Of a stretch of 64,000 bases of DNA, positions 1 through 64,000 are shown one piece after another. The notes below the pieces were generated by a model. It was given only the letters and a program-made list of their open reading frames with translations, was not told where the DNA came from and did no database searches. The stretch is from Larkinella rosea (GTDB lineage Bacteria > Bacteroidota > Bacteroidia > Cytophagales > Spirosomataceae), in contig NZ_RQJO01000016.1 in NCBI RefSeq assembly GCF_003858635.1, positions 1-64,000 of the forward strand. The letters are read 5' to 3'. A program made the position numbers and the translations under genes. Numbering within the stretch: the stretch's first letter is position 1; every line of letters begins with the position of its first letter.

Positions 1-132
1 CTCTGTGGTATTCCTCATATTTTAATACAGTTATTCAATCAAATCTCATGCTTCTCAAATTATGAAAAAAGCTGCAATATTCTTGATGAGTTCATAAGAG
101 AGTGGTTAATAAGTTGTGAATCGGACGTTTAA
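1..132 (+). CDS. C-terminal end of an unrecognised gene (partial)
   Basis: Reading frame 1 is open from the first base to TAA at 130-132, giving 43 codons that end ...EFIREWLISCESDV. The stretch is AT-rich, so an open frame of this length could still be chance, but the mixed hydrophobic/charged composition looks protein-like. I do not recognise the family. The start lies upstream of the window. It would be co-directional with the small membrane gene that starts at 289. Confidence 0.35.
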   Translation, partial: LCGIPHILIQLFNQISCFSNYEKSCNILDEFIREWLISCESDV

Positions 133-251
133 TTTACTTAAAAGAGATTGAAGCTAAATTTGAATTTAGGGCTTTCACACTCTCTACATGCGTGATTGAC
201 ATGTATAAATTAACCACCTGCTGGAATACATACAATTTGAGTGTAACCAAG

Positions 252-259
252 TATTTTTG
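252..259 (+). promoter_or_regulatory. Possible Bacteroidota -7 element TATTTTTG
   Basis: TATTTTTG matches the Bacteroidota -7 consensus TAnnTTTG exactly and lies 30 bases before the ATG at 289. I see no well-spaced -33 TTG: the nearest TTTG (236-239) leaves only a 12-base spacer. In AT-rich DNA the match may be chance. Confidence 0.35.
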
Positions 260-288
260 ACGATTGGCAACATCGACCTGAACAATTT

Positions 289-801
289 ATGAAGATTGAA
301 AAGCAATTTAAATCACCCCTTTACAAGTTCGTTATTTACGAATCAATAGAAACGACTCGCCAACGATTGCAGCAAGTATTTGACCGGACATTCGGACAGG
401 TAATGTGGGATATACGCTTTAATATACAGGGGCAATTCATTGATCAAGAAAAAAGTATATTCAAAATACGCCAAGCAGGTGGAATCGCTACAACTGGCGG
501 TGGAATTAAATTTATGGGCAAAATCTCACCAATCGATGATTCGACAACAGAAATAACCTTGACACCCAAAAACCAAGTAGTTACCATACCATTCTGGATC
601 TTTCCCCTTTTTGTGGCAGGTATAATCTGTTATTCATTTGTTACTTCCAAGGAGCCCGCAAGTATAAAAAATGTGGTTTTAAGTGCAGGTGCCTTACTTG
701 GCATATACTTCTCGTTTAAGTTTCTGTTCAAGTTTTCAGAAGTAAAAAGTTTGGGTTTGTTGGAAGATTTTGAAAAAGTATTCACAAGCGAGAAAAAATA
801 A
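289..801 (+). CDS. Hypothetical protein with two membrane segments
   Basis: 170 residues, family not recognised. The N-terminal ~105 residues look like a soluble alpha/beta domain. Two hydrophobic segments follow, roughly residues 104-121 (around PFWIFPLFVAGIICYSFV) and 130-148 (around VVLSAGALLGIYFSFKF), and then a short charged tail. It is probably an inner-membrane protein with its large domain on one face. Codon use is strongly AT-biased, unlike the genes after position 1600, and the frame lacks the AAAACCG word common elsewhere, so recent acquisition is likely. ATG at 289 is the only plausible start. Confidence 0.6.
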   Translation: MKIEKQFKSPLYKFVIYESIETTRQRLQQVFDRTFGQVMWDIRFNIQGQFIDQEKSIFKIRQAGGIATTGGGIKFMGKISPIDDSTTEITLTPKNQVVTIPFWIFPLFVAGIICYSFVTSKEPASIKNVVLSAGALLGIYFSFKFLFKFSEVKSLGLLEDFEKVFTSEKK

Positions 802-884
802 GGACGTTTTCTTTACCAAATACCAATGAGGGGTTGATATAGAAATTGCATTTCTTCTACAGAGGTTCTGTAAGTGCTTTTATG

Positions 885-1178
885 TTAATCAGCAACTTCT
901 TCAGCGGCTCTAATCACCTTTCTTGCTAGTTCTGAGTTCTTCTCTATGTTGCCCAATAATCCCATCATCTCTTGCTCAATCGATAGTAATTTCTGGGCTA
1001 GCTCCTCAACAGTTGCCCCACGTATAACCAAGTTAAAGACCTGGCCAGCATAAGACGAATATTCATCCCTTACTTCAAAGCAATCATTGATTCCAATAGG
1101 GTCCCATTCCTGCCATAGGAGTTCGTCTATGAAGGTATATAATTGGTTTTGCTTGTCAGTCAGCCTTCGAAACGACAT
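885..1178 (-). CDS. Small DUF1871-like hypothetical protein
   Basis: 97 residues from the ATG at 1178. A TTG 12 codons upstream (1214) would give 109 residues. The central stretch EWDPIGIND...DEYSSYAGQV, followed by an alternating hydrophobic helix, recalls the DUF1871 family of small soluble proteins, whose function is unknown; that match is from memory of the pattern only. There is no signal peptide or membrane segment. It is convergent with the membrane gene at 289-801 and shares its AT-rich composition, which suggests both belong to the same acquired block. Confidence 0.55.
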   Translation of the reverse strand: MSFRRLTDKQNQLYTFIDELLWQEWDPIGINDCFEVRDEYSSYAGQVFNLVIRGATVEELAQKLLSIEQEMMGLLGNIEKNSELARKVIRAAEEVAD

Positions 1179-1302
1179 TTTATCTGTTGTATAATCAAAT
1201 CTTATGTTACCCAAATTACCAAAAAGTTATTGATAATCACATGAGTCCATTAAACGAGCATTTGGCAAATAGTTAAAAATAGAACAATCTGGTAATCAGA
1301 AG

Positions 1303-1372
1303 CAGTCAATCAACCCGGTTGATCAATCAAAATAAAAAATACGGTAGTTAATTGACTGGGATTGATTGACTG
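1303..1372. repeat. Inverted repeat, 11-bp arms, in the 1179-1594 intergenic stretch
   Basis: CAGTCAATCAA (1303-1313) is repeated inverted at 1362-1372. The sequence between contains further GATCAATC/AATTGACT half-repeats. The stretch 1179-1594 has no convincing gene. It marks the change from AT-rich DNA to the composition of the rest of the window, so the repeat could be regulatory or a scar at the edge of inserted DNA. Confidence 0.45.
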
Positions 1373-1496
1373 TTATTTGACTTTTGGAGGTTGTTGCGTG
1401 GCTCGTTTCGCGGGATTTTATGGACATGAACGAGTCGTTCTGGAAGTGTTAAGCCGTAATATCCGACCCTTCATTTGGCCGTTTGAAAATAAAAAA

Positions 1497-1588
1497 AATG
1501 ATCCATGTAAAATGCGGAACGTTAACTATAAAAGTGGTGAAAACCGGGCACCTTTACAGTCGACGTTCCGCATTTTACATGGATCATT
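1497..1588 (-). terminator. Very long hairpin terminator after the DoxX-like gene
   Basis: Two perfect 26-bp inverted arms (1497-1522 and 1563-1588) are separated by 40 bases whose ends are also partly complementary. The right arm begins 7 bases after the stop of the DoxX-like gene. Read on the minus strand, the hairpin runs straight into ATTTTTTTTATTTTC, a U-tract. It therefore looks like an intrinsic terminator, though the stem is far longer than termination needs and could be a mobile palindromic element that took on that role. Confidence 0.75.
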
Positions 1589-1594
1589 CCTAAC

Positions 1595-1975
1595 TCACAC
1601 CTGCTCCCGCAAGCTTGTGGTGGTGGGCAGAAAAATCGATTTGTCGCGCAGAAAAGCCGCAATCCAGACCAGCACCAGCACCATTCCGGCGTTCGCCAGC
1701 GGTTTATCGTGTGACAGATCCGTCGCCATCGCTCCGGCGAAGTAACACGACAACAGGATGAACCCCAGCTTCATGGTTTTGGGGTAAATGAACAGGGCCG
1801 CGAACGTAATTTCCATGATTCCCAAAACCGGGATATACGGCCCGACACCTGCCTTGGTCAGGCCATCCACCACTTCGTTGCCGCCCATTAATTTCATAAT
1901 GCCACTCAGTATCGTCATACCGCTGGCGATAACCGTAAAAATGACGGTGATAATCTGTTTCGTTTTCGTATTCAT
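1595..1975 (-). CDS. DoxX-like small membrane protein
   Basis: 126 residues, ATG start at 1975. There are four hydrophobic segments, roughly residues 8-27, 45-63, 70-87 and 92-108. The pattern (short N-terminal helix, conserved G/P between helices 1 and 2, four helices in about 120 residues) fits the DoxX/DoxX-like superfamily of inner-membrane proteins, often linked to redox or quinone functions but without a settled reaction. It stands alone between two palindromes (1497-1588 and 2077-2112), so it is probably a single-gene transcript. Confidence 0.7.
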   Translation of the reverse strand: MNTKTKQIITVIFTVIASGMTILSGIMKLMGGNEVVDGLTKAGVGPYIPVLGIMEITFAALFIYPKTMKLGFILLSCYFAGAMATDLSHDKPLANAGMVLVLVWIAAFLRDKSIFLPTTTSLREQV

Positions 1976-2076
1976 GATTGTAATTTGGTTACGTGCAAAA
2001 CACCTCCGGTCATTCGCCGGAAGTGCTGCGTTCTAGTTGCGGTAAAATTACAATCAGTCACTATTCAAAAGATACT

Positions 2077-2112
2077 ACTATCCCAAAGGATACCGGTATC
2101 CTTTGGGATAGT
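2077..2112. terminator. 36-bp perfect palindrome without loop
   Basis: A perfect, spacerless palindrome centred on CC|GG at 2094/2095; each half is ACTATCCCAAAGGATACC. It lies 26 bases after the stop of the DUF5684-like gene and ~100 bases upstream of the DoxX-like gene. There is no strong U-tract on either side, so a terminator role is less clear than for other palindromes here. It could also be a binding site for a dimeric protein. Confidence 0.55.
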
Positions 2113-2138
2113 GGCTAAAAATGACCGGTTTTAATGAC

Positions 2139-2534
2139 TCAAACCGCTGGCTGAGCAGGACGTTGGAAGGTGGCTTTTCCCCAGGCCAGTTGCGGGTAAA
2201 AGATGAAGGGCAAAAATAATAGTCCGACCGTGAAGCCCTCGGTTTTCCCAAACCGCTTTGCCAGTAAATTGGCAACCCAAACCAGCATCACAATGTTGAC
2301 GTACGGAATCAGCATCAACAACAGCCACCACCAGGGTTTATCGACAATGCGCAGCAACGTCAGGGTGTTATAAATTGGAACGATAGCGGCCCAACCCGGT
2401 TCGCCGGCTTTCTCGAAGGTTTTCCAGAGGGCGGTGATGAGCACTCCACTGATCAGCAGGGCACCGGCGCAGACCATCAGGAATCCGATTTGCGCGACGT
2501 TATTAGCGGCACTTACCAAAATAACAGCATTCAT
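2139..2534 (-). CDS. DUF5684-like membrane protein
   Basis: 131 residues, ATG at 2534. Three to four hydrophobic segments: about 14-35, 68-90 and 100-118. The loop FEKAGEPGWAAIVPIYN, followed by a Trp-rich segment (KPWWWLLLMLIPYVNIV), is characteristic of the DUF5684 (small Trp/Pro membrane) family as I remember it. Function unknown. The gene lies directly downstream of the Ser/Thr kinase gene (36-base gap, same strand), so the two may be co-transcribed. Confidence 0.7.
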   Translation of the reverse strand: MNAVILVSAANNVAQIGFLMVCAGALLISGVLITALWKTFEKAGEPGWAAIVPIYNTLTLLRIVDKPWWWLLLMLIPYVNIVMLVWVANLLAKRFGKTEGFTVGLLFLPFIFYPQLAWGKATFQRPAQPAV

Positions 2535-2569
2535 AATTTCGACTCGGTTAATGGTTGATTGATACCTAA

Positions 2570-4498
2570 TTAGCTCAAACGGAACGAGCGGACAATGTGC
2601 AGCAGATCGGTTTCGAAATCCGACTGGTTGGATTTTAGCGTCCAGGCAAAAACCTGGTAATACTTGTCCGACGACTTGTAAAAACCGTTGATGCAGTACA
2701 GCGGAATGCTTTTTCCGTTTTTCACGTAATCGACATCGCGGATGATGTACTGCATTCCTTCATCGGTGGAACCTACGTCGGACTGGCTGCGGGTCCGAAA
2801 GGTTTCACTGTTGATCGTCGTGTAGTTCCGGTATTGATCGAGATTATAGATTTTATTAGCCTCGACATCCGCTACCCGTTCGGTAAAAACCACCAGATAC
2901 AACTCCTGGCCGGGATTCGAATACTGAACTTCCGCACCGTCGCGCAGGTTGGTGACCGACTGCATGGAACGCGGCACTTCGACGGTAAAATCCTGTCCTT
3001 TCACCAGTTGCGTACTCACAAACCCGCCAAAAACCGGTTTTTCAGGACCTGAGCTCGATTCGTTTGGGTTCGGCTCAGCATTGTAGCTTCCATAACCGGA
3101 GTCGCTATTGGAGGAAAACACACCGTTCGAAACCATACTCAGCAACAGCAATCCGAACAGAATCAAGCCAATGCCGACGGCCACCACGATGTAGGCCTGC
3201 CGCAACGCACCGGACGAAGGAAGCACCGGCGGTATTGGGAAATACGCATCTTTTCGCAGAGGGGCCGGGCCGGGCAAAGGTACCGGTGCGGGTAAGACTA
3301 CGGGCGGAGGAGGAACAGGCATTGGACGGGCCTCCTGACGGGGTTGACCGGGCTGCACCAACTGGTACGTATCTCCGTTGACCAGGATACGCGATGCCTG
3401 TCCCTGTTTTCGAACCAGCGCTTTTTTATCTTCAATGTCGGTGATCGAATCGAACTCGACGGGTACCACCAGCGTTCCGGCGGTATTGACCAGGCCCCAG
3501 CGGGGGCCGATCCGAACGGCGGCATAGCCTTCGCTGAACGAACGTTGTTCGTCGTAGGCAGTGACAACTGGTGGTAAAATAACGGGCGGCTCAATCGGTT
3601 CCGGTTCCAAAGGCGAAAGGATTCGTAACAGCGTCTCGGCTTTCTGAACCCGCTGATCGATGTCGTGTACCAGACATTGCCGGATTACGGTTTGGTACGG
3701 TTCCGGAATCCGGTCGAACTGCGCCGGAATGGCAACCTCGTTGATTCGCTGGATGATCTGGATTCGTTCGGTTTCTGAACCGGCTTCGCTGTCGGCAATG
3801 AACGGTTTTTTGCCGGTCATCAGTTCGTACAGAATCACCCCGAAAGCCCACAGATCGACGTTGAAATGCATCCGGCCATTCTTCAACTGCTCCGGTGCCA
3901 TGTAGTAAACCGAACCCGCGATGGTCGAATTCAGGAAGGCCATCGACATCACCAGATTGTCGTCGGGCCGGACAATCTTGCTCAGCCCAAAATCCGTAAT
4001 TAGCGGCACGTACTTGCCGTAGGGCGTGCGGGCAACCAGAATATTCTGCGGTTTCAGGTCGCGGTGGGCCATCTGGTGGCGGTGTAAATGCGCCAAACCG
4101 CTCAGGATTCCGGTAATGATATCGTCCTTTTCGGACTGCGTCAGCGTCTTGTTCAGGAGCAGCTCGGCCAGATTGCCTTCTTTGTAGTATTTCAATACGG
4201 CCATGTCGACAACCCCAAAGACGGTCGTAAACCGCTCGCAGACTTCGTAGCGGGCGATGTTGGCGTGCCGGGGAATCTGGTTGGCGAGTTCGACCTCCCG
4301 CTTGAGCGACAGATCGCGCTGCTCGGTCCGGACATTCGAAACCTTGATGGCCACCCACTGATTCTCGATGGTGTCCCAGCCTTTGAAAACCGAACCAAAA
4401 CCGCCTTCACCAAGGCGTCCGAAATCTTCGTCGTTTTCCGGCGAACTAAGCTTGCCGGGTTCGTAATGGTAGCGGTTGCGGAATTCTTCGTACGTCAT
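2570..4498 (-). CDS. Membrane Ser/Thr protein kinase with WG repeat and outside domain
   Basis: 642 residues from the ATG at 4498 (MTYEEF); an upstream in-frame extension lacks support. The kinase domain spans about residues 25-295 with all key elements: glycine loop GEGGFGSV (30-37), Lys52 in VAIKV, HRDLKPQN with catalytic Asp147, and DFG at 169-171. A WG-repeat-like stretch (about 312-350) follows, then a proline-rich linker (385-425), one membrane helix (about 435-456) and an extracytoplasmic C-terminal domain of ~145 residues. It should phosphorylate cytoplasmic Ser/Thr targets in response to a signal sensed outside. The substrate is unknown. No phosphatase gene is adjacent. Confidence 0.9.
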   Translation of the reverse strand: MTYEEFRNRYHYEPGKLSSPENDEDFGRLGEGGFGSVFKGWDTIENQWVAIKVSNVRTEQRDLSLKREVELANQIPRHANIARYEVCERFTTVFGVVDMAVLKYYKEGNLAELLLNKTLTQSEKDDIITGILSGLAHLHRHQMAHRDLKPQNILVARTPYGKYVPLITDFGLSKIVRPDDNLVMSMAFLNSTIAGSVYYMAPEQLKNGRMHFNVDLWAFGVILYELMTGKKPFIADSEAGSETERIQIIQRINEVAIPAQFDRIPEPYQTVIRQCLVHDIDQRVQKAETLLRILSPLEPEPIEPPVILPPVVTAYDEQRSFSEGYAAVRIGPRWGLVNTAGTLVVPVEFDSITDIEDKKALVRKQGQASRILVNGDTYQLVQPGQPRQEARPMPVPPPPVVLPAPVPLPGPAPLRKDAYFPIPPVLPSSGALRQAYIVVAVGIGLILFGLLLLSMVSNGVFSSNSDSGYGSYNAEPNPNESSSGPEKPVFGGFVSTQLVKGQDFTVEVPRSMQSVTNLRDGAEVQYSNPGQELYLVVFTERVADVEANKIYNLDQYRNYTTINSETFRTRSQSDVGSTDEGMQYIIRDVDYVKNGKSIPLYCINGFYKSSDKYYQVFAWTLKSNQSDFETDLLHIVRSFRLS

Positions 4499-4704
4499 GG
4501 GAATAGGTTTTTTAAGAAATATACAGGCTGAAAAGCACAGGCTTTCCACCCGCTTAATTCTTTATCCGGGTAAGGGGTAAAGCGTCAGTGGTTCAACGCA
4601 AAAAAAAATCGAAACGAGAGGATAATATACTGTTAATCAGTCAAAAGAACTGACTGAAATGGCAAGAAATTTTGTCGTTGAGCGTGGAAACGTTACGCTA
4701 CTCT

Positions 4705-6591
4705 TCAGGGAAACATTTGCCGGACTTCGTTCCGTAAGGTTTCGGGGTCCCAGCCGTCTTCGACGTCTTTCAGCCAGCGGTCTTTTTCGTCCGAACTGAG
4801 CAGTTCTTCCAGCTCCCGAATGCGTTGCCGGGCACTGCTGAAGTACTGTTTCCGATCGTGCCGGAGCGCGGCCAGTTCGCCCATGTTCCGTTCGTCGTGT
4901 TTCAGAAACAGGCGGGCGGCCCGCTGCGACTGATAGGCCCGGTAGCCCAGCAGCGTCATCGCATCGACGCCCATCCGGAGTGAACTGTCGATGGTTTCGC
5001 GGTAAATGTGCGTGATACCGGCCTCCATAAATTCGTAGGAATCGTCGCGGTCGACGGCTTTTACCAATATTTTCAGATGCGGGAAATGCTTTTTGACGGT
5101 TTCGACCAGATCGAGCGATTTTTCCGGCGAATCCAGCGCAATAATCATCAGTTTAGCATCCGCAGCACCAGCCGATTCCAGTAAATCATACCGGGACGCA
5201 TCGCCGTAATACACTTTCATGCCCAGTTTTCGCAAAATATCGACCCGGTCCGAATCAAAATCCAACACCGTCGTCCCGATGTTATTCGCCCGTAAAAACC
5301 GCCCGACGATGTTACCGTACCGACCAAAACCGGCGACGATCACCGCGTTTTTTTCCTCAATGGCATCCTGCTCTTTTTCTTCGGTTTCTTTCGTACCGAT
5401 TCGCGGTAACAACAGTTTCTCGTTGGCCAGAAAAACGAGCGGGGTCAGGCCCATGCTGATGGCCACGACTGCCGTCATCATATCCACTATTTCCTTCGAC
5501 AAAATACCGTTCTGCGAAGCGAATGAAAAGAGCACAAACGCAAACTCGCCCACCTGACAAAGGCCCAGCGCAAACAGCAGATTCTGATCGGTTTTTAGTT
5601 TAAATATTTTCCCTAAAACCGCTAATACCACCGCTTTAGCCATCATCACGGCGATCACGATTCCGACGACCAGCAGCGGTTTTTCGAGGATCAGGTCAAA
5701 ATTGATGGCGGCTCCCACCGAGATAAAAAACAACCCGAGCAACAAGCCTTTGAACGGGTCGATGTCGCTTTCCAGCTCATGCTTGTACTCACTGTTGGCC
5801 AGCACTACACCCGCAACGAACGCACCCAGCGCCGGGCTCAAACCCACCATTTCCATCAGCACCGAAATGCTCACCACCATCAGCAGGGCCGTGGCAATAA
5901 ATACTTCCCGCAAACCGGTTTGGGCGATAATCCGAAAAACCGGTCCCATCACATACCGCCCCACCAATACCAGACCGACCACCGCGCCCACCACCGCAAA
6001 CGGCCGCAGCCAGCCGGGCAGGCTGTCGATCAGTGCCGCATGGGCGTGGTGATCGGCCGCCGAAGCGACCGGGTAAGTAGCCAGCAGCGGCATAATGGCC
6101 AGAATCGGAATCACGGCAATGTCCTGAAACAGCAAAACCGCAAAGGTATTCTGCCCGGCCGCCGTTGCCATAAGCCCTTTTTCATTCAGCGTTTGCAGCA
6201 CAATGGCCGTCGACGACATCGCCAGAATCATGCCCAGCGCCAGCGACGGCTGCCACGGCAAACCGGTCGTCAGGGCAAGGCCGCCGGTCAGCACCGCCGT
6301 GAGCAGCACCTGCAAACCGCCCATGCCCAACACCGGCATGCGCAGTTTCCAGAGCCGCTCGGGTTCGAGCTCCAGCCCGACCAGAAACAGCATGATGATG
6401 ACGCCGAATTCGGCAAAATGCATAATATCGTGACTTTCTTTGCCGACTAAGCCTAAAACCGCAGGGCCGATCATGACGCCCGCCAGCAGGTAGCCCAGCA
6501 CCGAGCCCAGCCCCAAGCGTTTGGCAATTGGAACAAAAAAGACCCCGGAAGCTAAATAGACAATGGCCTGAAGAAGTACGGATTGATTCAT
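4705..6591 (-). CDS. KefB/KefC-type cation:proton antiporter (CPA2 family)
   Basis: 628 residues, ATG at 6591. The N-terminal ~385 residues form a Na+/H+ exchanger membrane domain of about 12-13 helices. A Rossmann RCK/TrkA-N domain follows (about 410-530) with the nucleotide-binding pattern GFGRYGNIVGRFL and acidic LDFD at the end of strand two. The charged C-terminal tail is about 100 residues. This is the architecture of the glutathione-gated potassium efflux systems, which acidify the cytoplasm to protect against electrophiles. The gene starts 8 bases after the KefG-like gene on the same strand, the usual Kef ancillary-channel order. Which small thiol gates it here is unknown. Confidence 0.9.
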   Translation of the reverse strand: MNQSVLLQAIVYLASGVFFVPIAKRLGLGSVLGYLLAGVMIGPAVLGLVGKESHDIMHFAEFGVIIMLFLVGLELEPERLWKLRMPVLGMGGLQVLLTAVLTGGLALTTGLPWQPSLALGMILAMSSTAIVLQTLNEKGLMATAAGQNTFAVLLFQDIAVIPILAIMPLLATYPVASAADHHAHAALIDSLPGWLRPFAVVGAVVGLVLVGRYVMGPVFRIIAQTGLREVFIATALLMVVSISVLMEMVGLSPALGAFVAGVVLANSEYKHELESDIDPFKGLLLGLFFISVGAAINFDLILEKPLLVVGIVIAVMMAKAVVLAVLGKIFKLKTDQNLLFALGLCQVGEFAFVLFSFASQNGILSKEIVDMMTAVVAISMGLTPLVFLANEKLLLPRIGTKETEEKEQDAIEEKNAVIVAGFGRYGNIVGRFLRANNIGTTVLDFDSDRVDILRKLGMKVYYGDASRYDLLESAGAADAKLMIIALDSPEKSLDLVETVKKHFPHLKILVKAVDRDDSYEFMEAGITHIYRETIDSSLRMGVDAMTLLGYRAYQSQRAARLFLKHDERNMGELAALRHDRKQYFSSARQRIRELEELLSSDEKDRWLKDVEDGWDPETLRNEVRQMFP

Positions 6592-6599
6592 AAGGTCGG

Positions 6600-7190
6600 T
6601 TAATCGATAATAAATTCGTTCATATACTGACGCGTTCGGGCGTCTTCGATGTCGATCTGATCGGTGGTCAGCATCGTCAGCAGGCTTTTATACTGGCTCG
6701 CATATTGCCGCATTTCCGGCTCGGTCAGCCGGTGGGTTCCGTGGATGGCAAAGGGCGGCAGGTAGATCATTTTACACAAAAAAGCCGTCTGATCGAACGG
6801 AGCGAGAAACTGCCGCAGCGTAAAGCGGTTATAGCCTTCTTCCTCATAGGCTCTCCGGGGGCCGCCGGTCGTAATCACGTTCAGCATTTTTTTGCCAACC
6901 AGCGCATTTCCTTCCCGCCCGTAAGCCCAGCCGTGTTCCAGCACCAGATCCTGCCACTGTTTCACCATCGCGGGCGAGCTGTACCAGTAAAACGGGTGAT
7001 GCAGAATGATGATATCGTGAGCCAGCAACAACTCCTGTTCGCGGTCGACGTCGATGTCAAAATCCGGGTATTCTTCATAGAGGTCATTCACCGTGACCCC
7101 CTCGACCGACTGACAGGCTTTCAGCAAAAGCCGGTTGGTTCTGGATTTTTCTAAGGCAGGATGCGCAAAAAGAATAAGTACAGATGACAT
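6600..7190 (-). CDS. KefF/KefG-like flavodoxin-fold NAD(P)H oxidoreductase
   Basis: 196 residues, ATG at 7190. Family features: N-terminal VLILFAHPALEKSRTNRLLL (FMN phosphate loop), HHPFYWYSSPAMVKQW and TTGGPRRAY. In E. coli such proteins bind the Kef channel as activating subunits and have quinone reductase activity. The 8-base gap to the antiporter gene supports the same partnership here. Length is typical of the family. The true quinone substrate cannot be read from the sequence. Confidence 0.9.
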   Translation of the reverse strand: MSSVLILFAHPALEKSRTNRLLLKACQSVEGVTVNDLYEEYPDFDIDVDREQELLLAHDIIILHHPFYWYSSPAMVKQWQDLVLEHGWAYGREGNALVGKKMLNVITTGGPRRAYEEEGYNRFTLRQFLAPFDQTAFLCKMIYLPPFAIHGTHRLTEPEMRQYASQYKSLLTMLTTDQIDIEDARTRQYMNEFIID

Positions 7191-7263
7191 ACTTTACGGG
7201 AATTCATTCCTACAGACGAATAACCGGCTGGTAAATCCATCCCGCACGGTTTGCCTGTATGAT

Positions 7264-7271
7264 CAAATTTA
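7264..7271 (-). promoter_or_regulatory. Possible -7 element for the kefG-kefB pair
   Basis: The minus strand reads TAAATTTG, an exact match to TAnnTTTG, 74 bases before the start at 7190. No clear -33 TTG is seen at the right spacing. The 7191-7515 gap holds this element and another exact match facing the opposite way, and no gene. Confidence 0.35.
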
Positions 7272-7466
7272 AGCCATTTCTGAGGAAATAAAAACCGGGG
7301 GTGTTCGTCGATCCCATTCGCAAAGCCGCTATGTCGTCGCCGGTTGAGAATTTATTGCCTTTATCAACGCTTTATTTTGCTGATTTTTTAAAGCCGCCGA
7401 CGGGGTCTTCGACCGCTGTCAGGGCTTAAATAGGGAAAAAAGCCCGGGGATCAGAACTTCTTTGGC

Positions 7467-7474
7467 TAAATTTG
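7467..7474 (+). promoter_or_regulatory. Possible -7 element for ypdA
   Basis: TAAATTTG matches the Bacteroidota -7 consensus exactly and lies 41 bases before the ATG at 7516. The -33 element is not clear. It is identical to the element facing the Kef pair, which would fit shared control of the two divergent units. Confidence 0.4.
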
Positions 7475-7515
7475 GTATTCTTAACTTAGCAATCTGACAC
7501 AAGGGGGTAACGACT

Positions 7516-8544
7516 ATGTACGACGTGATTATCATTGGTGGGGGGCCGTGCGGTTTGGCGGCCGGAATCGAAGCATCCAAAGCGGGGTTAAGTCATTTGA
7601 TTCTGGAAAAAGGCAGCCTAACGGAGTCGATCCGACGGTATCCGAAAATGATGCGGTTTTTTTCGACGGCCGAAAACATCGAGATTGGCGGCATTCCGTT
7701 TCCGATTGCGGGCGTCAAAGCCAACCGGACCGAAGCCCTGCAGTATTACCGCAAGGTAGCCGGTTATTATAAGCTGAATTTCAAGCTGTTCACGGAAGTA
7801 AAACACGTTACACGCTACCAGTCATCCGACGAGGAGGAAGCCGAACCCAAAGAGCTGTTTACGGTTTTTACCACCAACGATAAAACCTATCAGGCCCGTA
7901 AAATCATTCTGGCAACGGGTTATTTCGACAAACCCCGCTGGCTGAACATACCGGGCGAAGATTTGCCGCACGTCACCCATTATTACGACGAACCGTTTCC
8001 GTATTCATTCACGAACGTCGTTATCGTCGGAGCGTCGAACTCGGCGGTGGAAGCGGCTCTGGAACTATACCGCGCCGATGCCCACGTGACGATTGTGCAC
8101 CGCGCCGACGATTTTCGGAAAACCGTCAAATACTGGCTGGTGCCGGACGTCAAAAACCGGGTGAAAGAAGGAAAAATTCACACCCGGTTCAGCACCTGCG
8201 TGACGCGCATCGAACCGGGGAAAGTTTGCACCACCAACCTGCAAACGGGCGAAGAAAGCGAACTCCCCGCCGACTTTGTGTTGATTCTGACCGGTTATAT
8301 TCCCGACGCCGACTTACTGAAAGAATGCGGTGTGACGCTGAATCCCGAAACCCAGGTGCCGACCTACGACAAGGAAACCTTCGAAACCAACGTGCCGGGT
8401 TTATACGTTTGCGGGACGGTCATGGCGGGCATTTACACCGAAAAAGTGTTCATCGAAAACGGCCGCGACCACGCGAAAGCCATCATCGACCACATCACCG
8501 GAAAACCGGTGCGGAAGGTAGCGGAGTTGATTGAGCGGATTTGA
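7516..8544 (+). CDS. ypdA: YpdA family putative bacillithiol disulfide reductase
   Basis: 342 residues, ATG at 7516. The N-terminal FAD-binding motif is GGGPCGLAAG (about 8-17). A second dinucleotide motif, VGASNSAVEAAL (about residues 173-184), would bind NADPH. A C-terminal VCGTVMAG and the full length fit the YpdA group, FAD proteins that reduce bacillithiol disulfide. The cysteine in GGGPCG is typical of this group. The gene is divergent from the Kef pair, so thiol redox control and electrophile defence sit side by side. Bacillithiol biosynthesis genes are not in the window, so the substrate is inferred from the family. Confidence 0.88.
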   Translation: MYDVIIIGGGPCGLAAGIEASKAGLSHLILEKGSLTESIRRYPKMMRFFSTAENIEIGGIPFPIAGVKANRTEALQYYRKVAGYYKLNFKLFTEVKHVTRYQSSDEEEAEPKELFTVFTTNDKTYQARKIILATGYFDKPRWLNIPGEDLPHVTHYYDEPFPYSFTNVVIVGASNSAVEAALELYRADAHVTIVHRADDFRKTVKYWLVPDVKNRVKEGKIHTRFSTCVTRIEPGKVCTTNLQTGEESELPADFVLILTGYIPDADLLKECGVTLNPETQVPTYDKETFETNVPGLYVCGTVMAGIYTEKVFIENGRDHAKAIIDHITGKPVRKVAELIERI

Positions 8545-8554
8545 AAACCGGTCC

Positions 8555-10591
8555 TTACTCTGCCGGAAGCCTGATCCGAAACGTAGTACCTTGGTTCGGA
8601 ACACTTTCGAACGAGATTTTCCCGGCATGGGCTTCCACAATCTGTTTGGTAATCGACAGACCGAGGCCAAACGATTCTTCACCCGCAGTTCCCTTGCGTT
8701 TCGATTCGGTAAAGACATCGAAAATTTTATCACCAACTTCCGGTGGGATGCCGATCCCGTTGTCCCGGACGCTTAATTGAACCCATTTCGGACCGGTTTC
8801 GATCGACAGGTCAATGACGGAGCCCACCGGACTGAATTTGATGGCATTGGAAAGCAGGTTACTCACCACGCGCCACATCTTTTCGTAATTAAGCCGAAGC
8901 ACGGCCGGTTTAAGCTGTAACCGGATCTGCTGTTGCTTTTGGGCGGCCCGATGCGCCAGCATATCGGCACACTGTTGAACCAGATCGGCCAGGTTGACCT
9001 CTTCCCGTTTGAAATGCTCTTTCGACGAGCCATCCATGTGCATCAGGTTGTTGACCAGTTCCAGCGAGTTGTTGCCGGAATCTTTGATGAGTTTCAGAAA
9101 CTCCCGGTCATCGTCGCCCCGGTTATCGTCGTCCAGCATCATCTCCGCCATCGACGACATCGCTCCGATCGGGTTGCGCAGGTCGTGGGCCACAATTTTC
9201 ATCAGCCGGGCATTTTCCCGCTGGCTGTTTTCGAGTGCCGAAAGCGTCCGCTGCATCTGGCTGTTGAGTTCCGTCAGGTTCCTGACGTTGGTGCGGGAGC
9301 GGTGGTAAAAAAGCCAGATGACGAAAATCAGACACAGGGCCATGGCCAGAAAAACCGACAGGCCGATCACATAACTCGTCTTCAGTTCACCGCTTTTCTC
9401 CAGCATCGAAAGTCTGTATTTCTGCTCGTGCTCCCGAAGCACCTGATCCATGTCCACTTTTTTAAGTCCGGCATCCAGCCGATCCAGGGAGTCGCGGTAG
9501 GCGTGGTATTTCGTTGAAAACCGGTAAGCGCCGGCAATATCACCCGCTTTGTCGTAATAGAGTCCTTTCAGTTGGTACCAATTTTCCCAGATAGCACCGT
9601 GGGAAATGCTTTTGCCACGACCCGACGCCAGGTCCGCTCCCAGCCGGTCGAGCAACGGTTTCGCTTTGGGCAACCGATTGTGGTTGATGTATAAGCGGGC
9701 CAGCTTGATTTTACCGGTTTGGGCATCTTCAATCGAAAATCCCGGCCGGTCGTTGAGCCGGATGTTGGTCAGCAAATGCGCTTCGGCTTCCTGAAATTGA
9801 TTCAATTTGGCATAAGCTCCGCCCAGATTTCCTTCCACAACGGCGCGGGCGGTGGTAATAAAATCACGCTTGTGAGGGTACTGGTTGAGGCTCGCCTTGA
9901 TAAAGTGTAGCGCCCGGTTGTAGTAGACCACGGCAGAATCCGGCCGGCCGGATTTTTCGAAACACAGGGCAATCGAATTCAGAACACTCTGGCGCTGAAT
10001 AAAACCGTATTGAAAAATCGGATTCGAACACGAAGCAACTTCGTCGTAAGCCTGTTTAAAATAGGGAATCGCCTGTCGGTACTGCTCCTGCCGGTACCGG
10101 ATCACGCCCAGAGCACTCGTAAAATCGCTCATGCTGCAATTGTCCAGAATGCCTTTGGAGAAGTTTCTGCCATCGTAATACTGCTTGAAGGCCTGGTTGT
10201 ATTTCTTTTCTTCCTCCAGCAAATTGGCCAGCGCATAAAGCGAGTGAGCATATTCATTCCGGTAGGCGGTTTTTGCCTTTTCCAGAATGGCCAGCATGCT
10301 ATCCACATACATTCGCCGTTTGACCAGATTATGGTCATAATGCTTGTAATAGCTGGCTTTGACATTGTATTTTTTCCATAAATCGCCCAGGCCGGGATTG
10401 GGCAATGCCTGATATGCCGAATCCAGATAATGAAGGGAGACAGCCGCATCTTTTCCATCCATGAGGTTGGTGGCTCGTTCGGCTACGCTGTCGGCCCAGG
10501 CAATGTGGTCGGAGGAAGAATAAGGCATTTTTTCACAGGATAGTGTCGCCCAAAACACAATCAGGATAAAAAGAGTACACGTTTTAATCAT
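8555..10591 (-). CDS. TPR-containing sensor histidine kinase
   Basis: 678 residues from the ATG at 10591 (MIKTCTLF); an upstream in-frame start adds 13 unlikely residues. The N-terminus is a hydrophobic export signal ending near Cys19 (weak lipobox). About 350 residues of helical TPR-like repeats follow, then one membrane helix (around YVIGLSVFLAMALCLIFVIW), a coiled linker, HisKA with His in IVAHDLRNPIGAMSSM, and HATPase_c with DNGIGIPPEVG and GLGLSI. TPRs outside and the kinase inside is a common Bacteroidota sensor layout. No response regulator is adjacent, so it is an orphan kinase. Its stop is 10 bases from the convergent ypdA stop. Confidence 0.9.
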   Translation of the reverse strand: MIKTCTLFILIVFWATLSCEKMPYSSSDHIAWADSVAERATNLMDGKDAAVSLHYLDSAYQALPNPGLGDLWKKYNVKASYYKHYDHNLVKRRMYVDSMLAILEKAKTAYRNEYAHSLYALANLLEEEKKYNQAFKQYYDGRNFSKGILDNCSMSDFTSALGVIRYRQEQYRQAIPYFKQAYDEVASCSNPIFQYGFIQRQSVLNSIALCFEKSGRPDSAVVYYNRALHFIKASLNQYPHKRDFITTARAVVEGNLGGAYAKLNQFQEAEAHLLTNIRLNDRPGFSIEDAQTGKIKLARLYINHNRLPKAKPLLDRLGADLASGRGKSISHGAIWENWYQLKGLYYDKAGDIAGAYRFSTKYHAYRDSLDRLDAGLKKVDMDQVLREHEQKYRLSMLEKSGELKTSYVIGLSVFLAMALCLIFVIWLFYHRSRTNVRNLTELNSQMQRTLSALENSQRENARLMKIVAHDLRNPIGAMSSMAEMMLDDDNRGDDDREFLKLIKDSGNNSLELVNNLMHMDGSSKEHFKREEVNLADLVQQCADMLAHRAAQKQQQIRLQLKPAVLRLNYEKMWRVVSNLLSNAIKFSPVGSVIDLSIETGPKWVQLSVRDNGIGIPPEVGDKIFDVFTESKRKGTAGEESFGLGLSITKQIVEAHAGKISFESVPNQGTTFRIRLPAE

Positions 10592-10867
10592 ACTTTTTCC
10601 GTACACGTTGAGACTTGCAATCGCACACAAACAAATCCGGTCAATCAGGTATTAAAATAGATACAATTTTATGATTATTACAAAGCAAAAGGTTGGTTAT
10701 CATCACAAAAGTCACGTTTTAGTGACCGATAAATTCCCAATTTTGTCAAACCGGTTTTCTTCCGGTAAAATATTCGATGCCGACAGCGTATCAACGGGTA
10801 GGCACAGAACACGATAGCCCGGATTTGTCCTTATCTTGCAGGCTGATTCTGACCAGCTCACGCTTTT

Positions 10868-13273
10868 ATGAAAACCAGGCTGCTTTTTTGCTTCATCCTT
10901 TTCACTTCTTTTTCCTTTGCCCAAACCCCTGCACCCGTTGCCCCCAATCGCATCGGCGAACCGTCCCGCTGGCAAACCGATTTCTGGAAAGCGCAGTGGA
11001 TTGGCCACCCGACGGCACCAATTCGGGCTTATGGCGTGTATCATTTCCGCAAGAGTTTTGAGCTGGCGCAAAAACCGGGTCGCTTCGTGATCAACGTTTC
11101 CGGCGATAACCGCTACCGGCTGTTTGTCAATGGCAAAGCCGTGGTTTCCGGCCCGGCCCGCAGCGATCTCCAAAACTGGAATTACGAAACCGTCGATATT
11201 GCGCCCTACCTGAATGCCGGCAAAAATACCCTGGCCGCCGTGGTGACCTACATGGCCGAATACGCGCCGTTTGCGCAGATGAACTACCAGTTTGGGTTTA
11301 TCGTGCAGGGCGAAGGCGACGCCGAACAGGTGGTCAATACCAATAATACCTGGAAAATTCTTCAGAATCCGGCCTATTCGCCGGTGATCAACGACATTCC
11401 GAAACTGCGGACGTACATCGTCATCGGCGCGGGCGACCGGGTCGATGCGGCTAAATATCCCTGGGGCTGGGAAGCAACCACCTTCGACGACGCCGGTTGG
11501 TTGCCCGCAAAACCGGTCGGCTGGCCCGCAAAACCGCGCGGTTTGGGAACCGACGGCAACTGGAATCTGGTGCCGCGCACCATCCCGCTGATGGAAGAAA
11601 CTCCGCTCCGGCTCACGACCGTTCGGCGGGCCGAAGGCGTCGATGTAGACGATGATTTTTTACAGGGGAAAAACGCCTTTACCGTTCACCGCAACCACAA
11701 AGCTGTTATCCTGCTCGATCAGGGTTACCTGACCAATGCGTATCCGGAACTGACCGTCAGCCGGGGCAAAGATGCCGTCATCACGCTGGCCTACGCCGAA
11801 GCCATGATGGACGAAAAGCGGCAGAAAGGAAACCGCAACCAGGTGGAAGGCAAGCAATTATACGGCTTTGAGGATCAGTTCATCGGCGACGGCAGCAAGC
11901 AGAAACGCACCTTCCGGCCGTTGCTGTTCCGCACCTACCGGTACGTACAAATCACCATTGAAACCAAAGGCGAACCGCTGGAAATCCACGACCTGATTGG
12001 CCATTTTACGGGTTATCCGTTTCAGGAAAAAGCCCGGTTTGCCAGCAGCGACGAAAGCCTGAAGAACATCTGGGCCGTCGGCTGGCGGACGGCGCGGCTT
12101 TGCGCCGGGGAAACCTATTACGATTGTCCATATTACGAACAGTTTCAGTATACCGGCGACACCCGCATTCAGTCGTTCATTTCGCTCTACGTGACGGGCG
12201 ACGACCGGCTGATGCGGAAAGCCATCGCGGATTTCGACCACAGTCGCTTCAACGACGGTCTGACGCAAAGCCGCTACCCGAGTGCTGATTTTCAGGTCAT
12301 TCCGCCGTTTTCACTCTATTGGGTCAGCATGGTTTACGATTACTGGATGCACCGCAAAGACGATAAATTCGTGGAATCCATGATGCCCGGTATTGTCAGT
12401 GTGCTGGACTGGCACGAAAAACGGCTGGCGACCAACGGCCTGAACGGCCCACTGGAATGGTGGAATTTCGTCGACTGGTCGAAGTGGGACGCCCCGGAGG
12501 AAGGCATGGGCGGAGTACCGAAAGGTGCGCGGAAAGGCGGTTCGGCCATTCTGACGTTGCAACAGGCCTACACCATGCAGCGGATTTCGCAACTGTTTTA
12601 TCACTACGGTAAAAACCAGCAGGCCGAACATTACCGCCTGGTGGGCATCCGGCTGGCGAAAAATGTCTACGACCGCTGCTGGGACGCGGGCCGGGGGTTG
12701 ATGGCCGACACGCCCGACAAAACCGGTTTCAGCCAGCACGCCAACATCTGGGCCATTCTGACCGACGCCGTGCCGGTGGCGCAGCAAAAGGTCTTGATGC
12801 AGAAAATCATGAGCGATCCCAGTTTGATTCAGGCGACGTTTTACTTCAAATTCTACCTGTTTCAGGCGCTGAAAAAAACTGGGATGGCCGATCAGTTCTT
12901 GCCGATGCTGAAACCCTGGCACGACATGCTGGCGCTGGGCCTGACGACTTTCGCCGAAAACCCCGAACCGACCCGCTCCGACTGCCATGCCTGGAGTGCC
13001 GCCCCGAATTACGAATTTCTGTCGACGGTTTGCGGCATCAATCCCGCTTCACCCGGTTTTGAAACGGTCGTCATTACGCCCTACCTCGGCAATCTGCAAT
13101 TTGCGGAAGGCGCCATGCCGCACCCGGCGGGAGAGATTGCCGTGCGGTTCGACAAAACCCCCACCGGCGGATTAAAAGGCACCATTACGCTGCCCGAAGG
13201 CCTGACCGGAACGCTGAAATGGAAAGGAAAAACCGTTGCGTTGAAGGAAGGGCAGCAGGCGGTTAGTTTGTGA
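10868..13273 (+). CDS. Alpha-L-rhamnosidase (GH78-like), exported
   Basis: 801 residues, ATG at 10868. Signal peptide to about residue 19 (MKTRLLFCFILFTSFSFAQ). N-terminal beta-sandwich domains contain FWKAQWIGHP and a jelly-roll (NRYRLFVNGKAV). The (alpha/alpha)6 barrel has CPYYEQFQYTGDTRIQ and the acidic EWWNFVDWSKWD region, and a C-terminal beta-sandwich follows. These are the marks of GH78-type rhamnosidases, which remove terminal alpha-L-rhamnose from plant or bacterial glycans. There is no T9SS tail, so a periplasmic location is likely. Its end overlaps the convergent membrane gene by 11 bases. The 10592-10867 gap upstream is shared with the divergent kinase and shows no clear promoter. 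Confidence 0.88.
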   Translation: MKTRLLFCFILFTSFSFAQTPAPVAPNRIGEPSRWQTDFWKAQWIGHPTAPIRAYGVYHFRKSFELAQKPGRFVINVSGDNRYRLFVNGKAVVSGPARSDLQNWNYETVDIAPYLNAGKNTLAAVVTYMAEYAPFAQMNYQFGFIVQGEGDAEQVVNTNNTWKILQNPAYSPVINDIPKLRTYIVIGAGDRVDAAKYPWGWEATTFDDAGWLPAKPVGWPAKPRGLGTDGNWNLVPRTIPLMEETPLRLTTVRRAEGVDVDDDFLQGKNAFTVHRNHKAVILLDQGYLTNAYPELTVSRGKDAVITLAYAEAMMDEKRQKGNRNQVEGKQLYGFEDQFIGDGSKQKRTFRPLLFRTYRYVQITIETKGEPLEIHDLIGHFTGYPFQEKARFASSDESLKNIWAVGWRTARLCAGETYYDCPYYEQFQYTGDTRIQSFISLYVTGDDRLMRKAIADFDHSRFNDGLTQSRYPSADFQVIPPFSLYWVSMVYDYWMHRKDDKFVESMMPGIVSVLDWHEKRLATNGLNGPLEWWNFVDWSKWDAPEEGMGGVPKGARKGGSAILTLQQAYTMQRISQLFYHYGKNQQAEHYRLVGIRLAKNVYDRCWDAGRGLMADTPDKTGFSQHANIWAILTDAVPVAQQKVLMQKIMSDPSLIQATFYFKFYLFQALKKTGMADQFLPMLKPWHDMLALGLTTFAENPEPTRSDCHAWSAAPNYEFLSTVCGINPASPGFETVVITPYLGNLQFAEGAMPHPAGEIAVRFDKTPTGGLKGTITLPEGLTGTLKWKGKTVALKEGQQAVSL

Positions 13274-14888
13274 TCGCGGCCGGTTTCCGCTCAAAAATTC
13301 GCACATCCTCAATCGTTTTCACCAACTGATAATGCTGGCTGATGTAGTTTTTAACCAACGGATAATTTTCGAATTGGTAGGCTTTGTCGGCAAACATGGA
13401 GATGCGGGGCGTCATCACGTCCACAAATAGGCGTGGTTTGTTTTGTTCCAGATCGCTCAGAAATTCCTTCATTCGGAAAGCTTGTGTCGAGGTCGGGTAA
13501 TAGACCCAGAACGCATTGGAATTTCGGTAGCCCATCGGTCGGCGGGAATAGGCGTGGAGACGGTCGACGTAGCCCCACAGCACCAGACCGTCGTCCGGCT
13601 GGCTGCGGTTTTGGATTTCGGCCGAAATCCGCTGGAACAACGGTTCGCCGGGGTGAATGTCGAGCGGTTTTCGGAAAAAACAGTTGATCGAAGCCTGCGC
13701 CAAAACCGTTCCTAGAATTACCAGAATGATTTTTTGCGTAATCGCCACATCAAACGTACTACACAGAACGGAAAGTAGAAACAAGCTGGGAAAAACCAGA
13801 AATAGCAGGTAATGGGTGTAATTATTCCCCGCCTGCAAAACCGCATAAAAACTGGCCACCAGCCAGATTAGCCCGAACCAAAACCGCTCTTTTTGATCGG
13901 TCGCAACTAAAACCGGTCGGCGAATTTGCATGAAAAGCCCGACCAGAATAGCCCCGAAGATCCCAATCCAGTACAGGAAAAACTGGTACGAATGCAGCAA
14001 ATAACGAACGATACGGACCGGCGAAAACCGCTCCCCAGGCGACAAATCCGAGTATTCGGTGGTGTAGGAATAAACGAAATAATTGCTGAAATAATCGCCC
14101 CAAAACGAGTCCAGATCGTTTTTCCCGGCGTAATAAGCCGTTAACAGCAAAACCGGTAACAAAGCTCCGATCAGCAAGGCGGGCAAAGCCGAAAACCGCC
14201 GGGCCTGGTAGAGTTTCCAGACACCGAGTAAGCCCAGAACGACGCCCATCGGCACGGTCTGGAACTTCACGAATGGCAAACAGCCCAGCCAGAATCCGAT
14301 GCCTGCAACCGCCCAAACCGGTTTTTCACGGATACGCAGCAGCCCGGAAAGACCCAGGATTAGCCACAAATTGCCGGTGACTTCGGTATTGAAACTGGCA
14401 AAATCATTCCAGACCATGCTCAGCAGCAGCAGGGGAAGCCAGATCAACGCCAACGTCATTTCTTCGGCGAGGTACTTTTTCAGGATTCGCCCGAATAACC
14501 AGAGCGTGATGCACCAAAGCAGAACGCCGATTAGATCGGTCAGCCGGTAATCGAGCGGAATGCCGATTAGTTCGGCAATCGCCAGCGGCAAAACTGCCAG
14601 CGGGCGGCCGTCGGAATAGTTGAGTAAGGTGTAAAGCGGATCGCTGGCTTTTCCGACGGTCAAGGCCGTTGCCATCCAGGTGCTCGTATCAATATTCTGT
14701 TCCCGATCCGGCGCGTAAAGGATTCGAATGCCGATAAAAAGCAAAAATGAAATTACCCACAAAGCACGCCCGGAAAGATTCGGAAATGAATCGCGAAAAA
14801 GCACTTTCCACCCAAGTATGAAACTCCAGCCCACCAGCAGAAATCCGATGAAAAGCCGGAAAGGAAGGGCGTAAACAACGGTTTCCAT
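13263..14888 (-). CDS. Polytopic membrane protein, GT-C glycosyltransferase-like
   Basis: 541 residues, ATG at 14888. About 11-13 membrane helices with a periplasmic C-terminal domain of ~130 residues. An acidic early loop (DREQNIDTSTW) sits where GT-C enzymes (ArnT, PMT, GtrC types) carry their catalytic Asp/Glu. It ends a five-gene operon with a polyprenyl-phosphate glycosyltransferase, so a transferase that moves the lipid-linked sugar onto an outer glycan is the likely role. This is inferred from topology and context, not from a clear family match. Its start and the methyltransferase stop share TGATG. Confidence 0.6.
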   Translation of the reverse strand: METVVYALPFRLFIGFLLVGWSFILGWKVLFRDSFPNLSGRALWVISFLLFIGIRILYAPDREQNIDTSTWMATALTVGKASDPLYTLLNYSDGRPLAVLPLAIAELIGIPLDYRLTDLIGVLLWCITLWLFGRILKKYLAEEMTLALIWLPLLLLSMVWNDFASFNTEVTGNLWLILGLSGLLRIREKPVWAVAGIGFWLGCLPFVKFQTVPMGVVLGLLGVWKLYQARRFSALPALLIGALLPVLLLTAYYAGKNDLDSFWGDYFSNYFVYSYTTEYSDLSPGERFSPVRIVRYLLHSYQFFLYWIGIFGAILVGLFMQIRRPVLVATDQKERFWFGLIWLVASFYAVLQAGNNYTHYLLFLVFPSLFLLSVLCSTFDVAITQKIILVILGTVLAQASINCFFRKPLDIHPGEPLFQRISAEIQNRSQPDDGLVLWGYVDRLHAYSRRPMGYRNSNAFWVYYPTSTQAFRMKEFLSDLEQNKPRLFVDVMTPRISMFADKAYQFENYPLVKNYISQHYQLVKTIEDVRIFERKPAAITN

Positions 14889-15640
14889 CAGCGCATTACG
14901 GTGAAAAGCGAACTGCCAAAAAGCGGTTTTCGGAATAGCCGTTCCTCCAGACGGAGAATGTTGAGCAGCAGGGTGTTAAGCCAGTGGGGCGGCTGATTGA
15001 CATCGGAATGAACCGGCCGGGCCGGATTCAGTCGCCAGACCAGCAACTGAATCTTGCGGACAACCCAGATGGGAATGGTCAGCAGGAAATTCCAGTAAAA
15101 AACCTGCTTCAACGAAAAACCGGTTTGTCCCGCAAAATCCGCCAGTTCTTTTTTCACAAACCGCCGGGAGATGTTCAGGGCAATGTCGTGGGTGCCGCGC
15201 AGGGCCGGAAAGGCATTGTTGTTGCTGATAAAAATACCGCCCGGACGCAGTCGTTGCCGAAAGACGCCCAGAATATGCCGAATCTGTTCGTCATTGAAAA
15301 AGTACAGCACGTCGTCGCAGATGATCACATCGAAGCTTTCACTGGGATGAAAAGAGTTGATATCCAACAGATTATGGAGTTCAACCGGCAGATTTCGCTC
15401 CCGGGAAAAGAAAACCGCATCGGTCGAAGCATCGAAACCCAGGGTATTCAAATACCCTGCCTGCCGGAGGGCATCGAGCAAACCGCCGGTGCCACAACCG
15501 GCATCCAGAATGCGAATGGACTGATCAGTCGGAAAAACGGTTTGAATTTGACGAATTACTTTGTTGTGCAGAACGCGATACCACCATAATTTACGCTCTG
15601 CTTGATACATACTTTCGTACTCGTCCCGATTTCCGATCAT
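14888..15640 (-). CDS. Class I SAM-dependent methyltransferase
   Basis: 250 residues from the ATG at 15640 (MIGNRDEYESMY). A start at 15682 is possible but would overlap the upstream gene by 92 bases; 15610 is another choice. Motif I is ILDAGCGTGGLLDAL, motif II LGFDAS, and a post-motif stretch FDVIICDDVLYFF; LRPGGIFISNNN follows. The C-terminal third is hydrophobic (LLTIPIWVVRKIQLLVW), suggesting membrane association. In an operon making a 3-amino sugar it could methylate the amino group or a sugar hydroxyl. The acceptor is inferred from context only. Confidence 0.8.
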   Translation of the reverse strand: MIGNRDEYESMYQAERKLWWYRVLHNKVIRQIQTVFPTDQSIRILDAGCGTGGLLDALRQAGYLNTLGFDASTDAVFFSRERNLPVELHNLLDINSFHPSESFDVIICDDVLYFFNDEQIRHILGVFRQRLRPGGIFISNNNAFPALRGTHDIALNISRRFVKKELADFAGQTGFSLKQVFYWNFLLTIPIWVVRKIQLLVWRLNPARPVHSDVNQPPHWLNTLLLNILRLEERLFRKPLFGSSLFTVMR

Positions 15641-16556
15641 AGTTGAAATGTTCCGATTTGATGACGTACTGCGGCAGGCCACTCTGCATCATAAAAAGCC
15701 GACCGACGTATTCGCCGAGTAAGCCCATCCCAAAAAGCTGAATGCCCCCGCAGAGACAAACCGTAAGCCAGATCAAATGGTCGGTCAGGGGCAGGTGTTG
15801 GGTCAATAATGAACCGACGATTTCGGCCAGACCCGCCACAACGCTGAAGCCAATCATGAAGATCCCCAGCGTGGTCAACAACCGGAGCGGCTGAACGGAG
15901 TAACCAAAAAGAATCGTCAGAAAAAGGGAAATCAGCCGCTGGACGGTGTAGTTGGAGCCTCCTTCCTGGCGTTTTTCGTGTTGTACGGTTACGCGGCCCA
16001 CGTTGCGCGTGGTCCGGAAAATCAGGCCGTCCAGATACGGATACGGGCCGTTGTACTGAATGATTTCCTGAACGATTTCCTGCCGCAGCAATTTAAAACT
16101 CGACAGGTACAGGTCGGACGGTTTCCGGAGCAGCCAGGTCGTCAGCCGGTTGACCAGCCAACTGCCCACGTTTCGGAACCAGACGTGTTCTTTTTTGTCG
16201 TATTGTGAATAAACCACATCATAATCGCCCTGCTGCGCTTCGCGCAACAGCTTGATGATTTCCTGCGGTGGATTCTGAAAATCGTCGTCAATAATGACGC
16301 AATATTCACCCCGCGCGTGGTTCAAACCGCACATGACGGCGTGAAATTCGCCAAAGTTTTTGCGCAGTGAAACAAACTGAACCTGTTCAAAGGTTTGGGT
16401 CAGGGTTTCGCAGATGTCTTCGGACGCGTCCCGGCTGCCGTCGTTGACCAGCACAATCTCAAAATCATACGCGGATAACTCGTACGTGAGGCATTCCACC
16501 AGCGGAAAGATGGTGCGTTCACTGTTGTAGACTGGGATAATGACAGAGAGTAGCAT
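15591..16556 (-). CDS. GT2 polyprenyl-phosphate glycosyltransferase (GtrB/ArnC/DPM1-like)
   Basis: 321 residues from the ATG at 16556, which overlaps the aminotransferase stop as TGATG; a TTG one codon earlier is less likely. The GT-A domain has SVIIPVYNSE, VNDGSRDAS and DDDFQNPPQEI. Two C-terminal membrane helices (about 235-255 and 268-292) are followed by GLLGEYVGRLF, the signature of GtrB/ArnC-type enzymes that charge undecaprenyl phosphate with a nucleotide-activated sugar. It is the probable link between the soluble sugar-making enzymes upstream and the polytopic transferase downstream. Confidence 0.88.
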   Translation of the reverse strand: MLLSVIIPVYNSERTIFPLVECLTYELSAYDFEIVLVNDGSRDASEDICETLTQTFEQVQFVSLRKNFGEFHAVMCGLNHARGEYCVIIDDDFQNPPQEIIKLLREAQQGDYDVVYSQYDKKEHVWFRNVGSWLVNRLTTWLLRKPSDLYLSSFKLLRQEIVQEIIQYNGPYPYLDGLIFRTTRNVGRVTVQHEKRQEGGSNYTVQRLISLFLTILFGYSVQPLRLLTTLGIFMIGFSVVAGLAEIVGSLLTQHLPLTDHLIWLTVCLCGGIQLFGMGLLGEYVGRLFMMQSGLPQYVIKSEHFNYDRKSGRVRKYVSSRA

Positions 16557-17647
16557 CAATTGGGGGCGTTATTGATTGTTTCAATAATATAGTCCACCTC
16601 AACATTCGTCAGCACGGTATTGAGGGGCAAACTTAACACTTCCCGGTGTAGATGTTCGGTCAAAGGTAATTCCAGATGCCGGTAGTCAGCGTAAGCGTCC
16701 TGCTCATGGGGAGCTACCGGATAATGAATAACCGTACCGATATTTTTCTGATGAAGATACGACATAAATGCATCCCGTTGCGGATGACGAACCACAAAAA
16801 GATGCCAGACATCCTCGTGAATGTGATCGGACGGGGGTAAACTGAGCGTCGGATGCTTAATTTCGGCCAGATAACGGGTCGCAATGGCTTGCCGACGCCG
16901 ATTGTCAGCGTCGAGATGCGGTAATTTCACCCCGAGGAGAGCCGCCTGCAATTCGTCCAGCCGACTGTTCATTCCCTGAATCTGGTGGATGTATTTCTGC
17001 TCGGAGCCGTAGTTCCGCAACAGCCTTACCCGATGGGCCAACGCGTCGTCATTGGTCAAAACCGCTCCGGCATCACCCAGAGCGCCCAGGTTTTTGGTGG
17101 GGTAAAAACTAAAGGCTGCCGCATCGGACAGGTTCCCCGCTTTCCGGTTCTGGTACGTTGCTCCGTGCGCCTGGGCCGCGTCTTCGATGATTTTCAGGTT
17201 GTATTTTGCGGCCAGTTCCTGAATGGGAGTCATGTCGCAGCAGCGCCCGTAGAGGTGAACCACCACAATGGCCCGGGTTTTTTCGGTAATCAGGGGTTCA
17301 ATTTGAGCAGCGGCCAGGTTGTAGGTGCGCGCGTCCGGTTCGGCAAAAACCGGTACCAGACTCAGGGCGGTAATGGGTAGAACCGTCGCAATGTAGGTAT
17401 TCGCCGGGATAATGATTTCGCTTCCCGCCGGAAAGTCCAGTGCCCTGAAAATCAGATGAATAGCATCGAGTCCGTTGCCAACACCAATCCCATGTTTTAC
17501 CCCGCAATAGTCGGCAAAATTCCTCTCAAACGTCTCCACTTCGCGCCCCAACACATACCAGCCCGAAGCCAGAACCCGGCTGGCGGCTGCCTGCAGCGAT
17601 TCCGAATACGGTTTGTTTACCTGTTTGAGGTCTAAATGTGGAATCAT
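16556..17647 (-). CDS. DegT/DnrJ/EryC1/StrS sugar aminotransferase (FdtB/QdtB-like)
   Basis: 363 residues, ATG at 17647, overlapping the upstream stop as ATGA. PLP enzyme of the DegT family: [14 protein letters not shown] (cofactor phosphate region), EDAAQAHGA (Asp pairing the pyridine N), and [15 protein letters not shown] with the Schiff-base Lys. The combination with a 3,4-ketoisomerase gene immediately upstream points to a 3-aminotransferase that makes dTDP-3-amino-3,6-dideoxyhexose (FdtB or QdtB type). Galacto- or gluco-configuration cannot be read from the sequence. Confidence 0.9.
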
Positions 17648-18012
17648 GGACGGTCAAAGAAGTAGTCGGAGGGGTCGTATGTCTCGTTCGACATCACCAG
17701 CAGGACGGTTTCCTTCGTAAACTGGTCAATAATGTGCCAATCGCCGGGTTCAATCACCAGGCATTCACTGGGTTTATTCAGGTTATAATATGATTCTTCG
17801 ATTCCGTTGGTCACAAAAATCCGGCACTCTCCCGTAATGGCAATCAGGGCATTCGACTCTTTCCGGTGGCCGTGTAACGCCCGTTGTTGGGATACTGAAG
17901 CTACATTATAGATGTAAAAAGCCCTTTTAATTTCACCAGGTAGTATTTTTTCAAAAACGGTAAGGTCTCCCTTCTCTGACGAGTGAGTTGTGAGTTGAAT
18001 AAGTTTGGACAT
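17644..18012 (-). CDS. FdtA/QdtA-type dTDP-4-keto-6-deoxyhexose 3,4-ketoisomerase
   Basis: 122 residues, ATG at 18012. Single cupin domain of WxcM/FdtA type: [26 protein letters not shown] (metal-free cupin with conserved His pairs), FVTNG and PGDWHIID. These enzymes move the keto group of dTDP-4-keto-6-deoxyglucose from C4 to C3, the step before 3-amination. It is first in the operon and overlaps the aminotransferase start by 4 bases. The upstream steps (RmlA, RmlB) are not in the window and must be supplied elsewhere. Confidence 0.85.
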
Positions 18013-18020
18013 ACTTCAGG

Positions 18021-18070
18021 TGATTACTCCTGCTAAATTAAATATAATTTTTAATTCAATGGAGTAATCA
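18021..18070 (-). promoter_or_regulatory. Promoter within a 10-bp dyad upstream of the amino-sugar operon
   Basis: TGATTACTCC (18021-18030) and its exact inverted copy GGAGTAATCA (18061-18070) flank a very AT-rich 30-base core. On the minus strand the core contains TTG (18059-18057) and, 16 bases on, TAATTTAG (18040-18033), near the Bacteroidota promoter consensus. A dyad around the promoter would suit a dimeric regulator, or the transcript leader could fold. It lies 9-58 bases from the start of the ketoisomerase gene. Confidence 0.45.
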
Positions 18071-18194
18071 TTTCCGGGATACTCAAAAATAGTGTCATAA
18101 TTACGATTAGAGATAAATACGCATTTCCGGTCCGTTACTCAATTTGAAAGATTAAACATGGATTAAAATATTCAATAAAAGCACTCTTTTCTCT

Positions 18195-18226
18195 CAATAA
18201 ATCATTACAAATCCCATGATTTATTG
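18195..18226. repeat. 11-bp inverted repeat in the 18013-18789 gap
   Basis: CAATAAATCAT and its inverted copy are separated by 10 bases. The 777-base gap between the amino-sugar operon and the ModE-like gene otherwise shows no gene, RNA or repeat that I can support. It may serve as terminator or regulatory DNA for either unit. Confidence 0.4.
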
Positions 18227-18789
18227 CGCACAGGCAGGCCACTTAAGCGCGGGAGACGTTCACGATATACCAACTTCCGTCCATTCATTTCCTGCTGGAA
18301 CCTCTTACTAAATATCAAATTCGCCGGACTAAAAACCGGCCGGAGCGATTCCTTCTTTGGAGCTAAACCGAAGCCAATAACCTGGTAAACAACCCGTTTA
18401 TCGCATCCCCGCCTGCCATTCTATTTTCCGAAATTCAGATAAATACCGCTAATCCTGCCCGAAAGATGACCATTCAGAAAATCTATAAATGCGCTTTCGG
18501 ACCAGGATCAGCCACCGTTTAATTTGGTTACCGGATCGGGTGTTTCCGGCGCATAAAACCGGTGCGATAGCTGGTGTCAATTACAAGCATTTATTGATGC
18601 ATTTTCATACATTAATGAGTTATTGGTACGCTGACGGATCAGCATTATTTTTTTATTAAAAAACGAATGAATTTGATGCGCAAGCAATGAAATTGGCCCA
18701 TTAACGTGCCAAACTCGTGGAAAAGATCGGCTATGCTGTCGGACCAGGCTGGTCGTAGAATGGAATTAATCCGGAAGATTGGTACCTGA

Positions 18790-19125
18790 TCAGGCGGGCA
18801 AATGCCGAAGTTCCTGCGCCAGAAATTGCTGGAAGCGATCCTGAAGTCCCCGGTAATACGTCAGAAATTTAAGTCCTTCTTCGGTCACGATGGCCCCCCC
18901 TCCCTTTTCCCCACCGGTTTGGGTACTGACCAAAGGCGAATCAGCCTGGCTGTTCATGGATTGAACCAGATCCCAGGCGCGTTTATACGACATCTTCATC
19001 TCTTTGGCCGCCTGGTTGATGGACCCCGTACGCTGAATCCGCTCCAGCAGTTCCATTCGTCCGATTCCGAAAAACCGCTCCTGTGCTTCCAGCCAGACCC
19101 GGCCGTTAATGTGTAGATTTTTCAT
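18790..19125 (-). CDS. ModE-type winged-helix regulator without molybdate domain
   Basis: 111 residues from the ATG at 19125; a GTG at 19143 abuts the upstream stop and is less likely. The whole protein is the N-terminal DNA-binding half of ModE: LHINGRVWLE, GRMELLERIQRTGSINQAA, MSYKRAWDLV, then a glycine-rich wing (TGGEKGGGA) and a C-terminal helix. The MOP/TOBE molybdate-binding half is missing, as in the short LysR-HTH family. There are no molybdate genes nearby. It follows the propeller kinase gene by 18 bases and is probably co-transcribed with it. Confidence 0.85.
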   Translation of the reverse strand: MKNLHINGRVWLEAQERFFGIGRMELLERIQRTGSINQAAKEMKMSYKRAWDLVQSMNSQADSPLVSTQTGGEKGGGAIVTEEGLKFLTYYRGLQDRFQQFLAQELRHLPA

Positions 19126-19143
19126 ACTGAAGTTGAGACGCAC

Positions 19144-22100
19144 TCAAAACAAAGCCGTCACTTTCTTAAACGACCGTTCCAGGCGGTTTAACGACAAAAA
19201 CCGGTTGGTCGATCGGAACGTCAGCATTACAATGGCCCGGGTGCCCTCTCCGGGAGCCGATTGCCATTCGATGTTCCCGTTGATCAACGCTACCCGCGAC
19301 TCGATGTTGCCGATTCCGAGCCCGCGCCGGGCTTCCCGGTAGTCGAAACCCTGCCCGTCGTCGTTGTAATAAAGTTTCAGCAACGGTTCTTCATACACCA
19401 GGCGAATGCTGACCTGCCGGGCGTTGGCGTGTTTCAGGGTATTGTTCAGTAGCTCCTGCGTAATCCGGTACAGCATCAATTCCGTTTCAGCCTCCAGCCG
19501 CGACGGCAGTTCGTCGGCCCAGAAGTGCGTTTCGAGGGTCGATTTGTCGATGCGGGAAAGCAATTCTTCCACGGCAGCCGCGTAACCGTATTGTTCGAGC
19601 GTTCGCGGACTCAGCTCGCGCAGCAGGTTGCGGATGTTGCCAATAATGTCACTGATGAGTTGCCGGGCGTGGTCGCCGAGCGAAACCGTTCGGGCAGGAT
19701 GGCCCGGCGGATCAACCAGCCGGCCGACGTACAATTTGAGCGTGGCCAGTTGGGTACCAATTTCATCGTGCAGGTCGCGGGCCAGGTTTTTCTTGATCTG
19801 TTCCTGCAACTCAACCGCCAGCCGCGTGTTCCGCTGGTGTTGCCGGTGAATGCGGTTTTCGCGCCGACGGAGCCAGTAGAGTGCCACCGTACCAACCAGT
19901 ACGCCCAGCAACACCAGAAACCAGACCCGCTGCCAGAACGGCGGCTGAATAACCACCGTCAGTCGCTTGATTTTGGGGCTCCACTGCCCGTCTTTGTTGG
20001 CGGCTTTGACCCGGAACGTGTACGTTCCCGGCGGCAAATTGGCGTATCGCACGTAGGTATCGGACCCGGACTGCACCCACTGTTCGTCATAACCAACCAA
20101 TTGATACTGATACTGATTGTGCCCATCGCTGTAATAATCGAGGGCTGTAAATTCGAGCGCGACGGTATTCTGATTGTAAGGCAGTTCGATCCGGGCCATT
20201 TCGCCAATGTAACCTTCTGATTGATAAGGCACTTCGTTGACGCTCATTTTGTGAATATGAACCGCCGGCATGTACGAACTCGTCCGGAATTGTTCCGGAT
20301 AAAACCGGTTAAAGCCGTTGACGCCCCCAAAGAACAACTCGCCGTCCTGCGTCCGGAAGTACGCGTTACCGTTGAATTCGTATCCCTGCAACCCGTCGGA
20401 CAGGTCGAAATTCTTGAACTTTTTCGTCGTGGGGTTGAAGAAGGCCAGCCCCCGGTTGGTGCTCATCCACAAGCGGTTCTGATGATCGGGCAAAATGCCG
20501 TAGACGAACGGATTGGCCAGTCCGTGCTGCTGATCATACATGCGGATATGGCCCGTTTTTTTGTCCAGAGCTGCCAGGCCTTTGTCGGTCGCCATCCAGG
20601 TAATGGACTGAACCGGATCTTCATAAAAATAAAGAACCGTGTAGCCATCCAGCCCTTTCACAACCCGCTGCGGCTGGGTATTTCGGCCAATCGGCGGTCG
20701 TTCAAAGCAATAAAAACCGGCCGAGTAGGTGCCAACCCAGTAACGTCCGGCACGATCGCGGGCCAGACTAAAAATATTATGGTTGGCCATGCTTGGCAAC
20801 AACGTAAACTTCTTCTGACGAACATCGAGCAGAAAAAGACCGTCTTCGGTGGCCGCCAGCATCGTATTGTCGTCGATGGCGAGCAATCGGCGGACAAAGT
20901 TTTCGACTACCTTGCTATTGGGTGAGCCCGGCAGCGGAATTTTGCTGAAGGTCGACGTCGCTTCATTATAGGTAAAAACGCCCCCGTTCGTGCCGACCCA
21001 GATCCGGCCCTGCGGGTCTTTATACAGGCATTTGATGAGCGTCCGGGACGGCAGGTCGCTGCGTTTGGCCTGCGTCAGGTAGCGCCGGATGATCCGGTTT
21101 CGGGGGCGATCCAGTACGTCCAGGCTTCGTTCTGTGGCAATCCACAATTCGGTGGGCGAGGTTTCCAGAAATCCGCGTACAACAAAATGGCTGAGCGTGG
21201 TGGGGTCTTTGTTAACGTGGGGTTCGTTTTTGGAAACCGCCATGCCGCCGAAGAACGTGGTTCCCGGCACAATGCGAGCCAGGCCGTCGGGGTCCGTATT
21301 GGCCCAGATAATGCCCTGTCGATCAATGTAGATTTTACAGATTTCGTAGTCGGACAAATGCCGGGAGCTGTTGGTAAAACCGCCCACCTGGCGAAACCGG
21401 GTGGAGGATTTATCGAAAAGCCAGATGCCGCTGCGTTGCGTCCCGAGCCATAACCGGCCGTCGTGGTCTTCGGCAATGGTGTAAATCGACGTTAGAGAAC
21501 GACCACCGTCCGGAGTAAATAACTGATAACGACTGGTTTGTGGCTCAAACCGGATTAAACCGGCTGCGGTTCCGAGCCAGACAATCCCCGCCGTATCGCA
21601 ATGGAACGAAAAAACGCCCATCGCCGGACCGGCTTCGTTCAGCGAATGATTACTGAAATAATAATGCGCCTTGCGTTCGTAGAGATTATACCGAATCAAA
21701 CCGGTGGGCGCGTGAAGCCAGACATCGCCCAGCGGAGTCCGAACCGTTGAGTTAAGCTGATCGTATTCGTGCGTGGGCCGGACGCCCGGATCGAGAACCA
21801 GCTTCTGCAAGGTCTTGATTGTCAGCGAAACGAGCCCTTCCGTCTCACTGTAATAGAGCACTTCCTGCCCATTGGCATAGAATGGAATCGTTTTGCTCTT
21901 GAGCGGTTTTTTGTCTTTCGAGTACGAATAAATGCAGGTGAAGCGATCCGTGGCCCGGTCGTAGTAGTTCAGGCCGTATTCCGTGCCGACCCATAAATTG
22001 CCATTCCGATCCTCCACGATTCCGGAGACATTAACGCCAACCAATGCCGTGGAATCGTTCAGATTCGGGCGGTAATGCCGGAAATGAGTGCCGTCATACC

Positions 22101-22308
22101 GGTTTAGCCCGTCCTGGGTTCCCAACCACAGAAACCCCCGGCTATCGGTCAGCAGATGATACACCGAACCTTGCGTCAGGCCATCATCAACACCAATGTG
22201 ATCAATCCGAAGGGATAGATCCAGCGGGTCTTTCGTGGCTCCTGACGTGTCTGGCAACGCAAAGGCAGCCAGCCAGATGAGCAGGAACAAGATACGGGTT
22301 AGTTTCAT
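19144..22308 (-). CDS. Two-component propeller sensor kinase (Reg_prop-YYY-HisKA_3)
   Basis: 1054 residues, ATG at 22308. Signal peptide (about 1-23), about 700 residues of repeated propeller blades (LWLGTQDGLNRYD, LWVGTEYGLNYYD and similar), a Y_Y_Y domain ending PPGTYTFRVKAANKDG, and one membrane helix near 795-815. Next comes HisKA_3 with ARDLHDEIGTQL (phospho-His) and a HATPase with TQELLNNTLKHANA and DDGQGFD. This is a NarX-class kinase with an outside propeller sensor. No NarL-type response regulator lies next to it; only the ModE-like protein follows. Sensors of this kind often detect carbohydrate fragments, but the ligand is unknown. Confidence 0.9.
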   Translation of the reverse strand: MKLTRILFLLIWLAAFALPDTSGATKDPLDLSLRIDHIGVDDGLTQGSVYHLLTDSRGFLWLGTQDGLNRYDGTHFRHYRPNLNDSTALVGVNVSGIVEDRNGNLWVGTEYGLNYYDRATDRFTCIYSYSKDKKPLKSKTIPFYANGQEVLYYSETEGLVSLTIKTLQKLVLDPGVRPTHEYDQLNSTVRTPLGDVWLHAPTGLIRYNLYERKAHYYFSNHSLNEAGPAMGVFSFHCDTAGIVWLGTAAGLIRFEPQTSRYQLFTPDGGRSLTSIYTIAEDHDGRLWLGTQRSGIWLFDKSSTRFRQVGGFTNSSRHLSDYEICKIYIDRQGIIWANTDPDGLARIVPGTTFFGGMAVSKNEPHVNKDPTTLSHFVVRGFLETSPTELWIATERSLDVLDRPRNRIIRRYLTQAKRSDLPSRTLIKCLYKDPQGRIWVGTNGGVFTYNEATSTFSKIPLPGSPNSKVVENFVRRLLAIDDNTMLAATEDGLFLLDVRQKKFTLLPSMANHNIFSLARDRAGRYWVGTYSAGFYCFERPPIGRNTQPQRVVKGLDGYTVLYFYEDPVQSITWMATDKGLAALDKKTGHIRMYDQQHGLANPFVYGILPDHQNRLWMSTNRGLAFFNPTTKKFKNFDLSDGLQGYEFNGNAYFRTQDGELFFGGVNGFNRFYPEQFRTSSYMPAVHIHKMSVNEVPYQSEGYIGEMARIELPYNQNTVALEFTALDYYSDGHNQYQYQLVGYDEQWVQSGSDTYVRYANLPPGTYTFRVKAANKDGQWSPKIKRLTVVIQPPFWQRVWFLVLLGVLVGTVALYWLRRRENRIHRQHQRNTRLAVELQEQIKKNLARDLHDEIGTQLATLKLYVGRLVDPPGHPARTVSLGDHARQLISDIIGNIRNLLRELSPRTLEQYGYAAAVEELLSRIDKSTLETHFWADELPSRLEAETELMLYRITQELLNNTLKHANARQVSIRLVYEEPLLKLYYNDDGQGFDYREARRGLGIGNIESRVALINGNIEWQSAPGEGTRAIVMLTFRSTNRFLSLNRLERSFKKVTALF

Positions 22309-22334
22309 TTGTCACCGAAAACGGAAACATCATG

Positions 22335-22366
22335 GTAAATTAGCTGATAGATCGGTAACCTGCAAA
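22335..22366 (-). promoter_or_regulatory. Candidate promoter of the propeller kinase gene
   Basis: The minus strand reads TTTG (22366-22363), a 20-base spacer, then TAATTTAC (22342-22335), close to TTTG-N19-20-TAnnTTTG with two mismatches in the -7 box. It is 27 bases from the start at 22308. Confidence 0.4.
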
Positions 22367-22564
22367 TTGTGCTGGTAAACACACTTGTCGAAGCACCCAA
22401 TTACCAGACAAATAATTCCTGTTTTTAACCCGTTTCCCACACTATTACGCAACTTTTCACGGAAAATTTTGTGATTATCAGGTCGAGAAAGACAAGAGAA
22501 TTGAGAAAAGAGAGCTGAGACAGGGTAACCCTCATGTGTCTATCTCTCCCTTGTCTTGTCGCAG

Positions 22565-22604
22565 TTCTCTTGTCTAAATTCTCTTGTCTAAATTCTCTTG
22601 TCTA
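22565..22604 (+). repeat. 14-bp tandem repeat, 2.9 copies
   Basis: The unit TTCTCTTGTCTAAA is repeated at 22565, 22579 and 22593 (last copy partial). It lies just after the stop of the multidomain esterase gene. Upstream at about 22487-22525 there are AGACAAGAGA and GAGAAAAGAGAG stretches complementary to it, so the transcript could fold. The same TCTCTTGTCT word recurs at about 27707. Confidence 0.7.
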
Positions 22605-22609
22605 CTGTC

Positions 22610-25258
22610 TCACTTCTCTTTCAACACCTTCACTGTAACGGCTTGCTGACCGCTCGTTACCCGCAACAGCAACAATCCGGTCAGCTGACGCCCGACTGCC
22701 AACTGCTGCTGTTCGACGGCTCCGGCTTCTTCTACCTGCTGTTCCGTCAGGATGCGGCCATTCAGATCAAGGAGCTGCACGTTGACGAACTGACCTTCGG
22801 CACCCCGGATTTCAATCGCAACGGTTTCATTTACCGGATTACCCAAAACCGTTACCCTCAATTTCCCGTCGTCGACACCCGCCGAAAGCCGGGCCGCCGA
22901 ACTCGGACATTGCAACGATTTGGGGGCACCTTTCAGAACGTAACTGCTGTTCTGGATTTTAGCACTGATCTGATATATGGCATTGTTTTTCAGGCTGCTG
23001 GGCGTCGTAAAACTATAGGCGTGTGCGCCGTTGCCCTTGCCCGCATCTTTCAGATCCTGCCGGTAAATGCTGGCGTCCGTCGTGCCAATCGAAACGCCGT
23101 TGGCAAAGAATTCAACCTTCATCGCCGTGTTGGGTTTGGTCCGATCCCAGACCCAGCCCCGCATGGTACCGCATTCCACTTTATCCAGAAACCCTTCGAA
23201 ATCGCCCGTTACGGTCGTTGAAGACGGCGGTTGGCTAACCGGCGGCTGAATGGTCAATGCAACTGTGGTGCTTCCGGTACCGCCCCGTGGGTCGGTGGCC
23301 GTGTAGGTCAGGGAGAACGATCCGTTGACGCTGGGATTCCCGCTGATAACCCGGCTACCGGCGTTGAAATTCAAACCGCCCGGGAGAGTCGACAACCCGT
23401 AGGTCAGCGTTTCGCCATCCGGATCGGTGAAAACCGGTAAGGTGGTTGAATACGCGACGCCCTGCCGGGCCGACAAGGGTGAAACGGCTGGCGGTTGAGG
23501 TGGATTATTGGCCGGTGGCGGGGTGCCGGTTCCGGCGCATTCAATCACTTTAGGACCGCTTTTCAGGACAAAACTGCTGCCCGTGACCCGCGCCGACAGC
23601 GTGTGTTTGACGCCATTTTTCAGGCTGCTGTCAATGAAATACCGGAACGCATGCCGACCGTCGCCCTTGCCCGCCGTGACCAGATCCTGCCGGAACTCAT
23701 CCGCTGTCAAGGTTGCAATGACGTTGGCCCCGTCTAAAATCTGCACCGAAATGGGTGTATTGGCTTTATTGGCATCCCAGGCCCAGCCCCGGAACGTTTC
23801 ACAGTCAGCCCCGTAGAGATAGCCGTCGAAGTTTCCGGTAACAACCGGCGGAGTGGTCGTATTGCAATTGACATTGGTGGGTACACCGGTTGTTTCGCCT
23901 TTGCTGAGCACGGGGGCTGAAACATTGAAAAAATTCTGCCCGTTATACGCATTCGTCAGGGCCTTATTCCATTCCTCAGCCACCGCAATCTGGCCCGCCG
24001 TATTGAAGTGGGTTTTATCCGGGTCCGGATTCCGGTACGAATCGCCAAATTGATCGGTATTCGGCCCGGTGTAAATATTGGCGCGGCCATACGGCGAAAC
24101 AAACGGATCGCCGTATGCTTTGGGGGCCGCCGAAGGATTGGTGTTCTGGTGGCTCGCATACCCGATCGTTTTAACCTGCCCTTCCCGAACCAGCGGATCA
24201 GCTATGCTGCGAAGATGGCTGGCCTGGGCAACCACCCACGGCACATCGCCCCCCAGATCCGTACGGGTTTGCCCGATCAGTTCGTTCAATACATCGCCGT
24301 CGTTCTCCGAGGTGTTCACCGAATTGGTCCGCACGTCGTAATACCGCATGGCCCGCGGAAAGCTGCCGGTCGAGTTCGTTGGGGAGCCATTCGGCGTCGT
24401 TACATCGTCGCGCCGGTCGTTCTCGCCCTGGTGCCACAGAATGGCCCGTAAACCGGTTTGCCGCGCCCGACCGGTCAGAAAATTCTTTAGATTTCGGTAC
24501 GGAAAACCGTTCAAAAACCGGGGCCGACCGTCACTGAACGGCGTATTCCGGTTCTGGCTGCTGTTGCGCCATTCCACCACGCTGGTCGATGAAAAACCGT
24601 TCTGGTAAAACGCCACCGGAACATTCAGCGTCTGGATCAGCTTATTGCCCAAACCGCCCCAATACCATTGAAACGAAACCGTACTGAGCGGACAGCCCGA
24701 ACATTTTCCCGGGTCATTTTCCTCAAATCCCTGTAAATTATTGCTCTGGTCTTTTTCGTTGAAAAACCGCACGAAAGTGGCATTACCGGTTTCGTAGGCC
24801 GGGCTGTTGGGATTAATAATTCCGGAAGCGTTCGATTGACCGGCAATGGCGAAAACCTCCCCAACGCCCACGTCAAAATCGGCGGTTTCCCGCCCGTTGC
24901 TGTCCTTTGCCCGAACCTTGTACATGCCACCGGCCATACTGACCTGAGCCGTTACCTGACACGTGCCCGCGTTCGAAACCGGTACGGTTGTCCAGCTTTG
25001 CGCATTTCCGGTTGCCGGATCGAGCGGCCCCTGTGTTCCTCCGGCCAGCGAATACTTGTAAAACAGCAGTTGCAGGGACGAAATCGCCTGCCCATCGGTG
25101 GCCGTGACAATGAACTTGACGCTCGCTTTATTGTCCTGCCCACGCTGAAAAACCAGGCCATTTTGCGGCCACGAAATAACGACCTGTGCCTGTAAGTTGG
25201 TCATACCCAGCAGCAGAAACCCGATCAGCACATACAATGAAAGTAAATTTTTTGGCAT
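22610..25258 (-). CDS. Secreted SGNH/SASA-type esterase with Ig-like and T9SS domains
   Basis: 882 residues, ATG at 25258. Signal peptide 1-24. The esterase domain of sialate-O-acetylesterase (SASA) type has GQSN (nucleophile Ser142), WHQGEND (275-281) and a possible Asp414/His417 pair in DPDKTHF. Two copies of a ~105-residue domain follow (about 474-576 and 683-785; shared GWAWD/GWVWD, RQDL, AGKGDG/AGKGNG, SSLKN and SFVLK/SYVLK). They flank a putative-Ig domain of He_PIG type (585-672). The end (about 790-882) is a T9SS sorting domain. It is probably surface-anchored or released and removes acetyl groups from glycans. The repeated domain is likely a binding module I cannot name. Confidence 0.85.
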   Translation of the reverse strand: MPKNLLSLYVLIGFLLLGMTNLQAQVVISWPQNGLVFQRGQDNKASVKFIVTATDGQAISSLQLLFYKYSLAGGTQGPLDPATGNAQSWTTVPVSNAGTCQVTAQVSMAGGMYKVRAKDSNGRETADFDVGVGEVFAIAGQSNASGIINPNSPAYETGNATFVRFFNEKDQSNNLQGFEENDPGKCSGCPLSTVSFQWYWGGLGNKLIQTLNVPVAFYQNGFSSTSVVEWRNSSQNRNTPFSDGRPRFLNGFPYRNLKNFLTGRARQTGLRAILWHQGENDRRDDVTTPNGSPTNSTGSFPRAMRYYDVRTNSVNTSENDGDVLNELIGQTRTDLGGDVPWVVAQASHLRSIADPLVREGQVKTIGYASHQNTNPSAAPKAYGDPFVSPYGRANIYTGPNTDQFGDSYRNPDPDKTHFNTAGQIAVAEEWNKALTNAYNGQNFFNVSAPVLSKGETTGVPTNVNCNTTTPPVVTGNFDGYLYGADCETFRGWAWDANKANTPISVQILDGANVIATLTADEFRQDLVTAGKGDGRHAFRYFIDSSLKNGVKHTLSARVTGSSFVLKSGPKVIECAGTGTPPPANNPPQPPAVSPLSARQGVAYSTTLPVFTDPDGETLTYGLSTLPGGLNFNAGSRVISGNPSVNGSFSLTYTATDPRGGTGSTTVALTIQPPVSQPPSSTTVTGDFEGFLDKVECGTMRGWVWDRTKPNTAMKVEFFANGVSIGTTDASIYRQDLKDAGKGNGAHAYSFTTPSSLKNNAIYQISAKIQNSSYVLKGAPKSLQCPSSAARLSAGVDDGKLRVTVLGNPVNETVAIEIRGAEGQFVNVQLLDLNGRILTEQQVEEAGAVEQQQLAVGRQLTGLLLLRVTSGQQAVTVKVLKEK

Positions 25259-25535
25259 AGATTATCGTTTGGTGTAAGGTATAAACTGGCCGGAATACGT
25301 TTTAGCGGGTTCTAATATACCGGTTTTTGCCTTTCGCGGCTCCTCTTTCCGTTCCCGGTTTGCAGGAACAACCCACTAAGTAGAAACCTATCTGGATATA
25401 CTCATCTCTTAAGACCACTCATCGGCGAGTCCAGTCACCTAATTGGTTAACTTATTCCCAAATCGTATTTTGGTGTACGGTTTGCCACATGCTGAACTTT
25501 ATTACCCGGTTTTTTACTTAACCTATTCGATACGT

Positions 25536-27668
25536 ATGAAGTTTAAATCCATCCTTTTTGGTCTGTGCTGTATGCTTGAAATTTCCGGGGCCACGGCCCA
25601 ATCCAATCCCTCTTCCGGTTCATTCAACTACCCGCAAACCCGCAAAACGGACCAGACCGACGAGTACCACGGCACCAAAGTGGCCGATCCGTACCGCTGG
25701 CTCGAAGACGACCGCTCGGCCGAAACCGGGGCCTGGGTGAAAGCCCAAAATGCCGTCACGTTCGGGTACCTGGAACAGATTCCGTATCGGAAACAACTCG
25801 AAAAACGGCTCGAACAGATCATCAACTACCCGCGCTATTCGGCGCCGGGGCGCAAAGGTGACTGGTTTTATTTTTACAAAAACGATGGCCTGCAGAACCA
25901 GTCGGTTTTATACCGCCAAAAAGGACTCAACGGCGCGCCCGAAGTGGTGATCGATCCCAACAAGTTGGCCGCCGACGGCACCACGCGGTTGACGAGCTTC
26001 AACCTGTCGAAAGACGGGCGGTATGCCGCATACGCCCTGTCGAAAGCCGGTTCCGACTGGCAGGAAATTTACGTGATGGACATGCAGACGCTGAAGTCGC
26101 TGCCCGACAAACTCGAATGGGTGAAATTTACGGGCGCGGCCTGGCAGGGCGATGGTTTTTACTACAGCCGCTACGACAAACCGGCGGCCGGACAGGAATT
26201 GTCGTCCAAAAATGAATTCATGAAAGTGTATTTCCATCGGCGGGGAACCGCGCAGTCGGCCGATGAACTGATTTATGAAGACAAAACCCATCCGTTGCGG
26301 TATTTCTTTTCACAGACGACCGAAGACGAGCGGTTTTTAATTCTGAACATTTCCGAAGGCACCGACGGCTCCGAAATCTGGTACAAAGACGCCCAATCCG
26401 GTGACAAATCGTTCAAACGCCTTTTCGAAGGATTCAAATATAACTATACGGTAATCGACAACGTGGGCGATCAGTTGCTGGCTTACCACAACAACGGCGC
26501 ACCCAACTATAAGGTGTCGAAGGTCGATCCGAAAACCGGTGCGATGACTGACTTCGTGGGCGAAAAACCGGAGAAACTGGACCACGCCAATACGGCTGGT
26601 GGTAAGTTGTTCGTGAACTACCTGAAGGATGTTACCTCCCGGATTTACGTGTATGATCTGGCCGGGAAACTCGAAAATGAAGTTCAGTTGCCCGGTTTGG
26701 GTACCGTAGGCGGTTTTGGGGGCGAAAAAGACGACCAGTTCGTGTTCTATACGTTTACCTCGTTCACTTTTCCGCCAACGATTTACCGCTACGACATTGC
26801 AACGAAAAAAACGACGCTTTTCCGCGCACCGGAAGTCGATTTTAAACCGACGGATTACGAAACCAAACAGGTGTTTTTCAAGAGCAAGGACGGTACCCGC
26901 GTGCCGATGTTCCTGACGTATCACAAAGGCCTGAAATTGGACGGAACCAATCCGACGATGTTATACGGGTATGGCGGTTTCAACGTCAGCCTGACACCCG
27001 GTTTCAGTGCGCTGCTGATTCCGTTTCTGGAACAGGGCGGAATTTATGCTTCCGTGAACCTGCGGGGCGGCAGTGAATACGGCGAAACCTGGCACGAACA
27101 GGGCATGAAGCTGAAAAAACAGAATGTGTTCGACGACTGCATTGCGGCTGCGGAATACCTGATTGCCCGGAAATACACCTCTCCGCAGAAACTGGCCTTG
27201 CGGGGCGGTTCCAATGGCGGTTTGCTGGTGGGAGCCGTCATCAACCAGCGGCCCGATCTGTTTCGGGTGGCCATTCCGCAGGTGGGCGTGATGGATATGT
27301 TACGGTTTCATAAATTCACGGTCGGCTGGGGCTGGGTATCGGACTACGGCAGCAGCGACAACGCCGACGAGTTCAAGGCGATTTACGCGTATTCACCCAT
27401 CCATAATATTAAGGCCGGAATCAACTATCCGGCCACGATGATCACCACCGCCGACCACGACGACCGCGTGGTTCCGGCGCACTCGTTCAAGTATGCGGCC
27501 ACCTTGCAGGAATTATACAAAGGCCCGAATCCGGCGCTGATCCGGATCGAAACCAATTCCGGCCACGGTGCCAGCAATACGAAGAAAAACATCGAGACAA
27601 TGGCGGATATTTATGCCTTTACGCTCTGGAATATGGGGGTGAAGGGGTTGAAAGAGAGTAAAGAGTAG
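25536..27668 (+). CDS. Prolyl oligopeptidase family serine peptidase (S9A)
   Basis: 710 residues from the ATG at 25536 (MKFKSILFGLCC), which gives a proper signal peptide; the upstream in-frame extension does not. N-terminal prolyl-oligopeptidase segment YPQTRKTDQTDEYHG...DPYRWLEDD, seven-bladed propeller, then the catalytic domain with the nucleophile in RGGSNGGLL, Asp in TADHDDRV and His in SGHGAS. Length matches exported S9A enzymes of Bacteroidota, which cut short proline-containing peptides in the periplasm. The 25259-25535 gap upstream shows no clear promoter. A strong terminator follows. Confidence 0.92.
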   Translation: MKFKSILFGLCCMLEISGATAQSNPSSGSFNYPQTRKTDQTDEYHGTKVADPYRWLEDDRSAETGAWVKAQNAVTFGYLEQIPYRKQLEKRLEQIINYPRYSAPGRKGDWFYFYKNDGLQNQSVLYRQKGLNGAPEVVIDPNKLAADGTTRLTSFNLSKDGRYAAYALSKAGSDWQEIYVMDMQTLKSLPDKLEWVKFTGAAWQGDGFYYSRYDKPAAGQELSSKNEFMKVYFHRRGTAQSADELIYEDKTHPLRYFFSQTTEDERFLILNISEGTDGSEIWYKDAQSGDKSFKRLFEGFKYNYTVIDNVGDQLLAYHNNGAPNYKVSKVDPKTGAMTDFVGEKPEKLDHANTAGGKLFVNYLKDVTSRIYVYDLAGKLENEVQLPGLGTVGGFGGEKDDQFVFYTFTSFTFPPTIYRYDIATKKTTLFRAPEVDFKPTDYETKQVFFKSKDGTRVPMFLTYHKGLKLDGTNPTMLYGYGGFNVSLTPGFSALLIPFLEQGGIYASVNLRGGSEYGETWHEQGMKLKKQNVFDDCIAAAEYLIARKYTSPQKLALRGGSNGGLLVGAVINQRPDLFRVAIPQVGVMDMLRFHKFTVGWGWVSDYGSSDNADEFKAIYAYSPIHNIKAGINYPATMITTADHDDRVVPAHSFKYAATLQELYKGPNPALIRIETNSGHGASNTKKNIETMADIYAFTLWNMGVKGLKESKE

Positions 27669-27728
27669 AGAGGTGAGACAAGAGACAAATCAAAAGTGTC
27701 TTTATTCTCTTGTCTCTCCTCTTTATTC
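27669..27728. repeat. Inverted GAGACAAGAGA/TCTCTTGTCTC element
   Basis: GAGAGGTGAGACAAGAGA and a near-complementary TCTCTTGTCTCTCCTC lie about 20 bases apart just after the peptidase stop. The core TCTCTTGTCT is the same word as in the tandem repeat at 22565-22604. It may be a short dispersed intergenic element. Confidence 0.5.
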
Positions 27729-27730
27729 TC

Positions 27731-27794
27731 ATCCGGTTTTAAAGAAAAAGCCGTCAGGAGATTGCTCCTGACGGCTTTTTCTTTAAAACCGGAT
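27731..27794. terminator. Bidirectional terminator with perfect 30-bp stem
   Basis: Perfect 30-bp arms (27731-27760 and 27765-27794) around a 4-base ATTG loop. The stem contains GCCGTCAGGAG flanked by AAAAAG/CTTTTT runs, so both strands have a GC hairpin followed by a U-tract. It lies between the convergent peptidase and outer-membrane protein genes. The outermost part of the stem contains AAAACCGG. Confidence 0.92.
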
Positions 27795-27797
27795 ATC

Positions 27798-28325
27798 TTA
27801 GAACTTGAAGGTAACCCCCAATTTCAGGGCTGATACCCCGTAACCAACTTCGGCAAAAGCACCGACGTTCGGTTTGAAGTAGTAACGGCCACCAATGTGC
27901 AGACCAAACAGAACCCGGTTGCCATACGAGTTGTCGTAGAAACCGGTGTAGCCTGAATTGTCGCTGTATTTCGAGATGTAGTAGCCTAATGCCAGGCCAC
28001 CATACAAGTCTAATTTATCATTGTTCAGGTTCAGCAATTCGTTAACGTGGTAAGAACCGCGAACCGCAATCGGGAGAAACGTATACCGCCACTTGTAACC
28101 ACCGTAGTTGTAACCCCAGGTGTAAAAGTCAAGCTGAGCACCCACGCTGATTTCGTCGGTAACGCCCACTTCAAACGAAGCCCCGATTGGCAGACCACCA
28201 CCGTAGTAGCTGGACAAACCAATACCGGCATTGAGCAATTTATCACCTTGTTGATATTGAGCGAACGACTTAGTCCCTACCAGCAGCAGGGTCATTACGA
28301 GAATTGAGGAGAGTAATTTTTTCAT
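27798..28325 (-). CDS. Small outer-membrane beta-barrel protein
   Basis: 175 residues from the ATG at 28325 (MKKLLSSILVM); signal peptide cleaved after KSFAQ (about 20). The rest is alternating aromatic/glycine beta-strands typical of an eight-stranded OmpA/OmpW-like barrel. It ends with ALKLGVTFKF, a terminal strand closing on Phe that the BAM machinery recognises. No specific function can be assigned. It has its own promoter and terminator. Confidence 0.8.
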   Translation of the reverse strand: MKKLLSSILVMTLLLVGTKSFAQYQQGDKLLNAGIGLSSYYGGGLPIGASFEVGVTDEISVGAQLDFYTWGYNYGGYKWRYTFLPIAVRGSYHVNELLNLNNDKLDLYGGLALGYYISKYSDNSGYTGFYDNSYGNRVLFGLHIGGRYYFKPNVGAFAEVGYGVSALKLGVTFKF

Positions 28326-28357
28326 TAGTATGAATGAGTTAGATGTGAAACTTGAGC

Positions 28358-28388
28358 CAAAATAAGGGAGTTTATTCACTTCTTACAA
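28358..28388 (-). promoter_or_regulatory. Promoter of the small barrel gene
   Basis: The minus strand reads TTG (28388-28386), a 20-base spacer, then TTATTTTG (28365-28358), one mismatch from TAnnTTTG. It lies 33 bases before the start at 28325. The rest of the 28326-28710 gap shows no gene. Confidence 0.5.
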
Positions 28389-28710
28389 GTGGTGAACGGT
28401 CAGTTGTTCTTATTTCTAGTAAAATCGGGTAGAATTCCCTTAAATTTTCGTAGTAGTAACCCTTATTTCATTTTCGGTACCAAGTAGTTCTACGTATGCC
28501 CATACCCTATTACATGTAATAACACGAATTTAAAGGCTGCGGAAAGGTAATTATTCGACAGGATTATTTCTAGTTGACCGATGCACCCGACCGGTTTCAC
28601 GTCAAAACCGCACCCTTGTTAACCGACCCGGCATCCGTCGGTGATAAAAAATCAGAAATTTTGAAAAACCGCTGTAATGAATGGCGGTCCCAGTCGTCTT
28701 TGTGATTGAA

Positions 28711-29229
28711 ATGGATTTACAAGCCTTCAAACAGAAAGTACTCCCCGTTCAGGGCCGGCTTTTTCGCGTGGCCAAATTGTTTCTGCGCAATCGCGAAGAA
28801 GCGGAGGATACGTTGCAGGAGGTTTTGATGAAATTGTGGACGAAACGACAACAGCTGGATACGTACCAAAGCGTGGAAGCACTGGCGGTTCAAATGACCC
28901 GGAACCTGTGTCTGGATAAGTTGAAATCGCACGCCAACCGAACTACCGAAGACAATGCCGACCTGACTGCCGTTCAGGCCGCCGGGGTTTCGCCCTACCA
29001 GCAGACCGAATTGTCAGACACAGCCAGCGTCTTGCGCCGGATTATCGGCGAGCTGCCGGAACCGCAAAAACTGGTGCTCCATCTGCGCGATGTGGAGGAA
29101 TATTCGTTTGAAGAAATTGAAGAAGTAACGGGGTTAACCGTCAACAACATCCGGGTGATTCTTTCGAGAGCCCGGCAACGTGTCCGGGACAGTTACCTGA
29201 AAACCAACGATTATGAAGCAGGATATTGA
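28711..29229 (+). CDS. ECF RNA polymerase sigma factor
   Basis: 172 residues from the ATG at 28711 (MDLQAFKQKV); the in-frame ATG at 28681 is an alternative. Sigma-70 region 2 contains AKLFLRNREEAEDTLQEVLMKLW (DNA melting and -10 recognition helix). Region 4 contains LPEPQKLVLHLRDVEEYSFEE...LTVNNIRVILSRARQRVR. Size and domain order are typical of extracytoplasmic-function sigma factors. Its end overlaps the start of the next gene by 17 bases, so the pair is translationally linked. Confidence 0.92.
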   Translation: MDLQAFKQKVLPVQGRLFRVAKLFLRNREEAEDTLQEVLMKLWTKRQQLDTYQSVEALAVQMTRNLCLDKLKSHANRTTEDNADLTAVQAAGVSPYQQTELSDTASVLRRIIGELPEPQKLVLHLRDVEEYSFEEIEEVTGLTVNNIRVILSRARQRVRDSYLKTNDYEAGY

Positions 29230-29983
29230 AAAGCTGCTGGAGAAATATTACGCCGGAGAAAGTTCGCTGGATGAAGAAAAACAGTTACGGGATTTTTTCC
29301 GGGGTCCGTCGGTTCCCGCTCATCTGGAGAGCCAGGCCGGGCCATTTCGCTACTATGCGGAAACCCGGGCCGAACAGCCGTCACTGACGGTTACCAACCA
29401 ATGGACCGATCGATTGGGCTCGGAAGGCCGGATTCGCAGCCTGATGACCTGGAGCCTGCGGATTGCGGCCAGCGTGGCCCTGCTGGCGGGCGGTTTTATC
29501 GGGGGACTGTATTACAGCAACCGGTTTTCGGATCCGGTCAATTCGAACGAAACGTCATCGGCGCTGGCAATCAAAAAGGTGCTGGAGTTCGATCAGTCGA
29601 CCCAGACATCGGCCAGCGAGCGGATTCAGGCGGTTAATCAGAGTTACGAGCTGCCGGAAGCCAATCAGGACATCACGCAACTGCTCATCAATACGCTGAA
29701 TTTTGACGACAACGTCAACGTTCGGCTGGCAGCCTGTCAGGCGCTGACGCGGCTGTCGGACGAAGCGGGTGTACGGGAAGCGCTGATCCAATCGCTGAAG
29801 ATTCAGACGGATCCGTATCTCCAGATCATGCTCATCGAAACGCTGGTTTCCATTCAGGAAAAACGGGCCATCGACGAAATGCAGCGCCTGGCCCGAAACC
29901 GCCAGATTCTGGAAGCCGTCCGGCTGAAAGCGGAAGAAGGGCTCAACCGCCTGACGCAGACGCAAAACCGCTCAGCTTCATAA
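29213..29983 (+). CDS. Membrane-anchored HEAT-repeat protein, probable anti-sigma partner
   Basis: 256 residues, ATG at 29213 inside the sigma factor gene. The N-terminal IEKLLEKYYAGESSLDEEKQL motif is common in Bacteroidota anti-sigma-like proteins. One membrane helix follows (about 82-102, SLRIAASVALLAGGFIGGLY). The C-terminal outside domain has HEAT-type repeats (VRLAACQALTRLSD, LQIMLIETLVSIQ). Tight overlap with the sigma gene suggests it holds or releases that sigma factor. The role is inferred; it lacks a classical zinc anti-sigma motif. Confidence 0.75.
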   Translation: MKQDIEKLLEKYYAGESSLDEEKQLRDFFRGPSVPAHLESQAGPFRYYAETRAEQPSLTVTNQWTDRLGSEGRIRSLMTWSLRIAASVALLAGGFIGGLYYSNRFSDPVNSNETSSALAIKKVLEFDQSTQTSASERIQAVNQSYELPEANQDITQLLINTLNFDDNVNVRLAACQALTRLSDEAGVREALIQSLKIQTDPYLQIMLIETLVSIQEKRAIDEMQRLARNRQILEAVRLKAEEGLNRLTQTQNRSAS

Positions 29984-30107
29984 GCGATTTTGTGATTGAC
30001 ATAGATAAATCAATGATAATAAACCTATTGTGGCTTATTACAGAATCGATAAACAGTAAACACACTACTAATTAACTGTCGTTTTCCACTTTTTCAAGAC
30101 CAAACCA

Positions 30108-30887
30108 ATGAGAAAAATCGCTCTGCTGATTGTCACGGCTTTATCGTGCCTTTTGAATGCCAATGCCCAGGAGTATAAGGCGAAATTAGCCAATGCCAAA
30201 GACCGGAAAGTGGTCATCGAAATGGACGCCGGGGAATATAAAATTGAAGGGTACGACGGAGATGAAGTCATCATTCGGGCGTCGTCGGGCCTGGATGCAC
30301 CACCGGAACGCGCCAAAGGACTCAAACCGCTGTATTATTCGGCGGTGGATAATTCCGGGATCGGTCTGGCCGTAACGCCGGAAAATAATGGCCTGAAAAT
30401 CGAAAAAGCGACCCGTAAAGACATCGACTACACGATCCGGGTTCCGAAAAAAGTGTCGATTCTGTTCCGGCAGGTCAACTGGCGGAATGGCACCGTCACG
30501 ATCAGTAACGTAGACGGTGATCTGGAAGTCCGTACCACCAACTCGCCGATTACGCTCAAAAGCGTGACCGGCCCCGTGGTGGCCAACACCACCAACGGCG
30601 AAGTAAATATCACGTTCACGAATCTGAGTCAGGAAAAACCGACCTCGATCACGACCATTTCGGGAGCCGTCGACATCACGCTACCGGCCAGTACGAAAGC
30701 CAATATGAAGCTGCGATCGATCAACGGCGAGATGTATACCGATTTTGATCTCGGCCTGAAAAGCTCCAAAGACGGCATGGCCCGGGTCGGCGGTGGCAAC
30801 CACATCGAGGGCACGGCGAATGGTGGCGGAGTTGAAATGCAGCTCAACACCATCAGCAGCAACATCTACATCCGCAAGCAGAAATAA
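30108..30887 (+). CDS. Exported DUF4097-like beta-helix protein (first copy)
   Basis: 259 residues, ATG at 30108. Signal peptide 1-20 (...LLNANAQ). The mature part is repeated short beta-strands (GTVTISNVDGDLEVRTTNSP, TGPVVANTTNGEVNITF, ITTISGAVDITLP), the DUF4097 or head-domain pattern of bacterial adhesin-like proteins. It ends MQLNTISSNIYIRKQK, nearly the same as the end of the next gene. It follows the sigma and HEAT genes by 124 bases and may be a target or sensor in the same envelope response. Confidence 0.8.
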   Translation: MRKIALLIVTALSCLLNANAQEYKAKLANAKDRKVVIEMDAGEYKIEGYDGDEVIIRASSGLDAPPERAKGLKPLYYSAVDNSGIGLAVTPENNGLKIEKATRKDIDYTIRVPKKVSILFRQVNWRNGTVTISNVDGDLEVRTTNSPITLKSVTGPVVANTTNGEVNITFTNLSQEKPTSITTISGAVDITLPASTKANMKLRSINGEMYTDFDLGLKSSKDGMARVGGGNHIEGTANGGGVEMQLNTISSNIYIRKQK

Positions 30888-30926
30888 ACGCGTTAAACCA
30901 AAAACAAACGCGTTTTAACGCGTTTC
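30887..30926. repeat. ACGCGTT palindrome cluster between the DUF4097-like genes
   Basis: AACGCGTT occurs three times in 40 bases (start about 30889, 30909 and 30918), the last two forming a continuous palindrome AAACGCGTTTTAACGCGTTT. It sits between the stop at 30887 and the GTG at 30934. It could act as a weak terminator, an RNA-processing site or an operator. Confidence 0.5.
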
Positions 30927-30933
30927 TACGACG

Positions 30934-31635
30934 GTGAAAAAACTTCTCTTTTTGCTCCTGACGGTTTTGGTCTTCAGCCCCGTCTTTGCCCAGAAAATCA
31001 TTGACAAAAAATTTCCGTTCACCCCGGATCAACTCGTTAATCTGAACCTGAGATTTGCCGACAGCATCCAGATCCGGTATTGGGACAAAGCGGAGGTGTC
31101 CGTTCGGATTGCGGTCACCATCAACGGCGGGCGGCTAAACGACGCGCTGCTGGTGGAATCGGGATCGACGCCCAGTGAAATCAAACTCAAAACCGACTTC
31201 GACCGGGAGTTGATCAAACAAGGGCGGGCCGAAGATTGTCCCGGCGACAAAAAATCGGTCTGGCGCACCGACTACAACGGAACGAATACCTACGTATGCA
31301 GCACGATCAACTACCAGGTTTTTCTGCCCCGTAAAGCCAAACTGCGCGTCGAATCCATCAACGGCAACATCGACATCGAGGGCGCCAGTGAGGATGTGTT
31401 TGCCAAATCCATCAGCGGTTTTGTGGACCTCAACTGGCTCGGCACCAAGGGAGCCAATCTGTCGATGAAAACCGTCACCGGCGAAGTGTATTCCGATTTA
31501 ACGATCGATTTCAAAAACAAAAAACAGCAGAACCCGATCGTGGGCTATTTGCTGGAAGGAACCGTCAACGGCGGGGGGCCGGACGTGCGGCTGGAGTCGA
31601 TCAGCAACAATGTCTACGTTCGGAAAAAAAAGTAA
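30934..31635 (+). CDS. Exported DUF4097-like protein (second copy)
   Basis: 233 residues, GTG start at 30934, immediately followed by a good signal peptide (VKKLLFLLLTVLVFSPVFAQ). The mature part resembles the upstream gene: INGNIDIEGASEDVFAKSIS, KTVTGEVYSDLTIDF and a closing VRLESISNNVYVRKKK. The two genes look like a diverged tandem duplication. It also has a longer N-terminal beta region with two cysteines (EDCPGDKK, TYVCSTINY) that could form a disulfide. Function unknown. Confidence 0.8.
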   Translation: MKKLLFLLLTVLVFSPVFAQKIIDKKFPFTPDQLVNLNLRFADSIQIRYWDKAEVSVRIAVTINGGRLNDALLVESGSTPSEIKLKTDFDRELIKQGRAEDCPGDKKSVWRTDYNGTNTYVCSTINYQVFLPRKAKLRVESINGNIDIEGASEDVFAKSISGFVDLNWLGTKGANLSMKTVTGEVYSDLTIDFKNKKQQNPIVGYLLEGTVNGGGPDVRLESISNNVYVRKKK

Positions 31636-31646
31636 GCTATCGGTAT

Positions 31647-31672
31647 TGGAGTCATTCCCGCGAATGACTCCA
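31647..31672. terminator. Hairpin at the end of the GT9 gene
   Basis: Perfect 11-bp arms (TGGAGTCATTC / GAATGACTCCA) around CCGC. Most of it encodes the last residues of the GT9 protein (SWSHSRE), so coding and termination overlap. It separates the convergent DUF4097-like and GT9 genes. Confidence 0.6.
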
Positions 31673-32905
31673 GGACCGTTCAACCGGTTCCGGTTCTTTC
31701 TCAAGAATCTTCGTGGCGGTTTGCATCACCTGATCGACCGAAATGGTTTGCATGCAGAGGTTGCGCGGGCAGGTCGACACGCGGTTGTTGTAGACGTTAT
31801 AGCAGGGGCTGCACGGCAACGCGTTGTACATAACGTGCGTCCGTTCCGACAGGGGGGCATACAGCGCCGGGGTTTCCGGACCGAACAACACGACCGTATG
31901 CACGGGAGTCATGGCGGCAAAGTGCGCGGGGCCGCTGTCGGTCGTTACCAGCAACCGGGCGCGGCTATACAGCGTCAGAATGTCCCTCAGCTCCGTTTTT
32001 CCGCACAAATTGATCGCTTGCGGCTCGCCTAACTCGTGAATAAACCGATCGGTTTTTTCGCGCTCATCGCCCCGGCCGGTAAAAACCAGCACATGCTCCG
32101 GAAACCGCTCCCGGAATTTTTTGACAAAGGCGGCAAAGTTTTCGGCGGGCCATTTGCGCAGCGGCAACACGTCATTCAAACTCGGATTGACAATCAGGAT
32201 TGGCGCCGGATTTTCGGCATCTTCGCCCAGCAACGTCCTGAATCGTGTCAAATCCTGCTGATTCGGCGTAAAACTGATTTCGGTCTGCCGCGTACTGACC
32301 GGAACATCCAAAGCCGGCAAACTTGCCACCGGTCGTTCCAAGCTTTTCAGCAAACACCAGCTACTGGCCGTTACGTGAACATAATGCGAATAACTGAGCC
32401 GGTGGGTAAACAGGTCGCCCCGGTAATTTTGTGCGCCCTTAAACCGGTGGTAACCAGCCCGTTTGGTCGCACCGGTTAAGTAGCAGAAAATGGCAGTAGC
32501 GCACGAAAAGAACTCCAGATCGATGACGGTGTCGATGTTTTGCTTTCGAATCCGGATCAGGGCCTGCACAAACCCTTTGGTAAATAACCACAGACTTTTC
32601 TCGTTAATGGTAATCCGGTTTTCGCGGGGTACAACATTTAGAATATCGATCAATTGGGCACTGGCCGCAAACGTACAGAGATAAACGTTTGCCGCGCCAT
32701 AGGTATCGGCGGCTTCCCGGAAGGTATTCTGGTGAAGAACCAGCGCACCCTGTTCAATGAATTTTACAAAAACAATTTTCCGGCAAGGTTGGTCCACCCG
32801 ACGCTCTTTTACCACCACTCCCCTCACTCGTCGAACCCAGGTCAACAACGCGCAACCTACGCGTCCGAAGTGCTTTTCAAGCAGTGTAATCGAATTATTA
32901 GTCAT
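31652..32905 (-). CDS. GT9 family glycosyltransferase (heptosyltransferase-like)
   Basis: 417 residues, ATG at 32905. GT-B fold of LPS heptosyltransferase type: N-terminal KIVFVKFIEQGALVLHQ, a C-terminal nucleotide-sugar region with INLCGKTELRDILTLYSRA, and TTDSGPAHFAAMTPVHTVVLFGPETP. A cysteine-rich tail (PCSPCYNVYNNRVSTCP) seen in many GT9 proteins follows. It probably adds a heptose or other sugar to lipopolysaccharide core or a related glycan at the inner membrane. It stands alone. Its last codons lie in a hairpin. Confidence 0.85.
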   Translation of the reverse strand: MTNNSITLLEKHFGRVGCALLTWVRRVRGVVVKERRVDQPCRKIVFVKFIEQGALVLHQNTFREAADTYGAANVYLCTFAASAQLIDILNVVPRENRITINEKSLWLFTKGFVQALIRIRKQNIDTVIDLEFFSCATAIFCYLTGATKRAGYHRFKGAQNYRGDLFTHRLSYSHYVHVTASSWCLLKSLERPVASLPALDVPVSTRQTEISFTPNQQDLTRFRTLLGEDAENPAPILIVNPSLNDVLPLRKWPAENFAAFVKKFRERFPEHVLVFTGRGDEREKTDRFIHELGEPQAINLCGKTELRDILTLYSRARLLVTTDSGPAHFAAMTPVHTVVLFGPETPALYAPLSERTHVMYNALPCSPCYNVYNNRVSTCPRNLCMQTISVDQVMQTATKILEKEPEPVERSWSHSRE

Positions 32906-33202
32906 ATTTTAGGGAGACGGCTCGTAATTCAACCCTAATATAAAGAAATCATGTTCAAAACGTCATTAGTTCTACGCAAACGCACTAAAATGAACTTTAC
33001 GTAAACCGGCAACCGAATGACAATCTGGTTCCCTCGCCTACGACCGACTCCACGTTACTAATCTGCCGCAAGCCGGGCGGAATACCTGGATTGAACGCTT
33101 TACTTCATGAACAATACGGGCAAATTTAAACGTATTGGGATAAAAACCGGCGGTGATAATGGCCCAAAAGCATAGCCAGATTCTGCTCTGATCAACAAAA
33201 AG

Positions 33203-33263
33203 AAAACCTTCTGATTTTAGCGCCATGCCGCCTGGGCAATCTGCGCTAAAACCGGAAGGTTTT
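33203..33263 (-). terminator. Terminator of the small secreted protein gene
   Basis: Arms 33203-33223 and 33243-33263 match at 19 of 21 positions, both mismatches allowing G-U pairs. On the minus strand the hairpin is followed by TTTTCTTTTTGTT. It is 150 bases downstream of the stop at 33413. The rest of 32906-33412 holds only a smaller hairpin (33358-33395) and no gene I can support. Confidence 0.65.
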
Positions 33264-33412
33264 CCACTTCGAAACGGAGTCTTCAACAAGCTGAACGACT
33301 CCTGGACAATTGGCAAATAAGTGAAGTTTTTACATCTTGAAACAGAAAACCGCCTTGGTCAGCCTAACGGAAAGGCTACAAACCGCCAGGCTGACAGGCA
33401 GCTGGGTTCGGG

Positions 33413-33802
33413 TTAGTCGTTTTCGGCTGGAAGGTTCTTTGGCCGTACATCACCCGCCACTTCCGTTGGTGTGGCAGTCGGAGCCGCCACATTCAAACGT
33501 TGAATTTTATAATTCCGGTCAGCCAGATTTTCCTCAGCGGTATGCGGCACGAGCAATCCGTCAACCGGCTCCGGGTTGGGAACCGGCTGCTTGTAATTGG
33601 CTACGGTTTTGTTGTCGAAACCGGGCGTGGTGATGCCGGTTCCTTTCTGGTCGGCCCATTTCCGGGCGGCAGCCGCCTTGTTGGGGTGTTTGTAATTATG
33701 CGTCGAATAGGTGACATCCTTCCGGGATTTGACGTCATCCTGAGCCGCCACCGTCAAAACCGTTAATCCACTGAGAGCAAGAGCAAAAATGTATGTTTTC
33801 AT
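33413..33802 (-). CDS. Small exported protein, unrecognised
   Basis: 129 residues, ATG at 33802. Signal peptide about 1-20 (ending TVAAQ). The mature part is hydrophilic and low in hydrophobic core (THNYKHPNKAAAARKWADQ, KQPVPNPEPVDG), with no cysteine, and may be partly unfolded. I do not recognise a family. It follows the two-component genes on the same strand after 138 bases and could be one of their targets. Confidence 0.65.
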   Translation of the reverse strand: MKTYIFALALSGLTVLTVAAQDDVKSRKDVTYSTHNYKHPNKAAAARKWADQKGTGITTPGFDNKTVANYKQPVPNPEPVDGLLVPHTAEENLADRNYKIQRLNVAAPTATPTEVAGDVRPKNLPAEND

Positions 33803-33940
33803 GGCTTTTTATCTGTTTAAACTACGCAACCGTACAAGTTCAGATTCACCGGGAATCGACGTTCCGATTGGTACTACAAAGATGAAAAGCCGGTGTTAAG
33901 CTCGTGTTAGAGCGGCATTAGAACGCGGTTAGAAATGCAG

Positions 33941-35302
33941 TTAGCGGGGGAGCGAAACCCTAAAAGTTGTGCCGGATTCGTCCGAAGACTCGACCTGAAG
34001 CTGGCCCCGGTGCAGCCGGACGATCCGGTCCGTCAGGGGAAGCCCGATTCCGTAACCCGGCAATCCGCTGGCATTACGCCCCCGCTGAAAGGGGACAAAA
34101 ATGGCCGATAGCTGGTCGGCCGGAATAACGGAACCGGTATTATGAACCCGGATTTCCACCGATTTACCCAGTGTCGACAACGTAACCGTAACCGTGTGAT
34201 TGGTCGAAAATTTCCCGCCATTATCCAGCAAATTGAAAAAAGCCGTCCGCAGCAGCGGTTCACTGCCCGTCAGTTGCCAGTCGGTCGGCGCCATATTTCC
34301 GACATCGATGTGCAGGTGAACCGTATAATCGGGTTGCAGTCGCTGAACGTCCTGCTGAACCTTCTCCAGCAACGCATCGATCTGCACGGGCCCCATCGGT
34401 ACGGCAGACGAGTCCATGCTGGCACTGGCCAGCGCCAGTAACCCATTGGACATGCGGTTTAGTCCCCGAACGTCATCCAGAACCGAGCGGAGGGTTGCGC
34501 GAAGTTCATCGGGTTCATCGTCGGCCAGCAGCGACACTTCCAGTTGTCCGGTAATGGCGGTCAGCGGGGTGCGAAGTTCGTGCGAAGCATGCGACACAAA
34601 CGAGCGTTGCAGTTGAAAAGCCTCTTCCAGCCGATTCAGCATCCGGTTGAACCGCTGTGCCAGTTGGGTCAACTCGTCCGCATTTTCGCCTTCGGGCAGT
34701 CGCAGCGAAAGGTTCGACGCCGTAATCTCGTCGATCCGGTGATTGATCCGGCTGATGGGTTCCAGAATGCGGCCCATAAAATACCGGCCGGCCACCAGCA
34801 TAATACCCGTCATCAAGAACCAGCCCCCGCCCAGCAGCCGGGCTAAATTTTCCATCGTCCGCACGCCGTAGGTGTCGACCGCCGAAGCAAAAATGACGAA
34901 CGGGGCGGTTCCTTCCCGGAACAAAATTCCCACGACCTCCCGGTTTTTATTCCGCCATTGGGTCGTTTTTAATTCCCGAACCTGGCTCAGAATCTTCGGC
35001 GTCACGGTCAGGTAATCCGTGCCGCTTTCGTAAATCAACTGATTATTCGCGTTATAAATAATGATTTCTTCCTGCGGCAAAACCGTCAACTGGTTTTTAT
35101 CGATCAATTTATAAAGCGTCGGCCCCAGCTTTTCCCGGCCCACCAGCAGATGCCCCGCCGTGATCGCTTCGGCCCGCAGCCGGTTCAGAAATTCTTTTTT
35201 CCGGTACTGTTCCGCTACCAGGTACAAAAACAGGCAGAACAGGGCCAGCAAAACGGAAACGATGGCGGTCGATAAGAGGGTCAGGCGGTTTTGAAGGCTC
35301 AT
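33941..35302 (-). CDS. Sensor histidine kinase (EnvZ/CusS-like class)
   Basis: 453 residues, ATG at 35302, overlapping the response regulator stop by 4 bases (ATGA). Membrane helices are near residues 9-31 and 152-176, enclosing a ~120-residue periplasmic sensor. HAMP follows (RILEPISRINHRIDEI), then HisKA with FVSHASHELRTPLTAITGQ, and HATPase with an N box altered to NLLDNGGKFS and G boxes GIGLPLTDRIV. It forms a standard pair with the regulator upstream. The ligand is unknown. Confidence 0.93.
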   Translation of the reverse strand: MSLQNRLTLLSTAIVSVLLALFCLFLYLVAEQYRKKEFLNRLRAEAITAGHLLVGREKLGPTLYKLIDKNQLTVLPQEEIIIYNANNQLIYESGTDYLTVTPKILSQVRELKTTQWRNKNREVVGILFREGTAPFVIFASAVDTYGVRTMENLARLLGGGWFLMTGIMLVAGRYFMGRILEPISRINHRIDEITASNLSLRLPEGENADELTQLAQRFNRMLNRLEEAFQLQRSFVSHASHELRTPLTAITGQLEVSLLADDEPDELRATLRSVLDDVRGLNRMSNGLLALASASMDSSAVPMGPVQIDALLEKVQQDVQRLQPDYTVHLHIDVGNMAPTDWQLTGSEPLLRTAFFNLLDNGGKFSTNHTVTVTLSTLGKSVEIRVHNTGSVIPADQLSAIFVPFQRGRNASGLPGYGIGLPLTDRIVRLHRGQLQVESSDESGTTFRVSLPR

Positions 35303-35994
35303 TTTTCTTTCAGCACATACCCCATTCCGATCAGCGTATGGATCAGTTTGGTGGGATAATCTTTGTCGATTTTCGCACGTAAATAGCTAACGTACACATC
35401 AATTACGTTCGTCCCCGTGTCAAAGCCGATGTCCCAGACCTGCTCGGCAATGTCCACCCGCGACACCACCCGCCCGGCGTTCCGCATCAGGTACTCCAGC
35501 AGGGCATATTCGCGGGCGGTCAGGTCGATGGTCTGCCCCTGGCGCCGGGCCACACGTTCGTCCAGATCCAATTCGAGATCGGCCACGCGCAGCACCCGAT
35601 CCACGTCTTCCGTCGTACCGGCCCGACGCAGCAGGGCTTTCAGCCGGGCCAGCAATTCCAGAAAATCGAACGGTTTGGCCAGGTAATCGTCGGCGCCCGC
35701 TTCAAATCCCAGCAATTTATCGGCCGTGGTGTCCAGGGCTGTCAACATCAAAATCGGTACCCGGCGGTTTTGCTGACGAATGTGCTCGGCCAGATCCAGA
35801 CCACTGATGTCGGGCAGATTTACGTCCAGAATAATCAGGTCGTAGGCAGTTTTGGCAAAAAATGCTTTTCCCTCCTCCCCCGTTAACGCCACATCGACCG
35901 TGTAAGCCTGCGTCTGTAGCCCTTTTCGGATAAATGTTGCAACCTTGGGCTCGTCTTCAACCAATAGCAAATGCGCGTTGGAACCAGTAATCAT
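35299..35994 (-). CDS. OmpR/PhoB-family response regulator
   Basis: 231 residues, ATG at 35994. Receiver domain about 8-120: acidic pair in LLVEDEP, phospho-acceptor Asp in LIILDVNLPD, Thr in MLTALD, Lys in LAKPFDF. The C-terminal winged helix of OmpR type (LDLDERVARRQG...LTAREYALLEYLMRNAGRVV, then YVSYLRAKI) follows. It is the first gene of the pair and is translationally coupled to the kinase. Confidence 0.95.
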   Translation of the reverse strand: MITGSNAHLLLVEDEPKVATFIRKGLQTQAYTVDVALTGEEGKAFFAKTAYDLIILDVNLPDISGLDLAEHIRQQNRRVPILMLTALDTTADKLLGFEAGADDYLAKPFDFLELLARLKALLRRAGTTEDVDRVLRVADLELDLDERVARRQGQTIDLTAREYALLEYLMRNAGRVVSRVDIAEQVWDIGFDTGTNVIDVYVSYLRAKIDKDYPTKLIHTLIGMGYVLKEK

Positions 35995-36041
35995 AGGGGC
36001 AGCGTGAGCGTTCGCAAAAACAGATAAAAGGAAAGTAACTG

Positions 36042-36070
36042 CAAAATACGAACCTGCAGATTAATTCAAA
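36042..36070 (-). promoter_or_regulatory. Promoter of the two-component pair
   Basis: The minus strand reads TTTG (36070-36067), 17 bases, then GTATTTTG (36049-36042), close to the Bacteroidota consensus. It is 48 bases from the start at 35994. Confidence 0.45.
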
Positions 36071-36225
36071 GGCTCCACCGGAGCGGATACACCTCTCCAA
36101 AGTAGTGTATTTTACCGGTGGAAACAATCTGGCGTATGCAAAGAGTATGTTTCGTCAAAAACGCGTCTTTTCATAAAAGCCAGGTTAACTGGCATTCTCA
36201 AATCCGCTCAAAAACCGCTTGTCCT

Positions 36226-37152
36226 ATGAAAACTGTGATGGAAAATGAGTTGTCGAGAAGAGCGTTTCTGCTGTTGGGCTCCGGAGCAACGCTGTCTGCG
36301 GTTCTCCCCTTTCGGGCGGAAGCCGCCCCCCATGCTCCAAAAAATGGGCCCCTGACCTGTACGGATATTGCCAATCATTTTAAAAAGACGGATACCGCCG
36401 GGCGGGTAAACTGGGACAAAACAACGGACACGTTCAAGGCGGGAGATCCGGCCCGGCCCGTTCGCAAGGTAGCGGTAGCCTGGAAAGCCAGCCTTGATGC
36501 GGTTCAGAAAGCCATTTCAATAGGGGCGGATTTACTCATTTCCCACGAGTCGATTTGTGTTCAGGCGGATAACAGTTCGATGAAGCCCGAAATCGAGTTT
36601 GCCCTGCCAACGGAGATGCCTAAGTTCGAACTAATTCGGAAAGCGGGGCTCGTGGTCTATCGCTGCCACGACTTCTGGGACAGCTTTCCGGGATTGGGCA
36701 TGCGCGCGAGCTGGCAGAAAGCGCTGCATATCGGTACTAACATCATCGCGGATGCGTACCCTTTTTATGTAACCAAGGTAGCCCCTCTTACCATCGGCGA
36801 CCTCGCCCGACACATCCTGAAACAGATAAAACCGCTCCGGCAAAACGGCGTACTGGTTTCCGGCGACACGGAACGGGTGATTACCAGAATCGGAACGGGC
36901 ACCGGTGTCACGACCAACATTGTCAAACTTCGGGAGCTGGGTGCGGAGGTCGGTATCATCACGGAGGACTATTACAATCATGTGCGGATGGGAGTTCATG
37001 CCCAGGAACTCGATTTCCCGACGATTACCGTCAATCATGGCGTCACGGAGGAATGGGGTGCCCGGAATCTGGCGACTTACCTTCAACAGGAGTTTCCGGC
37101 GCTGGTCGTAACGCATCTTCCGCAATACTGCCCGTATCAGGTGATCGTATAA
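36226..37152 (+). CDS. Nif3-like protein with Tat signal
   Basis: 308 residues from the ATG at 36226 (MKTVMENELSRRAFLLL); the in-frame ATG at 36118 would bury the signal. The N-terminus has the twin-arginine motif SRRAFLLLGSG and a hydrophobic stretch. The body has Nif3 features: DLLISHESI (usual HHP changed to SHE), YRCHDFWD, and the C-terminal metal pair in NHGVTEEW (His...Glu four apart). Nif3-family proteins bind two metals and their function is poorly known. Here one of the usual His ligands is replaced and the protein is apparently exported folded. Confidence 0.8.
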   Translation: MKTVMENELSRRAFLLLGSGATLSAVLPFRAEAAPHAPKNGPLTCTDIANHFKKTDTAGRVNWDKTTDTFKAGDPARPVRKVAVAWKASLDAVQKAISIGADLLISHESICVQADNSSMKPEIEFALPTEMPKFELIRKAGLVVYRCHDFWDSFPGLGMRASWQKALHIGTNIIADAYPFYVTKVAPLTIGDLARHILKQIKPLRQNGVLVSGDTERVITRIGTGTGVTTNIVKLRELGAEVGIITEDYYNHVRMGVHAQELDFPTITVNHGVTEEWGARNLATYLQQEFPALVVTHLPQYCPYQVIV

Positions 37153-37166
37153 GCTGTTGAATAACG

Positions 37167-37193
37167 AAAAAAGCCCCTTTCGGGGCCTTTTTT
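37167..37193. terminator. Bidirectional terminator
   Basis: AAAAAAGCCCC ... GGGGCCTTTTTT hairpin with one bulge and A/T runs on both sides, between the convergent Nif3-like and msrA genes. Confidence 0.85.
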
Positions 37194-37203
37194 GAACTAT
37201 TTT

Positions 37204-37917
37204 TTATTCGTGACTTGACGTCACCTTGTCGCTGCTTTTAAGCTTGTCTTTGAACACCTTGCGGAATTTGTCCAGTTTCGGCGCAATCACAAACGAACAA
37301 TAGCCTTGTTCGGGGTTGTTGGCGAAGTAGCTCTGGTGATACGCTTCGGCTTCGTAGAACGTCGACGCCGGGCTGATTTCCGTTACGATCGGTTTGTCGT
37401 ACGCACCGGACGCATTCAGTTCTTTCTTCACGGTTTCGGCCAGTTGTTTCTGCGCGTCGTTGTGGTAAAAAATCACCGAGCGGTATTGCGTTCCGACGTC
37501 GGCACCCTGGCGGTTCAGCGAGGTCGGGTCGTGGCTCCGGAAAAAGGCTTGCAACAGCTCGGCATACGTAACTTTCTTCGGATCATAAGTAACTTCAACG
37601 CATTCCGCGTGGCCGGTATTTCCGGTACAGACTTCCTTGTACGTCGGATTGGTCTTGGTGCCACCTTCGTAGCCCGAAACGGCATCATAAACGCCGTCCA
37701 GTGATTCAAACATGGCTTCCGTACACCAGAAGCAGCCGGTACCGAAGGTTGCTTTTTCGGCTCCTGCGGGCGTTGTTGCGGGGTTGTTCGTATTCATAAC
37801 TTTGGATTTTCGATCGGATGATTGTTGTTTTGACTGACCGCATGACAACAGCGGAACCAGTGGCAGCAAAGCCATCAGCCAGGTTGTCAGGCGTTTTAAA
37901 TTCGATGATTTGAACAT
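37204..37917 (-). CDS. msrA: Peptide methionine-S-sulfoxide reductase, exported lipoprotein
   Basis: 237 residues, ATG at 37917. The signal ends in a plausible lipobox (VPLLSC, Cys26), followed by a Ser/Lys-rich linker. The MsrA domain starts with ATFGTGCFWCTEAMFE, with the catalytic Cys in GCFWC. It continues with GYEGGTKTNPTY, CTGNTGHAECVEV, FFRSHDPTSLNRQGADVGTQYRS and a resolving-Cys region QGYC. It repairs oxidised methionine, here probably on the periplasmic side of a membrane. Confidence 0.93.
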   Translation of the reverse strand: MFKSSNLKRLTTWLMALLPLVPLLSCGQSKQQSSDRKSKVMNTNNPATTPAGAEKATFGTGCFWCTEAMFESLDGVYDAVSGYEGGTKTNPTYKEVCTGNTGHAECVEVTYDPKKVTYAELLQAFFRSHDPTSLNRQGADVGTQYRSVIFYHNDAQKQLAETVKKELNASGAYDKPIVTEISPASTFYEAEAYHQSYFANNPEQGYCSFVIAPKLDKFRKVFKDKLKSSDKVTSSHE

Positions 37918-38034
37918 AGTACGAAGCAGAAAGTTTTACACAGGTATAACAAAAGCGAGTTCCCTACATACGAATGAACCAGTCCAGCGGTTTTTACTGA
38001 ACAGAATCCGGTTTAAGACGGTTCGTTATAGTAC

Positions 38035-38053
38035 CACGGACTGCCAGTCCGTG
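38035..38053. repeat. Palindrome CACGGACTG-C-CAGTCCGTG
   Basis: Perfect 9-bp arms around one base; the half CCAGTCCGTG recurs at about 38108-38117. The copies sit in the 37918-38150 gap between the divergent msrA and PPK2 genes. This may be a dispersed intergenic repeat or a regulator site. Confidence 0.5.
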
Positions 38054-38150
38054 AAAATCCAGGTACACTTACACCTGATCTTTCATCCTGAAACTGAACA
38101 CGAACTACCAGTCCGTGGGTACATAAAACCGTAAACTAACACAAAAGACC

Positions 38151-39059
38151 TTGAATAATACAAACGAGCCCCTGCATCTAAAAACCGAACGATTTCGTTT
38201 TGCCGGTTCTTCGGAAAACGGTTCCTTTTCCATTTCCGATTTCCCCACCAAAATCGACGATCTCTACGAAAACAAGGAGCACTACGAAACCCTGCTCGCC
38301 AGCCTGACCACCGAACTCAACGAGTTGCAGGAGAAAATGTACGCTCACAACCGCTACGGTTTGGTTACGATTTTTCAGGCCATGGATGCTGCCGGAAAAG
38401 ACAGCACCATTCAGCACGTCTTTTCGGGTGTCAATCCGCTCGGTTTGCGGGTTCATTCGTTCAAACGGCCCACCGACCAGGAGCTCGATCACGATTTTCT
38501 CTGGCGCAATCTCATCAAACTGCCCGAACGCGGCACCATCGGTATTTTCAACCGCTCCTATTACGAAGAGGTGTTGGTGGTGAAAGTGCATCCCGAAATC
38601 CTGACCAAAACCCAGCGTCTACCCGACGAACGCACCGCCGACCTTGACAAAGTCTGGAAACAACGCTACAAGGACATCGGCAATTTCGAAACATACCTGA
38701 ACCGCAACGGTTTTCCGGTGTTGAAGTTTTTCCTGAACGTCTCGAAAAAAGAACAGGCCGACCGGCTCATCGACCGCATCGAAGACCCGTCGAAAAACTG
38801 GAAATTCGACGATCAGGACGTCGTGGAACGCGGTTTCTGGAACCAGTACATGCAGGCCTACGAAGACGCCATCAACGCAACCGCCAGCAAAAAAGCGCCC
38901 TGGTACGTCATTCCGGCCGACGACAAGAAAAACATGCGGCTGATTGTGGCCAAAATTCTGGTCGAAGAACTGAAAACCCTGAAAATCGAGTACCCGAAGG
39001 TGAACAAACGGCAACAGAAAAGTTTGCAGGATTTACTTGAAGTAATCAAAAAAGAATAA
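38151..39059 (+). CDS. Polyphosphate kinase 2 family protein
   Basis: 302 residues; the start is TTG at 38151, as no ATG precedes the conserved domain. Walker A is FQAMDAAGKDSTIQ. The lid and Walker B region has GIFNRSYYEEVLVV. KFFLNVSKKEQADRLIDR and WYVIPADDKKNMRL follow. PPK2 enzymes phosphorylate nucleotides with polyphosphate. Length and the single domain fit the class that can act on AMP/ADP, but class assignment needs alignment. A hairpin follows the stop. Confidence 0.9.
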   Translation: MNNTNEPLHLKTERFRFAGSSENGSFSISDFPTKIDDLYENKEHYETLLASLTTELNELQEKMYAHNRYGLVTIFQAMDAAGKDSTIQHVFSGVNPLGLRVHSFKRPTDQELDHDFLWRNLIKLPERGTIGIFNRSYYEEVLVVKVHPEILTKTQRLPDERTADLDKVWKQRYKDIGNFETYLNRNGFPVLKFFLNVSKKEQADRLIDRIEDPSKNWKFDDQDVVERGFWNQYMQAYEDAINATASKKAPWYVIPADDKKNMRLIVAKILVEELKTLKIEYPKVNKRQQKSLQDLLEVIKKE

Positions 39060-39060
39060 T

Positions 39061-39090
39061 CGGGAGCGGTTTTCGTCAAAACCGCTCCCG
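39061..39090. terminator. Hairpin after the PPK2 gene
   Basis: Perfect 13-bp arms CGGGAGCGGTTTT / AAAACCGCTCCCG around CGTC, starting 2 bases after the stop. The stem itself contains two copies of the over-represented AAAACCG word. Confidence 0.75.
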
Positions 39091-39195
39091 CAGTGTGTCT
39101 TCGCGGGGTGTTTGTCGTCTAAGTTCTGAAAGAAGGACTTTCGGCCGAAACGGGCTGTCCGGTATCTGTGCAGCCTCTCCCACCGCGACGACGAA

Positions 39196-41268
39196 TTGAA
39201 ATCTACTTCTACGGTTTGGCTACTCACCGGTTTTTTGCTGATGAATCGGGTGGCCGCTGCGCAGGAATACCGCCGGCAGGAAACCAACCTCAGCGCATTC
39301 ATCCAGAATCTATTTCCGGTTCAGACCGAGGGCATTGATTACCAGGCGGTTTCCGAGAATCTGTACCAACTCTACGCCAATCCGCTCGACCTCAACACCG
39401 CCACCCGCGACGAACTTTCGGCCACCTACCTGCTGACCGAACGCCAGCTCAACAGCCTGTTTAACTACCGCACGACCTTCGGTCCTTTTCTGTCGATTTA
39501 TGAACTCCAGGCCGTCCCGGATTTCGACCTGCCAACCATCCGCCGACTGCTCCCGTTTGTAACCGTCGACGCCCAAAACCGCACCCTTTCGGTCCGCAAC
39601 CCAACCGATCATTACCTGATCCTGCGCGTCGAACGTGTGCTGGAACCGCAAAAAGGATTCACTCCGGGCGAACCCGACAAAAATGGCAATTCGCCCCGGC
39701 GCTACGACGGCAGCCGGCAGCAATGGTATGTCCGGTATCGCTACAGCCGCCCGCGCGCCTTCAGTTTCGGTCTGACGCTGGAACAGGACCCCGGCGAGCC
39801 GCTGCGCTGGAAACCGGGGAGTTATCAGTACGGGATCGACTACATTTCGTTTCACGCCCAGATCCAGAACCGGGGTCGCTGGCGGAACGTCCTGCTGGGT
39901 GATTACCAACTGCAAATTGGTCAGGGACTGGTGTTGGCGTCCGGTTTTTCGCTGGGCAAAGGAACCGAAACCGTCGCGGGCATTCGCCGACCGTCGCTGG
40001 GCGGACGTCCGTATTCTTCCCTGAGTGAATACGGTTTTCTGCGCGGATTGACCGCGACGTATGCCCTTAGCAAAAACTGGGACATTACCCTCCTGGCCGC
40101 CCGCAACCGACGCGATGGAAATGTAGTAATCGATACTGAAAATCAGGAAGATAAAATCAGTTCATTGCAAACCAGCGGCCTCCACCGAACCACTGCCGAA
40201 CTCGCCGACCGCGCCAGTTTGCGGGAACAGAATCTGGGCCTGCATGTGCTCTACCATACCGACCAGCGGCTGCAACTGGGCGCGACGGTTTTGCATACGG
40301 TTTTCGACAAAACCCTGCAAAAACGTGATTTGCCCTACAATCGGTACGAATTTACGGGAAAACAAAATACCGTTCTGGGTCTGCACGGCAGTTATATCTA
40401 TCAGAATATCAACCTTTTCGGGGAAGCGGCCCGTTCGTCCAGTGGCGGAATCGGCGCCGTTGGGGGTGCCGTTGCCAGCCTGACCAAACGCCTGGATGCG
40501 GCTTTTCTGGGGCGGTATTACGCCCGGAATTTCCACAGTTTTTACGCCAACGCTTTCGGCGAAAACACGCGCAACAGCAACGAGCGCGGCATTTATACCG
40601 GTTTACGCTACGTGATTTACCGCAAACTGACACTGGGCACTTTTGTTGATTATTACCGGTTTCCGTGGTGGAAATACCTGGTCGATAACCCGTCGCAGGG
40701 GTACGATTACCTGCTGCAAGCCACCTGGTCGCCCACCAAAAAATGGTCGGTTTACGGGATTTACCACGAAGAACACAAGGAAAAAAACCTGCCGACGGCG
40801 CTCAGCAAAACCAAACAAACCGTTAAAACCGTTCGGAAAAACTACGCGCTCAACGCCGAATACAACCCTTCGCGCGTGTGGTCGTTCCGGACCCGGATTC
40901 AGTGGGGCGGTTTTCGATACACCGGTTTTTCGCCCTCCAGAGGAATAGCGATTGTGCAGGACGCCACGGCGGATTTCGGGCGATTGTCCCTCAGCGGGCG
41001 GCTGGCGTGGTTCAGTACCGCGGATTACGACAGCCGACAGTACGTTTACGAGCGGGATGTGTTATCGACGTTTTCGATTCCGGCCTACGCCAACCGGGGC
41101 ATCCGCAATTACCTGCTGGTTCAGTATACCTTAAACAAGCACCTGGACGTCTGGTTGCGCTGGAGCCGCACCGATTTCCGGAAACAGGAAACCGTCGGTT
41201 CCGATCTGGACGAAATCACCAAACCGCACAAGAGCGAGGTGAAAGTGCAGGTGCGGTGGCGGTTTTGA
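39196..41268 (+). CDS. Exported helix-hairpin-helix / beta-barrel protein
   Basis: 690 residues; the start is TTG at 39196, directly before a good signal peptide (KSTSTVWLLTGFLLMNRVAAAQ). The N-terminal part carries a ComEA-like helix-hairpin-helix region (NPLDLNTATRDELSATYLL...FNYRTTFGPFLSIYELQ), usually a DNA-binding motif. The remaining ~550 residues are beta-strands ending in KVQVRWRF, typical of an outer-membrane barrel. The combination suggests a surface protein that could bind DNA, or a barrel with a repurposed HhH domain. It precedes uvsE (convergent, 9-base gap). Confidence 0.8.
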   Translation: MKSTSTVWLLTGFLLMNRVAAAQEYRRQETNLSAFIQNLFPVQTEGIDYQAVSENLYQLYANPLDLNTATRDELSATYLLTERQLNSLFNYRTTFGPFLSIYELQAVPDFDLPTIRRLLPFVTVDAQNRTLSVRNPTDHYLILRVERVLEPQKGFTPGEPDKNGNSPRRYDGSRQQWYVRYRYSRPRAFSFGLTLEQDPGEPLRWKPGSYQYGIDYISFHAQIQNRGRWRNVLLGDYQLQIGQGLVLASGFSLGKGTETVAGIRRPSLGGRPYSSLSEYGFLRGLTATYALSKNWDITLLAARNRRDGNVVIDTENQEDKISSLQTSGLHRTTAELADRASLREQNLGLHVLYHTDQRLQLGATVLHTVFDKTLQKRDLPYNRYEFTGKQNTVLGLHGSYIYQNINLFGEAARSSSGGIGAVGGAVASLTKRLDAAFLGRYYARNFHSFYANAFGENTRNSNERGIYTGLRYVIYRKLTLGTFVDYYRFPWWKYLVDNPSQGYDYLLQATWSPTKKWSVYGIYHEEHKEKNLPTALSKTKQTVKTVRKNYALNAEYNPSRVWSFRTRIQWGGFRYTGFSPSRGIAIVQDATADFGRLSLSGRLAWFSTADYDSRQYVYERDVLSTFSIPAYANRGIRNYLLVQYTLNKHLDVWLRWSRTDFRKQETVGSDLDEITKPHKSEVKVQVRWRF

Positions 41269-41277
41269 CTTCCGCTT

Positions 41278-42216
41278 TCACTCCGCCTGCTGCTTCATCA
41301 GCTTCTGAACGGCGGGCGGCAGGTCCGGGTCTTCACCCCGCAACCGCAGGACCGCGAGTTCCTTCATTTTCGATTCGAAGACGATATCCACTTCTTTCCC
41401 GTAGGTATTGACGGACGAATAGAGCCAGTCGGCGTGGGCTTCCCGGCGGGCGCGGGGGTCCTCCCAATGCTGGCGCGAATCCGAATAATGAAAAACCGGT
41501 CGGACATCCCAGGTGGCGTAGGCCGTCAGGAACGCTTCTTCTTCGGTCTGGTAACCGGGGTTCAGCGAATGGTGGAAATAATCAAAAACAATCGGGATGC
41601 CGACGGCTTCGTATACCGTCAGCAGGTCGGACACGGTATAAAGGCTGGGCCGATCATCGTTTTCCACCGTCAGCCGGGCGCGCAGGTTGGCCGAAAGCAG
41701 GCTAAAATTGCGCGCAAACCGCGCCAGCGTGGCGGTTTTATCGCCGTAAGTTCCGCCTACGTGAATGTTGATTTTGTTCCAGTGGGAAGGGGTAAGCCCC
41801 ATCAGGTCGAACAATTCCGACTGGTATTCCAGGTCCTTCAGCGTATTGGTCAACACATTGCCCTGACCAGCCAATTGGTTGAACGGCCCCGGATGCGTGG
41901 TCAGGCGAATGGGCCGACGGCCAATTTCTTCCAGCGTAGCCCGAATTTCGGCAAAATCCGGCAGCTCGGCAATGCGGTATTCTGACGCCCACGGAAACAG
42001 GTCGGACGAAATGCGGAACAGCTTAAAACCGTGCTCAATGTTCCAATCAACGATCACGAGTAAGTCCTGCACGTTTTTCAGCGCCAGTTCGGAGGCATAC
42101 GCCAGGCCTTTTTCGGCAAAGGTCTTTTTGATCATACCCCGGTTGGTGGTGATCTTGCGGGCCTGAAGGCTCAGATTAATACAGGCATAGCCCCAGTTGA
42201 AGGATGTCGGCGTCAT
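41278..42216 (-). CDS. uvsE: UV DNA damage endonuclease UvsE
   Basis: 312 residues, ATG at 42216. TIM-barrel UVDE family: start FNWGYACINLSL, NIEHGFKLFRISSDLFPWAS, THPGPFNQL, NKINIHVGGTYGDK, ENDDRPSLYTVSDLL, FDYFHHSLNPG and HYSDSRQHW with the metal-binding His/Glu/Asp set. The enzyme nicks DNA 5' to UV photoproducts and other lesions as an alternative to nucleotide excision. Length is typical. It lies downstream of the DUF4249/TonB genes, separated by a palindrome, so it is probably transcribed independently or by readthrough. Confidence 0.93.
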   Translation of the reverse strand: MTPTSFNWGYACINLSLQARKITTNRGMIKKTFAEKGLAYASELALKNVQDLLVIVDWNIEHGFKLFRISSDLFPWASEYRIAELPDFAEIRATLEEIGRRPIRLTTHPGPFNQLAGQGNVLTNTLKDLEYQSELFDLMGLTPSHWNKINIHVGGTYGDKTATLARFARNFSLLSANLRARLTVENDDRPSLYTVSDLLTVYEAVGIPIVFDYFHHSLNPGYQTEEEAFLTAYATWDVRPVFHYSDSRQHWEDPRARREAHADWLYSSVNTYGKEVDIVFESKMKELAVLRLRGEDPDLPPAVQKLMKQQAE

Positions 42217-42238
42217 GTTGCCTTAACCACAAACCGGT

Positions 42239-42266
42239 GCCTGCGGTTTTTGCAAAAACCGCAGGC
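42239..42266 (-). terminator. 28-bp palindrome at the DUF4249 stop
   Basis: A perfect spacerless palindrome centred at 42252/42253 with CGGTTTTTGCAAAAACCG at its core. It starts at the first base beyond the DUF4249 reading frame, sharing one base of its stop. It again contains the AAAACCG word in both halves. Confidence 0.65.
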
Positions 42267-43186
42267 TAATCCTCCTTCGCCCGGATATTCGCTTTTTCCA
42301 CTTTAACGGTTTTGCTGCTCACCGCCGAAACGCCGAAGAAACCGACGGCTTTCGGGCCTTTGGCGTCCCGGTTGATGACGTTGGTCGGAACGTTGGCAGG
42401 TGGGGACGCGAACAAACCGCCGTTGTTGATCTGGGTGCTCAGCTGCAGGAAAAAGTAGAATGCCTCCGGTGTGATGGACAATACTTCTACTTTGACCGAA
42501 TCGTTCATGTTATAGAGACTGTCGGGGTTGATCGATGTCCGGATGGGCTGGATAAACAGCAAACCATCGGTGTTGGCCGAACCGTTGAACGAACCGTCGT
42601 AGGAAACGACGATGTTCTGGGTGCCATCGAGCCGTTTGCCGTTCTGGTACGACCGAATCCAGTAATAATCCGTCTGTTTCGGCAGATCCGTCGCGTAAAA
42701 CTCCGCCCGAAAACCGGTCCGGCTCTCAAACGGATTGGGTTTTTCTTCCCGAAAAACCAGCGAATCGATGGCCGGAACCGGGTTCATTTGAGAAATCGAA
42801 ATGTATTCCTGTCCTTCGTAACGAATGCCCAGCAGGTATTTCTTCCCGATTTTCCCGAAAACTTCACCGTTTTTGGGCGTCCAGACATAGTTGCCATTCT
42901 TCTTTACGTCGATAAATTCGCGAATGACGCTGTCTTCATCAGCCACAATAACCGTCGCCCCCAAAGCCGGTGGCGGTTGAGACGCGTCGAAATAACCGGT
43001 GGTTTTCGTCAGTTTGATGGTTTGCGGACCGGGCTGATCGGTGATCCAGCCATCGACGGCGAGTTGTGTCGGGCCGGTTTGCAGATCGATGTCGATCGGA
43101 TCTTCGCAGGACGTCAGACCCAGCACGAGCAGGCCCAGCAGGATGAGGTGAATGACCGAAAAACCGAATATATGATTGTTTTTCAT
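42266..43186 (-). CDS. DUF4249 lipoprotein
   Basis: 306 residues, ATG at 43186. Lipoprotein signal ending LGLTSC (Cys about 27). Family features: CEDPIDIDLQTGPTQLAVDGWITDQPGPQTIKL and PVPAIDSLVFREEKPNPFES. DUF4249 proteins occur next to TonB receptors in Bacteroidota and are thought to be surface-exposed partners, somewhat like SusD but unrelated in sequence. The gene starts 5 bases after the receptor stop. The substrate is unknown. Confidence 0.9.
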   Translation of the reverse strand: MKNNHIFGFSVIHLILLGLLVLGLTSCEDPIDIDLQTGPTQLAVDGWITDQPGPQTIKLTKTTGYFDASQPPPALGATVIVADEDSVIREFIDVKKNGNYVWTPKNGEVFGKIGKKYLLGIRYEGQEYISISQMNPVPAIDSLVFREEKPNPFESRTGFRAEFYATDLPKQTDYYWIRSYQNGKRLDGTQNIVVSYDGSFNGSANTDGLLFIQPIRTSINPDSLYNMNDSVKVEVLSITPEAFYFFLQLSTQINNGGLFASPPANVPTNVINRDAKGPKAVGFFGVSAVSSKTVKVEKANIRAKED

Positions 43187-43191
43187 GGCGC

Positions 43192-45648
43192 TTAGAATTT
43201 GAAATTATACGTCGCGGAGGGAATCAGCGTGGCAAAAACGGAATATCGCACGGCTTCGGCCACCGGAATCTGAACCTGCTCGCCGTTCATCGTCACCGTC
43301 CGTTTGTCTTCGGCCTGCCGGAAAAAAACCGAGAACGGATTCTTGCGACCGTACGAATTATAGACCGAGAACACCCAGTTGCTCTCCCATTTCTGCGTCG
43401 GTTTTTTCTTGCGGTTTTGCAAGGTGGCAGCCAGGTCTAAGCGGTGGTACGGCGGAATCCGGTAGTTGTTGCGCGAATTTTCAGCGTTGTGCGGCACCAG
43501 ATAGCCCTGGAAAATATAGCCGTTGGTCGGGAATGTGCCGGGCGTGCCGGTCGCAAACGCAAACGTGGCCGAGAAACTCCAGCGTTTGTTGAGGTCATAC
43601 AGCGCGACAACGTTGACGGTATGCCGTTTGTCGAAACGCGTTGGAAACCAGCGGTTATTGTTGATACCGTCCACAAACCGTTCGGTTTTGGCCAATGTGT
43701 AACTCACCCAGCCCGTCAGATCGCCCTTGTTCTTTTTCACGAAAAATTCGGCTCCGTAAGCCCGGCCTTTGCCGTTCAGCAGGTCGCCTTCGAGGTATTT
43801 GTTCAGCAGCAAATCCGCGCCATCGATGTAATCGACCTGATTTTGCAGCCATTTGTAATACAGTTCAACCGACACTTCGTATTCCGTACCGGTTTTGCCC
43901 AAATTCCGGAAATACCCCCCGGCGATCTGGTCGGCAATCTGCGGTTTGATGTTGTTGGTCGATGGCGTCCAGACGTCCAGCGGGGTCGAAGCCGTGGTGT
44001 TCGAAACGAGGTGAATGTACTGCGCCAGCCGGTTGTAACTCACTTTCAGCGAACTAACGTCATTCAGCTCATATTTGGCCGAAAACCGGGGCTCCCAGTT
44101 ACCGTACGTTTTGATGGGTTCACCACGGTCGTATTTCGTAGTTAAAACCGGAAACCGGCGCTGACCGGCCGGAACACCAGTCTGAAATTCGTACGCTTCG
44201 CCGGGGCCGATGTAGTTATAGAGCGAATACCGCAGGCCGTATTGCAGCTGCAGTTTTTTGGAAACCAGTTGTTCGTTACCGATGTACAATGCACTTTCCA
44301 GCGCATATTTATTTTCCAGACCGAACGTCCGCACCTCACCCCCGCTGGCGGCATTGGCAATTCCCGGCTGAAAATCGTAGACAATGGCCTGACCACCGAA
44401 CGTCAGTGTGTTGTTTTTCAGGAACAGCGTAAAATCCGGCTTGAGGCTATAATTGACAATGCCCGATTTCCAGTTGAAAAAGTCTTTGGGATCTTTGCGT
44501 TTTAAGTCGCTGTCCAACAGGTAGTCATAATTGCTGTAGAAAGCCGTGGTGTTCAGAAACAGCTTGTCGCTGAACACGTGATTCCAGCGCAAACTGGTGG
44601 TGGTGTTTCCCCAGTTAAACCCGAAATCGGCCCCGAACACGTCGCGACCGAGGTAACCCGAGGCATAAATGGTGTTTTTGGCGTTGATGCGGTAATTGGC
44701 TTTGGCCGTCAGGTCGTAGAAATAAAACCGGGAGCCTTTCAGGTCGCCGGACAGAAACGGTTTGGCCAGCACGTCGGCATACGACCGGCGACCGGCAATA
44801 ATAAACGATCCCCGTGCTTCTCCTTCCTTGTTTTTGAACAGCGGCTGCTCAACGGTTAAGCGACTGAAAATAAGGCCAATTCCACCCGAAACTGTGGTTT
44901 TCTTGGAATTTCCTTCCTTCATCCGAACGTCGAGAATGGACGAAATCCGCCCGCCGTACACCGCCGGAATCCCGCCTTTCACCAGCTTCACGTCTTTCAC
45001 CGCATCGGGATTGAAAACCGAGAAAAAACCGAAAAGGTGGGAAGAGTTGTAAACCGGTGCTTCGTCGAGTAACACGAGATTCTGATCGACGTTACCGCCC
45101 CGCACGTTGAAACCCGTTGCGCCCTCACCGACCGTCGAAACGCCCGGCAGCAGTTGAATGCTCCGAATGACGTCGACCTCGCCCAGCAGCGCCGGAATTT
45201 TCTGGATCGTTTTCATTTCGACCCGGTTCACGCTCATTTCGATGTTTTTAACATTATCGTCTTCGCGCTTGGTCGAAACCGTAACTTCCTGCAAATCACG
45301 GCCTTCTTCTTTCAGTTCGATATCCAGCCGAACGTTCTGGCTGGTCAGATCGACCGTGCGGTTTTGTTTGGTAAACCCGACGTAGGTATACACCAAGTTG
45401 TACGTGCCGAGCGGTAAGGTCAGCGAATAATAGCCGTAGGAATTGGTGGTGATACCCGAGCCGGTTTCTTTCACGAACACCGAAACGCCGATCAATCCTT
45501 CCCCGTTGGCGGCATCCTTGATGTAACCACTTACCGTCGCCTGGGCATTCGTTCGTCGGCTGGCCGAAACCGCATCGGGCGCTGGCTGCGCCAGAACGGC
45601 CGAACACGCCAGCATCATCAGAAAAAAAGAGTGTAAGAACTGTTTCAT
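43192..45648 (-). CDS. TonB-dependent outer-membrane receptor
   Basis: 818 residues from the ATG at 45648 (MKQFLHSFFLMM), which gives a signal peptide; an upstream ATG at 45708 does not. A CarboxypepD_reg-like domain (ATVSGYIKDAANGEGLIGVSV...YGYYSLTLPLGTYNLVYTYVGF) is followed by a plug (VDVIRSIQLLPGVSTVGEGATGFNVRGG, SSHLFGFFSVFNPDAVKDV) and a 22-strand barrel ending SATYNFKF. It imports a ligand with energy from TonB. The partner DUF4249 gene follows directly. Confidence 0.93.
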   Translation of the reverse strand: MKQFLHSFFLMMLACSAVLAQPAPDAVSASRRTNAQATVSGYIKDAANGEGLIGVSVFVKETGSGITTNSYGYYSLTLPLGTYNLVYTYVGFTKQNRTVDLTSQNVRLDIELKEEGRDLQEVTVSTKREDDNVKNIEMSVNRVEMKTIQKIPALLGEVDVIRSIQLLPGVSTVGEGATGFNVRGGNVDQNLVLLDEAPVYNSSHLFGFFSVFNPDAVKDVKLVKGGIPAVYGGRISSILDVRMKEGNSKKTTVSGGIGLIFSRLTVEQPLFKNKEGEARGSFIIAGRRSYADVLAKPFLSGDLKGSRFYFYDLTAKANYRINAKNTIYASGYLGRDVFGADFGFNWGNTTTSLRWNHVFSDKLFLNTTAFYSNYDYLLDSDLKRKDPKDFFNWKSGIVNYSLKPDFTLFLKNNTLTFGGQAIVYDFQPGIANAASGGEVRTFGLENKYALESALYIGNEQLVSKKLQLQYGLRYSLYNYIGPGEAYEFQTGVPAGQRRFPVLTTKYDRGEPIKTYGNWEPRFSAKYELNDVSSLKVSYNRLAQYIHLVSNTTASTPLDVWTPSTNNIKPQIADQIAGGYFRNLGKTGTEYEVSVELYYKWLQNQVDYIDGADLLLNKYLEGDLLNGKGRAYGAEFFVKKNKGDLTGWVSYTLAKTERFVDGINNNRWFPTRFDKRHTVNVVALYDLNKRWSFSATFAFATGTPGTFPTNGYIFQGYLVPHNAENSRNNYRIPPYHRLDLAATLQNRKKKPTQKWESNWVFSVYNSYGRKNPFSVFFRQAEDKRTVTMNGEQVQIPVAEAVRYSVFATLIPSATYNFKF

Positions 45649-45671
45649 AGATTGGCTGCAGTATTGAGAAA

Positions 45672-45679
45672 CAAAGGTA
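45672..45679 (-). promoter_or_regulatory. -7 element of the TonB receptor/DUF4249 unit
   Basis: The minus strand reads TACCTTTG, an exact TAnnTTTG match 24 bases from the start at 45648; the -33 box is weak. The 45649-45900 gap otherwise shows no gene. Confidence 0.5.
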
Positions 45680-45900
45680 GGTTCACTGTAGTTGTTGAAT
45701 GACAGCAAAGGTCGGCTTTCCCCTCATCATATAGGATAAAAAAATGATGAACCGCCAAAATTCGATTCCGAAAGGCACGGGTGGTTGGATAAAATTGACG
45801 AAAAACCCATTATCTGCTTTTCATTCCGAAATCCTTTCAACAGTTGCGCCCGAATGTAGTTAGTTAGGTACAACCTGTATTTTCCCCAATTAGAAACGGT

Positions 45901-47013
45901 ATGAGTGAATTGAAAGAACTCGGTTTAGGCGTCATTGGTTTCGGCGGTTTTGGCCTTTTTGCCACTCAGCATTTCCTCCAAACTCCTCACGTCAAGCTCA
46001 TTGGCATCGCCGGTTCCCAGCGCGAGGAAGCAGTCCGGGCCGCCAACCGGTTTGGAGCCACCAACTTCAGTACCATCGACGAGTTGCTGGCCCAGCCAGA
46101 CCTCGACATCGTGTACATCGCCACCCCGCCTTTTCTGCATTACGAACAGTCGATGCAGGCCCTCCGAGCCGGAAAACACGTGATTTGTGAAAAACCGCTG
46201 GCCATGAATGCTGAACAGGGCCGCGAGATGGTGGCATTTGCTGAAAGCAAGGGTTTGCTGATGGTGACCAACCTGATGCAGCGTTACAATCCGATGTTTG
46301 ATCGTATTAAAACGCTGATCGACAAGAAAATACTGGGCGAATTTCTGCACGGTTATTTCGAGAATTACGCGGGCGACGAAGGGTTGTCGCCCCAGCACTG
46401 GTTCTGGAACCGCGAGCTGAGTGGCGGTATTTTCATTGAACACGGCGTTCATTTCTTCGATCTGTTTGCAGGCTGGCTGGGCGAAGGCCAGGTGGAAGCC
46501 GCGCAGGTCTGCCTCCGCGACGGAACCGAACTCGAAGATCAGGTGCAGGCAACGGTGCGCTACGGAAACCGGCTCGTGAACTTTTACCACGGTTTTACGC
46601 AGGTAGGCCGGATGGATCGGCAGGAAATGCGGCTTTTGTTCGAACGGGGCGATGTGACCCTGCACGAATGGGTGCCGACGCGGGCGGAGATCCGGGGGCT
46701 GGTCGACGAAGCCGGGACACGGGCGCTGATGGATCTGTTTCCGGGATCGATGCTGGATATTACGGGCAATTACGGCGGCAAAGACCGGGCGGTTCGCGGC
46801 CGCAACAAGGAGTTTGAGGCCACCCAGCAGGTCCAGATACGGTACGGTTTCGATCACAACAAAATGCACCTCTACGGTGAACTGCTCCGGCTCATGTTCC
46901 GCGACCAGACGGCTTTTATCCGCTATCCCGAAACGCACCGGAAAATTACGGAACAGAACGGCCTGACTTCGTTGCTGACGGCGGTGGATGCCGATCGGCT
47001 GGCGCATCGTTAG
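45901..47013 (+). CDS. Gfo/Idh/MocA family oxidoreductase
   Basis: 370 residues, ATG at 45901. N-terminal NAD(P)-binding Rossmann fold GLGVIGFGGFGLFATQHF, with LLAQPDLDIVYIATPPFLHYE and the active-site Lys in CEKPLAMNAEQG. The C-terminal domain contains GGIFIEHGVHFFDLFAGWLG (family His). Such enzymes oxidise or reduce sugars and cyclitols; the substrate cannot be told from sequence. The long reading frame on the opposite strand is a shadow. A large palindrome follows the stop. Confidence 0.88.
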   Translation: MSELKELGLGVIGFGGFGLFATQHFLQTPHVKLIGIAGSQREEAVRAANRFGATNFSTIDELLAQPDLDIVYIATPPFLHYEQSMQALRAGKHVICEKPLAMNAEQGREMVAFAESKGLLMVTNLMQRYNPMFDRIKTLIDKKILGEFLHGYFENYAGDEGLSPQHWFWNRELSGGIFIEHGVHFFDLFAGWLGEGQVEAAQVCLRDGTELEDQVQATVRYGNRLVNFYHGFTQVGRMDRQEMRLLFERGDVTLHEWVPTRAEIRGLVDEAGTRALMDLFPGSMLDITGNYGGKDRAVRGRNKEFEATQQVQIRYGFDHNKMHLYGELLRLMFRDQTAFIRYPETHRKITEQNGLTSLLTAVDADRLAHR

Positions 47014-47015
47014 AC

Positions 47016-47090
47016 CGGAACGCGGATTGAACGGATTTTCACGGATCAAAACTGATTGTATCCGTGAAAATCCGTTCAATCCGCGTTCCG
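47016..47090. repeat. Perfect 31-bp inverted repeat (REP-like) after the oxidoreductase gene
   Basis: Arms 47016-47046 and 47060-47090 are perfect complements around a 13-base loop, beginning 3 bases after the stop. The arms contain GCGGATTGAACGGATTTTC, a word of the type found in dispersed intergenic palindromes of other bacteria. No U-tract follows, so a dispersed REP-like element fits better than a plain terminator. Confidence 0.8.
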
Positions 47091-47212
47091 ATCACAACTC
47101 CCACGCAACCGATCCGACATACTTATCGTATCGAAACTTTATGTAACTTACAACTCCCTTACTACCAGAGTGCTATTGACACTATCGTTCGAATCACTAA
47201 CCTTTTCGTGAC

Positions 47213-48322
47213 ATGAAAAAAATGTATTTTCTGCTGGCGGTCGGTTTTGCCGGAATCGTTTTGCTGGCCACCACCACGCGGACGAAAAAACCGTATGGGT
47301 TGACGGTTGGAACGCCCGAAATCAAGTCGATTAATGCGCTGACGTTTAGCCCGAACGGAATTCTGTTCGTGGGGGATGCCAAAGGCGGTTCCATCTTCGC
47401 CATCGACACCAAAGATGCCGCGGTGACCGGCCAGGCCGCTCCGGTTGAAATCAAGAACGTCGATCAGAAGATTGCCGCCCTGCTGGGTACCGAAGTGCAA
47501 AACATTACCATTCAGGACATTGCCGTCAATCCGGTTTCTAAAAAAACCTACATCGCCGTTCAGCACAGCGACGGCACCCCGGTTTTACTCCGGGTGGAAG
47601 GAGATAAAATTCAGCCGGTTTCGACCAAAAACGTCGAATTTTCGAGCCTCGCGCTGAACAACCTGCCGTCGGCCGATGCCAAAGACCGCCGGGGCGAATC
47701 GATCCGGGTGTCCGCCATTTCCGACATGGGATTTGCCGATGGGAAAGTGCTGGTGAGCGGCTTGTCGGGCCAGGAATTCAACTCGACGTTCCGCAGCATT
47801 CCGTTTCCGTTTACCGACAAACAGGATCAGGCATCGCTCGAGATTTACCACGCGGCCCACGGCAAATACGAAACCCTGTCGCCCATCAAAACCTTCACGA
47901 CGGCCGAAATCAAAGGCAAAAAGTACCTGGTGGCCAGTTATACCTGCACGCCCCTCGTGCTGTTCCCGATGGATGAGCTGAAAGCCGGCAACCACGTGAA
48001 AGGCCGGACGGTGGCCGAAATGGGCAGCGGAAATTCCCCGCTCGACATCGTTACGATGAAGAAAGGCGACGACTCGTTTCTGGTCATGGCCAATTCCAGC
48101 CGACCGGTTTTTAAAGTGAAATACAAAAACATTGAAGGTTATCAGGGCTCGCTGACCACGCCGGTGGAAGAAAGTTTTGCCACGGCGGGCGTCCAGTTCG
48201 TTTCGTTGCCAGTGACCAACGTCATCCAACTCGACAAACTCGACGACACCCGAATGGTGATGCTGCAACGCCGATCGAACGGTAATCTTGACCTGTGGAC
48301 GTCCAGTGACCGGTATTTGTAA
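47213..48322 (+). CDS. Exported protein, probable beta-propeller, unrecognised
   Basis: 369 residues, ATG at 47213. An N-terminal hydrophobic signal or anchor (MYFLLAVGFAGIVLLATTT) is followed by repeated strands (INALTFSPNGILFVGDAKGG, ITIQDIAVNPVSKKTYIAV, ISDMGFADGKVLVSGL, GNSPLDIVTMKKGDDSFLVM), as in a propeller. I do not recognise a named family. It is followed 31 bases later by a lipoprotein gene on the same strand, so the two probably act together at the cell envelope. Confidence 0.7.
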   Translation: MKKMYFLLAVGFAGIVLLATTTRTKKPYGLTVGTPEIKSINALTFSPNGILFVGDAKGGSIFAIDTKDAAVTGQAAPVEIKNVDQKIAALLGTEVQNITIQDIAVNPVSKKTYIAVQHSDGTPVLLRVEGDKIQPVSTKNVEFSSLALNNLPSADAKDRRGESIRVSAISDMGFADGKVLVSGLSGQEFNSTFRSIPFPFTDKQDQASLEIYHAAHGKYETLSPIKTFTTAEIKGKKYLVASYTCTPLVLFPMDELKAGNHVKGRTVAEMGSGNSPLDIVTMKKGDDSFLVMANSSRPVFKVKYKNIEGYQGSLTTPVEESFATAGVQFVSLPVTNVIQLDKLDDTRMVMLQRRSNGNLDLWTSSDRYL

Positions 48323-48353
48323 GACGTATCAACGAATCAGGATCAGGCTGTGC

Positions 48354-49481
48354 ATGATGCAGGGCCTGATCTTTTTTGTGTTTATCGGTTTTTTCGCCTG
48401 CCAGAAAACCGCCGAAACAACCGGAATTACCGTACGCTGGAACAACAACCGTGCGACCGGAATTGCCATTCCCCAAAATCGACTCGCTTCTTTTTCGCTC
48501 GATTCAATAAGCCAATTGCTAAGCGTTCGGCTGGCCAAAACCGGTGCGCAACCCGCCATTCTGGGCGAGTACCAGTTGGCGGACAACGCCGTTATTTTTG
48601 AACCGCTGATTCCGTTTACGCGCGGTCTGCGGTACGAAGTCTGGCTGAGAAACCAACGGCTCGACGGTTTTGAGATACCGCTGGCCGACCCGAAAGACGC
48701 GCCCGAACTGCTCGCGGTCTATCCGTCGCAGGATTCCTTGCCCGATAATTTACTCAAAATCTACCTGCGGTTTTCGCGACCCATGCGCGAAGGGCAATCG
48801 CCGAAATACGTGGCTTTACTGAAAAACCGCACCGACACGGTTCCCGGTGTTTTCCTCGACCTGCAACCCGAACTCTGGAACCCCGACCGCACGATGCTGA
48901 CGCTGTGGCTTGATCCCGGCCGCATCAAACGCGATTTGCAGCCCAACAAACGGCTCGGTGCGCCCCTGCAAAAGTCCCTTCAGTATCAGCTCGTTGTATC
49001 GGCACTTTGGCCCGATCAGCAGGGTGCGAAACTGGCAAAAGCGTTCACGAAGGCGTTCGTTACCATTCCGCGCGATAGCCTTTCGCCCAACCCCAACCGC
49101 TGGCAGATCAAACCGCCCGCAGCGGACGGAAACCAGCCGCTGGACATAACGTTTGGCGAACCGCTCGATTACAGTTTATTGACCGAAACGCTGCATGTGA
49201 TCGGGAATGATGGCAAACCTATTACGGGCAAGTGGCACATCGGTGACGAAGAAAAAACCGCCCGCTTCAAACCGGCGCAGAACTGGAAACCGGGGCGTTA
49301 CACCCTGCGGATCGAAGCACGGTTGGAAGACCTGGCCGGGAACAACCTCAACCGCCCCTTTGACCGCGATCTGACGCAAAAAACCGTTTCCGTCGCTTCG
49401 GCGAGCTTTTTTGAGCGTTCGTTTCGCATCAGTCGCCCCCCTTCCGGCAGTGATGCTGCCCTTATCCAGGGAACTCCGTAA
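48354..49481 (+). CDS. Lipoprotein with Ig-like (SbsA-type) segments
   Basis: 375 residues from the ATG at 48354 (MMQGLIFFVFIGFFACQK); the upstream in-frame start would overlap the previous gene. A signal with lipid-attachment Cys (FFAC) is followed by Ig-like beta-sandwich segments with the SbsA-type word LKIYLRFSRPMREGQ and later QPLDITFGEPLDYSLL and FKPAQNWKPGRYTLRIEARLEDLAGN. No catalytic motif is seen. Probably a surface or periplasmic partner of the propeller protein upstream. Confidence 0.7.
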   Translation: MMQGLIFFVFIGFFACQKTAETTGITVRWNNNRATGIAIPQNRLASFSLDSISQLLSVRLAKTGAQPAILGEYQLADNAVIFEPLIPFTRGLRYEVWLRNQRLDGFEIPLADPKDAPELLAVYPSQDSLPDNLLKIYLRFSRPMREGQSPKYVALLKNRTDTVPGVFLDLQPELWNPDRTMLTLWLDPGRIKRDLQPNKRLGAPLQKSLQYQLVVSALWPDQQGAKLAKAFTKAFVTIPRDSLSPNPNRWQIKPPAADGNQPLDITFGEPLDYSLLTETLHVIGNDGKPITGKWHIGDEEKTARFKPAQNWKPGRYTLRIEARLEDLAGNNLNRPFDRDLTQKTVSVASASFFERSFRISRPPSGSDAALIQGTP

Positions 49482-49695
49482 GTTCTGAAGACGGCCACTC
49501 TTCGCACGATCCGGTTGGAATCGATTGAATTAGCGTTTACCTTTGCCGCACTGCTTATTCGAATCATCACATACCGACCTTCTCCGAAAACGCCCGCCGA
49601 AAACCGGTAGGTTGTTTTCAGTTGCGCTCCACGTTTCAGTGGGGCCTTAGGCTCTTATTGCCTGACCATTCATTCCATTCCTTTCTTTTTTATCG

Positions 49696-50529
49696 ATGAA
49701 AACAAACGGTTTCATCCCGGTTTTGCTGTGCGTCGCGGTTTCCATGACGACCGTTGCGTACTCGCAAACCGTTTCCCAAAAGCGCATCACCATGCAAACC
49801 ATAGCAGAAAACAAGCAGATCATTCGTGATTTTTACCGGCGCACCGTCGCCAACGGCGATCTCGAATTCGCCAACCAGATCATTGCCGACGACTACATTC
49901 AGCACAGCCCAATGGTCAAACCGGGGAAAGCGGGCTTGCTGGAGGCCCTGGCGGCCATGAAACAACTACCCAAACCAGCCTCTACGACCAAACCGTTCAT
50001 GCGGCTCATTGCGGAAGATGATTTGGTGGTGACCAACATGAGTTTTGAAATGGCCGGCCAGTTGATGGCGGTGATTGATCTGTTCCGGTTGCGAAACGGG
50101 CAGGTGGTTGAGCATTGGGACGCCATGCAGAAACAGCCTGAAACGACGTTGAACGGCCATCCCATGCTGGACGGAGCCGTCGAAATCGAAGATTTACCGG
50201 CAACGGAAGCGAATAAAAAAACCGTTGCGGAGTTTTACGAGCGGATTTTGATAAACCGGAAAATCGAGTTTCTGAGTGATTATGTGGCGTCGGATCTCGT
50301 TCAGCACATTCCGGAAATCGCCAACGGACCGGACGGTTTACGACAGTATTGGCAACAGAAAGGCGACGGTTTTGTCGTTCAGAATGTGCTCCGAATTATC
50401 AGCGAAGGCAATTTTGTAGTTGTTCAGGCCGACGGGCAGCTCGATCAAAAACCGGTTACGTTTTACGACGTATACCGACTGAGCCAGGGAAAGATTGTAG
50501 AACAGTGGGGGGTTAAAACAACTAGTTGA
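49696..50529 (+). CDS. Exported protein with two SnoaL-like domains
   Basis: 277 residues, ATG at 49696; signal peptide about 1-23 (...VAYSQ). Two tandem SnoaL-like (NTF2 fold) domains: first NKQIIRDFYRRTVANGDLEFANQIIADDYIQHSP, second NKKTVAEFYERILINRKIEFLSDYVASDLVQHIP. Both have the conserved H and a closing FRLRNGQVVEHWD / YRLSQGKIVEQWG. SnoaL-like proteins are often small cyclases, isomerases or binding proteins; the reaction is unknown. It has no close partner gene. The 49482-49695 gap before it shows no gene. Confidence 0.8.
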   Translation: MKTNGFIPVLLCVAVSMTTVAYSQTVSQKRITMQTIAENKQIIRDFYRRTVANGDLEFANQIIADDYIQHSPMVKPGKAGLLEALAAMKQLPKPASTTKPFMRLIAEDDLVVTNMSFEMAGQLMAVIDLFRLRNGQVVEHWDAMQKQPETTLNGHPMLDGAVEIEDLPATEANKKTVAEFYERILINRKIEFLSDYVASDLVQHIPEIANGPDGLRQYWQQKGDGFVVQNVLRIISEGNFVVVQADGQLDQKPVTFYDVYRLSQGKIVEQWGVKTTS

Positions 50530-50532
50530 TAG

Positions 50533-50675
50533 CCCCCGGTTTTAACCGTGGGGCCCTGAACGTACCCCTTGGTCGTGTTTAACCGTTTTAACGGTTTCGG
50601 TTGATCACCAAAACCGTTAAAACGGTTGTATAATTTCGCGAAAATGTTTCGTAATCCCACGGTTAAAACCAGGGG
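50533..50675. terminator. Nested palindromes between the SnoaL-like gene and copA
   Basis: The outer arms GGTTTTAACCGTGGG (50538-50552) and its exact complement (50656-50670) enclose an inner near-perfect hairpin (50581-50599 with 50609-50627). The inner stem contains AACCGTTTTAACGGTT. The convergent genes end on both sides, so a two-way terminator is likely, but the double nesting is unusual. Confidence 0.65.
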
Positions 50676-50696
50676 TTGATTTCGACTTTTTTATTC

Positions 50697-52955
50697 TTAC
50701 AACCGCGCATTCCGCAGTCGCAGGCTATTGCTGACCACCGACACCGAGCTGAGCGCCATCGCGGCCCCGGCCATCATCGGATTGAGCAGAAAACCGTTGA
50801 TCGGAAAGAGAACCCCGGCGGCAATCGGAATGCCGATCAGGTTGTAAATGAACGCCCAGAAGAGATTCTGGCGAATGACCTGCACGGTTTTGCGCGACAA
50901 TTCCAGCGCTTTCGGAACCCGATTCAGGTCGGAGGTAATGAGCGTCATCCGGGCCACGTCCATCGCAATGTCGGAACCCTGCCCCATCGCCAGGCTCACG
51001 TCGGCCTGCGCCAGCGCCTGGGAGTCGTTGATGCCATCGCCCACCATGGCCACCACCTTGCCCCGGTTTTGCAATTCCTGCACGAAAGCCGCTTTATCGG
51101 ACGGCATGACCTCAGCGCGGAAATCGGTCAGCCCCACGGCTTTGGCAACGGCTCCGGCGGTTTGCCGGTTGTCGCCGGTCAGCATATACACCTCGATGCC
51201 TCGGTTTTTCAGCGTTTGAATGGCGGTTTTCGACGTTTCCTTGATCACATCCGCAATCGACAGGACGGCCAGTACGGCTTTTTCGTCGGCAAAATACACC
51301 ACCGTTTGCGCATCCTCCTGCCATTGTTGAACATGCTGTTCCACCGATTTAGAGATTGAAATCCCGTGTTCATCGAGCAAACGGCGGTTTCCCACTACGT
51401 ACGTTGTCCCTTCGTAACGGCCCGAAACACCGCGCCCGGTCAGGCTTTCGAACGTTTCCAGCTTCGCGCCTTTTACCACTAAACCGTTCAGGTGCTCCAC
51501 CACGGCATCGGCCAGCGGGTGTTCCGACTGGCTTTCCAGGGCGTATAAAAGGGAGGACAAGTGAACGGTTTCGGCTACTTGCCATTCCAGATTCGTGACG
51601 GCGGGTTTTCCGGCGGTAATCGTACCGGTTTTGTCCAATACTACGGCATTGACTTTGTAACCCAGTTCCAGGCTTTCGGCATCCTTGATGAGAATCTGGT
51701 TGTCCGCGCCTTTGCCCACGCCCACCATAATCGCCGTGGGCGTGGCCAGCCCGAGCGCACACGGGCAGGCAATCACCAGCACCGTGACCGAAGTCAACAG
51801 CGCCTGCGCAAACGCGTTTTCGGCGGGTCCGAAAATCATCCAGGCGGCAAACGTCAGCAGCGCCACCGCGATCACGACCGGCACAAAAATTCCGGCGATC
51901 CGATCGACCAGTTTCTGCACCGGCGCCTTACTGCCCTGCGCGTCCTGCACCATGCGAATAATTTGCGCCAGCACCGTATCCGCGCCCACCTTTTCGGCCC
52001 GAAACCGGAAGCTGCCTTTCTGGTTGATCGTTCCGGCAAAAACCGCCTGATCCGGTTTTTTCTCCACCGCTACCGGTTCGCCCGAAATCATGCTCTCGTC
52101 CACGAACGACGAACCGGCCACCACGACGCCGTCGACCGGGATTTTCTCACCGGGCCGCACCACAATCACCTGCCCCACCCGCACCGACGCCACCGGAATT
52201 TCGATTTCCGCATCATTTTCCACCACGCGAACGGTTTTGGACTGCAAACCCATCAGCTTTTTAATCGCCGACGAGGTATTGGATTTGGCCCGTTCTTCGA
52301 GCAGTTTTCCCAGCAAAATAAAGGTAACGATCACCGCAGCGGTTTCGAAATACACGTGCGGGTGAATGCCGCGCTGGTGCCAGAATTCCGGATTGAGCGT
52401 ATTGAACGCACTGAACAGAAATGCAATACCGGTCGACAAAGCCACCAGCGTATCCATGCTGGTTTTGCCGTGCCGGGCCTGTTTCCAGGCATTGACGAAA
52501 AATGTGCGGCCCAACCCAAAAACCACCGGCGCCGACAGCCCCAGCATGATTTCGTTGGCATACGGCATCGCCATGAAAACCATGCCGATAACGACCAGCG
52601 GAACCGACAAAACGGCCGCCCAGATCGTGCGGTTTTTCAGCGATTCGTACTGGCGCTGCTGCGCTTCTGCCTGAACTGCCTGTGGATCTTCCGCGTCGAT
52701 CACCAGGTCGTAACCGATGGAGCGAATGGCCGTCTGCAACTCCTGCTGCGAGACGGTTTTGGGATCGAACTCGACCCAGGCCTGCTGGTTGGCGTAGTTG
52801 ACGCCCGCGTCGGAAACCCCCGGCGTCGTTTTCAGCATCGACTCCACACTGACCGCACAGGCCGCGCAGGACATTTCCAGAACGGGGTAAGTTTTCCGAA
52901 CCGTTTTGGTTCCGGCCCGGGCGGGTCGTTCGGCGGTGTTGGGTTGCGCACTCAT
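50697..52955 (-). CDS. copA: Copper-translocating P-type ATPase
   Basis: 752 residues, ATG at 52955. N-terminal HMA domain with MSCAAC (Cys30, Cys33), then a P1B ATPase core: SGEP (291-294), CPC (397-399) in the membrane, DKTGT (Asp441), SEHP (477-480) and C-terminal MVGDGINDSQAL. The CPC motif and cysteine HMA indicate export of Cu(I) (or Ag(I)) from the cytoplasm. Its start overlaps the stop of the small chaperone gene upstream by 4 bases (ATGA). Confidence 0.93.
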   Translation of the reverse strand: MSAQPNTAERPARAGTKTVRKTYPVLEMSCAACAVSVESMLKTTPGVSDAGVNYANQQAWVEFDPKTVSQQELQTAIRSIGYDLVIDAEDPQAVQAEAQQRQYESLKNRTIWAAVLSVPLVVIGMVFMAMPYANEIMLGLSAPVVFGLGRTFFVNAWKQARHGKTSMDTLVALSTGIAFLFSAFNTLNPEFWHQRGIHPHVYFETAAVIVTFILLGKLLEERAKSNTSSAIKKLMGLQSKTVRVVENDAEIEIPVASVRVGQVIVVRPGEKIPVDGVVVAGSSFVDESMISGEPVAVEKKPDQAVFAGTINQKGSFRFRAEKVGADTVLAQIIRMVQDAQGSKAPVQKLVDRIAGIFVPVVIAVALLTFAAWMIFGPAENAFAQALLTSVTVLVIACPCALGLATPTAIMVGVGKGADNQILIKDAESLELGYKVNAVVLDKTGTITAGKPAVTNLEWQVAETVHLSSLLYALESQSEHPLADAVVEHLNGLVVKGAKLETFESLTGRGVSGRYEGTTYVVGNRRLLDEHGISISKSVEQHVQQWQEDAQTVVYFADEKAVLAVLSIADVIKETSKTAIQTLKNRGIEVYMLTGDNRQTAGAVAKAVGLTDFRAEVMPSDKAAFVQELQNRGKVVAMVGDGINDSQALAQADVSLAMGQGSDIAMDVARMTLITSDLNRVPKALELSRKTVQVIRQNLFWAFIYNLIGIPIAAGVLFPINGFLLNPMMAGAAMALSSVSVVSNSLRLRNARL

Positions 52956-53155
52956 ACCGGTTCGGCTTTGTAACCGGCTTCCCGGAGGGCTTCCTGTACC
53001 TGTTCGACCGAAGCACCTTCAACGGTCAGCAGCTTATCCGGCGTCAGCGTATCGACCTGCCAGTTGGCTTCCCCGACGGCTTTGTTCAGGTAAGGCGTAA
53101 CGGTGGCTACGCAATTGGCGCACTTGATATTGGTTTTGAAAGTGGTCTTTTCCAT
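52952..53155 (-). CDS. CopZ-like heavy-metal-associated protein
   Basis: 67 residues from the ATG at 53155 (MEKTTFKTN); a longer frame up to 53335 adds 60 unlikely residues. Single HMA domain with the metal site KCANCVATV and the beta-alpha-beta-beta-alpha-beta length of copper chaperones. It probably hands Cu(I) to the CopA N-terminal domain. The two genes are coupled by an ATGA overlap. Confidence 0.88.
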   Translation of the reverse strand: MEKTTFKTNIKCANCVATVTPYLNKAVGEANWQVDTLTPDKLLTVEGASVEQVQEALREAGYKAEPV

Positions 53156-53401
53156 GAGTTTATTGCTGTGATTTGACACGGCAAATATCACCGATAGAAC
53201 AAGAATAGCCATTACAGAATTCCGGTTGGCTGGTATAGAATTATGCGCGAAGGGGGGGTTAGCGAAGGCGGTTGACGTAAAAACCGGTTCTGCAACAAAT
53301 AGACACATCGTTGACACGTAGGGAATAACGCCCAAACACGCGCTACACTATTTTTATACCGTATTGAAAACTGATTTTCTATTGAATTTACCAGACAAAA
53401 A

Positions 53402-53497
53402 ATGGCGAATAAACGCGTAAAACACTGGACCATTCTGGGAGCTACCTACGCCCTCATGACGGGTATCCTGGTCTACCTGCTGTATCTGCTGCTGTAA
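53402..53497 (+). CDS. Very small membrane protein (31 residues), candidate
   Basis: ATG at 53402, TAA at 53495-53497. A basic N-terminus (MANKRVKHWT) is followed by one hydrophobic helix (ILGATYALMTGILVYLLYLL). It is divergent from the CopZ/CopA unit and ends 16 bases from the stop of the hybrid sensor gene. The positive start and continuous helix fit a single-pass membrane peptide, but the frame is short enough to be chance. Function unknown. Confidence 0.45.
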   Translation: MANKRVKHWTILGATYALMTGILVYLLYLLL

Positions 53498-53513
53498 ATA
53501 AAACCGGTTTCGA

Positions 53514-56500
53514 TTAATTCAGTTTATTGGCCAAAATATCGTTCAGGTAATCCGAAGGCGATTTACCAAACTGTTTCTTGAACGACTTGCTGAACGAAGA
53601 AGAGCTTTTGAATCCGACTTCGTACGCAATTTCGGACACGTTCAATTTGCGGCCCAGCAGTAGTTCCATCGAATGTTTCAGCCGGACATAACAGACAATT
53701 TCCACCGGCGTCTGGCCCGTAATGGCTTTGATCCGCCGGAAGAGGTTGCTGCGGCTCATCCCGACCTGCGTCCCCAGTTCTTCCACACTGAATTCTTCGT
53801 TGCCCATGTTCTGTTTGATGCAGCCGATCACTTTTTGCAGAAACACGTCGTCAAGCGGATTGTGGCTCAGGTCGTCGGGCATCAGAATGGCGTTTGAACG
53901 CAGTTTTTCCAGCAATTTCCGCTGTTTTTCGATCAGTTTTTCGACCCGGATTCGGAGGTAATCCGGTCGGAAAGGCTTAGGCACGTAATCGTCGGCGCCC
54001 CACTCAATGCCCTTGATCGCATCCTCCACCGTTGATCGGGCCGTCAGCAGAATAACCGGAATGTGCAGGGTCGACACCTGTCCTTTCACGATCCGGCACA
54101 GCTCAATGCCGTCCATCACGGGCATCACCACGTCACTGATGATCAGATCGGGTTCCCGTTTCCGGATAATGGCCAGCGCTTCCTCGCCATTTTCGGCTTT
54201 AAGCGTCTGGTAATCATCCCTGAAGAGCAAGTCCAGAAACTCCAGGACTTCGTAATTATCATCCACCAGCAGCAGCGTCGGCTTTTCGTTTTCGTCCTCG
54301 TCCAGTAGCTTGTTCATCAACGGAACCGTCACCATCTGATCGCTCTTTTTCGGCTCTTCGACCACAAATTGGCTTTCACTGCCCGACTGATCTACCGGTT
54401 TTTCGGCCAGTTGATAACCATCCATCAGCGGCAAATAAATCGTAAAGGTGGTTGAAACATCCGGTTCGCTTTCAACGGTAATGGTTCCGTCGTGTAACTC
54501 CACGATGTTTTTCGACAGCGAAAGGCCCACGCCCGACCCGGTTCTGGTGGGATCGGCTTGAAAAAACCGCTCAAAAATATGCTCGATTTCCCGCTGATTC
54601 ATACCTTTTCCGTTATCGTTAATGGCAATCCGAAACCAGCCATTGTCCTCGTTTTTATTCGGAACCATCGCTCCGGTCAATTCAGAAACAGTGTCCATCA
54701 CAACGCGAATGCTACCGCCAACCGGCGTAAATTTGAACGCATTGGAAAGTAAATTATTCATAACCATTTCCATTTTGCCCGTATCGATCGCAACCGGATA
54801 ATTGTCCGATTCAGAATAAACCCGAAAATTGATCTTTTTATGATCGGCCAGCTCATTAAAATTGGCGGTTATTTCTTCGATAAATGGCACCGTATTGATT
54901 TCCGCGAATGACAGTCTCAGTTTTCCCTGATCCAGTTTCTGGAAAGTCATCAATTCATCGACCAGCGAAAGCATTTTTTTACAGTTTCGAAACACCAGTT
55001 GCAGTTTCTGCTTAACGGAAGGCGAAGTCTGGCCATAGGTTAATAAATCTTCGACCGGACCAACAATCAGTGACAAAGGCGTTCGAAACTCGTGGGAAAT
55101 ATCGGTAAAGAACGACAGCTTCATTTTGTTCAGTGTCTCCAGTTGTTCGCGCTCCAGCTGATGAAACCGGATCTGCTGTTTCTGCTTCGACTGCACAATA
55201 ATGTAGCGAATGAAGATGAATAAGAGCAGGTTAAAAACCAGGATATAACCGGTTATGGCCCACCAGGTTTTCCAGGGCGGAGGCAGAATTGTTACCTTGA
55301 TAATTCGCGGTCTGTTGTTCCATTTTCCAAAGCTATTGGCGGATTTAACCTTGAAGAGGTACGTTCCGGGATTCAGGTTTGTATACGTAGCCGAACGGTT
55401 TGTGGCTCCGGTATATACCCAATCCTGATCAAATCCGTCCATTTTATAGGCGTAACGGTTATTCTCAGGCACGGAATAATGTAAACCGGCAAAACCAAAA
55501 GTAAAAACATTGTTTTTATAGCCTAAGGTTATGGCTTCCGTACTGGCAATCGATTGATTTAAAATAATTTCAGCATTGAATTCGGTATTGATCGTAACGT
55601 CTTTGTTAAACAATTTCAAGTCCGTTAAAACCACATCCGGCGGATAATTATCACGGGAAATCGCTTTCGGATTGAAGCAGACAAAACCGTCGGCAGCACC
55701 AATCACAAATTGGTTATCAGGCAATTTATGAAAACAGCTGGGGCTAAAATTGAGGCTGGTTAAAAAATGATGAAACTGCTCCCGCCGGGGGTCGAACCGC
55801 ACTAAACCTTTAATCGTTGTCAGCCACAAGAAACCGTCATCATCCCGAATGATTCCGTTCACGGATTTATCCGCCAATCCGTCTTCTTCGACGTACGTTT
55901 TTACCGCACCGATAATCCGTCCGTTCCGGCTCCGTTGCAAAACCAGTTTATTCAGGCCGGATTCCGAGCCGACCCAGAGCGTATTTCGGGGATATTCGGT
56001 GATGGAAAGGACCGTGCTTCCGATAAATTTTGTGGTTGTATTGGTATCGAACAAGTCCGTAAATAAACCGATTGCGGGATCAAAACAGGTAATGCCTTTG
56101 TCGTCGAAACCGACCCAGATCCGGCCCTGATGATCCTCGTACAACGACCGGATGAATCGGGAGCGGATGCTGCCCACCCGGTTATTCTGGGGCAAAAACC
56201 GGCTTTTTGACCCATTTTTTTGAATTAAAAACAAGCCTTTATTCGTGCCGATCCAGAAGTTTTCCTTCGAATCTTTTAAAAAAGCAAAAACCGCCATTCC
56301 TCTTAATTCCTCAACAAGTTCGGGTTTATCCGTCAGCCGGATCAGTCCGCCCAGCGTTCCGATCCAGGCGATGCCGTTATCGATAAACACGGAGCGATTT
56401 GCGTTCAACAGCGAATGTTCGGGCTGGTATTGATAACTTTTGGTGAGGTTGGAACGGGCATCGTACGTATAAAAACCGGATTTAGCCGTTCCGAAATAAA

Positions 56501-57683
56501 TCATCCTGCCATCCGGTGTATAAATGCTCCTGATTTGATCCTGGTTCTGGTAATTGGTGAATGAATAATAATGGAACGGCAGGGTATTTAAATCCAGTTT
56601 ATTGAGCCCCATTTCGGTGCCGCACCAGAGCACATCGGTTTTATCGATAAAGACTTTAAAAACCATATTTTCGCTCAAACTATGGCTGTTCGTCGGGTTG
56701 TTTTTGTAAAACAGGAGCTGAGGAAACTCGCCTTCCGGCTGTTCTATTTTTGCCAGCCCCCGCGCAGTAGCCAGCCAGATATCGTTGGTTTTTGAGCGGC
56801 AGATGTCAAAGATCTGGGTATTGCTCAGGTTCTCGGTTTGCCGGTTGAATAAATTCACCGGCTTGACAGCACCGTATCTCTGCTGAGCAGCATCATAACT
56901 GAGTTTCAATAATCCATTGGCAGCCGTCGCAATGTATACATGCCGGTTATGCTCCAGTAAAGCCCAGAGTCGTTCACCATAAGCATTGGGTTTGACATCC
57001 AGTTTATAATTTTCATACCGATCGGTTTTATAATGATACCGGACAACACCATCATTGGTGGCAATCCAGATAGCATCCCCTTCGGATTGAATAATCCGGC
57101 TAATGTGCGTATTGAAGGGATAGTTGGGAAACGTTTTGAATTGCTTGCGAATGGGATCGTAACTTGCCAACCCTTTTTTCGTTCCAATCCAGAGTTTACC
57201 GGTTTTATCGATTAACAACGTGAGAATTTCCTGGTAAAAAGCAACCGATTGGTCCGATACAAGTGACGAAAAAGGGATGAATTTTTCCTGTTTGGTATCG
57301 AAATAGTTAAGTCCTTCCAGCGTGCCAATCCACAGGTTATGCGCGTCATCTTCGCAAATGGCATTCGCCCAATTCCCGGAAATGCTGTTTGCTTTTTTTG
57401 ACTTATAATATTTTTTAAAGGTATACCCATCGTATTTGCACAACCCGTTCATGGTACCTACCCATAAAAAACCGTTGCTGTCCTGATAAATCGAGCGAAT
57501 TCGATTATCGGGCAGCCCGTTTCGGTTGCTCGTAAACCGTTCAAAAAGAACATCGGGCCGAACTACTTTTTCAGATTTAATGACCAGAGCGGGCGTATCG
57601 GCAGCCCGTAAAAGGTGAAAAATTCCCAAGCAGCACAATCCCAGCATCAGCCATGTTTTCAGCCTTTTCATAACCTCTTTCAT
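53514..57683 (-). CDS. Hybrid two-component system regulator (HTCS)
   Basis: 1389 residues, ATG at 57683 (a second ATG four codons on). A signal/anchor is followed by two seven-bladed Reg_prop propellers (FLWVGTMNGLCKYDG, IWIGTLGGLIRL, LWVGSESGLNKL), a Y_Y_Y domain (NLNPGTYLFKVKSANSFG) and a membrane helix (WWAITGYILVFNLLLFIFI). The inside part has HisKA (FFTDISHEFRTPLSLIVG), HATPase (MVMNNLLSNAFKFTP; GVGLSLSKNIVEL), a receiver (LLLVDDNYEVLEFL; phospho-Asp in LIISDVVMPVMDG) and an AraC HTH (VGMSRSNLFRRIKAITGQTP, YEVGFKSSSSFSKSFKKQFG). One protein senses a glycan outside and binds DNA inside. It ends the carbohydrate gene group that starts past 64000. Confidence 0.95.
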   Translation of the reverse strand: MKEVMKRLKTWLMLGLCCLGIFHLLRAADTPALVIKSEKVVRPDVLFERFTSNRNGLPDNRIRSIYQDSNGFLWVGTMNGLCKYDGYTFKKYYKSKKANSISGNWANAICEDDAHNLWIGTLEGLNYFDTKQEKFIPFSSLVSDQSVAFYQEILTLLIDKTGKLWIGTKKGLASYDPIRKQFKTFPNYPFNTHISRIIQSEGDAIWIATNDGVVRYHYKTDRYENYKLDVKPNAYGERLWALLEHNRHVYIATAANGLLKLSYDAAQQRYGAVKPVNLFNRQTENLSNTQIFDICRSKTNDIWLATARGLAKIEQPEGEFPQLLFYKNNPTNSHSLSENMVFKVFIDKTDVLWCGTEMGLNKLDLNTLPFHYYSFTNYQNQDQIRSIYTPDGRMIYFGTAKSGFYTYDARSNLTKSYQYQPEHSLLNANRSVFIDNGIAWIGTLGGLIRLTDKPELVEELRGMAVFAFLKDSKENFWIGTNKGLFLIQKNGSKSRFLPQNNRVGSIRSRFIRSLYEDHQGRIWVGFDDKGITCFDPAIGLFTDLFDTNTTTKFIGSTVLSITEYPRNTLWVGSESGLNKLVLQRSRNGRIIGAVKTYVEEDGLADKSVNGIIRDDDGFLWLTTIKGLVRFDPRREQFHHFLTSLNFSPSCFHKLPDNQFVIGAADGFVCFNPKAISRDNYPPDVVLTDLKLFNKDVTINTEFNAEIILNQSIASTEAITLGYKNNVFTFGFAGLHYSVPENNRYAYKMDGFDQDWVYTGATNRSATYTNLNPGTYLFKVKSANSFGKWNNRPRIIKVTILPPPWKTWWAITGYILVFNLLLFIFIRYIIVQSKQKQQIRFHQLEREQLETLNKMKLSFFTDISHEFRTPLSLIVGPVEDLLTYGQTSPSVKQKLQLVFRNCKKMLSLVDELMTFQKLDQGKLRLSFAEINTVPFIEEITANFNELADHKKINFRVYSESDNYPVAIDTGKMEMVMNNLLSNAFKFTPVGGSIRVVMDTVSELTGAMVPNKNEDNGWFRIAINDNGKGMNQREIEHIFERFFQADPTRTGSGVGLSLSKNIVELHDGTITVESEPDVSTTFTIYLPLMDGYQLAEKPVDQSGSESQFVVEEPKKSDQMVTVPLMNKLLDEDENEKPTLLLVDDNYEVLEFLDLLFRDDYQTLKAENGEEALAIIRKREPDLIISDVVMPVMDGIELCRIVKGQVSTLHIPVILLTARSTVEDAIKGIEWGADDYVPKPFRPDYLRIRVEKLIEKQRKLLEKLRSNAILMPDDLSHNPLDDVFLQKVIGCIKQNMGNEEFSVEELGTQVGMSRSNLFRRIKAITGQTPVEIVCYVRLKHSMELLLGRKLNVSEIAYEVGFKSSSSFSKSFKKQFGKSPSDYLNDILANKLN

Positions 57684-57741
57684 TTACAACTAAAAGTGTA
57701 AAACCGCCTGAGATATAATGGTATTTTTCTCGTAACAGGCT

Positions 57742-60700
57742 TTATTTCGGGTAGTAAACCTCTTCGGTAGTGGAATGCTGCGTATTCGTTCGCCGGAACG
57801 GCTCGCCCGGTTTCGGATTCCAGTGCAGCCAGCTTTCCGGATTTGTCGTCACTGCGTCGCTCAGCCGACTTTCGCCGTTTTTGTTGACCGCCGAAACCGC
57901 GTATTCGTAGACTTGTTTACCAGCCAGCGCCGGATCATGAAAGGTTGAGCTGGGGCCGGTATAAATCACCTGGAATTTGCTCGATCCGGCCAATTTTCGA
58001 TACAATTTGTACGTCGTACAGCCCAGAACCTGCCCCCAATTCAGGATTCCGGTAGCCAAATCCGCTTTCAGGCCGTCGGGAAAATGCGGTTTTTGGGTAA
58101 GAAAATAAACCGGATAAGCCTGGGAAGGCTCGCTCTGGTGTTCGCGATTCAGGGCGGTTACGCGGACGTGAGCCTTGGAAAGAGTGTCCGGTTTCAAAAC
58201 TGTAAAGGCGGTTTTGGCGGTTTTGCCCAAAGCTCGCCAGGTTTCGCCGTTGTCTCGACTGATTTCCATTCGGTAGTTCGTAGCTCCAGCCGCTGGTGCA
58301 ATAAACAAATTTACTTTCCCGCGGTCATTCTCAGACGATTGGATGTGCGGACGAACCGGAACGGGCAAACCTGCCGTCAGTTGCCAGCTGTGTTCGCCCG
58401 CCGGAAACGGAATCGAAAAACCGCTCGATTTCCATTCGACCTGTTGTTTCGTTCCGTCGATGTACAGTGTAAGGCCCGGCGAAGCAGGCCCGTTCCACTG
58501 AACCGCAATGGTGGCCGGGCGCGGGCTGAAAAACTTTCCATCCACCCAATCTTTGTTTTTTACCGAGGCACTGATTCCCGCATCCGTATCGCTCGTACTC
58601 AGCAGAATTTTGCCGTTTCCAATGCGTTGTCCGTGAAACAGCACCAGATCCTGCTCGCCGGTGGGATGAACGCGGATGAAACCCGCCGTTCCCGAAAACC
58701 GCAGCTGATCTTCCTGAACGTCAACCGTTTGATCACTCCTGAAAATGTAATCCGTCTGACCGACAGGCGTTTTGATCCGACCGCCGTACGCCGTTGGCTC
58801 CACGGTAAACCCTTTTTTGTGCGACACGAAAACCGTAAAATCGCCCAGGCCATCGTACCAGACACCTTTCGATTCCGCACCGGTGAGCTGCGTTTTGTTT
58901 ACCTTGTCGCGTCCGGTTCCGACTTTTACGATCTCAATAGTCGGCAGGTCTTCATCGGGATGCGTGAACCACGAAAACCGCCCGCCGATGTTGTTGTTGT
59001 AGACGTCGTCGTAGGTAATAAAATAGTCTTTGTCAACCAGCATGACGCTCCGGCTCTGGTAATCGGGCCAGGCATACCCGCTTTTTTCCGAAGACGTGAT
59101 TTCTGTAAACTGGCCGATGCCAAGGTTGTAGAGCGGACGATGCAGCCCGTTCATCCCGATCGATTTGAAATGACCGTCCTTGAAAACGCCGAAGTTGGTC
59201 ATTAGATCGGTGTCCTGCACCTTGCGGTCGCCGACATCTTCGCGGCCGTTGTGGCTGTACGATTTGCCCCCGGCGTAAAAATAAATACCGCCCGTGCCGC
59301 CCTGCGCCGGAACACCCCAACGGTAATTCGGCCCTTCGTCGATCTGGCTCAGGTGAACGGAAAGCTCGTCCGGCGTATCGACCCCCGCGCGCAGAATCGT
59401 CCCGTAACCGGTCATTTTGATACTTTTGAAATCCGGTTTGGTGCCCCGGTCATACCGCCCTTTCGGGTACATCACCTGCTGAAAGGCTTCGTTGCTGGCG
59501 TAAAACGCTTCCTGATCGTCGTCGGTCGGTTTGGCCACATACCGCAAATGCTCGCCCAGTAGCGGATCATAATTGTTCAGAAGATTCCCCAGCATCCAGA
59601 GCGAGCTCGGCGCTTTCCGGCGGGCGGCATGGGCGCCCTGCGGAGGATGAATCCGGCGCGGCTCTTCGGTTTTGGTGACGATGCCCCAGAAATGGTAGTC
59701 GAGACTGCCATTGGGATTACGGTAAAAATCCAGCGACTCGCCGTTGTACGGAGCGGATAATGCGTTCAGAATCCAGTTACCGATGGCGGCCACCTGCGGC
59801 CCCGCCAGGCGGTTTTTGCCCGGCTGCGACTGGTTCAGCAAAAACGACGACCGGATGGTGGACCGGAAAAAGCCCCAGACGTAGGTACCCAGGTTCTCCG
59901 TCCAGCGACCGCCCAGCGCGTCCCAGGAATTGACTGTCGGGCGGGTGTGGTACCGCGTGTTCAGATCGACGTATTTTTCAAACAAATCCGCCCAGTGGAC
60001 GGCTTCCGGGTGGTTCGGAAACTGGTAGGCCGTCATGGCCGGAATGCTCTTCACGTCGGCCAGAAAGTTGGGGTGTCCGCTGAGCATGTAGCGCATCGGC
60101 ATGTATTCCTCGTCGGCGGCCACGTAGGTATGAAACAGGAACATGGCCGTCACGCGGGCTTTTTCGTCCGGGTTCAGCGACGGATAAAACCGGTTCAGGG
60201 CATCGATCCATTTCTCAAAAAACTGCCGGGCGGGCACCGGGCCGTAACCGCTGTTCTGCCGGGTTCCGCTGAAGGGCAGTTCCGAAACGTAATAGTTACC
60301 CAGAAAATCCCGGACAAAATCGGCCCTGGTTTTGAGTTTGCCTTCCTTGAACAAAACCGGGGCCGTGGGCAATGAATCCGGATACGTCAGCTGCCAGTTT
60401 TTGACTTTGTCGAGGTGAATCGTGCCGTAGCGGTTTTGCAGAAACGCGTTGTGCGAAAGCTGCGAAATTTCAGCTTTGTAGGTAAATCCGAACGGGTGTG
60501 GCTGGGGCTGATTTTTCGTTTCCAGCTCGTTCATGTACTCGATGTCCTGTTGATGTGGATAACAACTCAGGGCGACGGACCGGCGGCCTTCCGAAATCGG
60601 AAACGCCCAGGAAAGCAGCTTCTTGCGGTAGAAAAACCGGATGTTCAGGATCTTGGATGAGTGCCAGATGCTGTAATCGCTGTCGTTCCAGTTCGCCAGA

Positions 60701-61758
60701 TCGTTGGCGAAAACGCCGACCGATTGCCCGTTTTTTTCGTCCCAGAACAGCGTGGACGTTACGACCCGCTCGGCGGGCCAGGGTTCAAAAATCCCGACTT
60801 CGAAGGGTATTTTTCCGGCTTCACCGTCGGGCATGATGCCGTGGTGGTAATTCAGTTTCGTCTGGTCGATGGTTTCCCAATTGAACCGCCCAAAACCGGG
60901 GCTGGCACCGTAGGTTTGCTGCTGCGGGCTGGAACCGGCCGTTGTGACGGTACCGGGTCGGCCAAAGGGGTGGTTCGGAGCCTGCCGGTGCGTGGGCTGA
61001 AATTGCGTCCAGTCGAGCCGCCAATAGACCGAGTCCTCCGGTTTGAAACCGCTCATCTCTTCCCGGATTTCCACAAAATCGGACTCCTGAATGCACTTCA
61101 CCGTGGCCAGATACGAGGCTCCGTTGGCAAAGCGGTAAGTAATTCGGTACGTTACGAAAAGCGGCCCGACCGCCAGTTTTTCCGTTTCGATCTTCTGGAT
61201 TTTCCGGGTTCCGGTTGCCAGCGCCGATTGCCCCATCGCCGGCTTGCCCGACTGAAAAAGCTGCATCACCGGCCCCGGAACCGGCCCGGAAGCGGGCAAC
61301 GAAGCCGGAATCCGAACGCTGAGTTTATCCGTCCGAATCAGAATCGTTTCACCTTCCTTCGTTTCGCTCAATGGGATTGATTGAACCGGTTTGCCGCGGG
61401 TTAACACAAAGGTTCGGGTTCCGCCGGATGGCAGGTCGCTGAACAGACTCAGGGTGACCAGCGTTTTTCCGTCCGGCGATTTCCGAAACTCCGAAAACTG
61501 GAACGGTACGGTTTTCCCGGATTCTTTTTCGACCAGACTAAAGTCTTTTGGATCGACCGGCTGATCGAACTGAACCGGGTAATTCAGCAGCGTTCGGGGC
61601 CACCAGTAAAATGGATGCCGCAGGTGGTCTTTCAGGACAAAAACCGCCTGTCCGTTTTCAAAACGAACCGGCGGAGTGGTCGCAAAAGTGGCCGAAAACG
61701 GAATCAGAAGCAGGCCGACCCATAACCAGCTCTTCGACTTGCGTGTCAGGTACTTCAC
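57742..61758 (-). CDS. Large exported protein with Fn3 domains, unrecognised; possible polysaccharide lyase-like
   Basis: 1338 residues; the start is GTG at 61758 followed by a signal peptide (about 1-26). N-terminal beta-rich region (residues ~30-440), a helical middle (around ADEEYMPMRYMLSGHPNFLADV and NSWDALGGRWTENLGTYVWG) that could be an alpha/alpha toroid, then a beta-sandwich with GGIYFYAGGKSYSHNGRED and ITYDDVYNNNIGGRFSWF, like the C-terminal part of heparinase-type lyases. Two Fn3-like domains end the protein. There is no T9SS tail. Context (HTCS gene, SGNH esterase) points to polysaccharide breakdown. I cannot name the family with confidence. Confidence 0.6.
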   Translation of the reverse strand: MKYLTRKSKSWLWVGLLLIPFSATFATTPPVRFENGQAVFVLKDHLRHPFYWWPRTLLNYPVQFDQPVDPKDFSLVEKESGKTVPFQFSEFRKSPDGKTLVTLSLFSDLPSGGTRTFVLTRGKPVQSIPLSETKEGETILIRTDKLSVRIPASLPASGPVPGPVMQLFQSGKPAMGQSALATGTRKIQKIETEKLAVGPLFVTYRITYRFANGASYLATVKCIQESDFVEIREEMSGFKPEDSVYWRLDWTQFQPTHRQAPNHPFGRPGTVTTAGSSPQQQTYGASPGFGRFNWETIDQTKLNYHHGIMPDGEAGKIPFEVGIFEPWPAERVVTSTLFWDEKNGQSVGVFANDLANWNDSDYSIWHSSKILNIRFFYRKKLLSWAFPISEGRRSVALSCYPHQQDIEYMNELETKNQPQPHPFGFTYKAEISQLSHNAFLQNRYGTIHLDKVKNWQLTYPDSLPTAPVLFKEGKLKTRADFVRDFLGNYYVSELPFSGTRQNSGYGPVPARQFFEKWIDALNRFYPSLNPDEKARVTAMFLFHTYVAADEEYMPMRYMLSGHPNFLADVKSIPAMTAYQFPNHPEAVHWADLFEKYVDLNTRYHTRPTVNSWDALGGRWTENLGTYVWGFFRSTIRSSFLLNQSQPGKNRLAGPQVAAIGNWILNALSAPYNGESLDFYRNPNGSLDYHFWGIVTKTEEPRRIHPPQGAHAARRKAPSSLWMLGNLLNNYDPLLGEHLRYVAKPTDDDQEAFYASNEAFQQVMYPKGRYDRGTKPDFKSIKMTGYGTILRAGVDTPDELSVHLSQIDEGPNYRWGVPAQGGTGGIYFYAGGKSYSHNGREDVGDRKVQDTDLMTNFGVFKDGHFKSIGMNGLHRPLYNLGIGQFTEITSSEKSGYAWPDYQSRSVMLVDKDYFITYDDVYNNNIGGRFSWFTHPDEDLPTIEIVKVGTGRDKVNKTQLTGAESKGVWYDGLGDFTVFVSHKKGFTVEPTAYGGRIKTPVGQTDYIFRSDQTVDVQEDQLRFSGTAGFIRVHPTGEQDLVLFHGQRIGNGKILLSTSDTDAGISASVKNKDWVDGKFFSPRPATIAVQWNGPASPGLTLYIDGTKQQVEWKSSGFSIPFPAGEHSWQLTAGLPVPVRPHIQSSENDRGKVNLFIAPAAGATNYRMEISRDNGETWRALGKTAKTAFTVLKPDTLSKAHVRVTALNREHQSEPSQAYPVYFLTQKPHFPDGLKADLATGILNWGQVLGCTTYKLYRKLAGSSKFQVIYTGPSSTFHDPALAGKQVYEYAVSAVNKNGESRLSDAVTTNPESWLHWNPKPGEPFRRTNTQHSTTEEVYYPK

Positions 61759-61800
61759 TTTTAAAACAGGGTTTAGGAATAATCAGCCGCTTGCACGGCA

Positions 61801-64000
61801 TTACTTCACCAGTTCGCCCACGAGCAACACCGAGTTGACAAACCAGCCGTTTCCGGCGTAATTGTCCGGATTCGTAATTGTAATGTTCTTTTTCTTCATG
61901 ATTTCGGCTTTGTCGAACGGTTTTCCGCTTACCCGAAACGTCGCTTCGTGTTCGCCGTCGGACAGGTCTTTCAGGAAAAAAGTGTTCTTCCGGTAATTGT
62001 TGCACCACTGATCGAAGCGGTAGACTTCCACCGGCGGTTTGCCGTCCACAACCACCTCGACGATACCGGTTTTGGGGCCAATCACGTCGTAAACGCCAAA
62101 CGTGTTTCCCCGGAATTTCACCGTAAATGATGCATCCGGCGGGTTTGCAGCGGATAATTCCGGCATGAATTGGCCGAATTTCTGCCGCAACTCGTTCGTT
62201 TCGGGCAAAACGTCCCACGAACCAGTTCGGCGCAGCTTCGACAACGGAATCAGTTGGGCCGATTCCCAATTACCCTTCTCCAGAGCCGCAGGCAGCGGGT
62301 GCGGTTTTTGCCCGGCATTGTCCTCCAGTTTTTTCATAAACTGAATAACCGAATGGGCGTAAATCGGATGCCCGGATAGCGGAAGCGGGTGGGTTTTGTC
62401 CGACGTAAAAACCACCTTGTCAGGATGTTCGCCCGGATTTCCGGTAAAAATCAGTTGCCCGGTTTCCAGCAACCGAATCACTTCCACGCCCATGTGAATT
62501 GACGGAATCCGGTAATGATCGGCCACCTGTTCCATCGCAATAGCCGAATGCTGGTACTGGCCTTTGCGCATCGTTTCCACCACGTTTTCGGCGATGGTAT
62601 ACACAAAGCAAATATCCGCCAAGGGGTATTGTTTCCAGGTTTTCCGGACAATTCCCTCGATGGTTTTTCGGATTTCTCCCTCCGTTCGCCCGTAATCGTT
62701 GACGGCAAATTCGACAAACACCAGATCGGGCCGGTGGCTCAGCACGTCCTGCTCCATCCGGAAAACGCCGAGGTCCGAACCGGTGCCGCCGATGGTCGCG
62801 TCGATCTGCCGGAACGGTGTGAGCGGGTAATTGGCCCGAAACCAGTTGAACGTCAGATCCCGCCAGCCGTCCTTAGCCTCGGTGATACTGCCGCCGATGT
62901 AGGCAATCCGCACGTCCTGTCCCGATTGGATTTTCCGGAAAAAATTCGGCAAACCGCCCCGTTCGTGGGATTCGGCCAGGCCACCTTTCTTCTCCCGCCT
63001 GATTTGCGGGAGGACCCCGGTCCAGTCGACCTGAATCGCTGACGGGCCGGTCTGAATGGCCAGCAGACTGTTGTCCATTCGGATGGCGGGGCTTTCGATC
63101 ATCGGCCACTGTTCGCAGGACGTTTCCGGTTTGCCATTGATCCAGACCGCCGGAACCGACCGCGCCAGGCCGTCGGCATCTACCGGCAAGCCCGGCTGGT
63201 ATTGCATCCGGATTTTGGCGCCCTGGGTCGTCTGGTACGTCAGATCCATCGTGTTCCAGTTCACCGAAACCGGGTTGCGGGGCAGTTGGCTCACAAATTT
63301 TTTAAAACTCCCGAATTCGGCCTCCGTCCCGAGTTCAAAGATAAAACCGGTTTGCGGACCTTCGCTTTTGACGACGTTGAATCCTTCCAGCCCTTTTTCG
63401 GTCAGATTGGTGTGCATCGAATACGGTTTCAGCGGTTTGATGCCGACGTACGTTTTTCCTTCCCGCAGAAAAATCCAGCCGCCGGTTTCCACTTTTTCGT
63501 CGATTGATTTGGGATACCGCAACGCGCCCCATTTCAGCAAATTAGTGGCGTGCCCGTCGCGCCAGGCCCATTTTTCCGGGCTCGGCTGGTTCGGCCAGGG
63601 GTCTTTCTGCGGAATGTCAAAGAGCATGATGGCGGCATTCCGGTAATGCGCCGTCTGCTGAAAGGGCGAGATCGTGCCTTTGTGCCAGGTGTCGGGCGTG
63701 CGGTCTTTGTGGTCGCCGTCGCTGTACCAGTAGGGATGGAAGCAGTTCAGGTAATTGAACCGGTCGGGGCTGCTCCAGACGATGTTGAACCCGTTGGCGT
63801 CGTGGTCGGCGTAATCGCCCCCCGGCACCCACCGGAAATTCCCGCTGCCAATCGCGTATTGCTGCGCCCGGTATCCATTCCGCATCATCATGTGCGGGCG
63901 GGCCCGCTCCCCGGCATAGGGTCCGAAGGTCGAAGCCGATGATTTCAGCGCGTACGGGACGCCCCTGCCTTCGGCCAACTGAAAGAAAACCGCATCCGGA
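61801..64000 (-). CDS. Lyase-like / SGNH esterase fusion, 5' end outside window
   Basis: The frame is open to the window edge, so at least 732 codons; the start is not in view. The N-terminal ~330 visible residues (YWYSDGDHKDRTPDTWHKG, GWIFLREGKTYVGIKPL, VPAVWINGKPETSCEQWP) look like the beta part of a heparinase- or alginate-lyase-type enzyme. An SGNH esterase domain follows with RIAYIGGSITEAKDGW (nucleophile Ser), EFAVNDYGRTEG and the Asp/His pair in TSDKTHPLPLSGH. A C-terminal jelly-roll of CE2-type (KFRGNTFGVYDVIGPKTG) ends it. It probably de-esterifies and possibly cuts an acidic glycan. Confidence 0.75.
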   Translation of the reverse strand, partial: PDAVFFQLAEGRGVPYALKSSASTFGPYAGERARPHMMMRNGYRAQQYAIGSGNFRWVPGGDYADHDANGFNIVWSSPDRFNYLNCFHPYWYSDGDHKDRTPDTWHKGTISPFQQTAHYRNAAIMLFDIPQKDPWPNQPSPEKWAWRDGHATNLLKWGALRYPKSIDEKVETGGWIFLREGKTYVGIKPLKPYSMHTNLTEKGLEGFNVVKSEGPQTGFIFELGTEAEFGSFKKFVSQLPRNPVSVNWNTMDLTYQTTQGAKIRMQYQPGLPVDADGLARSVPAVWINGKPETSCEQWPMIESPAIRMDNSLLAIQTGPSAIQVDWTGVLPQIRREKKGGLAESHERGGLPNFFRKIQSGQDVRIAYIGGSITEAKDGWRDLTFNWFRANYPLTPFRQIDATIGGTGSDLGVFRMEQDVLSHRPDLVFVEFAVNDYGRTEGEIRKTIEGIVRKTWKQYPLADICFVYTIAENVVETMRKGQYQHSAIAMEQVADHYRIPSIHMGVEVIRLLETGQLIFTGNPGEHPDKVVFTSDKTHPLPLSGHPIYAHSVIQFMKKLEDNAGQKPHPLPAALEKGNWESAQLIPLSKLRRTGSWDVLPETNELRQKFGQFMPELSAANPPDASFTVKFRGNTFGVYDVIGPKTGIVEVVVDGKPPVEVYRFDQWCNNYRKNTFFLKDLSDGEHEATFRVSGKPFDKAEIMKKKNITITNPDNYAGNGWFVNSVLLVGELVK

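Follow-up and report, generated by a model that had tools for sequence, protein, structure and literature searches.

The window analysed here, a stretch of 64,000 bp of Larkinella rosea DNA with a GC content of 52.3%, is filled from end to end (positions 1–64000) with the short word AAAACCG, present in 114 forward copies and, read as CGGTTTT, in 86 reverse copies. A dinucleotide model of the window predicts 27.5 copies instead of these 200, which makes the word the top 7-mer by that measure. Successive segments of 8 kb contain 21, 28, 13, 23, 22, 32, 32 and 29 copies. The hand counts given there for positions 1501–4560, about 17 for AAACCG/CGGTTT and about 8 for AAAACCG/CGGTTTT, reflected a true excess but were low (the correct numbers are 20 and 10), and the accompanying chance values of 1.5 and 0.4 presuppose equal base frequencies; the scaled dinucleotide expectation is about 3.8 and 1.3. 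According to a maximal-order Markov model of the window, the core of the word is AACCG/AAACCG, and the seventh letter adds nothing.

Individual copies illustrate this spread. Sequence and frame counts place the forward copy at 8153–8159 in one codon frame (K-N-R), while the copy at 11509–11515, followed by GGT, lies in a second (K-P-V) and that at 12719–12725, which overlaps CGGTTT, in the third (K-T-G). An inverted pair, CGGTTTT-CGTC-AAAACCG, forms part of a 13-pair stem at 39061–39090, 7 nt past the stop of the gene at 38151–39059. The protein encoded at 39235–41265, earlier described as an HhH barrel (39196), has an HHH_3 domain near its start. Another inverted pair, CGGTTTTTGCAAAAACCG, is intergenic at 42244–42261, 4 nt from a gene's 3' end. 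At these three coding sites, as well as at 39061 and 42239, the word is present as had been described; at 27731, CGGTTTT is there, but the AAAACCG partner is absent from the stretch examined. Among DNA uptake sequences, inverted pairs serve as terminators. Here, close inverted pairs are raised between genes (CGGTTT..AAACCG 10 and AAACCG..CGGTTT 8, against 3.6 expected for each), and 7 of the 10 CGGTTT..AAACCG pairs have a gene 3' end no more than 200 nt away. Such pairs nevertheless do not appear to be a specific arrangement, since close direct pairs are raised too (14 against 7.2).

The excess is real and extends over the whole genome, which confirms the massive over-representation that had been claimed. 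In 8,174,678 bp on 18 contigs, AAAACCG occurs 9,738 times and CGGTTTT 9,806 times (19,544 together), whereas the reversed word and its complement reach 1,501 and 1,483 (2,984). This corresponds to 2,390 copies per Mb, or about one per 400 letters, in genic and intergenic DNA alike.

Reading frames and the shape of the motif

As a codon null, synonymous codons were permuted within each gene. The 41 called genes contained completely in the window have 165 AAAACCG/CGGTTTT copies, against a mean of 43.7 (sd 5.4) and a maximum of 64 over 500 shuffles. All six classes of frame and orientation exceed their own highest shuffle, with frame-wise counts of 34, 17 and 21 for AAAACCG (shuffle values 16.3, 6.0 and 7.1) and of 23, 36 and 34 for CGGTTTT (4.7, 4.7 and 5.1), and a further 29 sites are situated wholly inside the 7,664 non-coding bases of the window. 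A 537-kb sample of the same genome, with 355 genes called by the authors' own simple hexamer model, gives 1,970 AAACCG against 751 and 973 AAAACCG against 280, placing both first among words of their length. Between genes, 69.7 kb contain 162 copies of AAAACCG, where an order-2 Markov model expects 42, and the densities are similar, 2.09/kb in genes (973 in 465 kb) and 2.32/kb between them. Because the word is enriched in all frames and in non-coding DNA, its cause acts on DNA, and an explanation by codon usage or protein sequence is rejected. The argument from frame independence, based originally on occurrences in three forward frames and on both strands, is thus upheld: the frequency neither equals that of shuffled genes nor is confined to a single frame.

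The codon null is blind to effects between neighbouring codons. In 150 kb of E. coli K-12, the top 7-mer, CGCCAGC, reaches 2.5 times expectation (z 11.5); in the same length of L. rosea DNA, AAAACCG stands at 3.6 times (z 26.9). For this reason, the enrichment is weighed jointly with the test of synonymous losses and the comparison of genera described below.

Within the genes of the 537-kb sample, antisense copies (530) outnumber sense copies (443), and the codon null predicts the reverse (97 and 184). Intergenic orientation is divided as 51:53 in co-oriented gaps, 19:17 in divergent and 13:9 in convergent ones. Given that the genic antisense excess is mild and the co-oriented gaps are balanced, a transcription-linked cause is not favoured.

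Preferences around the word span only positions −2 to +7, approximately cAAAACCG[GC][TC], and a second half is not present, so that a motif of greater length or in two parts is rejected. A following G or C is about equally enriched (AAAACCGG 369 against 93, AAAACCGC 302 against 74.5), and the motif is not palindromic. Enrichment is graded over one-letter neighbours, such as CAAACCG (2.4-fold), ATAACCG (2.2-fold) and AATACCG (2.0-fold), which argues against a sharp recognition site, and no neighbour is depleted strongly enough to be an evident source of the word (the lowest is AAGACCG, 0.60). Distances between sites in the L. rosea sample reveal no helical periodicity, nor are the sites evenly spaced (gap CV 1.16, compared with 1.14 in locally matched placement).

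Distribution among relatives and protection against loss

Among 181 Spirosomataceae genomes from 30 genera, the excess occurs only in Larkinella, in 9 of 9 genomes, at 0.78–2.39/kb and 3.3–6.5 times the reversed word. The other 172 reach at most about 0.63/kb (G044, calculated from rounded sizes), and when 198 genomes are sampled evenly across the phylum, the next-highest density is about 0.77/kb (G186). A few small genomes of distant Bacteroidota equal Larkinella in the ratio of the word to its reversed form (1,196 to 180 in G220; 1,363 to 220 in G195), but at lower density. A search with the protein encoded at 39235–41265 provided 25 named loci. At the head of these stand L. terrae (94%), L. 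knui, L. humicola, L. sp. C7, L. punicea and L. soli, with 68, 35, 49, 50, 50 and 19 copies per 22 kb, respectively, while the other 19 loci, two of them shorter, hold 3–12. This HHH_3 protein is conserved at 44–95% identity in 16 aligned relatives across the family. It also occurs in word-poor genera (Spirosoma, Fibrella, Fibrivirga, Lacihabitans and others); its presence therefore fails to explain the word, and the link to it that had been speculated upon is not supported.

Putatively imported DNA contains few copies of the word: of 107 bins of 5 kb, 9 have no more than 3, where 0.67 such bins are expected, and three of them fall within the first 20 kb of contig C10 of L. rosea. This island (C10:1–20000; GC 45.6%) is AAAACCG-poor, has three CGCCKC sites, and encodes, among others, a phage tape-measure protein, a Pycsar effector, a T6SS immunity protein and a caspase-domain protein.

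Whether the word is retained during evolution was assessed in the mutS neighbourhood of all nine Larkinella genomes, with orthologs defined as reciprocal best hits under a criterion of 60–70% length cover only. An unrooted tree of 20 genes common to all nine separates three clades, each split with support 1.0: X (L. rosea, G000, with G107), Y (G103, G101, G104 and G106) and Z (G105, G100 and G102). Scoring was limited to codons that are the same in sister and outgroup and whose amino acid did not change, and expectations were derived from codon-specific rates. Across 90 gene clusters and 37,007 codon columns of clade Y, AAACCG was lost 54 times, compared with 91.9 expected; of the 981 hexamers for which 8 or more losses were expected, none is conserved more strongly. 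Gains were somewhat raised (16 against 10.2), and gain over loss gives about 2.7, close to the excess over the codon null (437 against 191 in G106). All six positions and the next base after them change less than expected, whereas the neighbours are neutral (44 changes against 41.5 for the three bases before, taken together, and 38 against 34.7 for the next two after). A single-site repair process, which would protect one letter, is rejected because all six letters are protected. Better retention of isolated than of clustered sites was seen in clade Y with a cut of 100 bp (p 0.016); cuts of 60 and 150 bp did not reproduce it, nor did clade X, and this candidate property was discarded.

In clade X, losses amounted to 11 against 30.1 with outgroup G103 (rank 1 of 71) and to 16 against 30.7 with outgroup G101 (rank 2 of 69). 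Synonymous changes thus destroy AAACCG at 0.37–0.59 of the expected rate in clades X and Y. No such protection of AAACCG was found in clade Z, where the word is weakest (38 losses against 41.6, and 34 against 41.4). This clade tends to keep AAGCCG instead (5 against 14.0, rank 3 of 263, with outgroup G106; 6 against 11.6, rank 26 of 265, with outgroup G101), and AAAGCCG is only modestly denser there. As AATACCG is raised in all nine genomes (3,279–5,934 copies against 411–828 of its reversed form), words have been reweighted within the genus, with no clean switch from one to another. Reduced synonymous loss of AAACCG, dependent on lineage within Larkinella, is the new observation of this work. 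Protection in two clades and its absence in the third indicate that a lineage-specific process at the DNA level maintains the word; if the letters themselves were responsible, the effect would be expected in every clade, and a lineage-specific reader or repair bias fits better.

Other words show contrasting patterns. In ten pooled records of Spirosoma loci, the top word is ACGTAGC (86 against 22). By comparison with named loci, the genera labelled g27 and g10 are probably Spirosoma and Fibrisoma. ACGTAGC counts are very high in 4 of the 32 g27 genomes (10,552, 6,259, 5,198 and 4,845), raised in two more (2,476 and 2,112) and in both g10 genomes (3,237 and 3,135), and range from 853 to 1,430 in the remaining 26. 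Massive enrichment is thereby confined to a few Spirosoma (G160, G173, G175 and G149, and also locus L150 of S. profusum). S. profusum has 36 copies in genes, against 4.3 expected, and 6 more in 2.1 kb outside genes; the non-genic DNA of S. endophyticum and S. terrae has 2 in 3.6 kb. CAATGCG is very abundant in part of genus g7 (e.g., G050, G068 and G026; 5,169 copies in G050, about 900 in others), but it is not counted as a similar word, its copies in G026 being mostly in some codon frames, with 0.14/kb outside genes.

A pressure of opposite sign concerns CGCCGC and CGCCTC (together CGCCKC), which are almost absent. Sampled genes contain 1 and 0 copies against 428 and 183 expected, L. rosea DNA between genes contains 1 of each against 19 and 12 (order-2 model), and none occurs in window positions 1–64000. 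The entire L. rosea genome has 16 CGCCGC, three of them at C10:11,656–21,749. All 46 genomes from four genera (g1 9, g10 2, g22 3, g27 32) have at most 0.02 CGCCGC per kb, whereas genomes of the family's remaining 26 genera carry between 103 and 11,445 copies each. Synonymous changes in clade Y created no CGCCGC, where 16.3 were expected, and one CGCCTC, where 7.7 were. Avoided restriction sites (PMC4687349) are comparable to CGCCKC only, AAAACCG being enriched rather than avoided. Several palindromes are depleted relative to the codon null in L. rosea (GGATCC 0.25, CCGCGG 0.27, GCCGGC 0.28, CTCGAG 0.28 and CTGCAG 0.33), and CAGCTG is nearly absent in G101, G104 and G106 (1, 0 and 6 copies against 63–76); both match changing restriction systems, as expected. 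The avoidance of CGCCKC merits separate study.

What may maintain the word

The favoured explanation, to which a probability of roughly 0.55 is assigned, is that AAAACCG is a highly iterated non-palindromic word kept by a lineage-specific process acting on DNA rather than on protein or mRNA. As evolution resists its loss, some machinery of the cell probably reads it. A sequence-specific DNA-binding protein would recognize the word, and its density of about one per 400–500 bp would result from a slight disadvantage of each lost site or from biased repair or recombination. More tentatively, the reader may be an exchangeable specificity protein, such as a DNA methyltransferase or a protein of defence or repair, given that a few Spirosoma, unlike their relatives, are filled with an entirely different word. 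An idea of this kind has been proposed for the cyanobacterial HIP sequences (PMC4390886). Overall, a lineage-specific reader with weak selection or biased repair appears most likely, with an exchangeable specificity protein as its likeliest form.

Among the parallels offered by the original prediction, which is partly supported overall, HIP1 seems the closest. HIP1 and its alternates occur at about 500–2,500 copies per Mb, replace each other patchily and have matching methyltransferases (PMC4390886). The word of Larkinella, at 2,390 per Mb and first among 7-mers over the codon null, falls within this range; it shares with HIP the hundreds to thousands of copies per Mb in genic and intergenic DNA, the independence of frame and the patchy occurrence of other words in relatives, here ACGTAGC in some Spirosoma. 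However, HIP sequences are palindromic, which AAAACCG and ACGTAGC are not. Since the defining palindrome is lacking, AAAACCG is not filed as a HIP sequence, although it is HIP-like in behaviour. A literature search on AAAACCG as a genome word yielded nothing apparently relevant, which does not prove its absence from print; it otherwise brought up uptake work on Neisseria and Pasteurellaceae.

Mutation or repair bias alone, in which the replication errors or mismatch repair of the lineage would create and spare the word without any function, is rather unlikely. The somewhat raised gains and the graded enrichment of neighbours are in its favour, and Elhai put forward a by-product model for HIP sequences (PMC4390886). 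Such a bias accords poorly with losses lowered at six positions, for most types of change and with a sharp edge to neutral bases, or with the lack of a strongly depleted source word; the effect is also missing in clade Z, though a lineage-specific bias could produce that.

A bolder and quite doubtful reading is an exchangeable self-mark system of the Spirosomataceae. A horizontally exchanged DNA-reading protein would impose a non-palindromic word on each species, AAAACCG on Larkinella and ACGTAGC on some Spirosoma; selection or drive would then fill the chromosome with it, and foreign DNA would be recognized by lacking the word, with the presence of CGCCKC as a further mark of foreign origin.

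A DNA uptake word, favoured by competent cells and spread by recombination, is improbable. The densest known uptake dialect has 5,918 copies in 2.4 Mb (PMC3630211), a density that AAAACCG equals, and the Neisseriaceae dialects likewise combine differing words among related species with word-poor imported DNA, as in the island-like DNA of L. rosea. ComEC is found in 12 of 12 genomes searched, but also in 10 of 14 controls. Uptake sequences have 10–12 letters and are read by a pilus protein, and their dialects possess a common core (PMC3630211), whereas AAAACCG has about seven, is graded and shares no core with ACGTAGC. The pilus ATPase family appears to be absent, as the pilT model TIGR01420 matches 0 of 11 searched genomes and 13 of 14 controls, so that, of the uptake words that had been suggested as a parallel, the known pilus-based kind is unlikely.

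Equally hard to credit is a nucleoid-associated protein that would coat the chromosome as an architectural element through sites made of an A-run plus CCG. It would suit the uniform genic and intergenic density, the near strand symmetry and the tolerance of A-to-T changes in the A-run, but neither helical periodicity nor even spacing is seen, and the switch to ACGTAGC in a few Spirosoma fits an inherited architectural protein poorly.

Chi sites and KOPS are short, over-represented genome words that are oriented with replication. With GC skew as a proxy for the leading strand, AAAACCG is nearly symmetric: the G-rich strand holds 51 to 56% of copies in four genomes (728 of 1,419 in G000, 117 of 215 in G101, 119 of 214 in G103 and 104 of 207 in G106), and the single contig of G102 is near parity (106:83 at positive skew, 103:96 at negative). 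A Chi-like signal for recombination or for stopping a nuclease, although the word is similarly short, over-represented and lineage-specific, is thus very improbable, and the suggested parallel with Chi and KOPS is not sustained.

The filling of some bacterial chromosomes with a single short word, as in the case of HIP1 and of uptake words, has long awaited an explanation. In Larkinella, closely related species differ in the strength of a non-palindromic word, and protection was measurable only in those that have it strongly. With CGCCGC and CGCCTC nearly lacking from the same genomes, word pressures of opposite sign can be compared within one set of chromosomes. Given strong and weak species within one genus and relatives full of another word, the search for the gene of the reader becomes a matter of comparing genomes and methylomes.
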